Below, one piece after another: positions 1 to 64,000 of a stretch of DNA of 64,000 bases. The notes below the pieces were generated by a model that did not search any database, was not told where the DNA came from, and worked only from the letters and a program-made list of their open reading frames with translations. The position numbers and the translations under genes were made by a program. This DNA comes from Maribacter aquivivus (lineage in GTDB: Bacteria; Bacteroidota; Bacteroidia; Flavobacteriales; Flavobacteriaceae), in NCBI RefSeq assembly GCF_900142175.1, contig NZ_FQZX01000001.1, positions 2,046,001-2,110,000 of the forward strand, given 5' to 3'. The stretch's first letter is position 1. The number at the start of each line of letters is the position of its first letter.

Positions 1-1
1 C

Positions 2-322
2 TCAGATGCTTGGGAGGCTTTAAATATGATTAGAAGAAGAGCTGAAGGTTTGCCATATGCAACTGCAGATGCAAGCATAGATGTAACTAGTGGCGATTTA
101 GCAGATTTGGCTTTTACCGAAAGAAAATGGGAGTTCGCTGGTGAATACCTTAGATGGTTTGATCTTGTTAGAATGGAAAAAGTAGAAGAAGCATTAATAG
201 CGAGAGATTCGCCAGGTACTATTCAAGAACATAATGAAATACAAGGTAGCCTAGGTACCAATAATTATTTTTCACCTGTACCACAGGCAATAATTGATTT
301 AAACTCAAACTTGGGTAATTAA
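2..322 (+). CDS. susD: SusD/RagB-family outer-membrane glycan-binding lipoprotein, C-terminal fragment
   Basis: The frame is open from base 2 and the gene begins outside the window; the first internal ATG at 26 is not a start. The visible about 106 residues read ...WEALNMIRRRAEGLPY and later ERKWEFAGEYLRWFDLVR, followed by FSPVPQAIIDLNSNLG. This is the standard C-terminal end of SusD-like proteins, which contains the 'E.RR.EFAGEG.R..DL.R' block and the 'PIP..EI..NP.L.QN' tail. SusD proteins sit on the outer-membrane surface and cap a SusC TonB-dependent transporter to capture oligosaccharides. A susC gene is expected just upstream of the window. A strong terminator follows at 349-383. Confidence 0.88.
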   Translation, partial: SDAWEALNMIRRRAEGLPYATADASIDVTSGDLADLAFTERKWEFAGEYLRWFDLVRMEKVEEALIARDSPGTIQEHNEIQGSLGTNNYFSPVPQAIIDLNSNLGN

Positions 323-348
323 AATTGTTGAGTTAGTTTTAGTTTAAT

Positions 349-383
349 AACGGTGAACGAATTAAAGTTCACCGTTATTTTTT
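349..383 (+). terminator. Rho-independent terminator of the susD transcript
   Basis: A perfect 10-bp stem AACGGTGAAC (349-358) pairs with GTTCACCGTT (367-376) across an 8-nt loop and is followed by ATTTTTT. It lies 27 bp after the susD stop. Confidence 0.88.
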
Positions 384-476
384 ATACCCACTGCATTCTT
401 TCCAAAATAGGAATAGTTATTATATACACGTATTTTAAAGACTTTATTAAAAGCTATGCAAGTCAAATACTTAAAG

Positions 477-3400
477 ATGAATAATTCATTTATAAAACCT
501 TGTTTTTATGTGTTAGCATTTTTTTCTTTTTCATGTAATTCGGTTTCAGACGATAAAAAGGAAACAGTTACCACTTCTTCACCTAAATTATTTACAGAAA
601 TTAATTCTTCCAGTTCTGGAGTTTATTTCAATAATACACTTACAGAAACTGTAGATTCTAATTATTATCAATATATGTATACTTATATCGGGGCCGGGGT
701 AGCTGCCGGTGATATAAACAATGACGGTTTAGTTGATCTTTACTTTACGGCAAATTCAGCACCAGACAAGCTGTATCTTAATTTAGGAAATTTAAAATTT
801 AAAGATATTACAGAAGAAGCCGGTATATTAAATATCCCAGGTTTTAATACAGGTGTAACCATGGCAGATATTAATGGCGATGGTTTATTAGATATTTATG
901 TATCTCGTGGTGGTTGGTTAGATCAAAATGGTCAATTCGATAATTTGGTGTACCTAAACAATGGAGATTTAACATTTCAAGAAAAAGCTAAAGAAATTGG
1001 TCTGGCAGATGGTAATAGAACAATACAAGCGACATTCTTTGATTTTGATAGGGATAATGATTTAGATGTGTATGTCTTAAATACACCAGACATAACAAGT
1101 AGAACCAAAATAGTAGATTTAAGTAAAGTGCATAGCAATCCAAAAACTATGGAGCTTAAAGGTAGTGATCGGCTTTACGAAAATGATGGTACTGGTCATT
1201 TTACAGATATTTCATTAAAAGCAGGATTATATTATGATATTGGTTTTGGCTTAAACCCACAAGTAGGTGATCTAAACAATGATGGTTGGCTAGATATCTA
1301 TGTTTGTAATGATTTTAATTATCCTGATTTAGCATATGTTAATAATGGAGATGGTACATTTCAAGAATTAAGTAAAAGCATGTTCAAACACATGTCATTC
1401 AATAGTATGGGCAGTGATTTGGCTGACATGAATAACGATGGTCAACTTGATTTAATGACTCTTGACATGAGCCCCGAAGATTATAAAAGGGCTAAATTAA
1501 ACATGGGTATGATGCCAATTAGTCAATTTGAAATGATGGTAGATCAAGGGTACCATCATCAGTATGTTCATAATATGCTGCAAATGAATAATGGTAACGG
1601 TTCTTTTAGTGAAATATCTAAAATGGCTGGTGTTGCAGATACAGACTGGTCTTGGGCAGTTTTGGCAGCCGATTTTAATTTAGATGGTCTTAATGATATT
1701 TTTATAACTAATGGTATTTACAGAGATGTAATGAATCGTGATATTATAGAGTCTACAATGGACATACTTCGTTCAAGAGGGAGAAAGCCTACCGACGAAG
1801 ATTTTTTAGAATTCACCAAAATGTTACCACAACAAAAATTAAAAAACTATTTATTTCAAAATAGTGGGAATAATACTTTTTTGAATGCTTCTGATAAATG
1901 GGCAACTATGACCCCATCACTTTCTAATGGAGCAACTTATGCCGATTTGGACAATGACGGGGACCTTGAAATTATTGTAAATAATATCAATCAAGAAGCT
2001 ACAATTTTAAAAAATAATACGATAGAACAAAATCAAGGCAGTTTCTTAAAAATAGATTTACAGGGTGTCGATAAAAACAAATATGGCGTAGGGGCGAAAG
2101 TCACTTTAATTTTTGATGATAAATCAATACAAACCAAAGAATTAACAAATACTAGAGGCTTTTTATCTTCGGTTTCGAATACACTACATTTTGGACTGCC
2201 AAAAAACAAAAAACCTAGCAAAATAATAGTTCAATGGTCAGATAATAGTACTAAAGAGTACACAACATTTAAAATTAATCAAACAAATAAAATAGATTAT
2301 ATAGAAGGTGTCTCTGCTAAAATAAGCATAGAAGTAAAGAAACCCATATTTGAAAAGCAACCTTATGTTTTTGAACATAAAGAAGAGTATTTCAATGATT
2401 TTGATTTACAGCTTTTACTACCACATAAAATATCTCAGTCAGGACCAGGTTTGGCTGTAGGCGATATTAATGGAGATGGAAATGAAGAAGTGTATATTGG
2501 AGGAGGAAAAAACCAAGCAGGTCAGTTAATTGCTATTGGTGAAACTAAAGAAAGCCTCTTATCAATTAAAACTTTTGAGTCAGATAAAAATTATGAAGAT
2601 CAAGGTGCTTGTTTTTTTGATGCCGATGGTGATGGTGATTTAGACTTATATGTAGTTAGCGGTAGTTATGAAAATTATAGAAACACTAGGTATGCACAAG
2701 ATCGATTATACTTAAATAATGGCAAAGGTGATTTTACAAGGTCACTTACATCATTACCGGAAATTGCGTCAACTGGTTCTGTGGTTGTTTCTGGTGATAT
2801 TGATTTAGATGGAGATTTAGATTTATTCATAGGTGGCAGAGTAATACCAGGGCAATACCCCTTTACACCATCAAGTTATATTTTACAAAATAATGAAGGC
2901 AAATTTACTCGTGTAGAACATAAATTAGCTCCTGAATTGGAAAAAATAGGTATGGTAACCGATGCCCAATGGGTAGATATCAATAATGACCAGTTGTTAG
3001 ATCTGGTAGTTACCGGAGAGTGGATGGGTATTGAGATATTCATTAATGAATCGGGTACGTTTAAAAAGAGCGATGCATATAAAACCTTGTCTAAATCTAT
3101 AGGGTGGTGGAATAAAATTGAAGTTCAAGATATTGATAATGATGGGGATTTAGATATCATAGCGGGTAACGTAGGTTTAAATCATAAACTAAAAGCAAGT
3201 TATGAAGACCCATTATCGATTTTTGCTAATGACTATGATCGCAATGGTTCTGTTGATATTGTTCTTGCCAAAGTAATTGAAGGCAAAAATGTACCGGTTA
3301 GAGGAAAAGTAGATTTAGCTAAACAAATGCCCTATTTGGTAAACCGTATAGATACACATGAACAATTTGCAAAACTAGATTTAGATGCTATTCTTGGAGG

Positions 3401-3812
3401 AGAAGTAGGTGAGCCTTTATATGCAGCAACAGAATTTAGGTCTGGAATATTTATTAATGAGGCAAATAATAAATTTACATTTCAACCTTTTGAAAATAAA
3501 GTACAACAGGCTCCTGTAAATAGTATTCTCTATCAAGATTTTGATGGTGATGGTATACAAGATTTACTTCTTGCAGGAAACAATTACCAAACAGAAGTTG
3601 AAACTACCCGTGGTGATGCAGGTATTGGCTCCTTTCTAAAAGGTGATGAAAAAGGTGCTTTCAGAGTGATTTCACATTTAGAATCAGGCTTTTTCGCTGA
3701 TAAAGACGTAAGAAATATGGGGTTTTTAAAATCGAAGAAAAAAGCTACCGTAGTAGTAGCTAATAATAATGGTGAGCATGATTTTTTTACGCTACTATCT
3801 AAAAGTAACTAG
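477..3812 (+). CDS. VCBS/FG-GAP repeat lipoprotein with ASPIC/UnbV domain (CRTAC-like)
   Basis: About 1111 residues. An ATG at 456 is in frame, but starting at 477 gives a compact signal peptide ending FFSFSC, a lipobox, so a surface or periplasmic lipoprotein is likely. Many 'D-x-N-x-D-G-x-x-D' calcium-loop repeats (for example DINNDGLVDLY and DLNNDGWLDIY) mark FG-GAP/VCBS beta-propeller blades in both halves. Between them lies an ASPIC/UnbV segment (YGVGAKVTL... TRGFLSS ... HFGL ... VQW) around residues 525-600. Such proteins are frequent next to SusCD pairs in Bacteroidota PULs. Their exact role is not settled; glycan or protein binding at the surface is an inference. The gene stands alone between the susD terminator and the convergent GH16 gene. 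Confidence 0.85.
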   Translation: MNNSFIKPCFYVLAFFSFSCNSVSDDKKETVTTSSPKLFTEINSSSSGVYFNNTLTETVDSNYYQYMYTYIGAGVAAGDINNDGLVDLYFTANSAPDKLYLNLGNLKFKDITEEAGILNIPGFNTGVTMADINGDGLLDIYVSRGGWLDQNGQFDNLVYLNNGDLTFQEKAKEIGLADGNRTIQATFFDFDRDNDLDVYVLNTPDITSRTKIVDLSKVHSNPKTMELKGSDRLYENDGTGHFTDISLKAGLYYDIGFGLNPQVGDLNNDGWLDIYVCNDFNYPDLAYVNNGDGTFQELSKSMFKHMSFNSMGSDLADMNNDGQLDLMTLDMSPEDYKRAKLNMGMMPISQFEMMVDQGYHHQYVHNMLQMNNGNGSFSEISKMAGVADTDWSWAVLAADFNLDGLNDIFITNGIYRDVMNRDIIESTMDILRSRGRKPTDEDFLEFTKMLPQQKLKNYLFQNSGNNTFLNASDKWATMTPSLSNGATYADLDNDGDLEIIVNNINQEATILKNNTIEQNQGSFLKIDLQGVDKNKYGVGAKVTLIFDDKSIQTKELTNTRGFLSSVSNTLHFGLPKNKKPSKIIVQWSDNSTKEYTTFKINQTNKIDYIEGVSAKISIEVKKPIFEKQPYVFEHKEEYFNDFDLQLLLPHKISQSGPGLAVGDINGDGNEEVYIGGGKNQAGQLIAIGETKESLLSIKTFESDKNYEDQGACFFDADGDGDLDLYVVSGSYENYRNTRYAQDRLYLNNGKGDFTRSLTSLPEIASTGSVVVSGDIDLDGDLDLFIGGRVIPGQYPFTPSSYILQNNEGKFTRVEHKLAPELEKIGMVTDAQWVDINNDQLLDLVVTGEWMGIEIFINESGTFKKSDAYKTLSKSIGWWNKIEVQDIDNDGDLDIIAGNVGLNHKLKASYEDPLSIFANDYDRNGSVDIVLAKVIEGKNVPVRGKVDLAKQMPYLVNRIDTHEQFAKLDLDAILGGEVGEPLYAATEFRSGIFINEANNKFTFQPFENKVQQAPVNSILYQDFDGDGIQDLLLAGNNYQTEVETTRGDAGIGSFLKGDEKGAFRVISHLESGFFADKDVRNMGFLKSKKKATVVVANNNGEHDFFTLLSKSN

Positions 3813-4058
3813 AGACTTTTTATAAATATTTAAAATAATTAATACTCCACACGAACCGAAGAGCTCTGTATAACTGAGATTTTATGTAAGCAAAAATAAG
3901 GGTTGATTCTTTATTTTTAAAAATGATAGCTAAGCTTAATTAAGCCAGAAGAAATATTAGCTTGCTAATTGAGAACTAGTCTTGTAGTATGTTTGAGAAA
4001 AATTAAGTCCCATCCAATGAATACATTTGATGAGACTTAATTTTGAAATCAATTTTAA

Positions 4059-5129
4059 CTAGTTTTGAACGGGTTTAAAAATTCTGATCCAATCAATAGT
4101 AAAGTCATTATCGGGAATTGATAATTCGGCATCGGTAGGTATTACAGCCTTACCATTTATAGTTCGCCACCCTTGTTCTTCAACACTGAATATAATGTCC
4201 ATTTCTTTAGATAAGCCAGTTCTGGTGTCATTAGTAGTATCACCTGGGTTAATTGAATTAGTGAGATATAAAGGGTCTATCTCATCCTTTCCTTCCCTTT
4301 TGGTTACTTGTACTCCATCAATGTAGTAGTATAAATTAAATGGATCTTTCCAGTAAACACCATATCTATGAAAAGAGTCTTTCCAAAGTATATTACCGGC
4401 ACCGTCATTTCGAGTTATCCATGTTGGGTTGGGTGCGGGGTTACCATTACCGTTAACTAGCTCGCTAGGTTGCCAATCTTGAAAAGGATCTCTAATAAAA
4501 ACATGATGACTAACATGCATTCTTTCTCCATACCATGAAATATCATCATTAGCGCTACCTGAAAAAACAGCTCCGTAGCCTTCCATAAAATCTATTTCTT
4601 GAGTATCGTCTGGACTTAATAACCAAGCGCCATTTGCCAATACCGAATTCATTATTTTAATATTAGCTTCTATATATACTGGGTATTGAACAGTTTGGTT
4701 AGAATGAATAATCCCTGCATTGACCCTGTCTGTTTCAAAACGTGATGCAGTTAATTTCAACGTGCCATTTTCTACAGATGAATGATCCCTTGACCAAGTT
4801 GTAGAACCTGGTCCCGACCAAGCATTATGATACCAATCGTCCCATTTGTCTAAAAAAATAGCGCCTTTATTAGAGGGCTGAGCTTCATATTCAAAATCAT
4901 CAGAAATGCTTTCTTGAAACTCCCATTTCATATCAAATCCGGCATCTGCAGGTACGGGTATAGAAATCCAAGTTTCTGTTACCACTTCTTCTTCAACTTC
5001 CTCTTCTTTATCAACTACTACTTCTTCCTTTACATCTTTTTGTTCTGTGGTAGTTTTACCTGAGCTAGATTTTGAACAGCCAGTAATCACAAAACTCGCA
5101 ATAACTAATAACAATACTATTTTTTTCAT
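4059..5129 (-). CDS. GH16-family endo-galactanase lipoprotein (beta-agarase/porphyranase type)
   Basis: 356 residues. The signal peptide ends in a lipobox (FVITGC), followed by an acidic Glu/Val-rich linker. The catalytic clan-B motif ExDxxE is present as E178-I-D180-F-M-E183. In GH16 the first Glu is the nucleophile and the last the acid/base, in a retaining mechanism. The N-terminal part (SDDFEYEAQPSNKG, then KWDDWYHNAWSGPG and SRDHSSVENG) resembles marine beta-agarases and porphyranases of Zobellia-like bacteria rather than laminarinases. The product would cleave agar- or porphyran-type red-algal galactans outside the cell. The gene is convergent with the VCBS gene. Subfamily and substrate are not certain from sequence alone. 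Confidence 0.85.
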   Translation of the reverse strand: MKKIVLLLVIASFVITGCSKSSSGKTTTEQKDVKEEVVVDKEEEVEEEVVTETWISIPVPADAGFDMKWEFQESISDDFEYEAQPSNKGAIFLDKWDDWYHNAWSGPGSTTWSRDHSSVENGTLKLTASRFETDRVNAGIIHSNQTVQYPVYIEANIKIMNSVLANGAWLLSPDDTQEIDFMEGYGAVFSGSANDDISWYGERMHVSHHVFIRDPFQDWQPSELVNGNGNPAPNPTWITRNDGAGNILWKDSFHRYGVYWKDPFNLYYYIDGVQVTKREGKDEIDPLYLTNSINPGDTTNDTRTGLSKEMDIIFSVEEQGWRTINGKAVIPTDAELSIPDNDFTIDWIRIFKPVQN

Positions 5130-5297
5130 TTGTAGAATTTTTACACTTTATTTAAAGATAAAAAGATGTTATTTTTTTCTTTGATATTCAACTGTACTAA
5201 AACTCAACAAATCATAGAAATAACAATTTAAAATTACGAGATGTATCCGTTTTAATGTGGATAGGGATTCCTCCCTTCTTTTTACTGCTCGTTGTAG

Positions 5298-5600
5298 TTC
5301 ATTGTCTCTGATATAAAATCTGATTTAATTATAAGAGTAGTACTTGTTGGTTTAACGTTTTACATACTAACAACCTTTATTTTTAAGGTCGATATTCATT
5401 TCGTTCATATTTGGGGAATAGAATTTGAATTGAACCTAATGGTAATGTTTTTGGTTTCTTACTTCTATCCAAACCATAAAGCAACCATTAAAGAGGGTGA
5501 TGATTATGTAGAAATGAAGTAATGGAAGTATACTAAGCCAATGGCAATAATATTGTGTATAATTACAGTTGTAATATATGTGCTGCTCGGTACTAATTAA
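5298..5600 (+). pseudogene. Remnant of a sodium:solute symporter (SSS family) C-terminus, with an in-frame stop
   Basis: A single frame running from 5298 reads through GLTFYILTTFIFKVDIHFVH, then IWGIEFELNLMVMFLVSYFY and PNHKA. It meets TAA at 5520-5522 and continues in the same frame as WKYTKPMAIILCIITVVIYV until TAA at 5598. Hydrophobic character and codon use stay protein-like on both sides of the stop. The pattern matches the last two or three helices of PUL-associated SSS sugar symporters, where an acidic residue commonly sits at the stop position, so a single G-to-T change (GAA to TAA) would explain it. No start codon or upstream transporter body is present. Family assignment is from memory of the tail sequence. 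Confidence 0.6.
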
Positions 5601-5611
5601 AACTGTTATCT

Positions 5612-6796
5612 ATGGTAAGAAATGCAATTAAAGTGTTGGTTATTTTAATTTCTTTTACCGCTAGTTCTTGTAAAGATGTACCAAATAAATCTACTGGTAT
5701 TGATGAAATTTCTGTAGACTCCCTTTTGAATATTCGCTTTCAAAAGTATTTGGATTATGATGTAGATTCACTAGCGTTTCCGAGAAGTTATAATTCTACA
5801 ACAAAAAAAATATTTAAAGTTGCTTCTAAAGATTGGACAAGCGGATTCTACCCTGGTAATCTTTGGCAATTGTATAATTTAACAGGTGATGAAGCATTTA
5901 AAACAAAAGCAATAGAATGGACCACCTTTATGGAAAAAGAAAAAACCAATGGAGGTACGCATGATATGGGTTTTAAAATGTATTGCAGTTTTGGTGAAGG
6001 GTATGAGGTTACCGGTAATGAAAAGTATAAAGAAGTAATTATAGAAAGCGCTACTACACTAGCTACACGATTTAATGAGAAAGTTGGTAGTCTAAGGTCG
6101 TGGGATTTTAATAGCGATATTTGGGAGTTTCCCGTTATTATTGATAACATGATGAATCTAGAGCTTTTGTTTGAGGCTACTAGGATATCAGGTGATAGTA
6201 CATTTCATAAAATTGCAATAAAACATGCAAATACGACCTTAAAGAATCATTTTAGGGAAGACAATAGTAGTGTGCATGTTGTTGTGTATGATTCTATTTC
6301 TGGCACGGTAAAAGACAAAGTTACCCATCAAGGTTTTAATGATGATTCTGCTTGGGCTAGGGGACAGGCATGGGGTATATATGGTTTTACTATGTGCTAT
6401 AGGTATACTAAGAACCCTCTTTTTTTAGAACAAGCAGTAAAATCGGCTGCTTTTTATTTAAATAATTGTAATCTACCGGATGACGGAATCCCTTATTGGG
6501 ATTTTAATGACCCGGAAATACCTAATGTGGTTAAAGATGTTTCTGCAGCTACAATAACTGCGTCTGCCTTGGTAGAATTATCTTCATACACCAATGACAA
6601 TAGCTATGAAGATTATGCAGATAAAGTATTCAAAACTTTAAAAAGTGAAGAGTATATACTATCCTCGGAAATAGAAGCTCCTTTTATCTTGAATCATAGT
6701 ACAGGAAATTGGCCTAAAAAAGATGAAATGGATGTACCTATTGTGTACGGAGATTATTACTTCTTGGAATTGATGCTTAGAAATAAAAAAATATAA
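5612..6796 (+). CDS. GH88 unsaturated glucuronyl/uronyl hydrolase, lipoprotein
   Basis: 394 residues with a signal peptide ending in a lipobox (SFTASSC). The (alpha/alpha)6-barrel fold is suggested by DWTSGFYPGNLWQLY near the start and by GFNDDSAWARGQAWGIYGF in the middle. Two aspartates expected in UGL enzymes are visible: D118 in HDMGF and D178 in IIDNMMNLE. Their 60-residue spacing matches Asp88/Asp149 of Bacillus UGL. The family hydrates the 4,5-double bond left by polysaccharide lyases, releasing unsaturated uronic acid from oligosaccharides in the periplasm. The gene begins 11 bp after the decayed symporter frame, suggesting both were once one PUL operon. Confidence 0.88.
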   Translation: MVRNAIKVLVILISFTASSCKDVPNKSTGIDEISVDSLLNIRFQKYLDYDVDSLAFPRSYNSTTKKIFKVASKDWTSGFYPGNLWQLYNLTGDEAFKTKAIEWTTFMEKEKTNGGTHDMGFKMYCSFGEGYEVTGNEKYKEVIIESATTLATRFNEKVGSLRSWDFNSDIWEFPVIIDNMMNLELLFEATRISGDSTFHKIAIKHANTTLKNHFREDNSSVHVVVYDSISGTVKDKVTHQGFNDDSAWARGQAWGIYGFTMCYRYTKNPLFLEQAVKSAAFYLNNCNLPDDGIPYWDFNDPEIPNVVKDVSAATITASALVELSSYTNDNSYEDYADKVFKTLKSEEYILSSEIEAPFILNHSTGNWPKKDEMDVPIVYGDYYFLELMLRNKKI

Positions 6797-6820
6797 TGCT
6801 AAACGCCATTATTGAGTATA

Positions 6821-6850
6821 AAAAAACCCCATATAATATGGGGTTTTTTG
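6821..6850 (+). terminator. Rho-independent terminator closing the PUL
   Basis: The run AAAAAACCCCATA pairs with TATGGGGTTTTTT around a short AT loop and is followed by TG. The A-tract/T-tract symmetry makes it usable on both strands. It sits 25 bp after the GH88 stop. Confidence 0.88.
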
Positions 6851-6876
6851 TGACCTCGACAGGATTCAAACCTATT
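6851..6876 (-). other. tRNA 3'-end-like remnant (T-arm plus acceptor strand), possible old attachment site
   Basis: On the minus strand the stretch reads ATAGG-TTTGAAT-CCTGT, a 5-bp T-stem with a 7-nt T-loop, followed by CGAGGTCA. That looks like a 3' acceptor strand with discriminator base. No matching 5' half, D-arm or anticodon arm is found, so it is not a functional tRNA. Partial tRNA 3' ends are typical scars of tRNA-targeted integration. Just beyond it a small hairpin (TTGTCGAT / ATCGACAA, 6926-6946) lies in an otherwise empty stretch to 7114, in which I see no gene. Confidence 0.4.
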
Positions 6877-7114
6877 GTTTAAAATGCCTGAATGCAGAGG
6901 GTTCTGCAAAATTTTATTTTTACTGTTGTCGATTTGTTATCGACAATCATTATTAAAAAGTTAAATGACTAATGTCATACATTCAAGATAAAGAATCTAA
7001 AATAGAAATTTGTAGTTCTTGACTGTGTTAATCTTCATTTTTAATTCTCACTTACATTTTATGATTCCAAAGTTTCTAGCATCACATCTAAAAAATGAGT
7101 AGAAGTAGAGATTG

Positions 7115-8122
7115 TCATGAATTAATTAATTCCATACCTAATTCATGTTTACTAATATTGCCTTGAGACCAATTGTGTAAATTTTCAAATGTTATGTCGG
7201 CAATATTTTTTAAAGCTTCTTTGGTAATAAAAGCTTGGTGGGGTGTTAGCAACACATTGGGGTAGGTTAACAATTTCCATAAACGTTTATCCTTAATACC
7301 ATTTTTAGAATGGTCATTAAAGAAAACACCTTGTTCTTTTTCATAAACATCAGTTGCATATCCTGCGATAAGTTTTGCTTCTAAAGCTTCAATTATAGCA
7401 TTGGTGTCTACAAGTTCACCTCTTGCGGTATTTACTAGTATTACATCATTCTTCATTTGTATAAGTCTTTCCTTGTTAATGAAATGATAGTTTTCATAAT
7501 TCATTGGTATGTGAAGAGTAATAATATCAGAATCATTATATAGAACATCTAAATGGGTATAAGTTACATTACAAAGCTCTATTAGGTCGTGGTCAGGGAC
7601 AAGGTCGTATGCAAGAATTTTGCATCCAAAACCATTCATGATTTTTGCCATAATACTGCCAATTCTTCCAGTACCAATGATACCCACAGTTTTACCATGT
7701 AAATTATATCCCATTAAAGCATTTTGAGAGAAATTATAATTATGGACCTGATTATCTGCCAAAACTATTTTTCTATTTAGTGCCAATAAAATGGCGGTAG
7801 CATGTTCGGCAATAGCATGGGGAGAATAGTCTGCTGCATTGGCAACATAAAATCCTAAACGCTTTGCAGTTTTTAGATTGAGGTTGTTGTGTCCACTTGA
7901 GCGTAAAGTAATATAGCGTACACCAATACTCCATAATTTTTCAAGTACTATGGCTGATGCATCGTCTCCTGAAAAAATTGAAATTGCTTTATAGCCAATG
8001 GCATTTAATGCTGTTTCACTGTTTAATGCATTTTTTGTATAGGTAACCTCAAAACGATTGTTATTAGCTTTTTTTAGAAAAGGAATTTCAAATTCTTTTG
8101 CACTATATACCAGTAGTTTCAT
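7115..8122 (-). CDS. ldhA: D-2-hydroxyacid dehydrogenase, probably D-lactate dehydrogenase
   Basis: 335 residues. An NAD-binding Rossmann motif GTGRIG is preceded by LHGKTVGI. Downstream are the family motifs NTARGELVDT (substrate-binding Arg), then the catalytic Glu region (TDVYEKEQG) and the catalytic His in LLTPHQAF. The long form with RSSGHNNLNLK and SPHAIAEHATA is typical of LdhA-type fermentative D-lactate dehydrogenases that reduce pyruvate to D-lactate with NADH. No copy of the box was found upstream, so membership in the island's regulon is not shown by sequence, although fermentation would fit the theme. Another 2-hydroxyacid substrate remains possible. Confidence 0.82.
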   Translation of the reverse strand: MKLLVYSAKEFEIPFLKKANNNRFEVTYTKNALNSETALNAIGYKAISIFSGDDASAIVLEKLWSIGVRYITLRSSGHNNLNLKTAKRLGFYVANAADYSPHAIAEHATAILLALNRKIVLADNQVHNYNFSQNALMGYNLHGKTVGIIGTGRIGSIMAKIMNGFGCKILAYDLVPDHDLIELCNVTYTHLDVLYNDSDIITLHIPMNYENYHFINKERLIQMKNDVILVNTARGELVDTNAIIEALEAKLIAGYATDVYEKEQGVFFNDHSKNGIKDKRLWKLLTYPNVLLTPHQAFITKEALKNIADITFENLHNWSQGNISKHELGMELINS

Positions 8123-8209
8123 ATTTCTTTTAAATTTAATTATGAGCTGATTTCTTCTTGATAGTAGAAATAGTTTGTATTAAAGGCCTCATTTATAAAT
8201 TGATTGTTT

Positions 8210-8245
8210 AATGAAGTACTAGTATTTTCAAAACTACACTTCATT
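8210..8245 (-). terminator. Weak stem-loop downstream of the 8260-8703 gene
   Basis: An 8-bp inverted repeat AATGAAGT (8210-8217) / ACTTCATT (8238-8245) with a 20-nt loop lies 15 bp after the stop of the leftward gene. The U-tract is poor, so terminator function is tentative. Confidence 0.35.
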
Positions 8246-8259
8246 TAAAAAAGTTTGAG

Positions 8260-8703
8260 CTATTCATTGTTGTTTGACGGTTTTGTTGTTTTCATTATCG
8301 ATGTTAATTTTGCCAAACCTCTTTCTTTTACTGTTCTATAATCCAACAGATATTTGTTCATACTCTTAAATAATTCTTTATGGGTTTTCTTATAGCCATG
8401 TTCCATTTCTAACTGATTTACGCCGTCAACCAGAATTTTTAATTGGTTCATATGTTTTTTTACCTGTGAGATTTTGCTATGCAACATAATCTCGTTTTCA
8501 TTAATTGAATTTTTAAAATCTTCTAATTGAGCTAGTTGATTTTTACTGATTCTTTTTGTTGAAAAAGATTGAATTAGGTTGAGCAGAAACTGTTGCTCAT
8601 CTTTAATGAATAAAAGTTCGGACAACCATTTTTTAGAGTGTTCGTTTAGTTCATCTGCACTATACCATTCTGTATAATTATATTTTATTTTCTCGGATTT
8701 CAT
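8260..8703 (-). CDS. Small helical protein of a new W-x8-D-[DE]-x2-F family (member A)
   Basis: 147 residues, no signal peptide, almost entirely predicted helix with Lys/Glu-rich coiled-coil character. I do not recognise a named family. Residues around 26-44 read W-LSELLFIK-D-E-QQ-F-L-LN-L-I. This aligns without gaps to the same block in three other small proteins of the window (8802-9212, 44993-45400 and 63782-64000). All four have the box 57-63 bp from their start codon. A cytoplasmic partner-binding or scaffold role is only a guess. It is separated from the next gene by a promoter of its own. Confidence 0.75.
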   Translation of the reverse strand: MKSEKIKYNYTEWYSADELNEHSKKWLSELLFIKDEQQFLLNLIQSFSTKRISKNQLAQLEDFKNSINENEIMLHSKISQVKKHMNQLKILVDGVNQLEMEHGYKKTHKELFKSMNKYLLDYRTVKERGLAKLTSIMKTTKPSNNNE

Positions 8704-8728
8704 CCTAAATCTTTTATTAATATAATAT

Positions 8729-8771
8729 CTAAGTTATGATAACCAATATTTGATGTAAATGATTTAAATCA
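8729..8771 (-). promoter_or_regulatory. Box promoter for the 8703 gene
   Basis: The box TGATTTAAATCA (8760-8771) is a perfect dyad. The -7-like TAACTTAG (8729-8736) lies exactly 23 nt from it on the minus strand. Dyad centre to start codon is 62.5 bp. Confidence 0.7.
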
Positions 8772-8801
8772 GGTAACAGACGTATTTTGTTTCTACTATT
8801 T

Positions 8802-9212
8802 TTAGGTGATAAGAATGGTACCGGTATAATTGAAAATTTCACATTTTAGAATTTGAAATTTTTTGAAACAATCGCTCATATTAGATTTGAGTTGATTATG
8901 GGCTTGATAATAATATTGATTGTTATTGTTTTCAGGAACATCAAACATTTCGCCTAAAGAATTCTCATGAACAGATATAGAATTGCGAATAGTTTTTATA
9001 TTATATTTCAGTTCTTCTATTTTTGTTTTATAACCTTCTAAACGCTCAAAAAGATTTGGAGTATTAGATTTAAAAGCAGAACTGTTCAGCAAACGTTCTA
9101 AAAAAAGAATTTCATCATCTATTACCTGAAATTGAATTTTCCACTGCTGAATTTTCCAATGCAGCTCTTTTAATTTTTCGTTTTGCTTTGATGTAATCTG
9201 TTGTTTTGCCAT
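8802..9212 (-). CDS. Small helical protein of the W-x8-D-[DE]-x2-F family (member B)
   Basis: 136 residues, cytoplasmic, helical and coiled-coil rich. The family block reads W-KIQFQVID-D-E-IL-F-L-ER-L-L near residues 24-42. Outside it the sequence is very different from member A, so the conserved block is probably the functional part. The C-terminus turns hydrophobic (FNYTGTILIT). It lies next to member A in the same direction, but each has its own box, so they seem independently expressed. Function unknown. Confidence 0.72.
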   Translation of the reverse strand: MAKQQITSKQNEKLKELHWKIQQWKIQFQVIDDEILFLERLLNSSAFKSNTPNLFERLEGYKTKIEELKYNIKTIRNSISVHENSLGEMFDVPENNNNQYYYQAHNQLKSNMSDCFKKFQILKCEIFNYTGTILIT

Positions 9213-9232
9213 TGCATACCTTTGTGTTTTTA

Positions 9233-9274
9233 CAAACTACAACCCTATAAATTCGCGTACAATGATATAAATCA
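9233..9274 (-). promoter_or_regulatory. Box promoter for the 9212 gene
   Basis: The box TGATATAAATCA (9263-9274) is followed on the minus strand by TAGTTTG (9233-9239), a -7-like element one base shorter than consensus. Centre to start is 56.5 bp. Confidence 0.65.
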
Positions 9275-9320
9275 GATGCAGTACAATAATAGTTTAATGA
9301 CCTAGTTATTTAAATGAATT

Positions 9321-10172
9321 CTATTGTTTCATGGAACAAAGTTGATTGACATCATCTAATATTCTTTCTTTTCTTGAAGTAGAAATACCAAGGTGGTCTA
9401 AAAAGAATTTGTCTTTCCAAAGCTGTCTGTATAAAACTATATCTCTACTTAGTAAAAACTGCTTTTCTCTATTAGTTAATAATGTCGACGCGGTTACGGG
9501 ATATAAACCCAATTTGTCTATTCTATCTTTTAGACCATTTTTATGCGGATAATCCCAACTTAATAAATATAGTTCTGCACATTTTCCATATTTAATGGCA
9601 TGTTCGGTAAAACGTGTGTTATTTACAACCCACCCTTTATTTAACTTGTTATTTTTAGATTGTTTTTTATTCCATAGCGTATGAACGTCTTTAAACCTTG
9701 AGTGTATATACAGTGGTGTTTCTACAGTACAATTTAAACCTTCTTCGCCATGAAACTTACATTCAATAATTGTTGTTTCTCCGTTTTTTTCTGCAACCAC
9801 ATCTATTTCATGTGTTACGCAAACACCCTCCATAATTACGTTGCATTTAGTAGAATAATCAGAATATCTTAATAATGAACTAATAAAACGCCCAAAAGGA
9901 AAACCGGTTAGACCAAGTTCATATATGGCCTTTTTTAATTTGTATCTTGATGCAAATACTGATTTTTTATTTTTTAATAATGCAAATGCCCTATTGTAGA
10001 TTTCATTAGTAGTTATACCATCATAAATTTCTCCACCAACCTTACCTACAATTTCTTCAATCATTACATAATCCGCACCACTATGTTTTAAGGAATTTCG
10101 GAGTTTGTTAAAAGAGAATTTCACTTGTATTCCTGAAGATTTTATGATGTCAATTTCTACTTTATTTTCCAT
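9321..10172 (-). CDS. ATP-cone domain fused to an Mrr-like PD-(D/E)XK endonuclease domain
   Basis: 283 residues. Residues about 5-85 (IIKSSGIQVKFSFNKLRNSL, later EIVGKVGGEIYDGITTNEIY) have the ATP-cone pattern known from ribonucleotide reductases and NrdR. Residues about 95-185 carry VTHEIDVVAEKNGETTIIECKF, that is D and E-x-K spaced as in Mrr/PD-(D/E)XK nucleases (E.ID...ECK). The last about 90 residues are unassigned. The architecture implies nucleotide-controlled DNA cleavage or binding, but this is inference. The gene lies between the small-protein genes and the USP block. No box was seen 50-110 bp upstream. It could be read through from 11160. Confidence 0.75.
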   Translation of the reverse strand: MENKVEIDIIKSSGIQVKFSFNKLRNSLKHSGADYVMIEEIVGKVGGEIYDGITTNEIYNRAFALLKNKKSVFASRYKLKKAIYELGLTGFPFGRFISSLLRYSDYSTKCNVIMEGVCVTHEIDVVAEKNGETTIIECKFHGEEGLNCTVETPLYIHSRFKDVHTLWNKKQSKNNKLNKGWVVNNTRFTEHAIKYGKCAELYLLSWDYPHKNGLKDRIDKLGLYPVTASTLLTNREKQFLLSRDIVLYRQLWKDKFFLDHLGISTSRKERILDDVNQLCSMKQ

Positions 10173-10320
10173 TTTTTTAATTTAATCTACTTCTTAAGTA
10201 AAAAGTACTCACCGCCTAAGCCTTAGTATGGTTTGGTTCATGCTATCTTTCTTTTTCTGATATGTAGGTTTTTAGCATTATGAGCTTTATTTTTTATTCC
10301 TATTGAATTTCTAAATAGCT

Positions 10321-11160
10321 TTAGTGCAATGCCAAAATAGGTATGGTAGCCTTATATCCAATTTCTTTGACTAATGGCTTAGAAAATATATTATTAAAGA
10401 AAATGTGCTTTTTATTTATAAAGGCGATCATATCGCTATTTCTACTTTCTACAAATGTTGTAATACCATCTGCTACATTTTTTTTGGATAGCGTATGAAA
10501 ACTATAATTTACTTCACTTAAAATTGCTTCAAGTAATCTCTGATTATTTATTTGTTTTTCATTCAATTCAGAATTTTTAGCGATATATAAAATTCTAATG
10601 TTTACGTTGTGTATTTTAGAGATTTCAATTAAGTATTTTAATTCTTTGCGTTTGAATGCTGTCGTATAATCTGTTGGAAATACGATTTCTTTTAGTGAGG
10701 AAAAACGAATAGTTTCAGGAATAGCCAAAACGGGGCATTCCCTTATTTTTTCCATAGTTTGTACAGTATTGGTTCCAAAAATGACACCGGTAGCACCAGT
10801 AGTACCTTGAGTACCCATGACCACCAAATCAATATCTTTTTCTGCGATTGTTTGCCTTATGGCTTCTGATAAAAAGTTATAAGTAGAAATAGTGTGATAC
10901 GTATGTTTAGAATTGTCATGGTGTAATTCTAAAATATCTAACAGTTTAATAAATTCTTCTTCTGAATTTTTCTTTGCAGCTTCATATTCACCACTACCAG
11001 GTTCAGGAATAAATAGACTATCGGTGTTGTAACTATATAACCTGAAAACGTTTAAAAAGTAAAATTCACATTTAATTTCTTTATAAAGATTAAGCGCATA
11101 CCTAATTGCATTTAGCGCATTTTTAGAAAAATCGGTAGGTATTAAAATTCTCTTGTCCAT
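10321..11160 (-). CDS. Universal stress protein, tandem domain
   Basis: 279 residues: two USP domains. Domain 1 starts RILIPTDFSKNA and keeps the ATP-binding signature G-2x-G-9x-G-[ST] (GTQGTTGATGVIFGTN). Domain 2 begins at the VFPTDY block but has lost the glycine loop and ends in a KKHIFFNN...IPILAL segment shared by its neighbours. USPs bind ATP or other nucleotides and help cells survive starvation or low oxygen. It is the first of eight USP genes between 10.3 and 19.3 kb and has its own promoter, whose box overlaps the stop codon of the next gene. Confidence 0.9.
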   Translation of the reverse strand: MDKRILIPTDFSKNALNAIRYALNLYKEIKCEFYFLNVFRLYSYNTDSLFIPEPGSGEYEAAKKNSEEEFIKLLDILELHHDNSKHTYHTISTYNFLSEAIRQTIAEKDIDLVVMGTQGTTGATGVIFGTNTVQTMEKIRECPVLAIPETIRFSSLKEIVFPTDYTTAFKRKELKYLIEISKIHNVNIRILYIAKNSELNEKQINNQRLLEAILSEVNYSFHTLSKKNVADGITTFVESRNSDMIAFINKKHIFFNNIFSKPLVKEIGYKATIPILALH

Positions 11161-11182
11161 TGCTTATTTTTTAAGGATTTTT

Positions 11183-11225
11183 AATAAATATTTTTTTATA
11201 AATGGTTTTATTATGATTCTAATCA
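11183..11225 (-). promoter_or_regulatory. Box promoter for the 11160 USP gene
   Basis: The box TGATTCTAATCA (11214-11225) overlaps the TGA stop of the gene ending at 11223. A poor -7 (TATTTATT, 11183-11190) lies at the standard 23-nt spacing. Centre to start is 59.5 bp. Confidence 0.55.
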
Positions 11226-12071
11226 GTCTTGCGATGGTAGAATTAAAAAAGGAGTTTTAGCATACATACTAACATCTTTTATAACTGGTTCATGAGTTAG
11301 TTTTTCGAAAATATTATGAGAGCGGTTAACCATTGCGTATAGGTCTATGTTTAATTTTTCTATAAATTCATGAATAACTTTTGCCTTATCGTCAAATAAT
11401 TGCCTCCAATAAAAAGTATGGTCAATATCTTTCAAACAGATATCTAATAATTTTCTGTTAGACTCTTGTTGAGTATTTAAAATTTCTTCTTCTGTAATAT
11501 GCAATACCCTAATCTGTGCACTTGTAATTGAGGCTATAGATAACAATGGTTCTATCGTATTTTTTGTACAACCTTTTTTGAAATCTGTAATGAAAGCAAT
11601 TTCATTCGGTTCTTTGTATTCCATTTCCCCTGGAATGGCAAGTATGGGGCATTTATTAATTTTGTTGGCAACCTGAATAGTATTGCTGCCAAAGAAAACA
11701 TCAGCAGATTCATTAAGACCCTTATTGCCCATTACAATCAGATCAATATGGTTTGTATCAAGGGTTTTTAAAATGATTTTTGTTAAAATTCCTTTTTTTG
11801 ATAGGGTATGAAACTGATGTTGCGGGTTTTCATTGGCCAAAACAATTTTATGCATTGTGCTGGTTAAATTCTCTTCAGATGCTATTTGTAATTTTTTTAA
11901 AAGCTTTTTGCCAACCAGTAATTTTGTTTTTTTTCGTTGTAAAGGTGTCATTTCGTTAAACACATTTAGTAGATAGAAAGTACATGGCTCTGAAGCCAAT
12001 AGTTTGGTAGCATAGAAAAGTGCACAATATGAGTTGTTTGAAAAATCTGTGGCAACCAGTATATTCTTCAT
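11223..12071 (-). CDS. Universal stress protein, tandem domain
   Basis: 282 residues starting MKNILVATDF. The open frame extends 12 codons further upstream to 12107, but that extension overlaps the preceding USP gene and does not align with any paralogue, so the start at 12071 is preferred. The domain-1 ATP loop is GNKGLNESADVFFGSN. Domain 2 is degenerate and ends TPFLILPSQD. The gene follows the stop of 12076-12912 by 4 bp, so the two form an operon driven from the box at 12968. Confidence 0.88.
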   Translation of the reverse strand: MKNILVATDFSNNSYCALFYATKLLASEPCTFYLLNVFNEMTPLQRKKTKLLVGKKLLKKLQIASEENLTSTMHKIVLANENPQHQFHTLSKKGILTKIILKTLDTNHIDLIVMGNKGLNESADVFFGSNTIQVANKINKCPILAIPGEMEYKEPNEIAFITDFKKGCTKNTIEPLLSIASITSAQIRVLHITEEEILNTQQESNRKLLDICLKDIDHTFYWRQLFDDKAKVIHEFIEKLNIDLYAMVNRSHNIFEKLTHEPVIKDVSMYAKTPFLILPSQD

Positions 12072-12075
12072 AATT

Positions 12076-12912
12076 TTAATTTTGTGGGAGTACCATAAAG
12101 GGAACATTAATATGTAATCCTATTTTTTTTATTATCGGTTCAATAAATAATCGCTCTAAAAATGTGTGTTTATTCTTGACCATTACAAGCAGGTTTATTT
12201 TATACTTAATCTGAAATTCATTAATTGCCTCTATAATACCATTGTCTGGTAATTCATGTGACAATGCATATTTTCCTAATATTTTTTCAAGCACTACTTT
12301 GTTCTTTTGCTGAATTTCAGTGAGGTCATAGCCTGTTCGTACATGCATTACATTTATTCTTGATTTGTGTTGGGTGGCTATTGCCAACAAACTTTTCATA
12401 TTTTCTTTTTTATATTCAATTTCATAATCAGTAGGAAACAATATTTCTAAAGGAGCTTCATATTCAAAATTTGGCGGAACGGCAATTACGGGGCAATTTG
12501 CTTTTCTTATTACGTGAACCGTATGTGTGCCAAATAAAATATCATTGGCACCGGTAACGCCTTTTGTTCCCATTATTATAACATCAATATTTTCTGCGGT
12601 CACAGTTTCTAAAACTTCACTTATTAGTGTGTTAAAAGCAGAATGAACAATAAAAGTATGGTTAGGGTTTTGATATTGATGTTCTAGTAAATCTTTTAAT
12701 TTCTCTAATTGTGTCATGCTATTTTCTTGAAAAACATCACCTAAACCAATTTGACCCGGACTGCCAATAATGTATTCTGTTTGATAAATAGGGGGAGTGT
12801 AGGTATGGAGTAAATAGAAGGTTGCTTTTATATTCTTATAGATATTTAACGCGTAACGAATTGCTTCAATTGAATTTTGGGAAAAATCAGTTGGTAAAAG
12901 AATTCGTGACAT
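12076..12912 (-). CDS. Universal stress protein, tandem domain
   Basis: 278 residues. Domain 1 begins ILLPTDFSQNS and has the nucleotide loop GTKGVTGANDILFGTH. Domain 2 starts ILFPTDYEIEYKKEN and lacks the loop, carrying instead NKHTFLERL and IGLHINVPFMVLP. It is the first gene of a two-USP operon. It is closest to the 15129-16019 protein (shared TPPIYQTEYIIGSPG versus TPIFYRIDYIIGGP), showing recent duplication within the cluster. Confidence 0.9.
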   Translation of the reverse strand: MSRILLPTDFSQNSIEAIRYALNIYKNIKATFYLLHTYTPPIYQTEYIIGSPGQIGLGDVFQENSMTQLEKLKDLLEHQYQNPNHTFIVHSAFNTLISEVLETVTAENIDVIIMGTKGVTGANDILFGTHTVHVIRKANCPVIAVPPNFEYEAPLEILFPTDYEIEYKKENMKSLLAIATQHKSRINVMHVRTGYDLTEIQQKNKVVLEKILGKYALSHELPDNGIIEAINEFQIKYKINLLVMVKNKHTFLERLFIEPIIKKIGLHINVPFMVLPQN

Positions 12913-12936
12913 GTCTATACAATTTATGATTAGACA

Positions 12937-12979
12937 TAAAATTAGAGTAGAGGTATTTCTTTGACCATGATCTTGGTCA
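12937..12979 (-). promoter_or_regulatory. Box promoter for the 12912-11223 USP operon
   Basis: The box TGATCTTGGTCA (12968-12979) lies 23 nt from TAATTTTA (12937-12944), a good -7. Centre to start is 61.5 bp. The rest of the gap to the gene end at 13183 shows nothing recognisable. Confidence 0.75.
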
Positions 12980-13182
12980 GTTCAATTAAATTTGTATTTA
13001 ATTATTTAATTAAAAAGATTAAATATCCTTAAAATCATAGAACTTATTTCATTGGTAATGTAAACATTTTGAGTATAATTTGCTATATAGGGTTTGTTTA
13101 TGACAATTGAACTATATGAACATATTTGCATAATTAAAAATAGATTTTCAACAGAGTGAAAAGTGATTTTTAGGTGGATATT

Positions 13183-14022
13183 CTACTCATGAATTACCAA
13201 AAACGGAACAGTAGTATGGTAACTGATTTTTTCAACTTTTGGTCTAATAAGAATACGTTGTATAAAATTTAAGTTTTTTGCGACCATTACAATCATATCC
13301 AAATTGCAGCTTTCAACAAAATGCTGAACGGCAATGTCTAATTTTTTTTCTTTTAGAATATGAAATGAATAGGCAATATTTTTAAAATATTCTTTTAAAA
13401 ATTCTCGATTTTTTAATTGGTCTAAACTTAGTCCGTTACCTTTTGATGCGACGTATAAAAACCGAATGGCAGAATGATGAAGTAAGATAATATCTTTAAT
13501 TTTTTTCATAATTTCGGCATCATAGCCCAAAAGAAAATCTGTAGGGAAACCTATTTCCTTTGGGTAGTGATATTTTGTTTTTTCTGGTATTGCCAGCACG
13601 GCACATGGCACTTTTGTAATTACATTACCTGTATTGCTCCCAATAGAAATGGCTTTTGTACCAGAAGCTCCTTTTGTACCCATTATAATAAGTTCAATTT
13701 TGTTATTCAATACTTCTTTCTTTATAGAATCGGTAAAAAAGCCATAAACAGCTTTTGTTTGAAATGTATGCTTATTATTTGAGGGTAATTTTTGAATCTT
13801 TTCAAGTAATGATTTTAGCTTTTTTCTACTTTGGGTTAAAATACTCTCTTCAAGTATTTCTGGAGGTATGAACATGGTGGGTTCATTACCTGAATAGGGT
13901 TTAATAGCATTTACATGAATCAAGTAAAATGTACACTTAACTTTATTAAATAACGATACTCCATAAATAAGGGCATTCCATGCATTTTCAGAGAAATCTG
14001 TTGGTATTAGTATGTTTTTCAT
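13183..14022 (-). CDS. Universal stress protein, tandem domain
   Basis: 279 residues. The domain-1 start is ILIPTDFSENAW and the ATP loop GTKGASGTKAISIGSN. Domain 2 is degenerate (IGFPTDF... ending VPFLVIHE). No box lies in the 55-bp gap to the ROK gene, so it is probably the last gene of an operon running 16882 to 13183 (USP, USP, ROK kinase, USP). Confidence 0.88.
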   Translation of the reverse strand: MKNILIPTDFSENAWNALIYGVSLFNKVKCTFYLIHVNAIKPYSGNEPTMFIPPEILEESILTQSRKKLKSLLEKIQKLPSNNKHTFQTKAVYGFFTDSIKKEVLNNKIELIIMGTKGASGTKAISIGSNTGNVITKVPCAVLAIPEKTKYHYPKEIGFPTDFLLGYDAEIMKKIKDIILLHHSAIRFLYVASKGNGLSLDQLKNREFLKEYFKNIAYSFHILKEKKLDIAVQHFVESCNLDMIVMVAKNLNFIQRILIRPKVEKISYHTTVPFLVIHE

Positions 14023-14077
14023 AGAGTGCAGTTATTTATATCTGGTTGTAATTGAATCATTTATTTTATTATCAATA

Positions 14078-15049
14078 TTATGCATGAGTCAAATGGTCTA
14101 ATTCTAACCATGCTAGAGCTGCTGGTCCTAAAACAGCTTCGGCACTGGTTGCATTCGATAATAGTACCTCTATTTTACCTTTATATGCATTAAATAAACG
14201 TTTCTGCATATGTCTTTTTATCGGCTTTAGAAGAATATCTCCAGCTTTGCTCAACCCTCCAGACAGTATAAAAGCCTCTGGGTCTAAATGGGCAACGGTA
14301 TCGGCCATTTTGCTTCCTAGAATTTCACCCGTTTTTTCAAAAGCTGTCAATGCAATTACATCTCCCTTTAGTGCAGCATCAGAAATATCGGTTCCCGTCA
14401 TTTCCTCAAAATTTATTTTTCTTAAAGGTGAATCTTCACACCTATCTGCCATTAATTCAAAAACGGTTCTTTTAATACCGGTTACCGATGCATACGTTTC
14501 TAAACAACCTTGTAATCCACAATTACACATCCTTCCGGCAGGGTCAACATTTACGTGGCCTATTTCACCTGCAGTACCATGTTCTCCAATCAATAGTTTA
14601 CCGTCTACTATAATTCCGCTTCCAAGACCAGTACCTAATGTTAGCGCTACAAAATTTTTCATTCCTTTTGCAGTTCCATAAAGCATTTCTCCAAGAGCCG
14701 CTGCATTTGCATCATTAGCTAATGAAACTGGTAGATCGAATGTTTGCTCAATAATTTTTTTTATAGGTGTAATACCACCCCATTTTAAGTTTGGTGGATT
14801 TTCGATTTGCCCCGTGTATGAATTGGCATTTGGGGCCCCAACACCTATAGAAAGTATGTGTATAACATCTATCCATTTAATTATCAATGTTTCTACTTCT
14901 AATTTTAATTTGTCCATAAAATTTGAAAACTGATGTTGAGCATCGGTCTTAAATACAATTTTATCCAGAACCTTACCTTCTCTATTTACAAGACCTACCT
15001 TTGTTAGTGTTCCACCTATATCAATGCTCAATACTACCTCTTTTGACAT
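14078..15049 (-). CDS. ROK-family glucokinase/sugar kinase
   Basis: 323 residues. The N-terminal phosphate loop is SIDIGGTLTKVG. The ROK zinc motif is complete: HVNVDPAGRMCNCGLQGCLE has the His and three Cys (GHx9-CxCGxxGCxE). The catalytic Asp lies in NDANAAALGE, and the glycine-rich GTGLGSGIIVDG and SGGLS segments are present. ROK kinases phosphorylate glucose or related hexoses with ATP; some members are repressors, but no DNA-binding domain is present here. Its place inside a USP operon suggests glucose supply for glycolysis under stress. Specificity cannot be read from sequence. Confidence 0.88.
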   Translation of the reverse strand: MSKEVVLSIDIGGTLTKVGLVNREGKVLDKIVFKTDAQHQFSNFMDKLKLEVETLIIKWIDVIHILSIGVGAPNANSYTGQIENPPNLKWGGITPIKKIIEQTFDLPVSLANDANAAALGEMLYGTAKGMKNFVALTLGTGLGSGIIVDGKLLIGEHGTAGEIGHVNVDPAGRMCNCGLQGCLETYASVTGIKRTVFELMADRCEDSPLRKINFEEMTGTDISDAALKGDVIALTAFEKTGEILGSKMADTVAHLDPEAFILSGGLSKAGDILLKPIKRHMQKRLFNAYKGKIEVLLSNATSAEAVLGPAALAWLELDHLTHA

Positions 15050-15128
15050 TTTATTATGATTTTATGATTCTTTTCTATCGCTATATTCAGTGAGACCCAT
15101 TAGTTTTTACATGTTTATATTTTAAAAG

Positions 15129-16019
15129 TTATACCGTTACAGAATTTCTTTCTTTATCTATTTTTTTAACGGGCACTTGCTGACTTTCGGGTATTGTCAT
15201 AAAAGGAATTGCAATATGTAACCCTATTGCGTCTACATTTGATTTTTCTCTAAGCCTTTCCAAAAAAGAATGTTTTCTATTCATCATTACCAATAGATCA
15301 GGTTTGTTTTCTTCAATATATTCATGAATTGCTTGTGGCATTAATTTTCCTCTTTCCTCGACAAAACTTGGCTCAAGCTTTTTAAAATGATCTGCAAGAA
15401 CTTTTATATTCATCTTCTGTTCATCGTTCAAATCATACTCTTCTTTAATATGTAATATGGTTAATTGAGCTTTAAGCGTATTTGCAAGGGTATATAAGAT
15501 GTGTAAATTTTTCTTTTGATATGATTGTCTATAATCTGTTGGAAAAACAATACATTTAATTTTTTTAAACTCATATCCAGAAGGAACTGCCAACACAGGA
15601 ATTGTAGATTTTCTAATAATATGTATGGTATTTGTCCCCAGAAAAATTTCTTTTGCACCGGTTGCGCCTTGTGTACCCATAACTATAAAATCAAATTTTT
15701 TAGTCTCGGTAAGTTCTTTAACCTCGTTGGTAAGAGTATTAAAGGTAGATCTGATCTTAAAAATATGTTTAGCGTTTTTATATTTAAGTTTTATATCTAC
15801 TAGTGTCTTATCTAAGCCTGCTTGAGCAATGTCTACACCCTTATCTGGGACAGCGCTAAAAGTTGGCCCTCCAATTATATAATCTATTCGGTAGAAAATA
15901 GGGGTATAGGTATGAAGTATATGAAATTCGCATTTCTCATTTTTAAAAAATTCTAGGGCATAGCAAATTGCGTTCCACGCGTTATTGGAGAAGTCGGTAG
16001 GCAAGAGAATCTTTTTCAT
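15129..16019 (-). CDS. Universal stress protein, tandem domain
   Basis: 296 residues. Domain 1 is ILLPTDFSNNAW with the nucleotide loop GTQGATGAKEIFLGTN. Domain 2 is degenerate with RKHSFLERLREK and IGLHIAIPFMTIP. The C-terminus extends about 18 residues beyond its paralogues (VPVKKIDKERNSVTV). It starts 17 bp after the upstream USP gene and is therefore co-transcribed with it. Confidence 0.9.
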   Translation of the reverse strand: MKKILLPTDFSNNAWNAICYALEFFKNEKCEFHILHTYTPIFYRIDYIIGGPTFSAVPDKGVDIAQAGLDKTLVDIKLKYKNAKHIFKIRSTFNTLTNEVKELTETKKFDFIVMGTQGATGAKEIFLGTNTIHIIRKSTIPVLAVPSGYEFKKIKCIVFPTDYRQSYQKKNLHILYTLANTLKAQLTILHIKEEYDLNDEQKMNIKVLADHFKKLEPSFVEERGKLMPQAIHEYIEENKPDLLVMMNRKHSFLERLREKSNVDAIGLHIAIPFMTIPESQQVPVKKIDKERNSVTV

Positions 16020-16036
16020 AAGTGTGTATTTAAATT

Positions 16037-16882
16037 TTATCTTGGTAGGTTCTGCATGACCAAGAATGGAATTTTAGGGTTTAATCCAATATCTTCTACT
16101 GTTGATTTATAGAGCATATCTTCAAGAAATGAGTGTCTTGCATTGACCATTACCAATAAATTAATGTCATTTTTTAGAATGAATTCCATAATGGCCTCTC
16201 CTTTGTTTTTAACGGGCGAACGCTCATGAAATATAAAGGCATCGGGTAAAGATTCTTGTAAAAACAACTTGTTGTCAGCTTGTCTATGACTTAGGTCTTC
16301 AAAATCTGAAATATAAAGACAATGTACTTTCGATTTAAATTCTGCAGCTAACGTATTTAAGAGTTTAAGCTCTCTTCGTTTATATGGAAGCATATAATCT
16401 GTAGGAAATAGAATTCTTTTAGGTTGTTGATATTCATAGTTTTCTGGAATGGCCAGAACAGGACATGAAACGTACTTAAATACTTGTACGGTATTGCTGC
16501 CAAATGTTATTTTTTTATTTGCGGTTTTACCCTGGGTACCCATAATAGTTATATCAACATTAATTTCGTTGACAGCATTATTTATGGCATCTACTAATGC
16601 TTCAAAAGATGATATAAATTCAAAATGGTGTTTTGGGTTGTGGTAAGTATTGGTGAGATCCGTTACTAATTTTTTCAATGTTTCATGTACATAAGTACGG
16701 GTTATATTTTTTTGCTCTTCTATTGAATTACCTCCGTTGTTTTTAAATGGACCGTAGACCTCGTCTGCATATGCATGTAAAAAATAGAAGTTGGTACGCT
16801 CACATTTGTACAGTTCAAGTGCATATTTTATGGCATGCATTGCATTAACAGAAAAATCGGTCGGAATTAAAACTGTGGTCAT
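16037..16882 (-). CDS. Universal stress protein, tandem domain
   Basis: 281 residues. Domain 1 is VLIPTDFSVNAM with loop GTQGKTANKKITFGSN. Domain 2 is ILFPTDYMLPYKRREL and then ARHSFLEDM, IGLNPKIPFLVM. It is the first gene of the predicted four-gene operon USP-USP-ROK-USP. Confidence 0.9.
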   Translation of the reverse strand: MTTVLIPTDFSVNAMHAIKYALELYKCERTNFYFLHAYADEVYGPFKNNGGNSIEEQKNITRTYVHETLKKLVTDLTNTYHNPKHHFEFISSFEALVDAINNAVNEINVDITIMGTQGKTANKKITFGSNTVQVFKYVSCPVLAIPENYEYQQPKRILFPTDYMLPYKRRELKLLNTLAAEFKSKVHCLYISDFEDLSHRQADNKLFLQESLPDAFIFHERSPVKNKGEAIMEFILKNDINLLVMVNARHSFLEDMLYKSTVEDIGLNPKIPFLVMQNLPR

Positions 16883-16901
16883 AATTTTTTTAATTATTAT
16901 T

Positions 16902-16944
16902 TAAAAATATTTCTCTCGTAACTTCATTGCAATGACATAGGTCA
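16902..16944 (-). promoter_or_regulatory. Box promoter for the 16882-13183 operon
   Basis: The box TGACATAGGTCA (16933-16944) lies exactly 23 nt from TATTTTTA (16902-16909). Centre to start is 56.5 bp. The box continues as AATGAC...GTCATT, an 8-bp half-site symmetry. Confidence 0.8.
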
Positions 16945-16974
16945 TTAGAAATATGTAAGAAAATATGGAATGTT

Positions 16975-17826
16975 TCACCCTTGAAGCGAAAGAAGAGGAA
17001 TGCTTGTTTTAAAACTTACTTCTTCTACGGTGGTATCGAGAAATATTTTTTGTAATAAATTATAATCTTTTGAAATCATTATGATCAAATCTGCATTTAT
17101 GCTTTTTGAAAATGATTGAATTCCATGTTCTATCTTTTTAGACACTACCCTGTGAAAGCTGACATTATTCGGTATTTTTAAAGAGAGACGCTTTGCAAAT
17201 TGTTTTTGAAGTACTTCAATTTCCTCTAAAAGTGGAATTTTCGATTTGGTAACATATAATAAATTGATATGTGTACTCTTAGAAGTTATATAGTTTGAAA
17301 TTTTAAATAAGGTGGTATCGTCATAGGTAATTTCAAAATCAATTGGTAATACTACTTGTTCAAAGTCTTTGAACTTTGTATTTTCTGGAACTACTAGTGC
17401 ATCACATTCTACATTTGTAATTACATCGCCAGAACGGCTACCAATGAAAAACTCTTTAATTTCAGAAGCGCCTTTAGTACCCATTATTATGAGCTCTATT
17501 TTCTTTTCTTCAATATGTCGTTGAACCGAAGATAAAAAATAGCCTTGTTCGCAAATTGATGTAAAATGATGATGTTCTTTTTTTGAGGAAACCGCCATTA
17601 TAAACTTTTCTAAGTTTTTTAATTTTTTATTTATGGCTTTCGGCTCTAATTCAACTAGAATATTTGTGCCAAACTCATAAATAGGCTTTTCTGTAAATTT
17701 TGAACCCTCAATGTTGACGTATAGTAAATAAAACTGGCAGGGAGTTTCTTTAAAAAAATCAAGTGCATAACGTATGGCATTTTTTGAATTTTTTGAAAAA
17801 TCTGTTGGAATCAAAATTTTTTTCAT
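16975..17826 (-). CDS. Universal stress protein, tandem domain
   Basis: 283 residues. Domain 1 is ILIPTDFSKNSK with loop GTKGASEIKEFFIGSR. Domain 2 is strongly divergent (VVLPIDFEITYDD, no loop, ending IPLLSLQG). It is a single gene, divergent from the TerB-like gene and sharing a central box with it. Confidence 0.88.
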   Translation of the reverse strand: MKKILIPTDFSKNSKNAIRYALDFFKETPCQFYLLYVNIEGSKFTEKPIYEFGTNILVELEPKAINKKLKNLEKFIMAVSSKKEHHHFTSICEQGYFLSSVQRHIEEKKIELIIMGTKGASEIKEFFIGSRSGDVITNVECDALVVPENTKFKDFEQVVLPIDFEITYDDTTLFKISNYITSKSTHINLLYVTKSKIPLLEEIEVLQKQFAKRLSLKIPNNVSFHRVVSKKIEHGIQSFSKSINADLIIMISKDYNLLQKIFLDTTVEEVSFKTSIPLLSLQG

Positions 17827-17853
17827 AGGTCTTATTTTTTCATTTCATTCCAT

Positions 17854-17927
17854 GAAAAATACTTTTGATAATAGACAATAACAATGATTTTAATCATTGA
17901 TGTTTTAGCAAGTACATTCTATATTTA
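17854..17927. promoter_or_regulatory. Single box serving two divergent promoters (17826 leftward, 17954 rightward)
   Basis: The box TGATTTTAATCA (17885-17896) is a perfect dyad, extending to AATGATTTTAATCATT. At exactly 23 nt on each side lies a -7: TATTTTTC leftward (17854-17861) and TATATTTA rightward (17920-17927). Centre-to-start distances are 64.5 and 63.5 bp. Confidence 0.82.
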
Positions 17928-17953
17928 AAATTTTCAATTGTGATTTACTGAAA

Positions 17954-18355
17954 ATGGAAAATACATATCAAATTAAGAGTGAGCTTTATAAAAGCCTAGG
18001 CAAATTATTTTACGCGGTTGCCATATGTGATGGCAGTGTTTATTTAAAAGAATGGGATAAAGTTGAAGAAATGGTAAAAAAGTATTGGCGTAAGGTTGAT
18101 GATTTTAAAGATAATAGCGGTACTGCTTTAGCAGATCAAATTGAAGTTGTATTCGATTGGCTTTTAGAATATGAAAAGACTAGCGATGAGTGTTTTGAAG
18201 AATTTAGAGAATTCTATGAAAAAAATCCACAGGTCTTTACTAAAAAAATCAAATCATTGATTAAGAAAACCACTAAAGCAATTGCCAATTCATTGTTGAA
18301 GAAAAATAAATCGGAAAAAAAGATTTTAAAAAGAATTGATTTGTTATTAAAATAG
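17954..18355 (+). CDS. TerB-like small cytoplasmic protein
   Basis: 133 residues, all-helical and Lys/Glu-rich, no signal peptide. Residues about 10-45 (LYKSLGKLFYAVAICDGSVY, then LKEWDKVEEMV) have the TerB/DjlA-like pattern of a buried helix followed by an 'A.aDG.v...E...i' motif, in which acidic residues can bind metal. TerB-type domains occur in tellurite-resistance and general stress contexts. The match is by eye and the domain is short, so this is a family-level suggestion only. It is expressed from the box shared with a USP and converges on the USP ending at 18398. Confidence 0.6.
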   Translation: MENTYQIKSELYKSLGKLFYAVAICDGSVYLKEWDKVEEMVKKYWRKVDDFKDNSGTALADQIEVVFDWLLEYEKTSDECFEEFREFYEKNPQVFTKKIKSLIKKTTKAIANSLLKKNKSEKKILKRIDLLLK

Positions 18356-18397
18356 TACGTGGGTTTAGCGAATATGTTACTTGATATTGTTCTTCAG

Positions 18398-19231
18398 CTA
18401 TTTAGATTTCAAGGTCAATACAGGTAAATTTGCATGGTTGGCTATATCTTCTCCAATGCTTCTACTACCTAAAAGAAAATGGGTAAAAGGTTTTCTACCT
18501 CTTGTTGGTATGGCCAGAATATCGAAATTACCCTTTTTAGAATAGTTCATTAGGCCATGTTCTACGCTATAATCATTGTAGATAGCAACCTCTTGCTCAA
18601 TAGTGTTAGACTTATAAAAGAATTTTGATATTCGCTCTGCTATTTCGGTATTACTGTTAAAATCGTAATATGGCGTATTAATGTAGATTAGATTTAGTTT
18701 GGCAGAAAAACTCGCTGCAAACTCCCTTACATTTTTATAGGCTAAAATGGAACTTTCTTTGAAGTCGCATGCGAATAATATGTTTTCAACTTTAAAATCA
18801 GAATTTGGTGTTTTAACGACAAGAACAGGTACTTCTGATGATCTAACTACTTTTTCAGTGTTGGATCCAACAAAAACATCGCCTAGACCACTGGTACCAT
18901 GTGAGCCCATTACAATAAGGTTAATATGCTGTTCTTGGGCCACGGTATTCAACTCTTTAAAATCTTTATAATTTTGAATAATTTCTCTGACTTTTATATG
19001 TTTTAGATAGGTTTGGTTTAAAAAGGGCTTAAAACGTTTTCTGGCAAGGTCCATGTAATATTTTGCTTCTTCATATTCTTGGGCTTCATCTTTTGCAAGA
19101 ATTGCTTCAGAAATACCCATCATATGCAATACAATAATTTCTGCCTGTACTTGTTTGGCGATTTTCGCTGCAATATGTAAAGCATATTCAGAATGCTTGG
19201 AAAAATCTACTGGGACTAATATTTTTTTCAT
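18398..19231 (-). CDS. Universal stress protein, tandem domain, less diverged
   Basis: 277 residues. Domain 1 is KKILVPVDFSKHSEYALHIA with a classical loop GSHGTSGLGDVFVGSN. Domain 2 keeps more of the fold than in the other USPs (PTRGRKPFTHFLLGSRS), although its first loop glycine is replaced. It belongs to a different subgroup from the seven USPs to its left, being closer to the general Bacteroidota UspA. It follows the hibernation-factor stop by 1 bp, so the two are translationally linked. Confidence 0.9.
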   Translation of the reverse strand: MKKILVPVDFSKHSEYALHIAAKIAKQVQAEIIVLHMMGISEAILAKDEAQEYEEAKYYMDLARKRFKPFLNQTYLKHIKVREIIQNYKDFKELNTVAQEQHINLIVMGSHGTSGLGDVFVGSNTEKVVRSSEVPVLVVKTPNSDFKVENILFACDFKESSILAYKNVREFAASFSAKLNLIYINTPYYDFNSNTEIAERISKFFYKSNTIEQEVAIYNDYSVEHGLMNYSKKGNFDILAIPTRGRKPFTHFLLGSRSIGEDIANHANLPVLTLKSK

Positions 19232-19232
19232 G

Positions 19233-19544
19233 TTATATAGCTTTTTTACGCTGTTGAAATTTTTCTTTACGCTTTCTCAATTGACGGTCAAGATCCCTTA
19301 AAGTATTGGCGGCAGATTTTTCAAAGTTGTTTTCGTTAGATTTTGCAAATATTCTTGGTCCTGGAGCACTAAGTTGTATTTCACAGATTTTATCATTGCC
19401 ATCTGTACTGTTTCCCAATTTGAAAAAAACCTCGGCACGAATGATAAACTGATATTTGTGTTGAAGTTTTTGAAGATTACGGGTTACTATTTCACTTAGC
19501 GAGTTGCTTTCAGGCATATGAAGGTATTGGAAATTAACGGTCAT
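19233..19544 (-). CDS. hpf: Ribosome hibernation promoting factor (short HPF / sigma-54 modulation family)
   Basis: 103 residues, the size of short HPF/RaiA. It has the beta-alpha-beta-beta-beta-alpha layout and ends in a basic helix (LRDLDRQLRKRKEKFQQRKK) that contacts 16S rRNA in the family. It has no long-HPF C-terminal dimerisation domain. The product would dock in the 30S decoding centre and inactivate ribosomes during stress. It is the first gene of an HPF-USP operon with a consensus box promoter. Confidence 0.88.
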   Translation of the reverse strand: MTVNFQYLHMPESNSLSEIVTRNLQKLQHKYQFIIRAEVFFKLGNSTDGNDKICEIQLSAPGPRIFAKSNENNFEKSAANTLRDLDRQLRKRKEKFQQRKKAI

Positions 19545-19566
19545 AAATTAAATTTTTGGTTCTGTT

Positions 19567-19609
19567 CAAAAATATTAATGTCGTTCTTTTCTTAAAATGA
19601 CTTGTGTCA
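19567..19609. promoter_or_regulatory. Box promoter for hpf (leftward), box also 62.5 bp from 19666 (rightward)
   Basis: The box TGACTTGTGTCA (19598-19609) lies 23 nt from a perfect -7, TATTTTTG (19567-19574), on the minus strand; centre to hpf start is 59.5 bp. Rightward the nearest -7-like element, TAATTTTC (19626-19633), is closer than standard, so rightward activation is less certain. Confidence 0.82.
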
Positions 19610-19665
19610 TTTCAGTACCTGATTATAATTTTCAAATTTATGGCTCATTATAAAAACAAACTACT

Positions 19666-20118
19666 ATGGCACTTAATTTTAATAAATATGCAGCAGAGGG
19701 TAATACTTTTTTAAAAGACTATGCCAAAGAAATGAACATGGCAAATGATACAGATAAAGCAGGTAGAATTTTTACAGCAATTATGCATGCGCTTAGAGAT
19801 ATAATACCAATGGAAGAGTCATTACAGTTTATATCTCAATTACCAATGTTTGTAAAAGCCGTCTATGTGAATGGGTGGGCGGTTAAGAAGAATAAACCCA
19901 AAATAAAAAAGATGGAAGATTTCTTAGATTTGGTTCGTTCTCATGATTATCCGGCAGCAACTAATGATTTTGAATACAACAACGATGTAGCTGAACGCTA
20001 TGTAGACACAACCTTTATTTATCTTAGAAAATATATTTCTTTGGGTGAAATGGAAGATTTGAGAGACAATTTGCCTAAGGATTTAAAAAGTATGATCTAC
20101 TTAAATATGATGTTTTAA
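19666..20118 (+). CDS. DUF2267 family protein
   Basis: 150 residues, helical, cytoplasmic. The arrangement 'D.a.rifta.mhaLrd.i..ees.qfisQLPmfvk..yv.gW' at residues 30-70 is the DUF2267 signature. The domain is often found beside stress-regulated genes (USP, BON, Hsp20), but its biochemical role is unknown. Divergent from hpf, with the start 62.5 bp from the shared dyad. Confidence 0.82.
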   Translation: MALNFNKYAAEGNTFLKDYAKEMNMANDTDKAGRIFTAIMHALRDIIPMEESLQFISQLPMFVKAVYVNGWAVKKNKPKIKKMEDFLDLVRSHDYPAATNDFEYNNDVAERYVDTTFIYLRKYISLGEMEDLRDNLPKDLKSMIYLNMMF

Positions 20119-20130
20119 AAGTAATATCAA

Positions 20131-20237
20131 ATTGGCAGTAAATAATAAATTAGAGACCTGTCTAAATTAGTAGTAAACTAAAAAAATAAGATATTAGCAT
20201 ACTATTAATGCGTACTAATTTACTGCTACTGCCAAAT
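20131..20237. repeat. About 107-bp AT-rich segment bounded by near-perfect terminal inverted repeats
   Basis: AATTGGCAGTA (from 20130) is repeated inverted as TACTGCCAAAT (20227-20237) with one mismatch. Inside are further related pieces (AATTAGTAGTAAA and TACTAATTTACTGC). It holds no reading frame. It could be a MITE-like remnant or the end structure of the DUF2267 transcript. No target duplication was obvious. Confidence 0.35.
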
Positions 20238-20300
20238 GAAGCATAAGATATTTTAATAATCAATGAATGCTATTTATTGGAAATAGAATAGGGCAATTAA

Positions 20301-20927
20301 TTACTTTATAACACCTTCTTTTTCCAATTGTAGTATTATTCTTTTAACGTAGTCTTCAATAGTAGAAGTTATGTTATTTGGATCAACAATATCAAATGTA
20401 CCCACCCAAACTAATGATTCGTCATCACTGGTCTTTAAATTGTAAATGGAAGTTTCTATATGAAAAATTTTATAGTTTGAGTAATACTCAGGTGTGTAGT
20501 ATACATTTTGAAAACGATAATAGTAACGACCAAATCGATACCAATTATTACCAATAGTATAATAACCAGAGTTATAATCTTGTTTATCATCTATACCAAC
20601 TACTGCGGTAATTGCAATAGCGTCAAAGCCCTTGTTCAGTAACTCTTTTTTAAGGACATCTATTTCTGATTCATTTTTTTTTGAATCGGTAAATGTCATG
20701 CTGATTTCTTCACTACTTTCAATAGCATTTATACCTCTAAGGTAAAGGGCATTTTTCATTTTCTCCTCAAAAATTTTACGAGCCGTTAAGTTATTCGTCA
20801 TACCAATAACCAACATTTTTTCAGGTTTGAAGACCGTAATTTCGTTGTTTTTCCAACTATCTATAAACCTTGTTGAAGAGCAAGAGGTCAATAGAACAAC
20901 CAGTATTATATAGCCTGCTGTTTTCAT
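20301..20927 (-). CDS. Unknown lipoprotein, 208 residues
   Basis: The signal peptide ends VVLLTSC, a lipobox. The mature part begins SSTRFIDSWKNNEITVFKP and resembles the small Bacteroidota lipoproteins with a nucleoside-recognition-like alpha/beta fold (KMLVIGMTNNLTARKIFEEK, then a 'GFDAIAITAVVGID' strand). A Tyr-rich patch (YYTIGNNWYRFGRYYYRFQN) sits at residues about 125-150. The C-terminal third (FHIETSIYNLKTSDDESLVW) looks like DUF4136-type domains. Function is unknown. It has its own box promoter, and its neighbour 21110 is transcribed away from it under a second box. Confidence 0.7.
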   Translation of the reverse strand: MKTAGYIILVVLLTSCSSTRFIDSWKNNEITVFKPEKMLVIGMTNNLTARKIFEEKMKNALYLRGINAIESSEEISMTFTDSKKNESEIDVLKKELLNKGFDAIAITAVVGIDDKQDYNSGYYTIGNNWYRFGRYYYRFQNVYYTPEYYSNYKIFHIETSIYNLKTSDDESLVWVGTFDIVDPNNITSTIEDYVKRIILQLEKEGVIK

Positions 20928-20950
20928 CTTTTTAGTTTAAAATTTGTAGA

Positions 20951-20993
20951 TAAAACTAGTATGTTAATTAGCATATTAAAATGATGTAAGTCA
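20951..20993 (-). promoter_or_regulatory. Box promoter for the 20927 lipoprotein gene
   Basis: The box TGATGTAAGTCA (20982-20993) lies 23 nt from TAGTTTTA (20951-20958). Centre to start is 60.5 bp. Confidence 0.78.
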
Positions 20994-21043
20994 TACTATA
21001 CTCAATTACATTGGTACAATTGAAGACAAAAACGATGTTCACA

Positions 21044-21086
21044 TGACCAGCATCATTTTTAAATACACTGTAGCGGAATATTTTTG
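21044..21086 (+). promoter_or_regulatory. Box promoter for the 21110 gene
   Basis: The box TGACCAGCATCA (21044-21055), then 23 nt, then a perfect TATTTTTG (21079-21086). Centre to start is 60.5 bp. It is 62 bp from the opposite-facing box at 20982, so each divergent gene here has its own box. Confidence 0.82.
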
Positions 21087-21109
21087 TAAAATCATAAAAC
21101 CCAATTATC

Positions 21110-21748
21110 ATGAAATATTTAATAATAACATTTTTTATAGTAGTTTTTTTCTTACCGGTTACCATAGGCGCACAAGATTTAAAGGATATTGATGAAATTG
21201 CACCTTTTAGTGAAGGTTTTGCAGCTATAAGAAGGGGAGAAGAGTGGGGCTTTATAAATGAAAAGGGAGATTTGGTAATACCTTTTAGAGATGATATTTA
21301 TTGGGATAAAAATGCGGATACATCTAAATTAGATTTATCCGGTGTACGATATCCTATGTTTAAGGAAGGTAGATGTTTAATAAGTGAAATTGTAGAGGAC
21401 GGTATTACAATTGTTGGTTTCATTGACACAGATGGAAAAGTTGTTATAGAACCACAATTTTTAAATATTTATCCATTTAAAGATGGTTACAGCACAGGTG
21501 TCTTATTTGATAAGGCATATAAGGGTGAGAATGAATTTAAACTAAAGATTTATGATTTAAAATTCTTTGATGTATTGGTGGATACTTCTGGTCATATTGA
21601 AGAATATTTTGAAAGACGACATAATATTCAAATGACCAAAAGAAGATACAAATTACCACCCATTATGGCAAAGCGATTAGTGGGTAATCTTGTTGCATTA
21701 CGTAGCGAAGGTGATGGATGGGAAATTCGTAAAATAGAATACAAGTAA
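21110..21748 (+). CDS. Secreted WG-repeat protein
   Basis: 212 residues with a cleavable signal peptide (hydrophobic stretch, then IGAQD). Two WG beta-repeats are clear: EEWGFINEKGDLVIPF near residue 45 and VGFIDTDGKVVIEPQF near residue 105. WG repeats form beta-hairpins in secreted or periplasmic proteins of unknown activity. The preceding promoter is among the best in the window. A flavin-binding lipoprotein gene follows in the same direction. Confidence 0.8.
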   Translation: MKYLIITFFIVVFFLPVTIGAQDLKDIDEIAPFSEGFAAIRRGEEWGFINEKGDLVIPFRDDIYWDKNADTSKLDLSGVRYPMFKEGRCLISEIVEDGITIVGFIDTDGKVVIEPQFLNIYPFKDGYSTGVLFDKAYKGENEFKLKIYDLKFFDVLVDTSGHIEEYFERRHNIQMTKRRYKLPPIMAKRLVGNLVALRSEGDGWEIRKIEYK

Positions 21749-21857
21749 ATATGAATATATTGACCACCGTACATTTGAAATTATATCATCAGTAATTATT
21801 TGAATGCATGTGAATAATTTCCGACCGATAGAAGATAACAATGATAAGTTGAGACAT

Positions 21858-22529
21858 ATGAGAACTAAAATAATTATGCTTTTGCTTGGCTTTCTGTTGC
21901 TTAATTGTAAAGATCAAACATCGGCTATAAAACAAATAGACAATACTAGTGTAACACAAGAAAAAGTAATTACGCCTATTCCTTCCGTAATAAATGATTT
22001 GGGTGAATTTATTGGTATTGCTTTTTCAGACTCCTTAACAGTTGATGATGTTTTTAATTTTAAAAAGATAGATTTAAATAATGTTGTTACCAGTATTGAT
22101 ATGACACAATCGGTACTACTTTATAAGAAAATGACTAAGCGAGAAAAGGCAAGCTCTTTTCCAATTTTTGAAGTTAAGAACACTAATAATGTAATTTTGC
22201 CTGTACAAGGTTTAGGTTTTGGTGGTCCAATCTGGGCAATAGTTTTATTAGATACAAATACATTGGAAATTAAAAATATAGCATTTAACCATTTTGCTGA
22301 AAGCGATGGGTATGGGGCAGCAATGACTCATTCTACTTTTGAAGATGAGTTTATTGGTACAGTTATAAATTTAGAAGATGATACGTTTATGATGCAAAAA
22401 AACTTGGATAGTAGAATTGATGACGGTGTAATTATTGACGGAATATCTGGAGCTACCATGACCAGTGCTGCAGCAATTCAAATGGTGAACGAAGGATTGA
22501 AGCGGTATAAAGAATACCTAAGACCCTAG
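21858..22529 (+). CDS. FMN-binding domain lipoprotein (RnfG/NqrC-like flavin carrier)
   Basis: 223 residues when started at the ATG at 21858, which gives a proper lipoprotein signal (IIMLLLGFLLLNC); the open frame reaches back to 21804. Near the C-terminus is DGISGATMTSAAAIQMVNEG. It contains the S-G-A-T-x-T-S motif whose Thr receives covalently bound FMN in NqrC/RnfG and related proteins. An Apb-type flavin transferase would be required. This suggests a membrane-attached electron carrier facing the periplasm. A near-box TGACCACCGTAC at 21761 has a broken right half, so co-transcription with 21110 is more likely. Confidence 0.82.
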   Translation: MRTKIIMLLLGFLLLNCKDQTSAIKQIDNTSVTQEKVITPIPSVINDLGEFIGIAFSDSLTVDDVFNFKKIDLNNVVTSIDMTQSVLLYKKMTKREKASSFPIFEVKNTNNVILPVQGLGFGGPIWAIVLLDTNTLEIKNIAFNHFAESDGYGAAMTHSTFEDEFIGTVINLEDDTFMMQKNLDSRIDDGVIIDGISGATMTSAAAIQMVNEGLKRYKEYLRP

Positions 22530-22639
22530 AAGTTGTAAAATAGAATAGAATCTTAATTGAAACTATAAATTATAGGTTATCGATTTATTGTTCACCTATA
22601 ACGATGTAAAAGATAAAAAATAGTACCGTTATATTCTCA

Positions 22640-22918
22640 CTATTCAACAGGTTTAAGACCTTTCCATCTTCTTAGATTTGGTAATGTGCTGTGTGCCAAA
22701 ATAGTGGCATCTTCTCTTCGCATTCCTCTTTTTTCTTCAAATGCGATATTCTGTTCTATTTTTTGATCAAGTGTAATACCATGATCTACAAATTTGCCTT
22801 TTACAAAACAAAATCGGCAGTAGTCCGTGTTAACAGTGCTATCTTTATTAGTGCCGAAATCAATTAAATGATGCATAGGCATTCCACAACTTTGACAAAT
22901 ATTAATTGATGGTTTCAT
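22640..22918 (-). CDS. Small zinc-ribbon protein (putative zinc ribbon domain, Zn-ribbon_2 type)
   Basis: 92 residues. Four cysteines in the pattern ICQSCGMPM ... YCRFCFVKGKF (C-x2-C...C-x2-C) form a zinc ribbon, and the 'C..CGMP' start is typical of this small family, common in bacteria as a stand-alone protein. Function unknown. It has a box upstream, somewhat further away than usual. Confidence 0.82.
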   Translation of the reverse strand: MKPSINICQSCGMPMHHLIDFGTNKDSTVNTDYCRFCFVKGKFVDHGITLDQKIEQNIAFEEKRGMRREDATILAHSTLPNLRRWKGLKPVE

Positions 22919-22951
22919 TTCTTTATTTTTACGTTATTACTTTAATAACCA

Positions 22952-22994
22952 ATAAGTTAGTTTCATTAAATAGTTTATTAAATGATTTTGGTCA
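22952..22994 (-). promoter_or_regulatory. Box promoter for the 22918 gene
   Basis: The box TGATTTTGGTCA (22983-22994) with a weak -7, TAACTTAT (22952-22959), at the 23-nt spacing. Centre to start is 70.5 bp. Confidence 0.55.
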
Positions 22995-23000
22995 GGCAGG

Positions 23001-23645
23001 TTATTTTTTTCTTATAACTATCGAGGCGAATAACCCTAAGCCATCAAAAGCTGGGTTACTTGGGTGATTATAACCGAGACCATTAGACAAATGAAATCTG
23101 TTTATTCCGAAAACTATTTGTTTATTATCGTTAAAATGCATTGCTATACCTACACCTGGTCTTGCTGTAAAATTAAGTTTGGTACCCTGGTAAGGAAATC
23201 TTTCAAACGTATAGAGTATACCACCGCCCACATCAATGAATACTTTCATTTTTCCCAAATGTAAAGGATACCATCTTAGTAGAAAGGAAGTGCCAAGGCC
23301 AAAGTTTTCTTGTCTAATTTTTGCTGAATTTTCAAAAGTTCTTACTACTTGAAAACCATTGGTTATAGAGAGGTCTAAAAAACTAGAAATAGTCAAATTT
23401 TTTAATAGCATTGAACCGTAACCGGCCCGTAGAGAATAACATTCTAAAGAAGTATTAAAACCAGATACGTGTTCAAGCCCTAATGAGAAAATTTTTCCGC
23501 CTTTTTCATTAAATTCACTGCTGAAATTATGTTGAGCATTTATTACATGAAAGGATATTAGAAAAGTTATTACCAAAAGAAATTGTTTCGGTATTTTTTG
23601 AATAGTATCACGCTCGTTCTTGGGTATTGCTTTATTTAACTGCAT
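23001..23645 (-). CDS. Outer-membrane acyloxyacyl hydrolase-like protein (PagL family)
   Basis: 214 residues with a signal peptide ending INAQ and a small beta-barrel pattern. The C-terminal NRFHLSNGLGYNHPSNPAFD matches the PagL/lipid A 3-O-deacylase motif, with the catalytic His and Ser in H-x-S-N. PagL removes a 3-hydroxyacyl chain from lipid A at the outer membrane. The first about 20 residues may not belong to the protein, because the start lies inside the ribonucleotide reductase gene (10-bp overlap) and a later Met could be used. Last gene of the pfkB operon. Confidence 0.72.
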   Translation of the reverse strand: MQLNKAIPKNERDTIQKIPKQFLLVITFLISFHVINAQHNFSSEFNEKGGKIFSLGLEHVSGFNTSLECYSLRAGYGSMLLKNLTISSFLDLSITNGFQVVRTFENSAKIRQENFGLGTSFLLRWYPLHLGKMKVFIDVGGGILYTFERFPYQGTKLNFTARPGVGIAMHFNDNKQIVFGINRFHLSNGLGYNHPSNPAFDGLGLFASIVIRKK

Positions 23646-25348
23646 ACATCTTCCTTATTGAATCCGCATAATTGTAAAATTTGATTGTCTCTGCTACCGT
23701 TACGGTAAATAGTAATTCCTTTCAATTTATACTTCCAAGCAGTTTTGTAGATTTCAGATACTTCTTCAAACGTGGTAGTATTCGGTAAGTTTATCGTTTT
23801 TGATACAGCATTATCGGTATATCTTTGAAAAGCTCTTTGATGTAATAAATGATACTTCCATGAAATTTCTAGACTTGTTTTAAAAAGGTTTTTTAGGTGA
23901 GTTGGTATATTTTTCACATGTTGAATACTACCCTTTTCAATAATTTCAGAATGCAGTTGTTCTGACCATAACCCCAAAGATTTCATTTTATCAACGAATG
24001 TTGCATTTATCTCCATTTGGGTGGTATTCTCAAGTATACCAGTTCTTTTGTATGCCAGAGCATAAAGCGGTTCAATAGCGTAAGAGGTGTCTGCTATTAT
24101 TGAGATACTACCTGTTGGGGCTATACTATTGCACGTGGCATTGCGCAAAAGCATATGAGGGGAAAAACTACTTTGTTTCCATGAAGGAAAACAGCCTCTT
24201 TTCTTTGCTAATAATTGTGAGGCATTATAACTTTTTTCATGAATAAACTTCATAACAGTTTCGGCAAGTTCTACTGCTTTATTAGAAGCATAAGGTATCT
24301 CGAGCATAATCAAAAGTTCTGCCCACCCCATAACGCCCAACCCTATTTTTCTATTAGAGAGCGTTATTTCTTGAATCTGTGGTAATACAAAGTAATTACA
24401 ACTTATGACGTTGTCTAAAAACCGAATAGCAATGGTAATGGTTCTTTCAAGCTTTTTCCAATCTATTTCAATATTGGTTGAATTCTGTACTACCATTTTT
24501 TTTAAGTTGATAGAGCCAAGATTGCAACTCTCGTAATTGAATAACGGAACTTCTCCACAGGGGTTGGTACTTTGTATTTTACCTAGTTTATTTAGTGGAT
24601 TGTTTTGATTAATCGTATCTAAAAAAATAAGTCCTGGATCGCCTGTCTTTAAAACTTGTTCTATTATTGAGTCCCAGAGTTTTTTGGCACTCAAGGTTTT
24701 TGAAACCTTATTTGTGCGTGGGTTGACCAATTGCCAATCTTTGTCTTTTTCAAGGGCGTACATAAAATCATTGGTTATACCTACTGAAATATTGAAGTTC
24801 TGTAAACTATGTAAATCAGATTTGGAGGAAATAAATTCTTCAATATCAGAATGGTTTATATTTAAGATGCCCATATTTGCGCCACGTCGTTTACCTGCTT
24901 GTTTAACATATTCCGTTGCAGTATCATATATTTTCATAAAAGAAACAGGACCGGCGGAAGAGCCTTCTGATGAAGAAATTAAATCATCTTTAGGTCTAAT
25001 TTTTGAAAAATTATAGCCTGTGCCACCACCATTATGATGAATTAAAGCAGCATTTTTAAGTGTGGTGAAAATGGCATTAAGATTATCTTCAATTGGTAAT
25101 ACAAAACAGGCACTAAGCTGACCATTTGGTAAACCTGCGTTCATAAGTGTAGGACTATTAGGTAGAAATTCAAGATTACGCATTACCTTATAGAATCTAT
25201 CAAACCATAAATTTTTGTTCACATTTTCTACGGTTGCTATATGTTTAGCAACTCTTTTGAAAAGATCTTCTGGGGTTTCTATTCTATCTGTTTGGCGTAA
25301 ATAACGAGCTTTTAGTATCTGTCGAGCATTTGAACTTAGATCAATCAT
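23636..25348 (-). CDS. nrdJ: Class II (adenosylcobalamin-dependent) ribonucleotide reductase, short NrdZ/NrdJ type
   Basis: 570 residues, shorter than most NrdJ proteins and without an N-terminal ATP-cone. Recognised elements: LPNSPTLMNAGLPNGQLSAC with the first active-site Cys, HHNGGGTGYNFSKIRP, and NPCGEVPL with the catalytic thiyl Cys and Glu (C-x-E). GSINL, APTGSISIIADTS, and a C-terminal Cys pair (LCGFNKEDVCS) for re-reduction follow. Class II enzymes need B12 but no oxygen, so dNTP synthesis can continue in anoxia. It overlaps the DUF302 gene by 4 bp and belongs to the pfkB-DUF302-nrdJ-pagL operon. Loss of the ATP-cone implies no dATP shut-off. Confidence 0.9.
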   Translation of the reverse strand: MIDLSSNARQILKARYLRQTDRIETPEDLFKRVAKHIATVENVNKNLWFDRFYKVMRNLEFLPNSPTLMNAGLPNGQLSACFVLPIEDNLNAIFTTLKNAALIHHNGGGTGYNFSKIRPKDDLISSSEGSSAGPVSFMKIYDTATEYVKQAGKRRGANMGILNINHSDIEEFISSKSDLHSLQNFNISVGITNDFMYALEKDKDWQLVNPRTNKVSKTLSAKKLWDSIIEQVLKTGDPGLIFLDTINQNNPLNKLGKIQSTNPCGEVPLFNYESCNLGSINLKKMVVQNSTNIEIDWKKLERTITIAIRFLDNVISCNYFVLPQIQEITLSNRKIGLGVMGWAELLIMLEIPYASNKAVELAETVMKFIHEKSYNASQLLAKKRGCFPSWKQSSFSPHMLLRNATCNSIAPTGSISIIADTSYAIEPLYALAYKRTGILENTTQMEINATFVDKMKSLGLWSEQLHSEIIEKGSIQHVKNIPTHLKNLFKTSLEISWKYHLLHQRAFQRYTDNAVSKTINLPNTTTFEEVSEIYKTAWKYKLKGITIYRNGSRDNQILQLCGFNKEDVCS

Positions 25349-25776
25349 ACAGAAATATTCTCTATTACTGTTCTTAGTTTTTCGCGTACGGTTTCGGCTA
25401 TTTTTATTAAAGCTTCGTTATTTACGGCTTTCATAGACGCCGCTGGGTCTACTGCGGCAATCTCTATAAAGTTCTGCTCTTTTTCTTGTAAAATAACATT
25501 ACAAGGTAGCATGGTTCCAATTTTATCTTCTGCCTTTAATGCCTCATAAGCCAAAGAAGGGTTACATGCCCCTAATATTTTATAATTATGAAAGTCTACA
25601 TCTAATTTATTTTTAAGTGTGGCTTTCATATCTATTTCAGTAAGCACACCGAAACCTTCTCTTTGCAGAGCATCTTTAGTTTTTAGTAGTGCATTGGCAA
25701 ATGATGAATTCTTTAGTTGCGTTAAAAAATAATAATCCATAATATAATATTTCAAAGGTTTTGTAGTCTTAAGCAT
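25345..25776 (-). CDS. DUF302 family protein
   Basis: 143 residues, cytoplasmic. The pattern 'L..eGFgVLteIDm.atlk.kL.vd...y.iLGaCNPslA..Al..e..iG.mLPCNvil' is the DUF302 signature, including the two conserved cysteines (GACNP and LPCNV). DUF302 proteins are widespread and often accompany sulfur, redox or stress genes; activity is unknown. It overlaps pfkB by 8 bp and nrdJ by 4 bp, so the three are translationally coupled. Confidence 0.88.
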   Translation of the reverse strand: MLKTTKPLKYYIMDYYFLTQLKNSSFANALLKTKDALQREGFGVLTEIDMKATLKNKLDVDFHNYKILGACNPSLAYEALKAEDKIGTMLPCNVILQEKEQNFIEIAAVDPAASMKAVNNEALIKIAETVREKLRTVIENISV

Positions 25777-26734
25777 TTACGCTCAAATCTTTCTTTGTAG
25801 TTGTATTCGCCATGATCCATGAATTCAATTCTTCCACATCATTTTTTTTGCACAGTTGTGTACCTTCTGTCATTGTAGCGGCTGTGCCACAGGCTACACC
25901 GAATTTTACCACTTCGGTAAAAGGTTTGCCTTGTGCCAGAGCATAGACCATACCTGCAACCATACTATCTCCTGCACCAATGGTACTTTTTTGATGCACT
26001 ATAGGGGCCGCAATATATTCCACTTCTTCATTGGTGACCATAATAGCACCTTGCGAGCCTAATGAGATTACCAATATCTCACAAGTATTATTTCTGATAA
26101 ATTCTTTGGCGACCTCTTCTACATCTAAAAAAGAAATACTCTTTACGCCGCAAAGCGTTGCCAGTTCCCCTAAATTGGGCTTTAATAAATAAGTGCCTGC
26201 TTGCGCACCATTTATAAGCGCTTCACCTGAGGTGTCAAGAATAAATTTTGCTTTTTCATTTTGGGCTATTTTTGAGACTTGGGCAAAATAATCTTTTGGC
26301 ATACCTGGGCAAAGACTACCGCTGGCGATCAAAAAATCACCAGGCGCAAGTATCGACTCTACTTGCCTTAATGAATTTTTCCATTCGTACTCGTTCACAA
26401 AAGGACCGGGCATGCCAAATCTAAACTGTTGGTTGTTCGTTGTATCTGTTACTGATAGATTTTCACGCAACCAACCTGCAATTGGTATTACCTGTTGTTC
26501 AATTTCTAAATCAACTAGTAATTCATGCATTTGGGTTCCTGTTGGTCCACCTGCCATATACATACAGAACGATGTACCTCCTAGTTCGTTTATAACACGA
26601 GAGATATTAATGCCACCACCACCAGCTTCAAAAATAGGTGCGGCACAGCGCAATTTACTATTCGGCTTTATACCTGCCACTGTAGTACTTTTATCAATGG
26701 CGGGATTGACGGTAAGGGTAATTATCTTTTTCAT
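25769..26734 (-). CDS. pfkB: PfkB-family 6-phosphofructokinase/1-phosphofructokinase
   Basis: 321 residues. Ribokinase-fold sugar kinase with TVNPAIDKST, the glycine-rich GGGGINISRVINELGG substrate lid, and the GAGDSMVAGMVYA signature carrying the catalytic base Asp. The family phosphorylates fructose-6-phosphate, fructose-1-phosphate or tagatose-6-phosphate; the E. coli PfkB-like features favour a glycolytic role. It is the first gene of a four-gene overlapping operon with a consensus box promoter. A second copy lies at 47382-48323. Confidence 0.87.
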   Translation of the reverse strand: MKKIITLTVNPAIDKSTTVAGIKPNSKLRCAAPIFEAGGGGINISRVINELGGTSFCMYMAGGPTGTQMHELLVDLEIEQQVIPIAGWLRENLSVTDTTNNQQFRFGMPGPFVNEYEWKNSLRQVESILAPGDFLIASGSLCPGMPKDYFAQVSKIAQNEKAKFILDTSGEALINGAQAGTYLLKPNLGELATLCGVKSISFLDVEEVAKEFIRNNTCEILVISLGSQGAIMVTNEEVEYIAAPIVHQKSTIGAGDSMVAGMVYALAQGKPFTEVVKFGVACGTAATMTEGTQLCKKNDVEELNSWIMANTTTKKDLSVNA

Positions 26735-26763
26735 ATTTAGTCCTTTTATTGCTATGATAGAAC

Positions 26764-26806
26764 CAAATGTAATAGTTAGATAAAATTTTGCAAATGACTA
26801 AAGTCA
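26764..26806. promoter_or_regulatory. Box promoter for the pfkB operon; box also near the 26852 protease gene
   Basis: The box TGACTAAAGTCA (26795-26806) lies 23 nt from a perfect TACATTTG (26764-26771) on the minus strand. Centre to pfkB start is 66.5 bp. Rightward the start codon is only 51.5 bp away and no -7 is visible at 23 nt, so rightward activation is doubtful. Confidence 0.82.
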
Positions 26807-26851
26807 TTGTTAAACAAATGCTTACGAAATAAATTCATTTAAATTTTTTGT

Positions 26852-27931
26852 ATGAAGGGGTTCTTGGAATTAGGTAAGATTTTAGGTATAAAAATTGAGA
26901 TACATTGGACGTTCGCCTTGTTGCTCATATGGATTGGATTGGTAGAGTTTGAAAATAGCGGCAACCTTGAAAAAGTTATTATAAGTCAAGGTTTAATTTT
27001 GGTCCTTATGGCTTGTGTAGTGCTCCATGAACTAGGTCATGCCTTTATGGCCAGAAAATTTAATATAAAAACAAATTCTATTATTTTATTACCTATAGGT
27101 GGTGTGGCAACCTTAGATGAAATACCAAAAAAACCTAAACAAGAGTTGTTAATTGCCTTAGCAGGACCAACTGTTAACATAATCATTACTCTCATATTGG
27201 CTCTGGTAATTCCTTTACGAAGCTACTTTAACTTTGATACTGTTCTAATTGATGAACAGCTTTATGAACCTACGTTTCAAAATTTATTGTTTTACCTATT
27301 CATTGCAAACCTAATGTTGGTAATCTTTAATTTAATACCTGCTTTTCCAATGGATGGCGGTCGCGTACTCAGAGCACTTTTATCTTTTAGATTAAGTCGT
27401 GTAGAAGCTACTAATATAGCTTCGGGTATTGCACAGGGGTTGGCCATTTTATTTTTTATTGTTGGGTTATTATTTAATCCGTTTTTAGTATTGATTGCTT
27501 TTTTTATTTTTTTCGGGGCCTACGGTGAAAATCAAATGGTAAAGCAGTATTCTATTTTAGAGGGGCATATTGCAAAAGAAGCTACGCTGACCAATATTAC
27601 TTTATTGAATTTAACTACAAAACTCGAAGAGGTCATAGAGCTGGTTTTAACTAGTTCTGAAAAGGATTTTGTGGTTTTCGATAATCAACAAGTAGAAGGT
27701 GTACTATATCAGAAAAAAATTATAGAAAATGCACAATCAAGATCTCTTTTAGTGGGCGATATTCTAGATAAGTCAGTTGGTTTTATTGACGCAGACACCC
27801 CAATTACGGAGGTTTTGGAACGTATGCAAAAAGAAAAGAATAATTTCTTTCCAGTTACCGAAAATGGTGAAATCATTGGTGCTATAGACAGGTCTAATAT
27901 TAGCGAGTTTATTCTTTTAAAAAGTACTTAA
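26852..27931 (+). CDS. Site-2 protease family M50 metallopeptidase with C-terminal CBS pair
   Basis: 359 residues. Membrane helices flank the zinc motif H59-E60-L-G-H63 and the third ligand motif NLIPAFPMDGG (NxxPxxPxDG). A cytosolic tail from about residue 240 holds two CBS motifs (EEVIELVLTSSEKDFVVFDN and TPITEVLERMQKEKNNFFPV), which usually bind adenine nucleotides. This is the SpoIVFB/Rip3-like subgroup, which cleaves membrane-embedded substrates in response to energy state. The first CBS is short. It is divergent from the pfkB operon. The substrate is unknown; membrane-bound regulators would be candidates. Confidence 0.9.
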   Translation: MKGFLELGKILGIKIEIHWTFALLLIWIGLVEFENSGNLEKVIISQGLILVLMACVVLHELGHAFMARKFNIKTNSIILLPIGGVATLDEIPKKPKQELLIALAGPTVNIIITLILALVIPLRSYFNFDTVLIDEQLYEPTFQNLLFYLFIANLMLVIFNLIPAFPMDGGRVLRALLSFRLSRVEATNIASGIAQGLAILFFIVGLLFNPFLVLIAFFIFFGAYGENQMVKQYSILEGHIAKEATLTNITLLNLTTKLEEVIELVLTSSEKDFVVFDNQQVEGVLYQKKIIENAQSRSLLVGDILDKSVGFIDADTPITEVLERMQKEKNNFFPVTENGEIIGAIDRSNISEFILLKST

Positions 27932-28131
27932 AATTAATAGATTACTTCAGATTATAGTTTTCGTCTTCTTTCTATTATTCAGATTTTGGGTTAGTGTAAT
28001 TCGAAAATTCCAATACTTATTGCATCTATTAATCGTGTTAAGAAACCTCTTCTAAAAGCATCTCTATGATAATTTTTACAACGGAATACTAGAATTTTCA
28101 ACCACACCATTTTTCTTGATTTTGGTATTAC

Positions 28132-28174
28132 TGACGTAGGTCATTTCGTTTTAAAATACTGTTTTTCAGCTTTG
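28132..28174 (+). promoter_or_regulatory. Box promoter for the sulfide-oxidation operon
   Basis: The box TGACGTAGGTCA (28132-28143) followed after 23 nt by CAGCTTTG (28167-28174), a -7 with the TTTG intact. Centre to start is 108.5 bp, implying a leader of about 68 nt. The rest of the gap back to 27932 shows no gene. Confidence 0.68.
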
Positions 28175-28245
28175 TATTCTAGAATTTTTTAGGGTTTACA
28201 AGTTTTTTAAACTCTATTTAATGTTAACTAAAACTACTATAAATC

Positions 28246-29667
28246 ATGAAAGTAGAACAAATTTATACAGGCTGTTTAGCGCAAGGTGCATATTATATAG
28301 AAAGTAACGGCGAAGCTGCAATTATAGACCCATTACGTGAAGTTGAGCCATATATAAAATTGGCAAAAGAGCGCAACGCAAAAATTAAATATGTTTTTGA
28401 AACTCACTTTCACGCAGATTTTGTTTCAGGTCATATTGATTTGGCAAAGAAAACAGGTGCAGATATCGTTTATGGCCCAACAAGTATGAAAACGACTTAT
28501 AATATTATTGTTGGTAAAGATGGGGAAGAATTTAAATTGGGTAATTCAAAAATTAGATTAATACATACTCCTGGTCATACTATGGAGAGTAGTTGTTATT
28601 TGTTAATTGATGAAAACGGCAAAGAAACATCTCTTTTTACCGGAGACACGTTGTTCATTGGTGATGTAGGTAGACCAGATTTAGCGCAAAAGGTCATAGC
28701 TGAGCTGACCCAAGAAAAATTGGCAGGGCACTTGTACAATTCATTGCGTACTAAAATTATGCCCTTACCAGATGATATAATCGTATATCCTGGCCATGGT
28801 GCCGGTAGTGCTTGTGGTAAAATGATGAGCAATGAAACTACTGATACTTTAGGTCATCAAAAAAAGACCAATTATGCGTTAAGAGAAGATATGAGTAAAG
28901 AAGATTTTATTGATGCCATTCTCACTGGTTTAACACCGCCCCCAGGTTATTTTCCTCAGAATGTGATGTTGAATATACAGGGGTACGAAAGTATTGATGA
29001 AGTTGTCAAAAAAGGGACTAAACCATTAAAAGTCGATGAATTTGAATCATTATTAAAAGAAGAATCAGCAATTGTTATAGATACTAGAGAAGCTCAGGTT
29101 TTTGCCAAAGAATATATTCCAGATTCTTACAATATAGGTATTGACGGAAGTTTTGCCAACTGGGTAGGAACAACTATTGTAGATGTTAAAAAGCCAATAT
29201 TGATAGTTGCCGAAAAGGGTAGGGAAGAAGAGGTGGTTACTCGCTTGGCTCGAATAGGTTTTGATAACACCTTAGGATATTTAAAAGGCGGTATTAATGC
29301 TTGGAAAAAAGCCGATAAAAAAATAGAGACCATACCAACTATAGAGGTGAAAGCACTTGCACATAAAATGATAGATGCCGATTTAAATATATTAGATGTA
29401 CGTAGAGCAAGTGAATACAATAGTGAACATATTGAGGGAGCCATTAATGCTCCACTTGACTATTTAAATGATAGTATGACCAAAATAAATAAGAACAAAA
29501 CATACTATGTTCATTGTCGAAGCGGATATCGTTCAATGGTTTTTGTGTCAATTCTAAAATCATTGGGCTATACCAATTTAATAGATGTTAAAGGCGGCCT
29601 AAAAGCAATAAAGGAGTTGGGGAAATTTAAACTATCCGATTATCATGAACCAACTACCATGCTTTAA
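28246..29667 (+). CDS. CstB-like persulfide dioxygenase: MBL fold, pseudo-rhodanese, rhodanese
   Basis: 473 residues. The metallo-beta-lactamase part (1-about 250) has THFHADFVSGH, the ETHE1-type iron site. Domain 2 (about 265-355) is a rhodanese fold, but the active loop reads AEKGREEE with no Cys, so it is a pseudo-rhodanese. Domain 3 (about 365-460) has an active loop HCRSGYR with the persulfide-forming Cys. The order MBL/pseudo-rhodanese/rhodanese matches Staphylococcus CstB, which oxidises persulfide to thiosulfate. With the next gene it forms a sulfide detoxification pair. Confidence 0.9.
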   Translation: MKVEQIYTGCLAQGAYYIESNGEAAIIDPLREVEPYIKLAKERNAKIKYVFETHFHADFVSGHIDLAKKTGADIVYGPTSMKTTYNIIVGKDGEEFKLGNSKIRLIHTPGHTMESSCYLLIDENGKETSLFTGDTLFIGDVGRPDLAQKVIAELTQEKLAGHLYNSLRTKIMPLPDDIIVYPGHGAGSACGKMMSNETTDTLGHQKKTNYALREDMSKEDFIDAILTGLTPPPGYFPQNVMLNIQGYESIDEVVKKGTKPLKVDEFESLLKEESAIVIDTREAQVFAKEYIPDSYNIGIDGSFANWVGTTIVDVKKPILIVAEKGREEEVVTRLARIGFDNTLGYLKGGINAWKKADKKIETIPTIEVKALAHKMIDADLNILDVRRASEYNSEHIEGAINAPLDYLNDSMTKINKNKTYYVHCRSGYRSMVFVSILKSLGYTNLIDVKGGLKAIKELGKFKLSDYHEPTTML

Positions 29668-29682
29668 TTAAAATCAAACAAA

Positions 29683-30930
29683 ATGAAATCAAGGTATCAA
29701 ATATTGATTATAGGGGGAGGTACGGCAGGTTTAATGACCGCAAGCAGTTTATTACGTAAAAACCCTAAGTTGCAGGTAGGTATTATAGAACCATCTGAAG
29801 ATCATTGGTACCAACCCGCCTGGACTTTGGTTGGTGCAGGCACTTATGATTATAATAATACTAAAAGACCAATGGCAAAAGTTATTCCGACCAATGCAGA
29901 TTGGATTAAAGACAGTGTCAACTCTATTGATCCAGAGAACAATAGTCTTGGTTTAAAATCTAACCGAAAATTGGTTTATGAATATTTAATTGTTGCACCC
30001 GGTCTTAAACTAGATACCAGTTTAGTAGAAGGTTTATCAGAGGCTATTGATAAAGGGGTAGTATGTAGTAACTATACCAACCCGAACCATACGTGGCAAG
30101 TTATTAAAAATTTTAAAGGTGGTACAGCATTGTTTACACAACCACCTAAGCCCTACAAATGTGGTGGCGCACCACAAAAGATTATGTACTTGGCCGATGA
30201 CCATTTTAAAAAAATGGGTGTTAAGAAAAAGACTAAAGTTGTTTTTGCAACCTCCGGCGATGCTATATTTTCGGTTCCTGAAATAGCCAAAACTTTAATG
30301 AAAGTAATAGATGAAAAAGGTATACATATTAAATTTTCTTACGAATTAAAAAAAATAGAAAGTAAGAAACAAATAGCTTGGTTTTTGGTAAGTCCGCAAT
30401 CTAAAGAGCATAATCCGATAACGCTAGATATTTTAAAAGAGAATGGTTTAGTAGGTATAAAATACAACATGTTACACCTTGTACCACCAAATACGGCTCC
30501 AGATTTTATAATAAATTCACCACTTGCAGATTCTTCTGGATGGATGGATGTTAATCAATATTCCTTACAGCATACTAAGTATAAGAATATTTTTGGTTTA
30601 GGCGATGTAACCAATGTGCCTACATCTAAAACCGGTGCAGCAATACGCAAACAGGCCCCGGTCGTGGTACAAAATATGTTGTCGTTGATAGGTAATGGCA
30701 AACTAAGCTCTAAAAAATATGATGGGTATTCTTCATGCCCCTTTGTTACAGGTTATGGCAAAATGGTATTGGCTGAATTTGATTATACCAAGAAATTTAC
30801 ACCAGACCCTAAGCTAAAACGAATGCTCATTAAAGATTCTTCAAAAGAACATTGGCGACTTTGGATTCTTAAAAAATATATACTTCCATATCTATATTGG
30901 CACAAAATGCTTAAAGGAAAAGAGGTATAG
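29683..30930 (+). CDS. sqr: Sulfide:quinone oxidoreductase-like FAD enzyme
   Basis: 415 residues. An N-terminal FAD Rossmann loop (IIGGGTAGLMTASSLL), then PPKPYKCGGAPQKIM, where the Cys-Gly-Gly-Ala-Pro block is typical of the SQRDL/type II-like SQRs. A second redox Cys occurs in YSSCPFVTGYGKM, with GLGDVTNVPTSKTGAA for FAD ribityl contact. The enzyme oxidises sulfide to persulfide at the membrane, feeding electrons to quinone; the persulfide would pass to the CstB-like neighbour. The gene starts 15 bp after it. Confidence 0.9.
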   Translation: MKSRYQILIIGGGTAGLMTASSLLRKNPKLQVGIIEPSEDHWYQPAWTLVGAGTYDYNNTKRPMAKVIPTNADWIKDSVNSIDPENNSLGLKSNRKLVYEYLIVAPGLKLDTSLVEGLSEAIDKGVVCSNYTNPNHTWQVIKNFKGGTALFTQPPKPYKCGGAPQKIMYLADDHFKKMGVKKKTKVVFATSGDAIFSVPEIAKTLMKVIDEKGIHIKFSYELKKIESKKQIAWFLVSPQSKEHNPITLDILKENGLVGIKYNMLHLVPPNTAPDFIINSPLADSSGWMDVNQYSLQHTKYKNIFGLGDVTNVPTSKTGAAIRKQAPVVVQNMLSLIGNGKLSSKKYDGYSSCPFVTGYGKMVLAEFDYTKKFTPDPKLKRMLIKDSSKEHWRLWILKKYILPYLYWHKMLKGKEV

Positions 30931-31043
30931 CTATGTTGTTTCTAAACTCAAATATAAATTTTTAAGGTACGGCTACACAGTTTTATCAAGCAAATTATAA
31001 ACTGTAAAACACAGTCATATTTTTCTATTTAACTGGTCTATAA

Positions 31044-31086
31044 TGACTTGAGTCATTTCGATGTTTTGTTAGATAAAATACATTTG
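31044..31086 (+). promoter_or_regulatory. Box promoter for the DUF6799/barrel operon
   Basis: The box TGACTTGAGTCA (31044-31055), a perfect dyad extended to AATGACTTGAGTCATT, then 23 nt, then a perfect TACATTTG (31079-31086). Centre to start is 69.5 bp. One of the best matches in the window. Confidence 0.85.
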
Positions 31087-31118
31087 TTAAAGGAATTTAA
31101 TTTATTAAAGCTATAACA

Positions 31119-31787
31119 ATGAAAAATTTATCCTTATTACTATTATTTACAATGTTGGGAACAAGTATAACTATTGCCCAAGATCAAATACAAGATCGTG
31201 ATCAAGACCGGCTCATGATGGTAGATGGCGATGTACTTCAAATTCGCGATCGTGATCAAATTCGTTTGCAAGAACCTATCATTTTAAATGATGGTACAGT
31301 GGTCAACTCAGACGGTTCGTATGTTACTAAAGACCGCAAGAGATTAGTTTTAAAAGATGGTGAATGCTTAGATAATGATGGTATCAAGTATAGAAATGAA
31401 TACCAATATAGATATAAAGTTAAGCGAGAAAATACGGGGTTAAATCAAGATCAAATTAACGAGCGTAATCAAAATAGATATCAAATAATGAAGATTGATG
31501 GTGAAACCTATCAAATTAGAAACAGGGAGCAAAATCGAATTCAAAATCAAGTAAATCTTGGTGACGGTATCATAGTAAACCCAGATGGATCTTATCAAAA
31601 TGAAAAGCGGGAACAATTACGTCTAAAAGAAGGGGAATGTTTGAATATGAACGGTGCCATGTTTAAAAATCTTTATCAACATCGTAAAATGACGGTTCAA
31701 AAAAATAAGATGATTAACAGAAATACAATTAAATCTGGCGTAAAGAAGCCTAATACCAAAAAGAAGGGTAAAAAATCGGGTCAATAA
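31119..31787 (+). CDS. Secreted protein with two DUF6799-like repeats
   Basis: 222 residues, signal peptide ending ITIAQ. Two about 65-residue repeats start MVDGDVLQIRDRDQIRLQEP and MKIDGETYQIRNREQNRIQN. Each continues with 'l.dG..vn.DGSY....r..l.LK.GEClD.dG'. The repeats alternate short beta strands and turns and are rich in Gln, Arg and Asp. This resembles the DUF6799 domain of Bacteroidota. The C-terminus is very basic (KSGVKKPNTKKKGKKSGQ). Periplasmic or surface location is likely, role unknown. Co-transcribed with the barrel gene. Confidence 0.75.
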   Translation: MKNLSLLLLFTMLGTSITIAQDQIQDRDQDRLMMVDGDVLQIRDRDQIRLQEPIILNDGTVVNSDGSYVTKDRKRLVLKDGECLDNDGIKYRNEYQYRYKVKRENTGLNQDQINERNQNRYQIMKIDGETYQIRNREQNRIQNQVNLGDGIIVNPDGSYQNEKREQLRLKEGECLNMNGAMFKNLYQHRKMTVQKNKMINRNTIKSGVKKPNTKKKGKKSGQ

Positions 31788-31818
31788 TGACATTTTAATA
31801 CACCAATACTAATTTATC

Positions 31819-32721
31819 ATGAATGTTAAAATTCTCTCTTTTTTGTTGTTTTATGGTTTGCCCATAATTTTAATAGCTCAGAATAATAGAGATTTAGCTA
31901 AAGAAATTTCTAACGATATTGAATCTTATTTTTTAATGGATATTAGCTATATTAATGATGCTGTATTTATGGGAAGGAGAGATTCAATAGCGGCACCGTA
32001 TATATATCCTTCTATAGGTTATTATAATGCATCGGGCTTATTTGTTGATATTTCAGCATCATATTTAGTTGGGTCAGAAGATAATAGAATTGACCTATTT
32101 ATGCCCAGTTTAGGATATGATTTTAGCGACCTTCATTTAAGTGGAAGAATTTCTGGTACCGCGTATTTTTTTAATAAAGAAAGTTATAATGTAAAATCTG
32201 CAGTGCTTGCCGACGTTTCGGGCTTTTTGAGTTATAATCTGAAAATACTTGAAGCAACTCTTATGACCAATATCTTTTTCAATGATGGCGGCACGTCTGA
32301 TTTTTTTGTTGGGTTAATGGTCAACCGTATATTTTACACCAATGATCGTAATTTTTTAGTAAATCCTACAATAAGCCTTTATGCGGGATCTCAAAACTTT
32401 TATGAGGTGTATTATAAAACAAGTAGGTTGGGTAATCGTAGAGGCTCTGGTCAAGGTTTGGGAGCTACAAATTTAAATTCTGCAACTACGGTTGAAATCT
32501 CAGAAGCGACTAAATTCAATATTTTAAATTTAGAACTTAGCTTTCCATTACAATATTATCATAAGCAATTCATTTTTTCATTGAATCCAATTTTAGCAAT
32601 ACCTCAAAGTAGTGCAACTATTACAACCGAAAATTCAGTTATTTCTGAAGATTTAGAAAGCACATTCTATTTTACTGCGGGTATTAGTTATTGGCTTGAT
32701 ATGGCTAAAAGAAAGTCTTAA
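31819..32721 (+). CDS. Outer-membrane beta-barrel protein of unknown function
   Basis: 300 residues, signal peptide ending ILIAQ. Alternating amphipathic strands with aromatic girdles (IYPSIGYYNASGLFVDISAS, then YYHKQFIFSLNPILAIP) and a C-terminal strand ending in an aromatic-rich segment (STFYFTAGISYWLDMAKRKS) suggest a small barrel. I do not recognise the family. It starts 31 bp after the DUF6799-like gene, so the two probably act together in the envelope. Confidence 0.68.
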   Translation: MNVKILSFLLFYGLPIILIAQNNRDLAKEISNDIESYFLMDISYINDAVFMGRRDSIAAPYIYPSIGYYNASGLFVDISASYLVGSEDNRIDLFMPSLGYDFSDLHLSGRISGTAYFFNKESYNVKSAVLADVSGFLSYNLKILEATLMTNIFFNDGGTSDFFVGLMVNRIFYTNDRNFLVNPTISLYAGSQNFYEVYYKTSRLGNRRGSGQGLGATNLNSATTVEISEATKFNILNLELSFPLQYYHKQFIFSLNPILAIPQSSATITTENSVISEDLESTFYFTAGISYWLDMAKRKS

Positions 32722-32884
32722 AACCTTTTTTATAGAAATTTCTCAGCATGAAATTGAGTACGGCTTGATTCAGATAAGATTGTAAAATATTATTTTTGAA
32801 ATTTGGATTTTTAAGTTTCAAACTAGTAATAGAATTCTTTACTTAATATTCATTCTCGTCAATAAAAAAAGATGGTACGTACTA

Positions 32885-34102
32885 TCACTTTTTATATAAT
32901 TCGATAAGGGTTATTTCGGGTCTCATACCCAACCTACCAGGAAAACCCATCCATCCCAAGCCACGAGTTACATATAGATATTGATTATTTTCTTTGTACA
33001 AACCTGCCCAATGTTTGTATTTATACTTTATAGGGCTCCATTTTTTTGTTCTAAAGTTGATTCCTGCTTGCATACCATGTGTATGTCCTGATAGTGTTAA
33101 GGTAATATTGGTATGGTGGGCAACTTCTTCTGACCAATGGGTAGGGTCATGAGACAGTAGTATATTGAAGTTAGCACCATCTACGTTTTTCATTGCTTTT
33201 TGCAAATCACCATATTTTTTAAATTCTGGATTGCCCCAGTTTTCAACACCAATAATAGACAAAGATGTATTAGCTTTTTCTATTAATTTTGCTTCGTTTC
33301 GTAAAAGTGAAAAGTCTGTTTTTATGTAAAATTCTTGTATTTCATTAAAATTTATTCGCTTTTCTTCTGGCGTCGCCCATTGACTATAATCACCATAATC
33401 GTGATTTCCTAGCACTGCAAATTTTCCATATTTGGCTTTTAATTTTTTTAATACCGTGTGCCACCCTCTAAGTTCCCAAGAAAAATTATTTACTAAATCT
33501 CCTGTAAAGACAATTAAATCAGGATTGAGTTCATTTATCTTTTTAACGGCACGTTCTAAAATATGATACTTGTAATTAAAACTACCTAAATGAAGGTCAG
33601 ATATGTGAACGATACGTATACCGTTAAACTGCTGAGGTAAGGTTTCTAATTTTAAACTGATATGATGAACCTTAAAACGATAAACAGCACTAAAAATGGC
33701 ATAAAGAATTATGAAGAATGGTAAAAACCCTGAAAGAAGACCTATAACAGGTATAACAATTAATGACGCTTCTTGTGAAAACATAAAATTAGAAAAGTAG
33801 AGTAGACTAATTACAATTACGAAAATAAGTTTGGGGATAAATGAAGATACGGTTAAACCATATAATTTTGATATAATCAATTGTTGACGCTCTGGTGCAA
33901 CTAAATCTAGTTTTATTTTAAGAAGTAGAATAGAGGTAATTAAACCAATGGTGAAAACCCAGAAAAGAATATATATTAAGTTTTTTAAAATTTCAGATTC
34001 AATTGGTCTTGTTATTGAAAGTAACCAGTAAAAAGCGAAAATATCAATACCTAATATCACTAAACATAAAAGAACAATAGAAAACAAAGAATAGGATCGC
34101 AT
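32885..34102 (-). CDS. Membrane-anchored calcineurin-like metallophosphoesterase
   Basis: 405 residues. Four N-terminal membrane helices (to about residue 145) precede a phosphoesterase domain with all metal motifs: VHISDLHLGSF (D-x-H), FTGDLVNN (GD), LGNHDYGD (GNHD), a late HDPTHW and SGHTHGMQAG (GHTH). This layout is common in Bacteroidota YkuE/YaeI-like proteins, in which the soluble domain may act on lipid-linked substrates. Its start is 1 bp after the stop of the CDP-alcohol transferase, so a phospholipid-related role is plausible but inferred. Confidence 0.88.
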   Translation of the reverse strand: MRSYSLFSIVLLCLVILGIDIFAFYWLLSITRPIESEILKNLIYILFWVFTIGLITSILLLKIKLDLVAPERQQLIISKLYGLTVSSFIPKLIFVIVISLLYFSNFMFSQEASLIVIPVIGLLSGFLPFFIILYAIFSAVYRFKVHHISLKLETLPQQFNGIRIVHISDLHLGSFNYKYHILERAVKKINELNPDLIVFTGDLVNNFSWELRGWHTVLKKLKAKYGKFAVLGNHDYGDYSQWATPEEKRINFNEIQEFYIKTDFSLLRNEAKLIEKANTSLSIIGVENWGNPEFKKYGDLQKAMKNVDGANFNILLSHDPTHWSEEVAHHTNITLTLSGHTHGMQAGINFRTKKWSPIKYKYKHWAGLYKENNQYLYVTRGLGWMGFPGRLGMRPEITLIELYKK

Positions 34103-34103
34103 A

Positions 34104-34703
34104 TTATGATTTATTATTTATGTCTTTTGATCTTCTTTCATCGTTTAAAGCATAAAGAAAACTTTTTACATCTGCCACCCAAGTATCGTACATAAAAATG
34201 AGGGTAATTTCTTCAATGGTTTCCAAAAGTCCGATAACGATCATACAATAGAACAACCAGTAAACAGGACCAAAGAATAAAAACCAAATAATAAATACTG
34301 CCTGAACAACAGCAGATATTTTCGCTAAATAAGTGTGAAACGCGGTCGCCTTACCATATTTTACGAATGCAATAGCCATTTGAAGTAAATAAGGTATAAA
34401 AGCTATTGATATCAAAACTAAATTCTCTTTAATGAAGTTAACTTCAAAGACTAACAGACCAATTAGACCCATAATAAAGGTTAATTGATCTCCTATCGAA
34501 TCTAATTGCGAACCTCTCTCGCTCGTAATTTTTAGTTTTCTGGCTAAATACCCATCAATAGCATCTGTACTATAACTTATTAGAAGAAACCATGTAAACA
34601 GTTTTCTCTCATTAAACCATAAAAGAAGTATTAAGATAGGTATTGCAGCTACCCTATAAAATGAAAACCAATCTGCAATATTAAAATTTTTAAATTTCCA
34701 CAT
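34104..34703 (-). CDS. CDP-alcohol phosphatidyltransferase
   Basis: 199 residues, about five to six membrane helices. The family motif D-x2-DG-x2-AR-x8-G-x3-D-x3-D is complete (from SYSTDAIDGYLARKLKITSE through RGSQLDSIGD). Such enzymes transfer a phosphatidyl group from CDP-diacylglycerol to a small alcohol such as glycerol phosphate. Substrate not determined. First gene of a two-gene operon with the metallophosphoesterase. Confidence 0.88.
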   Translation of the reverse strand: MWKFKNFNIADWFSFYRVAAIPILILLLWFNERKLFTWFLLISYSTDAIDGYLARKLKITSERGSQLDSIGDQLTFIMGLIGLLVFEVNFIKENLVLISIAFIPYLLQMAIAFVKYGKATAFHTYLAKISAVVQAVFIIWFLFFGPVYWLFYCMIVIGLLETIEEITLIFMYDTWVADVKSFLYALNDERRSKDINNKS

Positions 34704-34765
34704 AGGTGTTTCTAAACAATTAGTTTCTTGCTATTTATGATATTTTAAACAGGTATTTGTTGTCC

Positions 34766-34808
34766 TAAAGCTATAGAAATTAAAGGGTTGTGTAAATGAT
34801 ATTTATCA
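34766..34808 (-). promoter_or_regulatory. Box promoter for the CDP-alcohol transferase/phosphoesterase operon
   Basis: The box TGATATTTATCA (34797-34808) lies 23 nt from TAGCTTTA (34766-34773). Centre to start is 99.5 bp, giving a leader of about 60 nt. Confidence 0.68.
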
Positions 34809-34954
34809 TAGAGGTAATTGTTGTAAGCTATAATGAACTTTAAGATTTTCTAACTTATATAGTAAGGTTTAATGTAAAGAAAATGTGTGCTATAAATTAT
34901 CTTCTACTAATTATGAGATAGGTTTAAAAAGTAATTGTAAAAAAATATACTGAC

Positions 34955-34997
34955 TGACCTACATCATTTTGAACGCTTAAAGTTGAGTGTATTTTTG
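34955..34997 (+). promoter_or_regulatory. Box promoter for hsp20
   Basis: The box TGACCTACATCA (34955-34966), 23 nt, then a perfect TATTTTTG (34990-34997). Centre to start is 74.5 bp. The 34704-35034 gap otherwise holds only the opposing promoter. Confidence 0.84.
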
Positions 34998-35034
34998 GTA
35001 TATAATTTAATGTATAACCTTAAAACAAATTAAT

Positions 35035-35499
35035 ATGTCACTAGTAAAATTTAAAAGAAGACCTTTCGGGAACTTGATTACACAAGATTTTTTTGACATG
35101 GATGATTTTTTTGATAATCGCCAATGGGTAAGAAATATGATGCCAGAAAATTTTTGGAACGGCAAGAGATCAGAACCTGCTTTAAACATCAAAGAAACTG
35201 ATGATAATTTTGAAATTGAACTTGCTGCTCCGGGCTTTAGCAAAAAAGATTTTGAGGTAACCATTGAAGATGGGTGTTTGAACATTAAGGCTGAAAAGTC
35301 TACTTCAGAAGAAGAAACAGACGATAATTACACGCGTAGAGAGTTTAGTTATAATGCTTTTGAGCGGTCATTGCAACTACCCGATAGTATTAAACAAGAA
35401 GCTATTAAAGCAAAGTATAATGATGGTATTTTAAGTTTCAACCTAGCAAAAAAAGAAGAAGCGAAAAAACTACCGCCTAAAAAGGTACTTATTGCTTAG
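35035..35499 (+). CDS. Hsp20/alpha-crystallin small heat-shock protein
   Basis: 154 residues. The alpha-crystallin domain (about 45-145) contains the early strand NIKETDDNFEIELAAPGFSK, then CLNIKAEKSTSEEE, YTRREFSYNAFERSLQLPD and a conserved ILSFNLAKKEE segment before the basic tail KLPPKKVLIA. sHsps hold unfolding proteins in an ATP-independent way. It is homologous in role to HspX (Acr) of mycobacterial dormancy. Followed by a large hairpin and a cation ATPase gene. Confidence 0.92.
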   Translation: MSLVKFKRRPFGNLITQDFFDMDDFFDNRQWVRNMMPENFWNGKRSEPALNIKETDDNFEIELAAPGFSKKDFEVTIEDGCLNIKAEKSTSEEETDDNYTRREFSYNAFERSLQLPDSIKQEAIKAKYNDGILSFNLAKKEEAKKLPPKKVLIA

Positions 35500-35533
35500 A
35501 AATTGTCTTAAAGACAATTTTAACCCCACATTT

Positions 35534-35595
35534 AATACCCTTCAAACCTTAACCTATTTAACTTTTAAGTTAGTAGATAAGGTTTAGAGGGTATT
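35534..35595. other. Long stem-loop between hsp20 and the cation ATPase gene
   Basis: AATACCC (35534-35540) pairs with GGGTATT (35589-35595), AAACCTTA (35544-35551) with TAAGGTTT (35578-35585), and an inner TAACTT with AAGTTA. The result is an extended imperfect hairpin of about 62 nt. Just upstream, AAATTGTC/GACAATTT (around 35500-35520) forms a second small hairpin followed by four T. They may terminate hsp20 or control read-through into the ATPase gene, which lacks a box of its own. Confidence 0.55.
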
Positions 35596-35636
35596 ATAAT
35601 TTATAATCAACTGATTTCATTAATAAAAATAAACTA

Positions 35637-38285
35637 ATGGTCCAAAAACCGTTTGCTCTGTCTATTGAAAAGGTTGTAACTATTTTAGAAAGCAATGCTC
35701 AATCTGGACTTGAAGAACAACAGATTCAAAATTTATTGAACAAATATGGCCCAAACCAAATACCAAAAGATGCACCTAAAAAAAGGTGGCGTATACTAGT
35801 AGACCAGTTTTTAAATCCTATTCTATATATTCTAATAGCTGCAGCCATACTAGCTTTCATTTTTAGTGATGTCATAGAAGGTTTTGCTATTCTTGTTGTT
35901 ATTGTAATTTCAGCAGGTATTGGTTTTTTTATGGAACTAAGAGCAATACGATCTTTAGAAGCACTTCGTAAAATGGGTCAATCTAAAATACATGCTATAA
36001 GATTAGGAAAAAGGGTTCATATTAAAGGGATGGAAATAGTGCCCGGTGATATTATTTTATTGCGAACAGGTGACATTGTGCCTGCTGATGCCCGTTTAAT
36101 TACAGTAGATAATCTATTGGTCAAAGAATCTGCATTAACTGGCGAAAGCGTACCAATACGCAAAGTGGTTAAGGTATTAAAGGGAGATTCGCCAATTACC
36201 GATCAATACAATATGGTCTTTAGAGGTACCATGGTAACTTCTGGGTTTGGAAAGGCAATTGTTACCTCTACGGCAAAATTTACCCAATTAGGTCATATAC
36301 AACAACTAGGTATTGATGCATCGCAAGAACATACTCCATTAGATAAAAAGCTAAATCATTTAAGCAAATGGCTCATTTGGCTCACTTTATTTTTTGCATT
36401 CGTAGTTATTGTTGCAGGTTATATTAGGGGAAAGGATATTTTATTAATGATTGAAACCGGTGTGGCGTTAGGGGTAGCGGCAATACCGGAAGGTTTACCC
36501 ATTGTTGCTACCATTGCCTTGGCACAAGGTATGTTGAGATTATCTAAAAGGCAGGTTATTATTAAAAAAATGGAAGCTGTACAAACCCTTGGAGCTACAG
36601 ATATTATCTGTACAGATAAAACTGGTACCCTAACAGAAGATCGTATGAAAGTACATACCATTCTTTTTGGCGACAAATCTTTGGATGATGTTTTTATGAC
36701 CCATGTTTCGATGGCAATAAGAGAACAGCCTATTTTTAAAAATATAATTTTGGCTAGTATTCTGTGTAACAATGAAAACTTGGGCACTGCAATTGAGGGT
36801 CAAGGCGACTCAATTGAACATGCATTACTAGAATTTGTTAAGTACTTAGGCTATGACTCTGTAGCTTTTAAAAATACTAATCCAGAAGAATTGGAATTAC
36901 CTTTTGATGCGACCAGAAAATTTATGGCGACAGCACATAAAAATGGTAAGATTATTAGAGTATACGCAAAAGGAGCATTTGAAGCTCTTATACCTCATTG
37001 CGATTATATAATGGATGAAAAAGAAATTACACCTTTTAAAACAAAAAGTGAATGGCATACTAAAGTGAATACTCTTGCTGACCATGGTCTACGTACTTTG
37101 GCCTTTGCCTTTAAAGAAATGAATGAGCTACCGACCTCAGAAACTATAGTTGACCGATTAGTTTTTTTAGGAGTAATCGGTTTTCTTGATCCGGCACGTA
37201 GCGACGTTATGGCGACTATTGATGTTTATAAAAAAGCTGGAATAAAAGTGGTTATGGCTACTGGTGACCATCCTGGTACCTCAAAAAAAATTGCAGAGGA
37301 AATTGGTTTGTTGAAAAGGGATGCTGATCCAGATGAGGTATTAATAGCCCAAAATCTTAAATTCATAGAGCATATAGACCCAACATTATTTGAAAAAATT
37401 TCTAAAGCTTCGGTCTTTGCCCGTGTTTCGCCAAAGCAGAAATTAGATCTTGTTAAATTCTACCAAAAAAACAACCATATTGTAGGTATGATCGGTGATG
37501 GGATCAACGATGTACCGGCGTTAAAAAAAGCTGATATTGGCATAGCAATGGGCATTCGAGGTACAGAAGCAGCTAGAGAGGCAGCAGATGTAATTTTAAA
37601 AAACGATAAGTTTACAGCCATAGAAATGGCTATAAAACAAGGTAGGGTAATCCTTGAAAACATTAGACAGTTTGTGGTTTATCTTCTTTCTTGTAATCTG
37701 GCAGAGATTCTTTCTGTTGGTATAGCGGCATTTTCCAATTTACCATCTCCTTTGCTACCAATGCAAATTTTGTTTCTCAATTTAATAACCGATGTTTTTC
37801 CCGCATTGGCGCTAGGTCTTGGAAAAGGAGAAAATGACATAATGGAAAGAGCTCCAAAAGACCCCAAGGCACCTATCATTAGTAAGAGCGACTGGAATTC
37901 AATTGTGTTATTTGGAATGTGCGTAAGTGTAGCAGTTATAGGTATAGTAATGTATACCCATTTTGTGTTGAATTTATCAGAAAAAATTATAAATAATATG
38001 GCTTTTTATACCTTAGTAATGGCTCAATTATTCAATGTTTTTAATTTACCACGCCAGACCGAATCTTTTTGGGTCAATGAAGTCACTACCAATATCTGGG
38101 TATGGGCTGCAATAGTCATATCTCTATTGTTAACATTTGGAGTAACTCTTATTGCCCCAATTTCTGATGTTCTTTCATTGGAATCTATTACAATTTATCA
38201 ATTGTTTTTGGTGATAATTTTTGCCATGGGGTCATTGGTGTTGGCGCAGATTATAGGTAGGTTAATGGTTTTTTTAAAAAATTAA
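35637..38285 (+). CDS. P2A-type cation-transporting ATPase (Ca2+/Mg2+-type)
   Basis: 882 residues. It has an N-terminal cation-ATPase domain, TGES (actuator) and the phosphorylation motif D327-K-T-G-T-L-T. MIGDGINDVPALKKADIGIA forms the hinge, and about ten membrane helices are present. Helix M4 has the PEGLP motif (VAAIPEGLPIV), which places it with SERCA/PMCA/PMR1-like calcium or manganese pumps rather than heavy-metal P1B pumps. It is similar in architecture to mycobacterial CtpF, a member of the DosR regulon. Expression probably depends on read-through from hsp20. Confidence 0.9.
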   Translation: MVQKPFALSIEKVVTILESNAQSGLEEQQIQNLLNKYGPNQIPKDAPKKRWRILVDQFLNPILYILIAAAILAFIFSDVIEGFAILVVIVISAGIGFFMELRAIRSLEALRKMGQSKIHAIRLGKRVHIKGMEIVPGDIILLRTGDIVPADARLITVDNLLVKESALTGESVPIRKVVKVLKGDSPITDQYNMVFRGTMVTSGFGKAIVTSTAKFTQLGHIQQLGIDASQEHTPLDKKLNHLSKWLIWLTLFFAFVVIVAGYIRGKDILLMIETGVALGVAAIPEGLPIVATIALAQGMLRLSKRQVIIKKMEAVQTLGATDIICTDKTGTLTEDRMKVHTILFGDKSLDDVFMTHVSMAIREQPIFKNIILASILCNNENLGTAIEGQGDSIEHALLEFVKYLGYDSVAFKNTNPEELELPFDATRKFMATAHKNGKIIRVYAKGAFEALIPHCDYIMDEKEITPFKTKSEWHTKVNTLADHGLRTLAFAFKEMNELPTSETIVDRLVFLGVIGFLDPARSDVMATIDVYKKAGIKVVMATGDHPGTSKKIAEEIGLLKRDADPDEVLIAQNLKFIEHIDPTLFEKISKASVFARVSPKQKLDLVKFYQKNNHIVGMIGDGINDVPALKKADIGIAMGIRGTEAAREAADVILKNDKFTAIEMAIKQGRVILENIRQFVVYLLSCNLAEILSVGIAAFSNLPSPLLPMQILFLNLITDVFPALALGLGKGENDIMERAPKDPKAPIISKSDWNSIVLFGMCVSVAVIGIVMYTHFVLNLSEKIINNMAFYTLVMAQLFNVFNLPRQTESFWVNEVTTNIWVWAAIVISLLLTFGVTLIAPISDVLSLESITIYQLFLVIIFAMGSLVLAQIIGRLMVFLKN

Positions 38286-38422
38286 AAATCAAATTTTATT
38301 AAATAGAGTTGGTCAAATATTAAAACTGTCACTTACCTGTATATTCTAATACCACGAATGCCTTATTAGAAAGTGTCAAAACTATTTTCAAAATGCCTTA
38401 TATTTTTTACTATTCAAATACA

Positions 38423-38493
38423 TGACAATTATCATATTGAATTATAGCAATGACCAATGTCATTTTTATAATTAAGGGTGAATAATACATTTA
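38423..38493 (+). promoter_or_regulatory. Tandem boxes and promoter ahead of the sensor kinase leader
   Basis: Two boxes, TGACAATTATCA (38423-38434) and TGACCAATGTCA (38451-38462), have centres 28 bp apart. The second is followed after 23 nt by TACATTTA (38486-38493), so transcription should begin near 38497. The next protein start is only at 38832, leaving a leader of about 335 nt with only very short reading frames (18 codons or fewer) and a small hairpin at 38521-38540 (TTTCTTTA/TAAAGAAA). Confidence 0.7.
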
Positions 38494-38831
38494 TAATATA
38501 AGGTGGTAGGATCTCGGGTTTCTTTATCGCTAAAGAAATAGTATTTGTCACGAATAGGCGATGTGTACTTTAGGTCAAAATAACAGTCAAGTATGCGATT
38601 ATAGAATATTCTTTTAGAATAAGTACGCTACATAACAGAAGGTGAAGAGAGTCTTAGATACTTGCTTAAATAGATGGAAAGTATGGAATACTAAGATTAG
38701 TTAACCTACTAAATTAACTGCTTTTTAGATGTTTTTATTTAAGCTAAAAATGTACTGTTTTAATTAACGGTTATCGTTTGTGAAATAATTAATACAAGCA
38801 TTGATTACCATATTGAAAAATTTGAATTAAA

Positions 38832-41800
38832 ATGACCAAATCAAAAAAAATAATAAATAAAAAGCTAAGGGTAAGTGACACTGCCTTATATCAAGCCGTT
38901 TTTGATTCTTCAATAGCAGGTTTGTTTGTTATTGATAGTAGTGGTACTATCTTAAAAGTGAACGATCAAGCAGTACAAATGTTCGGTTACTCAAAGAGTG
39001 CTTTAATTTCAGAAAAACTAGATATTATTTTTTTAAATGATAATTATAAAACCATTAAATTATTAATGAAAAATTCAATCTCTGAGCATGTTCAGCTCAT
39101 GGGGTTGCATACAAGTGGAAAAAAATTTGAAATAGATCTTAGATTAGTTAAAACCATTGCAGAAGGACAAACGGTTTTCGTCATTTTCTGCAAACACGTC
39201 GATATTTCGGTTTTTGAAAGTGATAGAAAGCTTCGTTACCTTATTGCTAATGTGCCAGGCATTGTTTTTAGGTGTACAACTGATGAAAATTATTCTATAG
39301 AGTTTATAAGCAATGCATGTGAAACAATTACTGGTTATTTGCCGGAGCAATTTTATGATACAGGAAATTTAAAATGGTTATCACTAGTTCATATACAAGA
39401 TAAAGCTATTGTAATTGAGAAAAGAAGAGAAGCTATATTAGAAAAAAAAACGTATCAGATATCTTACCGAATTTTAACATCAACCAATAAAATTAAATGG
39501 GTTTCAGAAATAGTTTCTTGTGTTCAAGACCGATCAGGTAAGGTAGCTTTTTTAGAAGGTTTTATTCAAGATGTTACTGAACGTACAGAAGCGAAAATAT
39601 TATTAACCAAAGAAAAACAATTGCTTTGGAAATATTTAGACACTACAGCTTCTGTGTTTTTAGTCATAAATAAAGATCATACTATTAAAATGGTCAATAA
39701 AAAAGGTTGTGAGGTTCTGGGATATAGTGCCAAAGAATTACAAGGTAAGAATTGGTTTGACATATGTATTCCAAAAGGAAAGAGAAATAAATTAACTCAT
39801 TTTTTTGATGATTTAATTAATGGAGAACAAGAAGTACCCGAAATTAAAGAGAACTGGGTACTAACTAAAGGAAATATAAAGAAGTTCATTCGTTGGCAAA
39901 ATGCATTATCTAAAGACGAAAATGGAGCGGTGACGGGTATGATTTGTTCTGGCATTGATGTTACTGAGAAAGTATTGGCAGAACAACGGCTACATTTCAG
40001 TATAGAAAAGAATAAGGCTATTTTAAAAGTGGTTCCTGATGTAATGACAGTACATGATAAAACAGGAAATGTTTTAGAAATACATATACCTGCAGATTCA
40101 AATGCAATTCTCTCAAAGGAAGATATTGAAGGTAGTAGTTTAAATGAACTTCTTCCATTAAGAGTTGCAAATATGTTTAAAAAAGCTATGGCTAATGTAT
40201 TACAAAAACAAACAATGCAAATATTAGAAATACAAGTGCCTATAAGAAATAGGATATTTGATTTTGAGTGTAGGCTTGTACCGTTAAATAATAATCAAGT
40301 TCTGACCATATCTCGAAATATATCTGAAACCAAAGAAATTCAAAAGACCTTACGTTTAAGAAATAAGGCTTTAAATGCTGCTGGAAACGGAATTGTAATT
40401 GTAGATGCCCAGAAATCTAACTTACCTATAATTTATTGTAATGATGCCTTTACTGAAATTACCGGTTATGACAGAGAAGAGGTAATTGGAACTAATTGTA
40501 ATTTTCTCCAGAACGATGATACAGATCAAGATGCTAATATAATTATGGTGAATGCAATTGAAAAAAGGGAGGCAAGCCGGGTGCTTTTACGAAATTATCG
40601 TAAAGATGGTACATTGTTTTGGAATGATTTAAGTATCACACCCCTTTTGGATGAAAACAATAATCTCACTCATTTTATAGGTGTTCAAAATGATGTAACA
40701 GAAATTCAAAGAGATAAGAATAAATTAAAGCAATACGCAAATAGTCTTGAGGAAAAAGTAGCTGATCGTACAAAAGAAATAGAATCTACAGTACAAAAAT
40801 TAGTAGAGAACAATCTTATTCTTGAAGATCAAATTTACGAAACCAAACTAGCTGAAAGAAAAGCACAAAGTAGTCAAGCTCAACTTATAGCAATAGCTGA
40901 AAATTTTCCAAATGGATTTATCGCTGTCTTCAACGCTAATTTTGAACTTGTTTTTATTGAAGGTGAAGAATTGAAGCGAATGAAATTAAAAAAATCAAAA
41001 TTTGAAGGCAAGAAAGTAGATCATATTTCAGTTTTTACAGAAATACAGGCAAATGCGATCAAGCGTAAAATTTCAACTACCTTTTCTGGTATAAGTCTTT
41101 CTTTTGAAGTTACGTTCGGCGGACTCATATATGCTGTTAATACCACTCCATTAAAGTCTGATAACGGACAAGTGGTGTGGGCTCTTTTCGTTTATAATAA
41201 CATAACCCAACAAAAGAAAGTTCAGGAGAAATTAACTAAAGCATTAAAAGTTGAACAAGAACTTAACGAGTTGAAATCACGTTTTATTTCAATTGCTTCG
41301 CACGAGTTTAGAACGCCTTTAAGTGCAATTTTATCTTCTGCAATTTTAATTGGAAAGCAAAACGAACCAGGTTTGGAAGATAAACGCCAAAAACATGTGA
41401 CAAGAATTAGAACCCATGTAAAACGTTTGGTTGTCATATTGAACGATTTTTTATCGTTAAGCAGATTAGAAGAAGGTAAGGTAGAGGCAAAACCTACGTT
41501 TTTTGAATTGATAAAATACTGTAAAACCCTAATAGAAGAAATGGAATCAGCGAAAAAGGAAGAACAAAGCATACATTTTATTCATACCGAAGCAGAAATA
41601 ATGGCTTTTTTAGATCCAAAATTATTGAGTCACATTTTAATTAATCTACTATCGAATTCATTGAAATATTCAGATGAGGGCAAAGCAGTTACATTAGAAA
41701 TTAAAAGAAATAATAAAATAATAGAATTTAATATCATTGATGATGGAATTGGTATTGAAGAAAAAGAGCAAAAACGATTATTTGAACGTTTCTTTCGGGC

Positions 41801-41984
41801 AGAAAACGCCACCCATATTCAAGGTACCGGTCTTGGACTTCATATTGTAAAACAGTATGTTGAGTTAATGGGAGGTACTGTAAGTTTTAAAAGTGAATTT
41901 GGCATCGGTAGTACTTTTACCGTGCAACTTAATCTTAACCATAACCTATACAAATATGAAAAGGATTTTATTAATAGAAGATAA
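38832..41984 (+). CDS. Soluble multi-PAS/LOV sensor histidine kinase
   Basis: 1050 residues, no membrane helix. About six PAS-like domains lie in a row (about 15-125, 133-255, 262-380, 385-500, 505-630, 690-800). The fifth carries a LOV signature G553-T-N-C556-N-F-L-Q and the downstream NYRKDGTLFWNDLSITPL and FIGVQNDVTE, as in photoactive flavin-binding LOV domains; C556 would be the adduct-forming Cys. The usual Arg after it is Asn. A coiled coil (about 632-685) precedes PAS6. The HisKA domain has H824 in IASHEFRTPLS, and the ATPase has NLLSNSLKYS, DDGIGI and GTGLGLHIVKQY. It overlaps the regulator gene by 29 bp, so the two are a cognate pair. Confidence 0.92.
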   Translation: MTKSKKIINKKLRVSDTALYQAVFDSSIAGLFVIDSSGTILKVNDQAVQMFGYSKSALISEKLDIIFLNDNYKTIKLLMKNSISEHVQLMGLHTSGKKFEIDLRLVKTIAEGQTVFVIFCKHVDISVFESDRKLRYLIANVPGIVFRCTTDENYSIEFISNACETITGYLPEQFYDTGNLKWLSLVHIQDKAIVIEKRREAILEKKTYQISYRILTSTNKIKWVSEIVSCVQDRSGKVAFLEGFIQDVTERTEAKILLTKEKQLLWKYLDTTASVFLVINKDHTIKMVNKKGCEVLGYSAKELQGKNWFDICIPKGKRNKLTHFFDDLINGEQEVPEIKENWVLTKGNIKKFIRWQNALSKDENGAVTGMICSGIDVTEKVLAEQRLHFSIEKNKAILKVVPDVMTVHDKTGNVLEIHIPADSNAILSKEDIEGSSLNELLPLRVANMFKKAMANVLQKQTMQILEIQVPIRNRIFDFECRLVPLNNNQVLTISRNISETKEIQKTLRLRNKALNAAGNGIVIVDAQKSNLPIIYCNDAFTEITGYDREEVIGTNCNFLQNDDTDQDANIIMVNAIEKREASRVLLRNYRKDGTLFWNDLSITPLLDENNNLTHFIGVQNDVTEIQRDKNKLKQYANSLEEKVADRTKEIESTVQKLVENNLILEDQIYETKLAERKAQSSQAQLIAIAENFPNGFIAVFNANFELVFIEGEELKRMKLKKSKFEGKKVDHISVFTEIQANAIKRKISTTFSGISLSFEVTFGGLIYAVNTTPLKSDNGQVVWALFVYNNITQQKKVQEKLTKALKVEQELNELKSRFISIASHEFRTPLSAILSSAILIGKQNEPGLEDKRQKHVTRIRTHVKRLVVILNDFLSLSRLEEGKVEAKPTFFELIKYCKTLIEEMESAKKEEQSIHFIHTEAEIMAFLDPKLLSHILINLLSNSLKYSDEGKAVTLEIKRNNKIIEFNIIDDGIGIEEKEQKRLFERFFRAENATHIQGTGLGLHIVKQYVELMGGTVSFKSEFGIGSTFTVQLNLNHNLYKYEKDFINRR

Positions 41985-43023
41985 TGATGATGTACGTGAG
42001 AACACTGCAGACATTTTAGAACTTGCCAACTATGAGGTCATCACTGCCGAAAATGGTAAAATAGGAGTTCAAAAAGCGAAAGAATTTCTTCCAGATTTGG
42101 TAATATGCGATATCATGATGCCACAAATGGATGGTTTTCAGGTTTTACAAAGCTTTGAGAAAGATATTTCTATGGCAAGTACCCCATTTATTTTTCTTAC
42201 CGCTAAAACTGAAAAGGAAGATATGCGTATGGGTATGAACCTTGGTGCTGATGACTATTTAACGAAACCTTTTCAAGAAAATGAATTGCTAGGGGTAATT
42301 GAATGCAGGTTAAATAAACATGACAACCTAAAAAAGGAAATTGCCAGAAATTTAAAGGGTATAAATACTTTTATCGAAGAGGTTTCTGAGTTTGAAGATA
42401 TGGAGGGCTTATCTAAAAACCATATGCTTAAATCTTATGAGAAAAAGGAAATTATCTTTTGGGAAGGCGATAATGCTCATTCATTATTTTTTATTGAAAG
42501 TGGTAATGTAAAAACTTATAAGGGTACTGAGGCTGGTAAAGAACTGGTAACGGGACTCTATGGTCCTGGAGACTTTATTGGTCAGTTATCACTTTTACAT
42601 GCGGCAGGTACTTATGTAGAAAATGCCGTTATTTTAGAAGATGCACAACTTTGTGCCATACCAAAGGCAGATTTTATAAAATTGTTATATGGCAATCCTT
42701 CAGTCTCACAAAAATTTATAGCTATAGTATCCAATAATTTAATCAATGTACAGTCTCATTTGGTAGATATGGCTTTTGCTTCTGTAAGGCAGCGTGCGGC
42801 AAAAGCTTTATTAGAGTTATATGAAAAAGGTCTTATAAAAGATAAGCCTAATGGAGGCATGTCAATGCCCCGTGAAGATTTTGCAGGTATGATTGGTACA
42901 GCAACTGAAACAGCCATTCGTACACTTTCAGATTTTAAAGATGAGGGTTTAATAACAACTGATAGCGGTAGAAGAATTATAATTCTGAATAAAGAAGAAT
43001 TGTTAAGTATTGCAGATTTTTAA
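41956..43023 (+). CDS. Response regulator fused to a CRP/FNR-type DNA-binding module
   Basis: 355 residues from the ATG at 41956 (MKRILLIEDNDD). The 41893 start of the open frame would add 21 residues inside the kinase and is rejected. The receiver domain (1-about 125) has the acidic pair D9/D11-D12, phospho-acceptor D52 (ICDIMMPQMDG), T in FLTAK and the K of LTKPF. Residues about 150-270 form a cyclic-nucleotide-binding-type beta-roll. The C-terminal winged HTH has the recognition helix GTATETAIRTLSDF with E318 and R322 in the E-T-x-x-R arrangement that contacts the TGA half-site in CRP/FNR proteins. No FNR-type iron-sulfur Cys cluster is present. It is the best candidate in the window to bind the box. 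Confidence 0.92.
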   Translation: MKRILLIEDNDDVRENTADILELANYEVITAENGKIGVQKAKEFLPDLVICDIMMPQMDGFQVLQSFEKDISMASTPFIFLTAKTEKEDMRMGMNLGADDYLTKPFQENELLGVIECRLNKHDNLKKEIARNLKGINTFIEEVSEFEDMEGLSKNHMLKSYEKKEIIFWEGDNAHSLFFIESGNVKTYKGTEAGKELVTGLYGPGDFIGQLSLLHAAGTYVENAVILEDAQLCAIPKADFIKLLYGNPSVSQKFIAIVSNNLINVQSHLVDMAFASVRQRAAKALLELYEKGLIKDKPNGGMSMPREDFAGMIGTATETAIRTLSDFKDEGLITTDSGRRIIILNKEELLSIADF

Positions 43024-43054
43024 TTTTAAAATAAATTGTGATAAAATTTATAAC

Positions 43055-43097
43055 TGATTTTGGTCATTCTTTAAGGTACTGCTTTTAATTAAATTAG
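43055..43097 (+). promoter_or_regulatory. Box promoter for the 43146 gene
   Basis: The box TGATTTTGGTCA (43055-43066), 23 nt, then TAAATTAG (43090-43097), a -7 with one mismatch. Centre to start is 85.5 bp. Confidence 0.62.
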
Positions 43098-43145
43098 ATA
43101 TCTCGGAAAGTGTTTTAATACTATTAGAACCGAACTTTCTAAGTT

Positions 43146-43634
43146 ATGAAAGCAATACTTTTAAAACAGGAGCAACAAATTTTTTCAATTAATAGTTATC
43201 AAAAACTTTGGCAATTGAAGACGGTAATTCATCAATTGAATATGCTTACTGCAAATAGTTTACAACTTTCTGTTCTAGGTAAACTAAACCAAAATGTAGT
43301 ATTGAAAAGTAGCCAGAATGAACAAGCTAATACGGAGTTAAATCAAAACTTAAAAAGTATTTTTGGAATTGAAACCGATTTTGCAACTTTCAACAATCCA
43401 GAAATAGGTACGCTTTTTATCACCGGTACCGTAGTATCCCATTTTTTACAAGAGATGTATGGCAGCAAACAATTGGGAGAATTCCCTTCTGGACCTTACG
43501 GCATACTTAGAGGTCTTGGAATTACGGAGAAAAATACATACAACTGTCTGCAAGACTTGAATAATAACTATTTTCTACTCATCATAAGATGTCAAAAACG
43601 TGAATTGAAGTTTGTAAATGAATTGTTTCAATAA
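43146..43634 (+). CDS. Unknown protein, 162 residues
   Basis: No signal peptide and no family that I recognise. The N-terminal half is Gln/Asn/Leu-rich and helical. Around residues 85-130 there is a Gly/Pro/aromatic segment (GTLFITGTVVSHFLQEMYGS, later GEFPSGPYGILRGLGITEKN) of the kind seen where a protein packs on a membrane or binds a ligand. The C-terminus (YFLLIIRCQKRELKFVNELF) looks like a final strand and helix. Its position immediately after the regulator gene, with its own box, suggests a regulon member. Confidence 0.65.
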   Translation: MKAILLKQEQQIFSINSYQKLWQLKTVIHQLNMLTANSLQLSVLGKLNQNVVLKSSQNEQANTELNQNLKSIFGIETDFATFNNPEIGTLFITGTVVSHFLQEMYGSKQLGEFPSGPYGILRGLGITEKNTYNCLQDLNNNYFLLIIRCQKRELKFVNELFQ

Positions 43635-43692
43635 AAATGAATCAATACTATATGCTAACTGTTGTTATAGATTCTTCGAATTTTAAATAAGG

Positions 43693-43727
43693 ACAAAAAA
43701 AAACAGGAAACCAAAGTCTCCTGTTTT
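43693..43727 (-). terminator. Intrinsic terminator for leftward transcription
   Basis: On the minus strand AAAACAGGA pairs with TCCTGTTTT across a 10-nt loop and runs into a T-rich tail. No annotated leftward gene ends here, which supports a non-coding transcript or read-through from the sRNA candidate to its right. Confidence 0.75.
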
Positions 43728-43881
43728 CCCGCAATACTTTTGAATTTATGTATGCTTTCAACCAAACTTGTACGCCATCTTATTTCTAAAATGATTTATA
43801 AATCGATTTAAACAATCACAAATTTTCTGGCATCGCTATGGTCATCTTTCCCTTACGGAAATGAAAACCAATATCAATTAT

Positions 43882-44092
43882 TTAAAAGAAACCGAGGTGC
43901 CGAAGTACCTCGGTTTCCTAGAAGATGTTCTTCAACCCAACCGCCACTTAATGATCCTACTTAAATATATTGCTATAACCGTTCGAGATACAATTAGTAT
44001 TGAAAGAGTGGTCGTAACCTCTTCTTTTCTTAGATTCTAGGCTTTTAATAAAAAGCTAGATCTGTATGGTTTTCAATGAACGTTTAATTATA
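43882..44092 (-). ncRNA. Predicted box-regulated small RNA (about 210 nt)
   Basis: A promoter (box 44127-44138 plus -7) points left into a stretch with no gene. The first strong intrinsic terminator is AAACCGAGGT (43889-43898) / ACCTCGGTTT (43907-43916), followed on the minus strand by CTTTT. The predicted RNA strand between them contains no ATG at all. Further small hairpins occur near 43920-43935 (GAAGA/TCTTC) and 44040-44060 (AGCTTTT/AAAAGC with a bulge). The same DNA read rightward has a 59-codon open frame (43861-44040) that includes the terminator hairpin and uses atypical codons; I regard it as accidental. The rest of the 43635-44153 gap holds nothing else. Confidence 0.5.
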
Positions 44093-44095
44093 CAG

Positions 44096-44138
44096 CTAAA
44101 ATACAATGTTGTGTCGTTGTTTAAAATGACCTAGGTCA
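44096..44138 (-). promoter_or_regulatory. Box promoter facing the sRNA candidate
   Basis: The box TGACCTAGGTCA (44127-44138) is a perfect 12-bp palindrome. TATTTTAG (44096-44103) lies 23 nt away on the minus strand. In the other direction there is no -7 and the BON gene runs the wrong way. Confidence 0.65.
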
Positions 44139-44153
44139 GTTTCTCTATTTTTT

Positions 44154-44822
44154 TTAAACAAATTCAGGATATGATTGTACTACTATTTCATTTTGTACAT
44201 TTCTTACTCCGGCAGCTTTATATGCTGTTTTTTCAATTAATTCTCTTTCTTTTATAGAATGCACTCTTCCCTTTAATTGTACTGTGTCACCATCAACTTG
44301 AACTCGTATGCCTTTTGCCATTATACTGGTATAACGTTCTAAGGCTTTGGTAATTTGATCTTCAATATTATCAGCTTTTAATAAAGGTGTTATTTCTATG
44401 TTATTGACGACACCTTTTACACCCAAAAGATTTTGAAGTATATTTTTAGCAGCTTCACGTTGGTGAGACCAGGTTACTTCTCCTGATAAATAGATATATC
44501 CGTCTTCAACAAAAATTTTCACTTTTTCGCTAGGTATAGTAGCATTCCATTCAAGGGCATTAACTGCTGCTTTTGCAATTTCTTTATCTGTTTTAGCATA
44601 TTCGTCACCATATTTTACTTCAATATCTTCGGCAACAGCTTTTACACCTTTAACACGTTTAGCAACCTTATTGGCTAAAGCTTTTTTAAAATATTCGTTG
44701 ACTACACCACTTAATGTAACAATACCGTTTTCTACAGTAACTCCAATTTGAGTTTCATCAATATTAGGTTCAAAAACAAGTTCGTCTAAGATGTCTTGTT
44801 TTATTTGTGCATCTGTTTTCAT
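44154..44822 (-). CDS. Triple BON-domain protein
   Basis: 222 residues, no signal peptide. Three BON domains (about 5-70, 80-147, 150-217), each with 'G.V.LsGvV.....r..a...a..v.GVk.v.n.i'. BON domains in OsmY, Kbp and others bind phospholipid membranes or potassium. Without a signal peptide a cytoplasmic location is expected, closer to Kbp than to OsmY. It is a paralogue of 46201-46869, from which it is separated by two small genes. Confidence 0.88.
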   Translation of the reverse strand: MKTDAQIKQDILDELVFEPNIDETQIGVTVENGIVTLSGVVNEYFKKALANKVAKRVKGVKAVAEDIEVKYGDEYAKTDKEIAKAAVNALEWNATIPSEKVKIFVEDGYIYLSGEVTWSHQREAAKNILQNLLGVKGVVNNIEITPLLKADNIEDQITKALERYTSIMAKGIRVQVDGDTVQLKGRVHSIKERELIEKTAYKAAGVRNVQNEIVVQSYPEFV

Positions 44823-44838
44823 ATGGCTTTATTTTGAA

Positions 44839-44881
44839 TAAAAATACGTTGTACTATTCATTTGTAAAATGATGTGAATCA
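44839..44881 (-). promoter_or_regulatory. Box promoter for the first BON gene
   Basis: The box TGATGTGAATCA (44870-44881), 23 nt, then TATTTTTA (44839-44846) on the minus strand. Centre to start is 53.5 bp. Confidence 0.76.
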
Positions 44882-44927
44882 GTAATGCATATTGTTCTCT
44901 TTCAGTTTATAAGTCGATAATTGACAC

Positions 44928-44970
44928 TGATCTAAATCATTTGATAGTTTCAAGCAAATTTCAATTTTTG
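44928..44970 (+). promoter_or_regulatory. Box promoter for the 44993 gene
   Basis: The box TGATCTAAATCA (44928-44939), 23 nt, then AATTTTTG (44963-44970). Centre to start is 59.5 bp. The divergent BON promoter uses a separate box 58 bp to the left. Confidence 0.75.
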
Positions 44971-44992
44971 GGGGTATTAATATCTAAATTGA

Positions 44993-45400
44993 ATGAAAAT
45001 GACAACAACAAAAACAAATACAAAAGCTGCATTATTGTTACTAGGAGCAAGCCTAGAATTGCTGCATCAAGAGAGTATGGAATGGTTAGACATTGTTGCC
45101 TTTTGGAAAGATGAGACAAAATTCTTCGCCAATCTTTTAAAAAATAAAAAGACTACGGGTTCTGAGTATGCGAAAATGCTTGAAAATCTAGATAAAATTC
45201 ATGAAAACCTATTTGATTATTTAGAAGATGATATAATACTTCATGAAAAGTTATTATCTCGTTTACATAAAGGTGAAAAAGGGTTGTCTGATTGGGATTA
45301 TCGTGAAAAACATAGAAGTTTAGGGGAGCGAATGGATTTGTTTACCACCGACTTTAGGGAATTTAAAAAAATGGTTTTTGGCTATGTAAAGAAGCTTTGA
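44993..45400 (+). CDS. Small helical protein of the W-x8-D-[DE]-x2-F family (member C)
   Basis: 135 residues, helical, cytoplasmic. The family block reads W-LDIVAFWK-D-E-TK-F-F-AN-L-L near residues 31-49. The rest (KIHENLFDYLEDDIILHEKL, GLSDWDYREKHRSLGER) is rich in acidic and basic heptads consistent with an antiparallel helical bundle. Family function unknown. It forms an operon with the following 118-residue gene (18-bp gap). Confidence 0.75.
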   Translation: MKMTTTKTNTKAALLLLGASLELLHQESMEWLDIVAFWKDETKFFANLLKNKKTTGSEYAKMLENLDKIHENLFDYLEDDIILHEKLLSRLHKGEKGLSDWDYREKHRSLGERMDLFTTDFREFKKMVFGYVKKL

Positions 45401-45418
45401 TAATTAAAAACAAAAGCT

Positions 45419-45775
45419 ATGGAAATGACCATCTTTATTAAAGAATTTAGGCAGTTAGATAGTATTGCCCGATTCATGGATTTTTACCATAGCTTACAAA
45501 TGAACTATTTGGCAAGTGATTTGTTAGAACAAGGTTTATCACCACAACAGATTACAGATGCTGTAATCAAAGCAATTAACATTGGCAAGGTCTCAGGGTT
45601 GATGATGAAAGAGCATTTTAAACCTGTTTTTAGTGGTTTTAACAACGAAATAATTAACGATTGTAAACTATCTCACTTGGCATATGGTCTTGTATTGTTA
45701 AATGCCGATATAAAACTTACTGTTGTAGGCAATTTTCAGATAAGTGTTTTGAGGTCTCATATAAATAGATCTTAG
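45419..45775 (+). CDS. Unknown protein, 118 residues
   Basis: No signal peptide. It is predicted helical at the start (RQLDSIARFMDFYHSLQMNY, ASDLLEQGLSPQQITDAVIK). The end is mixed (CKLSHLAYGLVLLNADIKLT, VVGNFQISVLRSHI). I do not recognise a family. Co-transcribed with member C of the small-protein family, so the two may work together. Confidence 0.65.
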   Translation: MEMTIFIKEFRQLDSIARFMDFYHSLQMNYLASDLLEQGLSPQQITDAVIKAINIGKVSGLMMKEHFKPVFSGFNNEIINDCKLSHLAYGLVLLNADIKLTVVGNFQISVLRSHINRS

Positions 45776-46130
45776 TGCATATAAAATCTATAGGAGATTA
45801 CAATGGTGGTTAATTAGGCACTATATAAACTCTCTTTCTAACGACTAACTGCCCTATTTTTAGTTGAAAACAGCTACACACATTTATAGATTATAGGGTA
45901 ATATTTAAATACAGCACATTGTATTTTTCATTAAAGCTCACAATTCTTTTATTTGAATGGCAGCATTGATTATTTAAGGGGTGGTTATTCTATGGAACAC
46001 CATTTAAAAATCTATTTTTTAAATCTCATTTAGTTAAAACATTCTTACGGCTACAATGTCTTTAAGGTTTGACTTTTTTTTGCCCATGTTTTTCTGTGAT
46101 TTTTTATAATTTAATTCTTCTTATAAAATA
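45776..46130. other. Gene-free stretch
   Basis: No box, reading frame of note or stable hairpin was seen here. It separates the end of the 45775 gene from the terminator of the second BON gene. Confidence 0.6.
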
Positions 46131-46133
46131 TTA

Positions 46134-46168
46134 AAAAGCCTTCGTTTAACTAGTAAACGAAGGCTTTT
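46134..46168 (-). terminator. Strong intrinsic terminator of the second BON gene
   Basis: A perfect 15-bp stem (46134-46148 with 46154-46168; core AAGCCTTCGTTTA) closes a 5-nt loop ACTAG. It lies 33 bp after the stop of the leftward BON gene and is usable in both directions. Confidence 0.9.
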
Positions 46169-46200
46169 ATTGGTTGGAGTGTAGTAGGTTTTAATTATTA

Positions 46201-46869
46201 TTATACATATGAAGGGTAATATTGTATTTTAAGTTTATTAACAACATCTAAAACCCCTGGAGCTCTATAAGCAGCTTTTTCAGCTTCTTCTTTCTCTTTT
46301 ATAGAATGTACTTTTCCACTAAGGGTAACGGTGCTGCCATCTGCTGTTACCACAATGCTTTTGGCATCTATACGAGCAGACCTCTCAAAAGCTTCCTCAA
46401 TAGTATCTTTTACTAAAACTGGTTTAACTGTTTGTTTTAATTTTATATTATTGGAAACACCTTTTACACCTACTAAATTTTTAATCGCATTTGAAGCAGA
46501 ATATTTTTGGTAAGACCATTTTACTTCTCCCGTTAGGTATACCCAACCATTTTCAACTTTAACAATAACAGCATTGTCTGGTACTGATGAATGCCATTCT
46601 AAAGCTTCTACCGCTGCCTTAGCGATATCGGTATCTGATTTATCTATGCTTGATGGATATTTAACTATAATGTCTTCTGCTACCGCTTTTACGCCGCTAA
46701 CACGTTTGGCCGCTTTTTCTGCTGCGAGTTTTTTAGAGAAGCTATCCACCTCACCGCTTAAGGTAACAATACCTTCGTCTACTGCAACACCAATTTTTGT
46801 TTCATCTATACTAGGTTCCCAAGATAATTCGTCTTGTACATCTAGTTTAATTTTTGCGTCTGTTTTCAT
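46201..46869 (-). CDS. Triple BON-domain protein, paralogue of 44154-44822
   Basis: 222 residues, the same length and domain layout as its neighbour (BON at about 5-70, 80-147, 150-217). It is co-linear throughout (DVQDELSWEPSIDETKIGVA versus DILDELVFEPNIDETQIGVT). Differences cluster in the second half of domain 2 and the linker before domain 3. No signal peptide. Its leader is long and preceded by two boxes. Confidence 0.88.
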   Translation of the reverse strand: MKTDAKIKLDVQDELSWEPSIDETKIGVAVDEGIVTLSGEVDSFSKKLAAEKAAKRVSGVKAVAEDIIVKYPSSIDKSDTDIAKAAVEALEWHSSVPDNAVIVKVENGWVYLTGEVKWSYQKYSASNAIKNLVGVKGVSNNIKLKQTVKPVLVKDTIEEAFERSARIDAKSIVVTADGSTVTLSGKVHSIKEKEEAEKAAYRAPGVLDVVNKLKIQYYPSYV

Positions 46870-46980
46870 CTTTATATAATTTATAAGTTACTATTCTTTC
46901 TTACTATTTATAGTTTAGGCTAATTGAAAATTTACTTGTTTTTATTCATTTTTATTAGATTTAGGTTATACTTATACAAG

Positions 46981-47079
46981 TAAATGTATATTGATAATGA
47001 ACTGGTTAAAATGATGTTTATCAGTATCTTATATTTTAACAAATGGTTATGTTATCTTTAAGAAGAATGATTTAAATCA
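46981..47079 (-). promoter_or_regulatory. Promoter of the second BON gene with two boxes
   Basis: The proximal box TGATGTTTATCA (47012-47023), 23 nt, then TACATTTA (46981-46988), on the minus strand. Transcription should start near 46977, giving a leader of about 108 nt. A second perfect box, TGATTTAAATCA (47068-47079), lies 56 bp upstream with no -7 of its own. Confidence 0.68.
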
Positions 47080-47099
47080 TGTTCAAGATTATATTTTAT

Positions 47100-47167
47100 T
47101 GCCTTTTCAATTTTTCTTAAAAGGCATTGGTCTAACATCTATTTTAAACTGATGCCTATGTTTTTTT
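47100..47167 (+). repeat. Overlapping alternative hairpins followed by a T-run
   Basis: TGCCTTTT (47100-47107) can pair with AAAAGGCA (47119-47126). The same AGGCAT (47122-47127) can instead pair with ATGCCT (47152-47157), which is followed by seven T (47161-47167). The layout resembles an antiterminator/terminator switch read rightward, but no rightward gene follows. The stretch from 47168 to 47381 shows nothing else. Confidence 0.35.
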
Positions 47168-47381
47168 ATGGTCAATTTTGTGATTGTAGACGAGAATCAA
47201 TACAAACTACCTCTCAGTTTTTAGTTGTAGATCGTTGAATACAAATAAAAATGTATGAGTTACCATATCATTTTTATATCTAAATATGGTTTATTACCGT
47301 AGAATGATGGTCGAGCCTTTATGAACTATTTTAAAGATCGTTACTTTCTATTTTAAGTACATTAATTATAAAATTCAAATT

Positions 47382-48323
47382 CTAAATTTTTACATTTCGT
47401 CGTAGCCATTTAAAAATGAGTTCTACATCTTTAAGTTGACAAAGTTTAGTTCCTCTTTTGAGTGTGGCTGCTGCGCCACATGCAATACCATATTCGGTCA
47501 TAACTTTGGCATTTTTGCCTGCTTGTGCTTTTATGAGCATACCAGCTAACATGCTGTCGCCAGCACCGATAGTATTTTTTTCATCGACAATAGGTGCAGC
47601 TATGTATTGAAATAGATTTGATGTGACCAATAAGGCACCACGTTTTCCTAATGATATCACCATAATTTCGCAAGCATGAGTAGCCATAAATTTTTTTGTT
47701 GCTTCTTCTAAAGATTTTGTAGATAAAGTCTGTTCATTGTAGAGGCTCGCAAGTTCATTTAGGTTAGGTTTAAATAAATACATTTCAGATGTTATGGCAG
47801 GTGCTAAAGCTCTACCCTTTGTATCTACTACAAACTTTGCCTTTTTTCGCTTTACGATGTCACCAACTAGTTTATAATAATTATCGGGAATACCCGCTGT
47901 CAACTTTCCGCTAGCAACTAAAAAATCATTTTCATTTAATAAGCCTTGGATCTGTTCTAAACTATTTTGCCATTCATGTTTTTGTACAAAAGGACCAGGT
48001 AAGCCAAATCGATATTGTAAATCAGAATTTGTATCATATACAGAAAGATTTTCTCGGGTATTATCCTTCAAATTAATTATACATTGGTCAATAGAATCCT
48101 TTGATAATAATTCTTGAAGATGATTCCCCGTTCTACCTCCTGACAGGTATAGTGCAGTTGATTCGCCACCCAAATTTTTAATAGCACGAGAAACATTAAT
48201 ACCACCGCCTCCAGAATAAAATATAGGTTCGGTACAATTTAATTTTTGATTGGGAATTAAGCTAGGTATTGTGGTGCTTTTATCAACAACAGGGTTTACG
48301 GTAAGAGTTAGTATACGGCTCAA
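47382..48323 (-). CDS. pfkB: PfkB-family phosphofructokinase, second copy
   Basis: 313 residues, co-linear with 25769-26734. It has TVNPVVDKST, GGGGINVSRAIKNLGG and GAGDSMLAGMLIKA. It starts 22 bp after the PEP synthase stop, so glycolytic and gluconeogenic enzymes are encoded in one operon. Substrate could be fructose-6-P or fructose-1-P. Confidence 0.87.
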   Translation of the reverse strand: MSRILTLTVNPVVDKSTTIPSLIPNQKLNCTEPIFYSGGGGINVSRAIKNLGGESTALYLSGGRTGNHLQELLSKDSIDQCIINLKDNTRENLSVYDTNSDLQYRFGLPGPFVQKHEWQNSLEQIQGLLNENDFLVASGKLTAGIPDNYYKLVGDIVKRKKAKFVVDTKGRALAPAITSEMYLFKPNLNELASLYNEQTLSTKSLEEATKKFMATHACEIMVISLGKRGALLVTSNLFQYIAAPIVDEKNTIGAGDSMLAGMLIKAQAGKNAKVMTEYGIACGAAATLKRGTKLCQLKDVELIFKWLRRNVKI

Positions 48324-48345
48324 AAGAGTGATTTTAAATGAATAT

Positions 48346-50742
48346 TTAGTCGCTAATCTCGGTTACCTTCTTAGTAGTATGTTTTTGTTCTGCCTTGTTA
48401 ATGTTTTCAATACCTTGAAGTAAAGCATCTGGATTAAAGGAAATACTATCTATGCCTTCATCGACCAAGAATTGTGCAAATTCAGGAAAATCACTTGGCG
48501 CCTGTCCGCATAACCCAATTTTTGTATGGGTTGATTTTGCGCTTTGTATCGCCATTGAAATCATTTTTTTGGTAGCTACATCATTTTCATCAAATAGCTT
48601 TCCCATTATTTCAGAGTCTCTATCTATACCTAAGGTTAGTTGGGTAAGGTCATTAGAACCAATTGAAAATCCATCGAATATTTCAGCAAATTCTTTTGCG
48701 AGAATAACATTGCTCGGTATTTCTATCATGGTATAGATTTTTAAATTATTATCCTTTCTTTTCAGTCCATTTTCAGCCATTACAGTAACCACTTTTTTTC
48801 CTTCTTCTATAGTTCTGCAAAATGGTATCATAACCTTTAAATTGGTTAAGCCTATGTCTTCACGTACTTTTTTAATTGAGGCACATTCTAGTGCAAATCC
48901 TTCTTTATATAGCTCATTATAATATCTGGATGCCCCTCTAAAACCTAACATCGGATTTTCTTCGTGGGGTTCAAAATCGGCACCCCCTATTAGGTTTGCA
49001 TATTCATTGGTCTTAAAATCGCTTAAACGTACAATGACCTCTTTTGGGTAAAAAGCTGCAGCAATGGTAGCAATACCTTGAGAGAGCTGGTCAATGAAAT
49101 ATGCAGGTTTGTCTGCATAGTTTTTAGTCAATTTTTCAATTTCTTTTCGAGTGCCCGCATTTTTGATCTGGTTGAATTTCACCAATGCCATTGGGTGTAC
49201 TTTGACTTTATGAGTAATTATGAACTCCATTCTAAGTAGCCCCACACCGTCATTTGGATAGCGAGAAAGGTTGAAGGCATTTTCTGGGTCTGCAAGAATT
49301 AATTTAGCCTCGGTAAGTGGCATCTGTATTCCAGAAAAATCTATTTCTCTCTCTTTAAAAGATAAGTTTCCTTTATAAACATATCCTGTTCTTCCTTGTG
49401 CACAAGACAACGTTATTGTTTCGTTATTTTGAATTTGTTCTGTTGCATTGCCACACCCTACTATTGCCGGTACGCCCAATTCACGAGCTACTATGGCCGC
49501 ATGGCTTGTTCTACCACCTTTATTGGTGATAATTCCGCCTACTTTTTTAAGCAATGGATCCCAATCTGGAGTAATAGTGTCGGTTATTATAATCGTATCC
49601 TTAGTTAAACTTGGCGCTTCGTTCGGGGATTTTAAAATAATAGCTTTGCCCACTTTAATTTTTGACCCAATAGCATTACCCTGGGTATAAATTTTGCCTT
49701 TTTCCAATAATTTATATTCAACATGAATTTGTTTGTCTTTGTTTTGATGAACGGTTTCTGGTCTTGCTTGGGTAATAAAAAGTTTATTTGAAATTCCGTC
49801 TTTTGCCCATTCAATGTCCATAGGTTTTTTGTAATGCTGTTCAATCAACAACGCCCAATTGCCCAAGGTGATAATCTCATCATCTGATAATACATAGGTT
49901 TCCTGTTTTTCTTTTTGTGTAGGTACATTTAGGGTGGTCGCCTTTTTGGCCTCGTCGGCATAAACCATGGTTAGTTTTTTATCCCCTAATTTTTTTTGTA
50001 CGATCGGATACTTTTTTTTCGATAAACTTGGCTTGAATACATAAAACTCATCTGGGTTTATTGTTCCTTGAACAATGTTCTCGCCTAAGCCCCATACTCC
50101 AGAAAGTAATATAACATTCTCGAAACCAGATTCTGGCTCAATAGTGAACCCCACCCCAGAACAACCTTTATCTGAACGGACCATTAACTGTACCCCAACA
50201 GAAAGGGCTATGTCTTTGTGCAGAAAGCCTTTGTCTTCACGATATTTAATAGCTCTATCTGTATACAAAGAAGCAAAGCATTTTTTTACGGCTTGCAATA
50301 ATGAGTCTCTCCCTTTTATATTCAAAAAAGTATCATGTTGGCCTGCAAAACTGGCATCTGGCAAGTCTTCTGCGGTAGCGCTACTTCTAACGGCTACGGG
50401 CATGTCAGTATCACCACATAAATCATTGTAGGCATTTATGATAGATTCTGTTAATGCTTTTGATAATTCACTTTTAAGAATTAGATTTCTTGCTCGGTCC
50501 CCTATCAGTGCTAAATTGGAATATTCTAATCGATCTAAACCGGATATGACATTTTCTAAAGCCTCTTGAATATTATTTTCTTTTAAAAATTTCCAATAAG
50601 CATAAGATGTGGTTGCAAAACCATTGGGTATACCAACACCTTTAGAAGTTAATTGATTGTACATCTCTCCAAGCGAAGCATTTTTTCCCCCTACTAAAGA
50701 AATATCGGTGATACCAATATGTGAAAATTTTTTAATAAGCAT
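48346..50742 (-). CDS. ppsA: Phosphoenolpyruvate synthase
   Basis: 798 residues, the normal length. The ATP-grasp nucleotide domain lies at the start (LVGGKNASLGEM, AVRSSATAEDLPDASFAGQH). The phosphohistidine swivel domain has TNKGGRTSHAAIVARELGVP with the catalytic His. The PEP-binding TIM barrel has the signature IGSNDLTQLTLGIDRD and GLCGQAPS. It makes PEP, AMP and phosphate from pyruvate, ATP and water; in the pyruvate-forming direction it can run glycolysis with ATP gain from AMP. First gene of the ppsA-pfkB operon. Confidence 0.93.
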   Translation of the reverse strand: MLIKKFSHIGITDISLVGGKNASLGEMYNQLTSKGVGIPNGFATTSYAYWKFLKENNIQEALENVISGLDRLEYSNLALIGDRARNLILKSELSKALTESIINAYNDLCGDTDMPVAVRSSATAEDLPDASFAGQHDTFLNIKGRDSLLQAVKKCFASLYTDRAIKYREDKGFLHKDIALSVGVQLMVRSDKGCSGVGFTIEPESGFENVILLSGVWGLGENIVQGTINPDEFYVFKPSLSKKKYPIVQKKLGDKKLTMVYADEAKKATTLNVPTQKEKQETYVLSDDEIITLGNWALLIEQHYKKPMDIEWAKDGISNKLFITQARPETVHQNKDKQIHVEYKLLEKGKIYTQGNAIGSKIKVGKAIILKSPNEAPSLTKDTIIITDTITPDWDPLLKKVGGIITNKGGRTSHAAIVARELGVPAIVGCGNATEQIQNNETITLSCAQGRTGYVYKGNLSFKEREIDFSGIQMPLTEAKLILADPENAFNLSRYPNDGVGLLRMEFIITHKVKVHPMALVKFNQIKNAGTRKEIEKLTKNYADKPAYFIDQLSQGIATIAAAFYPKEVIVRLSDFKTNEYANLIGGADFEPHEENPMLGFRGASRYYNELYKEGFALECASIKKVREDIGLTNLKVMIPFCRTIEEGKKVVTVMAENGLKRKDNNLKIYTMIEIPSNVILAKEFAEIFDGFSIGSNDLTQLTLGIDRDSEIMGKLFDENDVATKKMISMAIQSAKSTHTKIGLCGQAPSDFPEFAQFLVDEGIDSISFNPDALLQGIENINKAEQKHTTKKVTEISD

Positions 50743-50766
50743 ATGGCAATGGTTTTAATGTGAAAC

Positions 50767-50809
50767 CAAAATTATCTTAAGGAGGTTTAATTTGGTATGA
50801 TGTAGGTCA
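50767..50809 (-). promoter_or_regulatory. Box promoter for ppsA-pfkB
   Basis: The box TGATGTAGGTCA (50798-50809), 23 nt, then TAATTTTG (50767-50774), a perfect -7. Centre to start is 61.5 bp. Between here and 51053 no feature is visible. Confidence 0.84.
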
Positions 50810-51053
50810 TTACCATATGTTTGATTTACTTTTTTCAGAAAATTGTATTGAGAAATTTCAGTAATGATACAGTTATACTCTACATGTATAATGTACTTGA
50901 GAATAAGTAGGTAGATTATCTTTTATTTAACTTTCTTTCAAAGCCAAAATTCAATTGCTAGTCTTAAATCTATTTTTTGTGTGGCTTTCATTTCATGGTT
51001 TTCATGATAGCTCTACCATTGTCTGCAAGTTTGTTTATTTCAATATTCTTAAC

Positions 51054-51096
51054 TGACCCACGTCATTGTAATCATTGGCATACCTAAATAAATTAG
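51054..51096 (+). promoter_or_regulatory. Box promoter for the 51163 operon
   Basis: The box TGACCCACGTCA (51054-51065), 23 nt, then TAAATTAG (51089-51096). Centre to start is 103.5 bp, leaving a leader of about 60 nt. Confidence 0.65.
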
Positions 51097-51162
51097 CCAA
51101 TAATACCAAGAGAAATATTAAGTAAACACAAACTTTTAAGTATTAACTAAAAATTAAAAATC

Positions 51163-51672
51163 ATGAAAAAAGTATTATTAGGATTATTAGCAATTGGGTT
51201 CACCGGTCAGGTTTTTTCCCAAATTATTAAAACAGAACAGCTTTCTGAAGTTACTGTTTTTGCCACAAATTATAAGTATTTAAGCGATATGAATACCAAA
51301 GAAGAGGTATCTATACCTGTTGAGTTATTACAACGTAAGGTAGCGGCATTCGATGTAAAAGAGTCAGAGTTTTACCAAGATGATTATGATACATACCAAA
51401 TCAATTTTTTTATACCCGAAGGAACTATTTTGGCTGCATATGACGCGGATGGAAAACTAGTACGAACTGCAGAAAGATTTAAAAATGTCAATTTGCCAAA
51501 AGCGGTAAGAGAATCTGTATATAAGCGTTTTCCGGGGTGGACAATTACAAAAGATATTTATTTGGTTAATTATCAAGAAGCCAAAGGAGCAAATAAGAAG
51601 TATAAATTAAAATTAGAAAACGGTGAAAAAGTTGTAAGGGTAAAGGTAGACGAAATGGGAAATTTCCTTTAA
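51163..51672 (+). CDS. Secreted PepSY-like protein
   Basis: 169 residues, signal peptide ending GQVFSQ. The second half (GTILAAYDADGKLVRTAERF, then LPKAVRESVYKRFPGWTITK, and YKLKLENGEKVVRVKVDEMG) follows the beta-alpha-beta pattern of PepSY-like/BLIP-like domains in Bacteroidota periplasmic proteins. Function unknown; protease inhibition is known for some relatives only. First gene of an operon with dodecin and the archease-like gene. Confidence 0.72.
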   Translation: MKKVLLGLLAIGFTGQVFSQIIKTEQLSEVTVFATNYKYLSDMNTKEEVSIPVELLQRKVAAFDVKESEFYQDDYDTYQINFFIPEGTILAAYDADGKLVRTAERFKNVNLPKAVRESVYKRFPGWTITKDIYLVNYQEAKGANKKYKLKLENGEKVVRVKVDEMGNFL

Positions 51673-51706
51673 AAGATATAGAGTATTAATTTAAAAAATA
51701 GAAATT

Positions 51707-51922
51707 ATGTCAGTATTAAAGGTCATTGAACTTATGGGAAACTCTACCGAAAGCTTTGAGAAAGCAGTTGAAAATGTTATCTCGCAAGCGTCAAAAACGG
51801 TTAATAATATTAAATCTGTCTACATTCAAGATATGCAGGTAACGGTAGAAGACAATCTAATTGTTCAATATAGAGTAACTACAAAAGTTACCTTCGAAAT
51901 TTCAATGCAAGAAGCATTTTAA
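51707..51922 (+). CDS. Dodecin, flavin-storage protein
   Basis: 71 residues. MSVLKVIELMGNSTESFEKA and a 'V..A...a..TV.ni.sv.v.d....v.....YRV..kvtFe' pattern is the dodecin fold, which assembles as a hollow dodecamer binding FMN or riboflavin pairs. It buffers flavins and protects cells from their photochemistry, which may be relevant to the LOV kinase in this island. Gaps to both neighbours are short (34 and 21 bp). Confidence 0.9.
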   Translation: MSVLKVIELMGNSTESFEKAVENVISQASKTVNNIKSVYIQDMQVTVEDNLIVQYRVTTKVTFEISMQEAF

Positions 51923-51943
51923 TTATTAATTGAGAGCGTTGTT

Positions 51944-52483
51944 ATGAACTATAGGTTTATATCAACCTCTCATTTATTTATCAATAAGAAAAATAGAGCA
52001 CAAAAAAAATATGTTATGGAACCTCAAGTTGTATCAAAGACGCCCCGTCGTCATTTTAGAAAGAATATGAGTAGTTTGGAACTCGTGAAACCCAAAATAG
52101 GGATTACGGTAGAAGCTAGTAGTTTACAGGAACTATTTAAAAAAAGTTTAAAAAATATGGCAAACACCTTAAAAAGCAAAATTTACGATCCTACCAGACA
52201 TACAGATTGTATAATGAAAATTGAGGTTGAAGCATTAAACAGTAAAAACTTACTTAAGAAATTTTTAAATCAAGTTTTAGAATTGACCCATGAGCATCAT
52301 ACTATTTTTTGTACAATGTATATAGAAGAGCTTACAGAGAATAAAATCAATGCACAATTGTTTGGTAATTGGTTTGATGTATTTGATAATAAATTAAAAT
52401 CTATTCCAGAAAATGGCATTATTTTGATAATTGATAAAGAATCATTACGCCCTTTTAATAGCTCAATCATTTTTAACTATTAG
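51944..52483 (+). CDS. Archease-like protein
   Basis: Up to 179 residues. ATG codons at 51944 and 52016 are both possible, and the archease homology only begins near residue 50. The body reads GITVEASSLQELFKKSLKNM, then CIMKIEVEALNSKNLLKKFL, NQVLELTHEHHT and NAQLFGNWFD. This matches the archease pattern (early acidic 'A.sleelf..a', D..LL..wLnelL, 'a...Ge'). Archease is the cofactor that activates the RNA ligase RtcB. No rtcB is in the window. The first acidic metal-binding residues are altered, so activity is uncertain. Confidence 0.65.
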   Translation: MNYRFISTSHLFINKKNRAQKKYVMEPQVVSKTPRRHFRKNMSSLELVKPKIGITVEASSLQELFKKSLKNMANTLKSKIYDPTRHTDCIMKIEVEALNSKNLLKKFLNQVLELTHEHHTIFCTMYIEELTENKINAQLFGNWFDVFDNKLKSIPENGIILIIDKESLRPFNSSIIFNY

Positions 52484-52770
52484 AATGAACTATAGCCTTT
52501 TTAATAAGTGAGTTCGTGGTAGGTTTATTGTTACAATAATTAAACCAATGTAATGTCATTATTTGTTGCAATACAAATTGATCACCATATTATTGCAGCC
52601 TTATAATTTTCTCAATTTTTTTCTTACCTAAAATACATGTATAAGTTAGTTGCTTTTTTTATATATAGTTAATGTAGCTTGACTTTCAATAATTATTATA
52701 TTTAGTATTATAAATTAATGCTACTTAGCACAAATATTATTGAAACAAAAAAATGGAATTAGTTCAATTT

Positions 52771-53952
52771 TTAGTTTTCAAAATTTAGAGTTTTCTCTCT
52801 ATGAAATAGGGTATATACAATCAGTCCATATCCAATTGCTATGACGATGAATGCCAACAAGGACCCTAAGAAAGGTATGAAGGTTATTAAACGTATTGCT
52901 GCAGCTATACCTAAGGTTATAAATGCCCTGGTCCACATACCCCAATTTTTATTTTCTTTAGTTTCTAAGAAGTAGGTGAATAACAATGCAGTTACCAAAT
53001 GGCCAAATAATAAACTAAACAAATAAAAGCCACCCAAGAATATACCAATAGGAATACCGATAATTATTATGAATGAAACTAAAATAAGAAGAGGTATGCC
53101 AAATATGTAGATGGAGCCGTACCCTAAATTTCGTAAGAAATTAGTATCTAAATTGGCAGAGATAGTACGGAGAAAATTACCGAATGCCCAATTTAAAATA
53201 AGAATAAACAAAAATGCAGATAAGAGATAGAATATCCAAAATCCAATGGCGGCAATGCCAAAACTTTTCATGGTAAAATCTTTTTGGTCACCTTTAAGCG
53301 ATTCATCAAAACTGGCGTTTACACCAACCAGTGAATTTTTAAAATCTAAACTACCTTCTTCAGACCAATAATTAAGATTGTTGTTGAAGATGGCATTTTT
53401 ACCAATGGTTATTGACTCTGCTGCAAGTTTAGAAGTTCCATTTATTATTCCGTCTATATAAATTTTTTCAGCATTTATCTCGGCTTCTTTTTCAACAGTT
53501 CCGTTTATTTTTATTTCTCCGGAGTACGATTTTATATTTCCTAAAATTTGGCCGTTCATTTCAATATCACCCGAAAAATTAATCAGATTACCATGAATGA
53601 TTGCGTTTTCGGTAATTAGAACTTCACCACCAGCTATTATAATGTCATCGCCTACCTCAGTATCAATGGTCAATTTTCCACCCGCAGCTCTAATATCGTC
53701 TTTAATAAAACCCTTAACTATGATTTCCCCTCCGGCTACGATAAGATCTTGGTGAACGGTATCTTTTACGGTAATATTACTGCCGGCCAATACCAGGTCT
53801 CCATCTATAATTGCATTGATTTCTATATTTTCACCGGCCAAGTAGAAGTCGTCCGTTTGATGTTCGGTTATATTTATGTCCTTATCTTTTTCTTTCTGGC
53901 CAATTGCCGTAATTGAAATGAGGAGCGTAAAAAAAAGTAGTAATGTTTTCAT
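52771..53952 (-). CDS. Envelope protein: bactofilin-like beta-helix repeats plus C-terminal membrane domain
   Basis: 393 residues. A signal peptide (ITAIGQ) is followed by a series of short right-handed beta-helix steps (INAIIDGDLVLAGSNITVKD, LIVAGGEIIVKGFIKDDIRA, DIIIAGGEVLITENAIIHGN) like polymer-forming bactofilins, at residues 30-200. The C-terminal third has about four hydrophobic helices (LLSAFLFILILNW... and others). Bactofilins are normally cytoplasmic, so a secreted, membrane-tethered version is a variant known in Bacteroidota. Function unknown. It ends 287 bp after the archease stop; nothing is seen in that gap. Confidence 0.75.
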   Translation of the reverse strand: MKTLLLFFTLLISITAIGQKEKDKDINITEHQTDDFYLAGENIEINAIIDGDLVLAGSNITVKDTVHQDLIVAGGEIIVKGFIKDDIRAAGGKLTIDTEVGDDIIIAGGEVLITENAIIHGNLINFSGDIEMNGQILGNIKSYSGEIKINGTVEKEAEINAEKIYIDGIINGTSKLAAESITIGKNAIFNNNLNYWSEEGSLDFKNSLVGVNASFDESLKGDQKDFTMKSFGIAAIGFWIFYLLSAFLFILILNWAFGNFLRTISANLDTNFLRNLGYGSIYIFGIPLLILVSFIIIIGIPIGIFLGGFYLFSLLFGHLVTALLFTYFLETKENKNWGMWTRAFITLGIAAAIRLITFIPFLGSLLAFIVIAIGYGLIVYTLFHREKTLNFEN

Positions 53953-53982
53953 AATGATTGCTTTAAACTGTTTGTGCGAGCT

Positions 53983-54025
53983 TAAAGGACATAAATTCTA
54001 ACTTAGCATGAAATGATCTGTATCA
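53983..54025 (-). promoter_or_regulatory. Box promoter for the 53952 gene
   Basis: The box TGATCTGTATCA (54014-54025), with GTCCTTTA (53983-53990) at the 23-nt spacing; only the TTTA part fits. Centre to start is 67.5 bp. Confidence 0.55.
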
Positions 54026-54102
54026 GCCATCTTTATTTCAAATGGTAGATTTTTCTACTTTTTGACCTCTTTTAAAAAAAAGTTAGAGTTGAATGTATTG
54101 AT

Positions 54103-55536
54103 CTAACTGCTAAAAAGTAACCAAAGTTGAGTTACAAAAAAGCAAACTATAAAACCTAGGGTCAGCGGTAATAATGCCGAAATAATGGTCCATTTTATAC
54201 TTTTGGTTTCTTTGTAAATTGTGTAGAGTGTAGTTGAACAGGGGTTGTGAAGAAGGCTGAACAGCATTAAATTAACGGCTGTTAAAAGTGTCCAGCCGCC
54301 AGCGGTTAATATTCTTTTGGTATCTGCAACAGAATCAAGTTCAAACATAACACCGGCACCTTCGCCAATATCAATTAAACCTGAATTTACTACGGTGAGC
54401 ATAAGTATGGTAGGAATTACAATTTCATTTGCAGGTATGGCAATTATGTAAGCAAGTAATATTACCCCGTTAAGACCAAAGTAAAAAGCAAAGGGATTTG
54501 CCCAATCAATAAAATATTCAGCTAAGCTTAATTCACCGGTATATATGTTAGCTACCAGCCAAATAATAATGCCTGCCGGAATGGTAAAAGCAATAGCACG
54601 CCAAAGAACAAGAATTGTTCTATCTATTAATGACGTATATAATGTTTGTAAAATTCGAGGAGGTCTATATGGTGGTAATTCTAAGCTGAAAGTGGATGCC
54701 TGGCCCCTTAAAATAGATTTGCTTAAACCCCATGATACTAAAAGACTGAAAACAATACCTAATACAGCAATACTAACTACTGCTCCTGCAGATACCAATC
54801 CTGCCCAATGAGATGGAACCAAACCACCGATAAATATAGTTGCTATTAATATTTGCGTTGGCCACCTACCATTACATAGCGAAAAGTTATTGGTAATAAT
54901 GGCTATTAATCTTTCTCTAGGACTATCAATAACCCTAGTTGCGACCACACCGGCAGCATTACAGCCAAATCCCATGCTCATTGTCAAGGCTTGTTTGCCA
55001 TGTGCGCCAGCTTTTCTAAAAAGGCTATCCATGTTAAAGGCTACTCTGGGCAGGTATCCTAGATCTTCCAATAATGTGAATAAAGGAAAAAAGATAGCCA
55101 TTGGTGGTAGCATTACCGAAACAACCCAGGCAAATGCCATATAAGCCCCGTCGATTAAAACACCATCTAACCACCAAGGCATTCCTATTTGCGATGCAAT
55201 ATTCTTTAAAAACGGATGAATAGTATCCAATAATATGGCAGCTAACCATGAAGATGGAATATTTGCGCCAGCTACAGTTATCCAAAAAACGATTGCCAAT
55301 AGCAAAAACATTATAGGAAAACCAAACCATTTGCTGGTTATTATGTTATCTATTTTTTGATCTAAAATTGTACTGTTCTTAGCATCTTCTATTTGTATAC
55401 TTTGCTTGGCAATTTTAGAGGCATCTGCGTAAATTGACTCTATAATTTTATCATGAAAATCTATTCCCAACTCCCAACGTAACGTGTTGGTCAATGAGAT
55501 AATATCATCGCTTTTTATTTCTTGATTATTGAACAT
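54103..55536 (-). CDS. feoB: FeoB membrane permease subunit (split FeoB)
   Basis: 477 residues, about eight to ten membrane helices. It contains the two Gate/Cys regions of Feo[19 protein letters not shown] with [15 protein letters not shown], and [10 protein letters not shown] in place of the more common PCxARLP. A short N-terminal cytosolic piece continues the spacer domain of the G protein. The start is 18 bp after the stop of the GTPase gene, and both frames are clean, so the split is natural rather than a sequencing frameshift. Imports ferrous iron, which predominates under low oxygen. Confidence 0.9.
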
Positions 55537-55554
55537 TATTTAAAACAAAAGTTA

Positions 55555-56340
55555 TTATACTGATTTTAGATTTTCACTTAATTGTCCTAATTCTTCTGTC
55601 CTTACTGCTTCAATAATGCGTTGATCTCCTTCTAAAAGCCTTAATGCGACCCAATTTAAGTTGGGTATGTTTTTAAACTTTCTTGAAAGTTTTTCTACTA
55701 AAAGAGCAACTGCATGATCTAGTTTGGGAGAAAAGCTCTTAATACGATGTGGCTTGCAAACATATTTTCCTGTAGCTACGTTCTCAATAGTATTTATGAG
55801 TACATCCATCCCTTTTTTTTGACGGGCCACCGCTGTAACAACAGGTATACCCAATGCTTTTGATAATGCCCTGTCGTTTATTTTAATATGGTTGCGTTCG
55901 GCCTCGTCCATTAAATTAAGACATAGTACTGCTTTATCTGTAATCTCAAGTATTTGAAGTACTAAGTTAAGGTTGCGTTCTAAACGGGTTGCATCGGCTA
56001 CTATTACAGTGACATCAGGTTGGCCAAATAAAATAAAATCACGTGCAACTTCTTCCTCTTTACTTGTTGAGAGTAAGGAATATGTGCCAGGTAGATCTAC
56101 CAGTTTATACTGCTTGCCTGCATATGAATATCCACCTTCAGCTCTGGTAACGGTTTTTCCCGGCCAATTGCCGGTATGTTGGCGTAGCCCTGTTAGATTA
56201 TTGAATACCGTACTCTTACCGGTATTTGGATTACCCGCAAGGGCAATGACATAGTCGTATTGATCTATTCCAATGCCAAGTCTAATTAATTGTTCTTTAC
56301 GATACGCTTGACAATTCTCGCAACCTCGCTGTTTGCTCAT
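55555..56340 (-). CDS. feoB: FeoB GTPase subunit (split FeoB)
   Basis: 261 residues. G1 [10 protein letters not shown]2/Switch I threonine in [12 protein letters not shown]3 DLPGTYSL and G4 LNLMDEA (N-x-x-D) are all intact. A Cys-containing leader ([12 protein letters not shown]) precedes the G domain, a feature of some Bacteroidota FeoB proteins that could bind metal or a partner. Its start overlaps the end of the DtxR-FeoA gene by 44 bp, so translation is coupled. Confidence 0.92.
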
Positions 56341-57385
56341 TTTTATTTTGCCTTGATTTTATATAAATGTTATCTGCTTGCTTTTTTCTGATAGCAATGG
56401 TAGCACCCATTATTTTGTATGCCGTAGGATCGCCAAAAGCGCTCTTTAATACTGCAGAAATTTCTGTGCCTGGTACAATGCCAAGATCCATTAAACGTAT
56501 ACGCTCTTGACCACGACATTTAGGTGAAATTCCAATAACCTGGGCTTTGTCTCCCACATTTAAAGAAGAAAGTGTTTGATATTTTTTTTGTGTAGGCTCA
56601 ATTTTAGATAGCTTTTCTACGGTAATGTTTGACGCAAAAAGAACATTGAGAATACACTCTTTTCCGTTTGCCGCAAATTGAATCTTTTCATCTGTAACAT
56701 CCATAATATAAACTTCCATGCCCGGGTAAAGGTCTAAAGCGACTAGTTGGGCATATATGATAGACGGTTCGTCTTCTATATGGGTAATTCTGGCTATATC
56801 TCCCTCTTTCAATGAACTTAAAGAAGATTGCACTTGGTATGTAGGTAATTCTCCTTTATTTGTAGGTATTGGGTCGCCATGTGGATCAAAAACGGGGTTA
56901 CCCATATTTGCGGCTAAAATATCAACTTCTTTTAATGACATAAGGTGTTCTTTTGAATCTGCCCCATGATGCCATTCTACATTACCAATTGCAGTTTCAT
57001 CAGCCAGGTACTTTTCCCATAAACGGTGTATTCTTATTATTTTAAGCGCATCTGATCTACCAGCGTCAGTTAGCCTAATTTGGTCTTCTTTCATTACAAT
57101 TAGACCTATAGATTGTAACTGTGTTATAATCTTGGCAGCTTTATTTGTAGATAGGTTCATATTGCCCGAAATTGAATGTAAACCACAACTTTTATGTTTG
57201 TACTCACAATCAAAAATAAATTTTAGTGCATCTTCTTGTAGCTTCCGTTTCATGTTCTGTGATCTTTTTGACCATAATGAAATAAGCCCTTTTCTAGGCC
57301 AAAGTAGCCATGCCAATAGCATCAGAAATATAGTTCCAATTAATAGTGCAGTAATAGGCTTTAACAAAAGTACCATGAGTTTCAT
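56297..57385 (-). CDS. Membrane-anchored DtxR-like winged helix fused to two FeoA domains
   Basis: 362 residues. One N-terminal membrane helix ([19 protein letters not shown]) is followed by a DtxR/MntR-type winged helix (about 50-115; [20 protein letters not shown]). Next come a dimerisation/metal region with H and E ligands ([11 protein letters not shown]..., [14 protein letters not shown]) and two SH3-like FeoA domains (about 190-262 and about 270-345, the second with [20 protein letters not shown]). A soluble repressor would not need a membrane helix, so it may instead be a FeoA-type partner of FeoB that keeps a vestigial or membrane-bound regulator domain. Translationally coupled to FeoB. 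Confidence 0.82.
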
Positions 57386-57443
57386 TTTGGTTTTGATCGC
57401 TATAATTCAGGCTTATTGACGACAGGGCATAAAAACCGTTTAT

Positions 57444-57486
57444 TAAATCTAGAAAGAACTAGAAAAGAAAGAAATGATTAAAATCA
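57444..57486 (-). promoter_or_regulatory. Box promoter for the feo operon
   Basis: The box TGATTAAAATCA (57475-57486), 23 nt, then TAGATTTA (57444-57451). Centre to start is 95.5 bp. No Fur or DtxR operator was recognised by eye. Confidence 0.68.
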
Positions 57487-57533
57487 GTGCAATTAAAGAT
57501 TTGGTAACTAGAAAATGTTATTCAATTAAAAGT

Positions 57534-57749
57534 TTAAATGTAATTTTTATGGGTTTCTAAATGATGTTTCAATAATTGCTTTAAACTCTCTAAATAATCT
57601 TGCATGGTCACTTGATCAATATGTGGATGGTCATTTGTAGGTATCGTAAGAGGGTTTTCATCTAGAAACCGATAAACCTCGGGGTAATTGGTTTCTATAG
57701 TGTTGGTAAGCTGAGTGATTTCTACGAGTACATTGCTTAAGTCGTTCAT
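57534..57749 (-). CDS. Small unknown protein, 71 residues
   Basis: Soluble and helical, with a central 'RFLDENPLTIPT' followed by DHPHIDQVTMQDYLESLKQL and a His-rich tail (LLKHHLETHKNYI). No family recognised. It is kept as a gene because it has a good promoter at the regulon's standard distance (62.5 bp), shared with the divergent USP, and a normal codon pattern. Confidence 0.65.
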   Translation of the reverse strand: MNDLSNVLVEITQLTNTIETNYPEVYRFLDENPLTIPTNDHPHIDQVTMQDYLESLKQLLKHHLETHKNYI

Positions 57750-57774
57750 TTTTAGAATTGTTGAGTTTTAGACA

Positions 57775-57848
57775 TAAATATATTCCGTGATTTAATTTAA
57801 GCACATGACAGGGGTCATTTGAAAGCATATTGAATACTGATATTTTTG
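57775..57848. promoter_or_regulatory. Single box serving two divergent promoters (57749 leftward, 57873 rightward)
   Basis: The box TGACAGGGGTCA (57806-57817). At exactly 23 nt on each side lie TATATTTA leftward (57775-57782) and a perfect TATTTTTG rightward (57841-57848). Centre-to-start distances are 62.5 and 61.5 bp, the latter measured to the TTG start at 57873. Confidence 0.82.
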
Positions 57849-57872
57849 TTTTTGACCTTAAAGACACGCAAA

Positions 57873-58736
57873 TTGAAAACAATAGTATACGCTACAGATT
57901 ATTCAAAGAATTCTGTTGAAGCATTGAAATATGCCTACTACTTAAATACCAAATTAGGTACTCGCTTAATCATAATGCATGTATTCGATTATCCTACAGT
58001 CTTAGGCACCAAAGCACTTTCAGAACCTTTTCCCAATTTAGAAAAGGACAATTTTAAAATGCATCGTGGCAAATTAGAGGAATTTTGTACCGAACACTTG
58101 GGCAATGATTGGAACGAGTCTAATATTCATTTAGAGATAAAAGAAAATAAATCTGTAATAAAAGGTATTTTTTCAAGTGCAGCTGAATGGCATGCAGATT
58201 TAATTTTAATTGGTATGAAAGGTGGTAGTGGTATTCGTGAAATAATAGTAGGAAGCACTACCAAACAACTTATTGAAAAAGCACCTTGTCCAGTATTGGC
58301 AATACCTACTAAGGTTGGTTATAGACAGATTAAAACAATTGTTTATGCTACAGATTTTGAAGAAGAAGATATTCGTACCATAAAGCAACTTGTTGAAATA
58401 GCAGAGCCGTTGCAAGCAAAAATTCACATTACACATATTTCTACTCAAGATGAATACAAAGGTGATATGCAGATGGAGTGGTTCAAAGATGCACTTAAAG
58501 AAAAAGTCAGCTACAAGAATATGATTTTTAAACTGGTACTATCAGATGATATCTTTAATGCACTTCGCATTTATTTAGGTGATGTTGGTGCAGATATGGT
58601 AGTCATGCTTGAAAGGGAAAAGAAAGGTTTTACAAAAAAATGGTTTCATAAAGACATTGTTAAAAAGATGGAATCATATGGTAAAATTCCCTTATTAAGT
58701 TTTAATGAATTTAATCATCAAACTCTCTATTATTAA
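57873..58736 (+). CDS. Universal stress protein, tandem domain (TTG start)
   Basis: 287 residues. No ATG exists at the expected place. TTG at 57873 followed by KTIVYATDYSKNS aligns exactly with the related protein at 62783-63628 (MKTILYATDYSENS) and lies 61.5 bp from the dyad. The upstream TTG at 57846 overlaps the -7 element and is rejected. The domain-1 loop is GMKGGSGIREIIVGST. Domain 2 starts IVYATDFEEEDIRT and lacks the loop. Closest paralogue is the 63628 gene, a different USP subgroup from the 10-19 kb block. Confidence 0.86.
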   Translation: MKTIVYATDYSKNSVEALKYAYYLNTKLGTRLIIMHVFDYPTVLGTKALSEPFPNLEKDNFKMHRGKLEEFCTEHLGNDWNESNIHLEIKENKSVIKGIFSSAAEWHADLILIGMKGGSGIREIIVGSTTKQLIEKAPCPVLAIPTKVGYRQIKTIVYATDFEEEDIRTIKQLVEIAEPLQAKIHITHISTQDEYKGDMQMEWFKDALKEKVSYKNMIFKLVLSDDIFNALRIYLGDVGADMVVMLEREKKGFTKKWFHKDIVKKMESYGKIPLLSFNEFNHQTLYY

Positions 58737-58759
58737 TAGAACCGTTTAAATAATTACTT

Positions 58760-59053
58760 ATGTCTAGACGAATATTTAGATTAATTATAGTATTTGCCAT
58801 ACTGTTGGCAATTTATTTGGTTGCTTTGAAAGACGACCACTCTAAAGTATTTTTAATTGTTGCTTCTAGTATCACTTTTTTGATATTCAGTTTAGGAATT
58901 CACGGACTTATAGCACATTCTATTAGACCAGATACAAAAGGGAATATTATTGTATACCCTCTATTAATGTGGATTCTTTGGGCTATTCTTTTCTTACTTT
59001 TTGTATTTTTTATAATACCTGTTTATTGTCCAGATTTTTTAATGGAATTATAG
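58760..59053 (+). CDS. Small membrane protein, three helices
   Basis: 97 residues with three hydrophobic segments (FRLIIVFAILLAIYLVAL; VFLIVASSITFLIFSLGIHG; LLMWILWAILFLLFVFFIIP) separated by charged loops. No family recognised. It follows the USP gene by 23 bp and should be co-transcribed. Confidence 0.68.
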   Translation: MSRRIFRLIIVFAILLAIYLVALKDDHSKVFLIVASSITFLIFSLGIHGLIAHSIRPDTKGNIIVYPLLMWILWAILFLLFVFFIIPVYCPDFLMEL

Positions 59054-59076
59054 ATTTTAAACTTCTTGGCTTCTAC

Positions 59077-59119
59077 TGATTTGCATCATGGTAATGATGT
59101 AATGTTGAACGTAATTTTA
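59077..59119 (+). promoter_or_regulatory. Box promoter for the 59140 gene
   Basis: The box TGATTTGCATCA (59077-59088), 23 nt, then TAATTTTA (59112-59119). Centre to start is 57.5 bp. Confidence 0.78.
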
Positions 59120-59139
59120 AGGTTATATATAAAAAGTAT

Positions 59140-59898
59140 ATGATGTTAGAAACTATATTACCGCAAGATGGGCTAAATTACTTTCAACAACTGGCTTCTG
59201 TAGAGATTGATAATCAAATTTGGTTTGTAGCCGATGATGTCACTAAAATGTTGGCATTGAACGACCCAGTAAAAGTGTTGGAAATTTTAGATGAAGATGA
59301 ACGAAATTTAGCTGAAATTTATAGGGATGGTAAGTTGAAATCAATGAACTTAATTTCTGAAAGTGGATTATATGCATTGATTTTACGAAGCGATACCGAC
59401 AATGCCCATAAATTTCGAAAATGGATAACCAACCATATATTACCATTACTTAGAGTTCAGGGATATTATACCACAAAACGTCTAGAAATACCAAACTTTG
59501 TTATTCGTTTTAATGATAATTGGAATAGGGTAGATAAGGGATATTTTTCTGTGTTGAGCGAATTGTTTATTCGTCTATATGGTCGATTTGAACACGAAGG
59601 TTATACCTTGCCAAGTAGGGCATTGAACGGTAAAGAAATGCGTCCAGATATTAGTGTAGCCAATTATTTTGACGAATATTTAAAAGAAAAGCATCCCGAA
59701 AAAAGAGCCAATTATAAAATTTATAAACATCGACTGCCCAATGGTAGGGAAATAGAAGCGAGACAATATCCAAATTACTTGCTTCCTGTTTTTATTGAAT
59801 TTATTGATGCTGTATGGCTTCCTAATTATGCCTACAACTATTTTAAGAGTAGAGATATTAAGGCTTTGGCATATTTGCCTAAATTAATATTGAAATAG
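59140..59898 (+). CDS. Bro-N (phage antirepressor-like) domain protein
   Basis: 252 residues. Residues 20-110 follow the BRO family N-terminal pattern (IDNQIWFVADDVTKMLALND, later NLISESGLYALILRSDTDNA, HKFRKWITNHILPLLRVQGY), which binds DNA in phage and baculovirus proteins. The second half (about 120-252) has no recognised domain and includes YKHRLPNGREIEARQYPNYL. Neighbours are not phage genes and the codon use is like theirs, so it seems a domesticated gene placed under the stress promoter. Confidence 0.85.
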   Translation: MMLETILPQDGLNYFQQLASVEIDNQIWFVADDVTKMLALNDPVKVLEILDEDERNLAEIYRDGKLKSMNLISESGLYALILRSDTDNAHKFRKWITNHILPLLRVQGYYTTKRLEIPNFVIRFNDNWNRVDKGYFSVLSELFIRLYGRFEHEGYTLPSRALNGKEMRPDISVANYFDEYLKEKHPEKRANYKIYKHRLPNGREIEARQYPNYLLPVFIEFIDAVWLPNYAYNYFKSRDIKALAYLPKLILK

Positions 59899-59921
59899 CT
59901 TTTTGTTTTCTTTAAAATATA

Positions 59922-60731
59922 TCATTTCGAACTATAGAAAATCTTGGTTTTTTTGTTCAGATGTATAGTATCAATTTTTTTTGGGTTACCTGTAACGTAT
60001 ATTTTACCACTGCCTTGACCATTTATTTTAAAACGATCAGCTGCAAATACCTCGGTATCTTCAGAATTTAATGTGTGTAGGTACACGTCTTTAGCCAATA
60101 GTGCCCATGCAGATAATTTTGCTTTATTCTCAATGGTAGCACTTAATGATTTAGCTTTTCCTTTTATGCTAACCATACTTTTGTCTGCTTGGTTAACAAT
60201 CACTTTATCTGCAATAATTTTCATTGAAGCTGCAGAAGTACCTTTTGCATCAATTTTTACATTTTGGGCATTTATAGATAAATTGCCCGTACCGGCTATG
60301 TCTGATATTAATTGAAAATCTGAACAATCTACAATAAGGTTATAGGTTGAATCGCCCAAAGAATATATCGTTAAATTATTTGAAATTACTTTGTTATTAG
60401 CTTCTATAGAAGCCTTTTCTGATAGTATTATATTTTTAGGTTCACTAACGTATAATATAATTTCTATAGAGCTGGCAAACATATTTTCTTGTACGGTAAA
60501 TACTTTTAGAGTGCTATTTTGGTAATTCCATTTAATAATGTGCTTCAAACTTCGGTTTCCCTTCATCTGTAAACCATTGAAGTAAGTAGGGTATAGTGTT
60601 ACACAAAGATTATCATGTATCTCTATTGTTTTTAAGTCATCTAAGGTCATATAGGTGCTAAAAGTTTTATTGTCTTGAGCTACTACGCAAAAGAAACATA
60701 ACAACGTTATAAAACATACTGTTCTCTTCAT
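59922..60731 (-). CDS. Secreted protein with DUF2807 (head-GIN) beta-helix domain
   Basis: 269 residues, signal peptide ending VVAQ. The pattern FSTYMTLDDLKTIEIHDNLC, VTLYP and then regularly spaced Ser/Ala-containing strands is the DUF2807/GIN domain, a single-stranded beta-helix common on Bacteroidota surfaces. Function unclear. Its box is shared with the divergent oxidoreductase gene. It converges on the Bro-N gene. Confidence 0.78.
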   Translation of the reverse strand: MKRTVCFITLLCFFCVVAQDNKTFSTYMTLDDLKTIEIHDNLCVTLYPTYFNGLQMKGNRSLKHIIKWNYQNSTLKVFTVQENMFASSIEIILYVSEPKNIILSEKASIEANNKVISNNLTIYSLGDSTYNLIVDCSDFQLISDIAGTGNLSINAQNVKIDAKGTSAASMKIIADKVIVNQADKSMVSIKGKAKSLSATIENKAKLSAWALLAKDVYLHTLNSEDTEVFAADRFKINGQGSGKIYVTGNPKKIDTIHLNKKTKIFYSSK

Positions 60732-60753
60732 AATTATAAGATTATATGAATCT

Positions 60754-60827
60754 GTAATCTATGTAGGATTACAAAATTTAAAAATGACCTCAGTCATTAC
60801 ATATGATTTTAAAAGGCTATAGATTAA
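60754..60827. promoter_or_regulatory. Single box between divergent genes 60731 and 60850
   Basis: The box TGACCTCAGTCA (60785-60796) is 59.5 bp from both start codons (the right gene starting at the ATG at 60850). At 23 nt on each side are TAGATTAC (60754-60761) and TAGATTAA (60820-60827), weaker -7 elements. Confidence 0.68.
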
Positions 60828-60849
60828 CATATTGAAAATTACAATATGT

Positions 60850-61869
60850 ATGAAGGCAGCGTATCTTGTTAAATATGGAAATGCCGAAAAGGCGTTTCAA
60901 ATAGGGGAAGCCAATAAACCTCACCCTAAACCAAATCAAGTATTAATAAAAGTTGAGGCCTTCGGTTTAAATTTTGCAGATGTTATGGCGCGTTTGGGAC
61001 TCTATAAAGCTGCGCCTAGATTACCTGCTATTTTAGGATATGATGTGGTAGGTAAAATAGAAGAAATTGGTGCAATGGTAGACCATGTAAAGCTAGGCGA
61101 CAGGGTTGTTGCATTGACCAAGTTTGGCGGATACGCAGAATTTGCATTGGCAGACATAGATGTTGTACATAAAATACCTGATTCTTTCTCTGCAGGTGTT
61201 GCTGTTGCTCTGGCTACCCAGTATAGTACAGCATATTTTTTAAGTCATAATATGGCCAATTTACAAGAACAAGACAGTGTACTTATACATGCCGCAGCCG
61301 GTGGGGTAGGAACGGCACTTGTACAAATGGCATTGCTTAAAAAGTGTGTCGTTTTTGGTACATGTGGTTCTCAAGAAAAAGTAGCTTATCTAAAGAGTAA
61401 CGGTGTGCAATACCCAATAAATTACCGAATAAATGATTTTGAAAAAGTGGTTGGTAATGTAATGGAGAATAATGGGTTAGATGCAGTTTTTGATCCAGTT
61501 GGCGGGTTGTCGGTTAAAAAAGATTATCGGTTGCTTGGGGCTGGTGGCAGGGTATTTTCTTTTGGTGTTTCTAGTATGAATAAGACTAAAACCATATTTG
61601 GAAAATTACGTGTGTTTTGGCAATTTGGGTTATATCATCCAATTCAATTTTTGAGTGGTTCTAAGGGAATGATAGGAATTAATATGTTGAAAGTTGCAGA
61701 AGAAAACCCAAATAAAATTGCAAAGGTTATGCAAGAGGTCATTCGCTTGACAGAAACAAATATTCTTAAGCCACATATTGGTGGAGAATATCAAGTTGAA
61801 CAACTTGCAGAGGCTCACGCATTTTTAGAATCTCGAAAATCAATGGGTAAAATTGTTATAAAATGGTAA
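60850..61869 (+). CDS. Zinc-type alcohol dehydrogenase superfamily: quinone oxidoreductase-like MDR enzyme
   Basis: 339 residues from the ATG at 60850 (an upstream TTG at 60832 is rejected on spacing). It has the MDR fold: GLNFADVMARLGLYKAAPRL early, LPAILGYDVVGKIEEIG, then the NADP loop HAAAGGVGTALVQMA (AAxGGVG). No catalytic or structural zinc cysteines occur, so it belongs to the zinc-independent VAT-1/quinone oxidoreductase branch, which reduces quinones or enones with NADPH. Four bp before an SDR gene, so an operon. Confidence 0.86.
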   Translation: MKAAYLVKYGNAEKAFQIGEANKPHPKPNQVLIKVEAFGLNFADVMARLGLYKAAPRLPAILGYDVVGKIEEIGAMVDHVKLGDRVVALTKFGGYAEFALADIDVVHKIPDSFSAGVAVALATQYSTAYFLSHNMANLQEQDSVLIHAAAGGVGTALVQMALLKKCVVFGTCGSQEKVAYLKSNGVQYPINYRINDFEKVVGNVMENNGLDAVFDPVGGLSVKKDYRLLGAGGRVFSFGVSSMNKTKTIFGKLRVFWQFGLYHPIQFLSGSKGMIGINMLKVAEENPNKIAKVMQEVIRLTETNILKPHIGGEYQVEQLAEAHAFLESRKSMGKIVIKW

Positions 61870-61873
61870 TGCT

Positions 61874-62812
61874 ATGAAGAACAATTACTTAAAAAATAAA
61901 GTGGCTTTGGTAAGCGGCTCAAGTATGGGTATAGGTAAGGCAATTGCTTGGGAGTTGTTGCAGCAAGGGGCAAAAGTAATTTTAAATGGGCGTGATTATG
62001 AAAAGTTAATACGTACAAAAAATGACTTTTCTACTAACGGTTTTAAGGTGAAGTCAGTAATTGCAGACATTCGGGATCAAGATAAATGCAAGTTTTTGAT
62101 TGAGCAAACCATAAGTATTTATGGTCAACTAGATATTTTGGTGAATAACGCCGGCATGAGTAGTAGAGGGTCTATTGAACATTCTTCAGATAAAAATTTT
62201 ACTATTCTTTCTGAAACTAATTTTACCGGTGCCGCCCACTTAAGTAAATATGCAATTCCCTTTCTAAAAGAAACAAAAGGTCATGTTATTTTTATAAATA
62301 GCGTTGCTGGTTTTAGAGGAATGCCTTTCAATTCTGCTTACAGTGCTTCTAAAATGGCTCAAGCAGCCCTGTCAGAAGCATTAAGAATAGAGTTATATGA
62401 TTTTGGTATTCATGTTGGAATTGCCTTTGTGGGATTTACTCAAAACGATCCGGATAAAAAAATTTTGGACGTAGATGGTTCACTTGTGTATTTACCCAAA
62501 CGTAACAATTTGCGATTGGCCACTGCAGAATCTGTGGCAAAGAGTATTCGTATAATGATTGAAAAAAGGAAAAAAAGAATAACCTTAACAGGATTGGGAA
62601 ATTTAGCCAATTTTATATTTCGTTATTTTCCTATATTCAGTAATTGGTTAATCTGGCTTAATCGTGAAAAAATAAAAAGCCAGTATACAATGATCGGTGG
62701 TAAAAAAGTAAATGAAAATGCTCAGGTAAATAACCAATATAAAGAAATAATTACTGGGGTAGAAGGTAAGGTAAAGACGGTTTTAAAGTCCCCCAACATT
62801 AAAACTTATTAA
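61874..62812 (+). CDS. Short-chain dehydrogenase/reductase
   Basis: 312 residues. Classical SDR: NAD(P) motif GSSMGIGKA (TGxxxGxG type), NNAG in LVNNAGMSS, catalytic Ser in INSVAG and the YSASK motif (Y-x-x-x-K). A C-terminal extension of about 65 residues with a hydrophobic stretch (ANFIFRYFPIFSNWLIWLNR) suggests membrane association. The last 30 bp overlap the end of the convergent USP gene. Substrate unknown. Confidence 0.88.
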   Translation: MKNNYLKNKVALVSGSSMGIGKAIAWELLQQGAKVILNGRDYEKLIRTKNDFSTNGFKVKSVIADIRDQDKCKFLIEQTISIYGQLDILVNNAGMSSRGSIEHSSDKNFTILSETNFTGAAHLSKYAIPFLKETKGHVIFINSVAGFRGMPFNSAYSASKMAQAALSEALRIELYDFGIHVGIAFVGFTQNDPDKKILDVDGSLVYLPKRNNLRLATAESVAKSIRIMIEKRKKRITLTGLGNLANFIFRYFPIFSNWLIWLNREKIKSQYTMIGGKKVNENAQVNNQYKEIITGVEGKVKTVLKSPNIKTY

Positions 62813-63628
62813 AGGAACTGTACTTTTTTTTACCATTGTTTTTACCAGGTCTGAATGAAAATATTTATTGTAAAAAGTATTTTCTTTTCGTTCTAACATG
62901 GCCAATACATCAGCTTTGGTATGTTCAAGGTACCATAGCAGGTCTTCTATAAATTTTTCTGAAAAGACTAAATCAAATTCTATTTTGGCATAGTCTACTT
63001 TTGCTCTTACGTCTTCTTTGAACCATTCCATTTGAGCCTCTACTTCGTTTTCCTTTCCTGTAGTTATATGTACAACTCTAATTTGTGCATTGAATTTATT
63101 AGCAATATTTGCCAGTTTATTGATAGCGAAAATATCTGCTGTCTCAAAATCTGTAGCGTAAATTATTTTATTGAAATGTATTTTTTCACATCCTTTAGGT
63201 ACCACTATTAATGTACAAGGAGATTTTCTTAGAAGCGAAATTGCCGTATTTCCCAATAGAAACTCTTTAACCGTGTTTGTTCCCTTAGCTCCAACACATA
63301 TAAGGTCTACACTAAATTTAACGGCTTTTTCTAAAAGACTGTTCGTAACCGAATTTTCTTCATCAACGACAAAACTTATATTTAGATCATTTACCGGTTC
63401 GTCTATATGTTTTGCAAAAAAGTTTTTCAACATCTTGCGATTTTTAACATAATGTTTTTTTTCTTTTTTCAAGTAGGTTAGCGTTACCGTGCTAGCAAGT
63501 GTTATAGGTATATCAAAAACATGTATGATAATCAATTTAGCATTGAATTTTTTAGCTAAAATATATGCAACCCGTAACGCCGAAACGGAATTTTCTGAAT
63601 AATCGGTAGCATATAGAATAGTCTTCAT
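62783..63628 (-). CDS. Universal stress protein, tandem domain
   Basis: 281 residues. Domain 1 is ILYATDYSENSVSAL with loop GAKGTNTVKEFLLGNT. Domain 2 is IIYATDFETADIFAIN without a loop, ending VPLISFNV. It is paired with the 57873 gene by sequence (shared 'MEWFKEDV/DALKEKV' and 'DVLAML/DMVVMLERE.....K.FH.D.VK.M' segments). Its stop codon lies inside the end of the SDR gene (convergent overlap). Confidence 0.9.
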   Translation of the reverse strand: MKTILYATDYSENSVSALRVAYILAKKFNAKLIIIHVFDIPITLASTVTLTYLKKEKKHYVKNRKMLKNFFAKHIDEPVNDLNISFVVDEENSVTNSLLEKAVKFSVDLICVGAKGTNTVKEFLLGNTAISLLRKSPCTLIVVPKGCEKIHFNKIIYATDFETADIFAINKLANIANKFNAQIRVVHITTGKENEVEAQMEWFKEDVRAKVDYAKIEFDLVFSEKFIEDLLWYLEHTKADVLAMLERKENTFYNKYFHSDLVKTMVKKSTVPLISFNVGGL

Positions 63629-63653
63629 GACAGTAGTTTTTTGTTTGTAGATA

Positions 63654-63695
63654 TAAATCTAAGGTTGCCACTTATCAAAAGAAATGATGAAGGTC
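63654..63695 (-). promoter_or_regulatory. Box promoter for the 63628 USP gene
   Basis: The box TGATGAAGGTCA (63684-63695) with TAGATTTA (63654-63661), one base closer (22 nt) than standard. Centre to start is 61.5 bp. Confidence 0.68.
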
Positions 63696-63716
63696 ATAAT
63701 TGGTTTTTCATGCTAA

Positions 63717-63759
63717 TGATTTAGATCATTTCTTGCAGGGTATTTCTCTTATAGATTTA
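63717..63759 (+). promoter_or_regulatory. Box promoter for the partial gene at the window's end
   Basis: The box TGATTTAGATCA (63717-63728), 23 nt, then TAGATTTA (63752-63759). Centre to start is 59.5 bp. The facing box for the USP gene lies 33 bp to the left. Confidence 0.76.
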
Positions 63760-63781
63760 CAGGATAGCGATTAAATTGTAG

Positions 63782-64000
63782 ATGATGAGTGATTTAGACT
63801 ATAAAAACGATTTGAAATTATTAGAAAATGGCCCTTGGGACGAGCTTTATGTATTGACCAATCACTGGGTTTCAGATCTTCAATTTTATAGGGATGATCT
63901 TAAGTTTTTAAATCATCTAATAGAAAAATATTTCATTTGGCTTTCAAAAGAAGAAAATCTGCAAATGATTAAAGAGCTAAAATTAGGTTTACAGGAAACT
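63782..64000 (+). CDS. Small helical protein of the W-x8-D-[DE]-x2-F family (member D), 5' part
   Basis: 73 residues are visible before the window ends without a stop. ATG at 63782 is followed by a second ATG at 63785; either could be the start. Residues about 29-47 show the family block W-VSDLQFYR-D-D-LK-F-L-NH-L-I, aligned without gaps with members A, B and C. The protein is helical and acidic before the block. Function unknown. Confidence 0.7.
   Translation, partial: MMSDLDYKNDLKLLENGPWDELYVLTNHWVSDLQFYRDDLKFLNHLIEKYFIWLSKEENLQMIKELKLGLQET

Follow-up and report, generated by a model that had tools for sequence, protein, structure and literature searches.

In Maribacter aquivivus a large block of genes for survival under stress and low oxygen appears, as read from the sequence, to be switched on through one precisely spaced promoter signal. 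We regard it as likely that the dyads of this island are class II CRP/FNR activator sites driving a survival programme, most likely bound by the fused response regulator REC-CRP encoded at 41956-43023. The window, i.e. the whole stretch of DNA analysed, comprises 64,000 nt of assembly GCF_900142175.1 (contig NZ_FQZX01000001.1, 2,046,001-2,110,000 of the forward strand).

Dyads and −7 boxes in the window

At 32% GC the window is AT-rich, and the chance level for dyads was obtained from 100 shuffles of it, which contained on average 3.9 TGAYNNNNRTCA dyads (maximum 8). The window itself contains 36, of which 35 lie within 8760-63728. An earlier note on this DNA had described about 30 boxes plus two; the repeated dyads are a real pattern and the excess held, whereas its estimate of 5-6 chance boxes lay above the shuffle mean. 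It had also seen no box in the gaps of the PUL, and one dyad in a gap nearby (6966-6977, without a −7 at 23 nt) had been missed. Coding sequence takes up 86% of the window, yet 31 of the 36 dyads were intergenic when gene boundaries were taken from a greedy ORF set, in agreement with the expected intergenic preference.

An exact TANNTTTR −7 box followed at 23 nt for 19 of the 36 dyads, corresponding to 20 promoters because the dyad at 57806 is used both ways. For 7 further dyads a −7 with one mismatch was found at this distance, and 10 of the 36 had no fitting −7 there. Exact boxes at all other spacings between 5 and 59 nt summed to 8, compared with 20 at 23 nt. All seven perfect TANNTTTG boxes listed previously were recovered at their claimed positions. 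The claim that boxes far from their gene keep the −7 at 23 nt was likewise borne out by the dyads at 28132, 34797, 47012, 51054 and 57475 (centre-to-ATG distances of 108, 99, 148, 103 and 95 bp); the −7 was exact in three of them and had one mismatch in 28132 and 51054.

Universal stress proteins (Usp) are encoded ten times in the window and once just past its end. Exact minus-strand promoters precede the Usp genes 12076-12912 (12937..12979), 16037-16882 (16902..16944) and 62783-63628 (63654..63696). The exact plus-strand promoter 17885..17927 lies before 17954-18355, and an opposite one-mismatch −7 of its dyad points to Usp 16975-17826. Dyad 57806 is flanked on either side, at 23 nt, by an exact −7 box (57775..57848), the plus-strand one leading to Usp 57846/57975-58736.

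Further exact promoters on the minus strand stand before an S30AE (ribosome-hibernation-type) protein at 19233-19544 (19567..19609, TATTTTTG), the ORF 20301-20927 (20951..20993), the PfkB kinase 25769-26734 (26764..26806, TACATTTG), which is followed on the same strand by DUF302 and a B12-dependent class II ribonucleotide reductase (23636-25348), a CDP-alcohol phosphatidyltransferase at 34104-34703 (34766..34808), the BON-domain proteins 44154-44822 (44839..44881) and 46201-46869 (46981..47023), a PPDK_N/PEP-utilising enzyme at 48346-50742 (50767..50809, TAATTTTG) with a second PfkB (47382-48323) behind it, and a Fe-dependent repressor/FeoA fusion at 56297-57385 plus FeoB pieces (57444..57486). 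The dyads of 19567..19609 and 26764..26806 also have one-mismatch −7 boxes towards DUF2267 (19666-20118) and M50-CBS (26852-27931), respectively. On the plus strand, exact promoters precede a WG-repeat protein at 21110-21748 (21044..21086, TATTTTTG), DUF6799 at 31119-31787 (31044..31086, TACATTTG), Hsp20 at 35035-35499 (34955..34997, TATTTTTG) and then a P-type cation ATPase (35637-38285), a Bro-N protein at 59140-59898 (59077..59119) and the ORF 63782-64234 (63717..63759). Two of the five non-intergenic dyads (20982 and 21044) are located inside the gap 20928-21109, which separates larger ORFs.

Promoters with one mismatch in the −7 were found on the plus strand before MBL-rhodanese 28246-29667 (28132..28174), 43146-43634 (43055..43097), 44993-45400 (44928..44970), 51163-51672 (51054..51096) and zinc alcohol dehydrogenase 60850-61869 (60785..60827), and on the minus strand before 8260-8703, which has no Pfam match (8729..8771). 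The minus-strand dyad 44096..44138, also with a one-mismatch −7, has no near downstream gene on the same strand.

The 23-nt spacing in genome and family

The earlier note had confined this design to an island ending at 63.8 kb. The boxes run on to C1:2133908, giving an island of about 79 kb, and 50 exact promoters were counted genome-wide. Of 77 pairings of a dyad with TANNTTTR across 10-35 nt in this genome, 50 were spaced at exactly 23 nt, so that the predicted sharp peak beyond the window was indeed found. In a survey of 149 Flavobacteriaceae genomes, spacers of 22, 23 and 24 nt gave 217, 2165 and 247 matches, respectively, and the motif read backwards, used as a second control, gave 79, 85 and 97; the architecture (N23) was present in 137 of the 149 genomes. 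It also recurred at the loci of 24 relatives, with 136 matches at 23 nt and no more than 3 at each of the other spacings from 5 to 49 nt. These sites are 136 different 49-mers, those from close species being orthologous. The dyad alone, without a −7, was only slightly in excess genome-wide (345 versus 285 read backwards).

The dyad is symmetric, of CRP/FNR type, and stands in one constant register relative to the core promoter. The sigma-A −7 box has been mapped at −12..−5 in Flavobacterium psychrophilum, according to the consulted part of that work. Because of this position, transferred from another species, and the 23-nt spacer, the dyad is predicted to span −47..−36 with its centre at −41.5. 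The class II CRP/FNR interpretation of the earlier note thus gained support from the spacing peak, the intergenic bias, the relatives and, within the limits of that source, the predicted centre. The textbook position of a class II activator is −41.5. N23 probably serves more than one CRP/FNR paralogue; given this and its presence in 137 genomes, the island would be one regulon within a shared promoter grammar.

The kinase/REC-CRP operon and candidate readers of the dyads

The first gene of the plus-strand operon (38832..41984) encodes a sensor histidine kinase of 1050 aa with several PAS domains, HisKA and HATPase_c (Pfam) and one LOV-type domain. The latter, at about residues 500-630, carries GTNCNFLQ, which conforms to GxNCxFLQ and includes the adduct cysteine. 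Against solved chains the LOV stretch gave a best E value of 2.8e-31, and phototropin, aureochrome and blue-light photoreceptor chains were among the 60 matches listed. The gene of the type A REC-CRP (41956..43023, plus strand, 355 aa) shares an overlap of 29 nt with the kinase gene. Pfam assigns to it a receiver, a cNMP_binding fold and HTH_Crp; the receiver scored 97.7 bits for Response_reg and has a DIMMP motif with the acceptor Asp, and the overlapping gene encodes its partner kinase. The fold and HTH_Crp place REC-CRP in the Crp/Fnr superfamily, and its PDB relatives agree. In true CRP, Arg-Ser/Thr contacts cAMP. In REC-CRP, GTYVENA aligns with GPRTSSA, the stretch through which M. tuberculosis CRP contacts the nucleotide; as the residues differ and the cAMP-contact Arg-Ser/Thr is absent, it was classed as a superfamily member and rejected as a true CRP. 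This difference is in line with REC-CRP being controlled by phosphorylation instead of cAMP.

Ahead of the operon, a dyad followed after 23 nt by TACATTTA (38451..38493, plus strand) suggests putative autoregulation; its predicted start is 334 nt from the kinase ATG. The exact box was present ahead of the operon in 13 of 21 relatives tested, and 7 had no dyad there. A second dyad (38423..38434, plus strand), 28 nt upstream of the 38451 dyad, resembles the distinguishable sub-motif of a second cluster comprising cbb3 oxidase, nosZ and hemN (island-2) and is a candidate input from another CRP/FNR. Such a second dyad was found in 8 of the 21 relatives, and in 6 of these its positions 5 and 14 resembled the island-2 form. 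At four related Maribacter loci no kinase adjoined REC-CRP, and among the relatives' 19 genes lying directly upstream, 7 had no LOV motif.

Genes for type B REC-CRP come after a kinase with a FixL-like PAS. At 17 of the 18 type B loci where usp follows, the order was REC-CRP, box-N23-−7 and usp, with Usp identity confirmed by Pfam in all 18. For the first PAS of the type B kinase in the own genome, 13 of 14 PDB matches were FixL or DosP-type haem-PAS chains, two of which ('Heme pas sensor protein' and 'yddU') we take to be E. coli DosP. The proximal His of FixL-type PAS, presumably the haem ligand, was present in 20 of 20 aligned type B kinases.

Island and island-2 sites differ at position 5 (pyrimidine, Fisher p 0.002) and position 14 (A, p 0.0008). 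Type A neighbourhoods favour C at 5 (43% versus 8%) and T at 14 (75% versus 44%), and the recognition helix reads ETAIR in 29 of the 30 type A helices read and E(S/T)(L/F)IR in type B. The island sub-motif was found in all 11 type A genomes, in 43 of the 55 with type B only (absent from 12) and in 16 of the 83 with neither (9 of 63 among those at least 90% complete); the latter 83 held 24 island-type matches, above the read-backwards control of 5 in 149. A same-genus genome with type B and without type A had zero island-type sites, which supports type A and indicates that type B alone is not always enough. The regulator at 41956, already named in the earlier note, is by domain content and co-occurrence with the island sub-motif the best candidate.

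We consider it unlikely that the main reader of the island dyads is a stand-alone CRP/FNR protein, FNR-like or not (C2:801336, C1:788400 or a different one), with REC-CRP a passenger or active elsewhere. In its favour, the genome has six HTH_Crp matches, and E-x-x-x-R recurs in the recognition helices of four of these proteins; the tandem dyad upstream of the operon is island-2-like, and the two sub-motifs overlap. Yet in genomes at least 90% complete, island-type sites averaged 0.19 with an FNR-like orthologue only (n=43) and 2.0 with REC-CRP only (n=28), and a stand-alone reader is at odds with the differences at positions 5 and 14. Eleven such complete genomes without an FNR-like query match had 4 N23 matches in total; all 20 genomes without this match had 25, 16 of them in one 73%-complete genome. 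Mean N23 counts were 28.0 with REC-CRP plus an FNR-like orthologue, 17.2 with REC-CRP alone and 10.3 with the orthologue only. Thus, the architecture seems to need a CRP/FNR protein. Island-2-type sites averaged 3.3 in REC-CRP genomes without the orthologue, and therefore paralogues may share sites.

Repressor operators, with the 23 nt set by overlap with RNA polymerase, are improbable: position alone fits activation and repression alike, but a repressor could act from many positions, and the single register (2165 versus 217/247) fits polymerase contact at what is the textbook activator position. That the pattern is an artefact, produced by base composition or by the duplication of repeats, as the low GC and the paralogous Usp genes might suggest, has next to no probability, as 36 dyads were reached in none of 100 shuffles, backward reading gave 79-97 matches against 2165, the relatives' 136 sites all differ, albeit orthologous among close species, and the targets belong to many unrelated families.

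Proposed programme and known systems

For the preferred reading, activation by REC-CRP, we infer binding, phosphorylation, signal and direction of effect as follows. The overlapping PAS/LOV kinase would phosphorylate the receiver upon low oxygen or a redox change, perhaps plus blue light, and the CRP-type half of phosphorylated REC-CRP would then bind (A/C)TGAYYTANRTCATTT dyads. A superfamily dimer on each dyad would activate from the class II position, the bound dyad at −47..−36 replacing the usual upstream promoter contact. Since the operon has its own dyad, it probably amplifies itself, and at the second upstream dyad another CRP/FNR protein may prime it. The survival output would include Usp, Hsp20, the ribosome-hibernation-type protein, class II ribonucleotide reductase and PfkB kinases, and further the PEP-utilising enzyme, P-type ATPase, BON proteins and iron uptake.

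More tentatively, and with slightly less than even confidence, we propose a dormancy-type regulon of Flavobacteriaceae in which a FixJ-like receiver and a FixK-like activator are fused. Its ancestral module would consist of a FixL-like kinase, REC-CRP, a class II promoter and usp; a duplicated type A with altered recognition helix, often paired with LOV, would have captured the ~79-kb Maribacter island. Two related, separable codes sharing the 23-nt grammar may take their inputs from oxygen and blue light. With a 43-nt pattern and a tenfold peak at one spacing, regulons become predictable from sequence in a major marine family, and the code is linked to a response regulator of unusual fused build and to candidate sensors of oxygen and light.

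E. coli CRP and FNR class II promoters are centred at −41.5, with half-sites TTGAT or TGTGA. The promoters described here share the symmetric dyad, the TGA half-site core, the fixed register and the predicted centre. Unlike in E. coli, they have the Bacteroidota sigma-A −7 TAnnTTTG and no −10 hexamer, the half-site starts A/C-TGAY and the likely activator has a receiver domain. Rhizobial FixL-FixJ-FixK resembles the type B system in its FixL/DosP-like kinase PAS and in a CRP/FNR output tied to low-oxygen-type genes, but here the FixJ-role receiver and FixK-role output form one polypeptide. Moreover, the clearest sensor of the window's type A kinase is LOV, unlike FixL, and the haem-PAS of type B is putative. 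With LOV histidine kinases the type A kinase shares the LOV signature with its cysteine, common to the closest solved relatives listed; it differs in its multiple PAS domains and in having a CRP-type response regulator as partner.

DosR has an output domain of NarL/LuxR type, to which HTH_Crp is unrelated; the island was therefore rejected as a true DosR regulon and may only work like one. M. tuberculosis also belongs to another phylum. Among DosR regulon members or hypoxia-induced genes, the consulted part of a published account names Usp, alpha-crystallin-type Hsp, pfkB, nrdZ-type reductase and cation P-type ATPase (PMC8044303). To that extent DosS/DosT-DosR and the island are alike, as a two-component system over the same kinds of genes, a likeness of kinds that points to a DosR-like survival programme which would have arisen separately in Bacteroidota.

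Fixed spacing between dyad and −7 box

The window contains 36 copies of the CRP/FNR-type palindromic box (dyad) TGAYNNNNRTCA, compared with an average of 3.9 and never more than 8 in 100 dinucleotide shuffles; the chance level of five to six boxes per 64 kb assumed in the earlier note was thus too high. At exactly 23 nt (N23), 19 of these 36 dyads are followed by a perfect σA-type −7 element TANNTTTR, which gives 20 promoters because dyad 57806 serves both directions; seven more carry one mismatch and ten have no such element. All seven perfect cases listed in the earlier note were recovered. Exact −7 boxes were found 20 times at 23 nt versus 8 times summed over every other spacing from 5 to 59 nt. 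When up to one −7 mismatch was allowed across 100 kb beginning with the window's first base, 40 pairs were spaced by 23 nt versus a mean of 2.9 per other spacing, and 34 of the 48 dyads in this region had a −7 box with at least 5/6 matches. Predicted leaders in the window are mostly 10–30 nt long. Two statements of the earlier note had to be revised: one dyad (6966) does lie near the PUL, though without a −7 box in register, and the island does not end inside the window, as boxes run on to C1:2133908 of the same contig.

At 57775–57848 a single dyad is flanked on both sides by an exact −7 box at 23 nt and is a candidate shared site for two divergent class II promoters. The dyad at 44096–44138 has a one-mismatch −7 box and no near gene on the strand to which it points; transcription from it might yield an antisense or small RNA.

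The window corresponds to C1:2046001–2110000 of a 4.58-Mb genome. The 23-nt peak anticipated beyond it was present genome-wide: 77 dyad-to-TANNTTTR pairs had a spacer between 10 and 35 nt, and in 50 of them it was exactly 23 nt. Of these 50 promoters, 24 belong to the stress-gene block that starts in the window (island 1), 15 to a second cluster at C2:801–897 kb (island 2) and 11 lie elsewhere. The dyad alone was dropped as a genome-wide marker (345 copies versus 285 read backwards). In the family and phylum scans, for which per-genome match counts are complete, the N23 pattern was detected in 137 of 149 Flavobacteriaceae genomes, with 2165 matches versus 79 for the pattern read backwards and 217 and 247 for spacers of 22 and 24 nt, respectively. 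Exact promoters elsewhere in the genome and across the family rule out a design unique to the window's island, and the shuffles, read-backwards controls and spacing controls rule out base composition or repeats as its origin. Among 198 genomes sampled across the phylum, 19 Flavobacteriaceae genomes had 348 matches (control 15), two from a different family in the order had 22, and 28 further genomes of the class had 139 (control 15); the remaining 149 genomes mostly had 0–2, with a maximum of 8. A grammar confined to Flavobacteriaceae is not borne out by the 139 matches in the class; rather, these counts show that the pattern reaches its highest density in this family and is also present elsewhere in the class.

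For CRP and FNR of E. coli, −41.5 is the class II position. According to a start-site map of Flavobacterium psychrophilum, the σA box TAnnTTTG spans −12 to −5 (PMC9723704); with this register borrowed and a 23-nt gap, the 12-nt dyad is predicted at −47 to −36, centred at −41.5. The class II-type dyad-N23–−7 architecture is very likely right.

Two sub-motifs and the regulator content of genomes

The sites of the two islands differ within the dyad. Position 5 is a pyrimidine in 19/24 island-1 versus 4/15 island-2 sites, and the same numbers apply to T at position 14 (Fisher p 0.002 for each), whereas A at position 14 was found in 8/15 island-2 versus 1/24 island-1 sites (Fisher p 0.0008). The sub-motif patterns derived from this are strict: that of island 1, TGAYYNNNRTCATTT-N20-TANNTTTR, recovers 12 of the 24 exact island-1 promoters. 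Island 2 and its surroundings (L039–L044) carry genes for a cbb3 oxidase (ccoN/O fusion), a P-type ATPase, nosZ, hemN, cytochrome bd subunit II, several proteins with Usp-like starts, one of them confirmed as Usp by Pfam, and a stand-alone FNR-like regulator (C2:801336), whose best NCBIfam model is Fnr with 107 bits, under the cut-off of 228.

Response regulators with receiver, cNMP_binding and HTH_Crp domains (REC-CRP) were divided by us according to score in the family search, type A reaching at least 395 bits and type B 234–295 bits; at most 13 candidates were scored per genome, so a REC-CRP could be missed. Type A, the close branch with at least 54% identity to the window protein, is present in 11 family genomes, and type B, a wider branch with 38–48% identity, in 64, nine of which also have type A. 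The recognition helix reads ETAIR in 29 of 30 type A helices obtained from 34 scanned loci (four gave none; the type B-like helices of L058 and L060 were left out), the exception being L070, and E(S/T)(L/F)IR in all 31 type B helices listed, many of which are one gene fetched twice.

Promoter counts were then compared with regulator content as raw means per genome, uncorrected for phylogeny and genome size, with our own cut-off of at least 208 bits for FNR-like orthologues. Among genomes at least 90% complete, those with REC-CRP and FNR-like orthologue (n=35) had a mean of 28.0 N23 matches (island-1 type 2.9, island-2 type 4.7), those with REC-CRP without the orthologue (n=28) 17.2 (2.0 and 3.3), those with only the orthologue (n=43) 10.3 (island-1 type 0.19) and those with neither, having another CRP-like match (n=9), 2.6. 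The 11 genomes of this completeness without any FNR-like query match contained 4 N23 matches together and zero of either sub-motif; adding nine less complete genomes raised the total to 25, 16 of them in one 73%-complete genome. Three genomes without such a match (G039, G073, G087) had zero N23 matches despite sizes of 3.0–3.4 Mb and 99% completeness. Thus, the N23 grammar tracks possession of a CRP/FNR protein, and REC-CRP in particular accompanies the island-1 sub-motif. Against the latter link count 12 of 55 type-B-only genomes without island-1-type sites and 24 such matches in the 83 genomes with neither REC-CRP type (read-backwards control 5 in 149). Another genome of the genus, without type A, has no island-1-type site. 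The FNR-like orthologue is not the sole determinant of island-2-type sites, and assigning all of them to this protein was dropped, since REC-CRP genomes without it have a mean of 3.3.

REC-CRP regulators and neighbouring kinases

The type A REC-CRP gene of the window (41956–43023) is overlapped by a PAS/LOV histidine kinase gene (38832–41984). The best PDB match of the LOV stretch (E 2.8e-31) is a chain labelled sensor-domain diguanylate cyclase, with NC-FLQ in common; further matches are blue-light photoreceptor, phototropin and aureochrome chains. Where the CRP half of the regulator aligns with the nucleotide-contact stretch of M. tuberculosis CRP, the residues of that stretch are missing. 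By regulator sequence, the closest named relatives belong to Maribacter (97% and 95% identity).

In 24 relatives' loci with REC-CRP-like proteins, among which L070 was counted though just 40% identical to the window protein, 136 promoters were spaced by 23 nt and at most three by any other spacing of 5–49 nt; the 56 remaining loci of the same search, matched mainly via the receiver domain, contained two. A gene lies within 500 nt of 127 of the 136 promoters, and 34 of these 127 genes are unmatched in both islands. A co-directional gene abuts (within a few bases) or overlaps REC-CRP upstream in 19/24 loci, with a kinase motif in 16 and GxNCxFLQ in 12 of the 19; four loci lack such a neighbour, and in L061 no intact regulator ORF was found under the ORF filter used. 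In four Maribacter loci (L053, L054, L068, L069) the type A gene has the same promoter ahead and the kinase is not adjacent. REC-CRP is likely the activator of the island.

In the window, an exact promoter (38451) precedes the kinase/REC-CRP operon, and one does likewise in 13 of the 21 relatives compared (L052, L055 and L061 of the 24 were left out); seven have no dyad there. A second dyad immediately upstream of the first is present in the window and 8/21 relatives; at positions 5 and 14 it resembles island-2 sites in the window and six of these eight. The arrangement suggests that the operon is autoregulated, the second dyad being a candidate site for input from another CRP/FNR protein. The island extension (L037) also encodes a stand-alone receiver (16329–16715) that shares 48% identity with the receiver of REC-CRP. 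At 1981–6373 of the extension, a CheB-CheR-PAS protein has a PAS histidine kinase as its neighbour, and the dyad upstream has a −7 box with two mismatches.

The type B REC-CRP of the genome (C3:509779–510807) is preceded by a PAS kinase, the first PAS of which matched FixL or DosP-type haem-PAS chains in 13 of 14 PDB matches; the remaining one is labelled multi-sensor histidine kinase. The histidine aligned to that of FixL is kept in 20/20 aligned type B kinases from relatives. A universal stress gene follows REC-CRP in 17/20 relatives' loci, the other three being without this arrangement; with the genome's own copy added, all 18 such genes matched Pfam Usp, and the intervening gap contains an exact dyad-N23–−7 in 17/18 and a one-mismatch version in the eighteenth. 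This module of FixL-like PAS kinase, type B REC-CRP, class II promoter and usp, seen in 18/21 loci (L046:5850–9322 on C3 of the genome itself, and L157–L176), may be the unit from which control of the island is derived.

A literature search by title and abstract opening, with narrow terms and partial coverage, gave no description of motif, spacing or receiver-CRP regulator, and neither 'crp' nor 'fnr' occurs in the main text of PMC9723704; with such terms and coverage this is weak evidence of novelty.

Target genes and possible signal

The island encodes eleven Usp proteins (ten within the window, one in L037), an S30AE protein, Hsp20, class II ribonucleotide reductase, two PfkB kinases, a PEP-utilising enzyme, a P-type cation ATPase, a CBS-M50 protease, BON proteins, FeoA/FeoB and an alcohol dehydrogenase. 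Some genes past the first downstream gene may be transcribed from the dyads as well. At 54103–57385 the FeoB domains are divided over two ORFs, which adjoin an Fe-dependent-repressor/FeoA fusion. Low oxygen or redox, plus light via LOV, is a plausible, inferred trigger.

PMC8044303 names hspX/acr, pfkB, nrdZ, ctpF and a universal stress protein among the hypoxia/dormancy genes of M. tuberculosis, and cites one study in which the pfkB-acr cluster is DosR-independent. The gene kinds of the island overlap with this set, a likeness at the level of gene kind.
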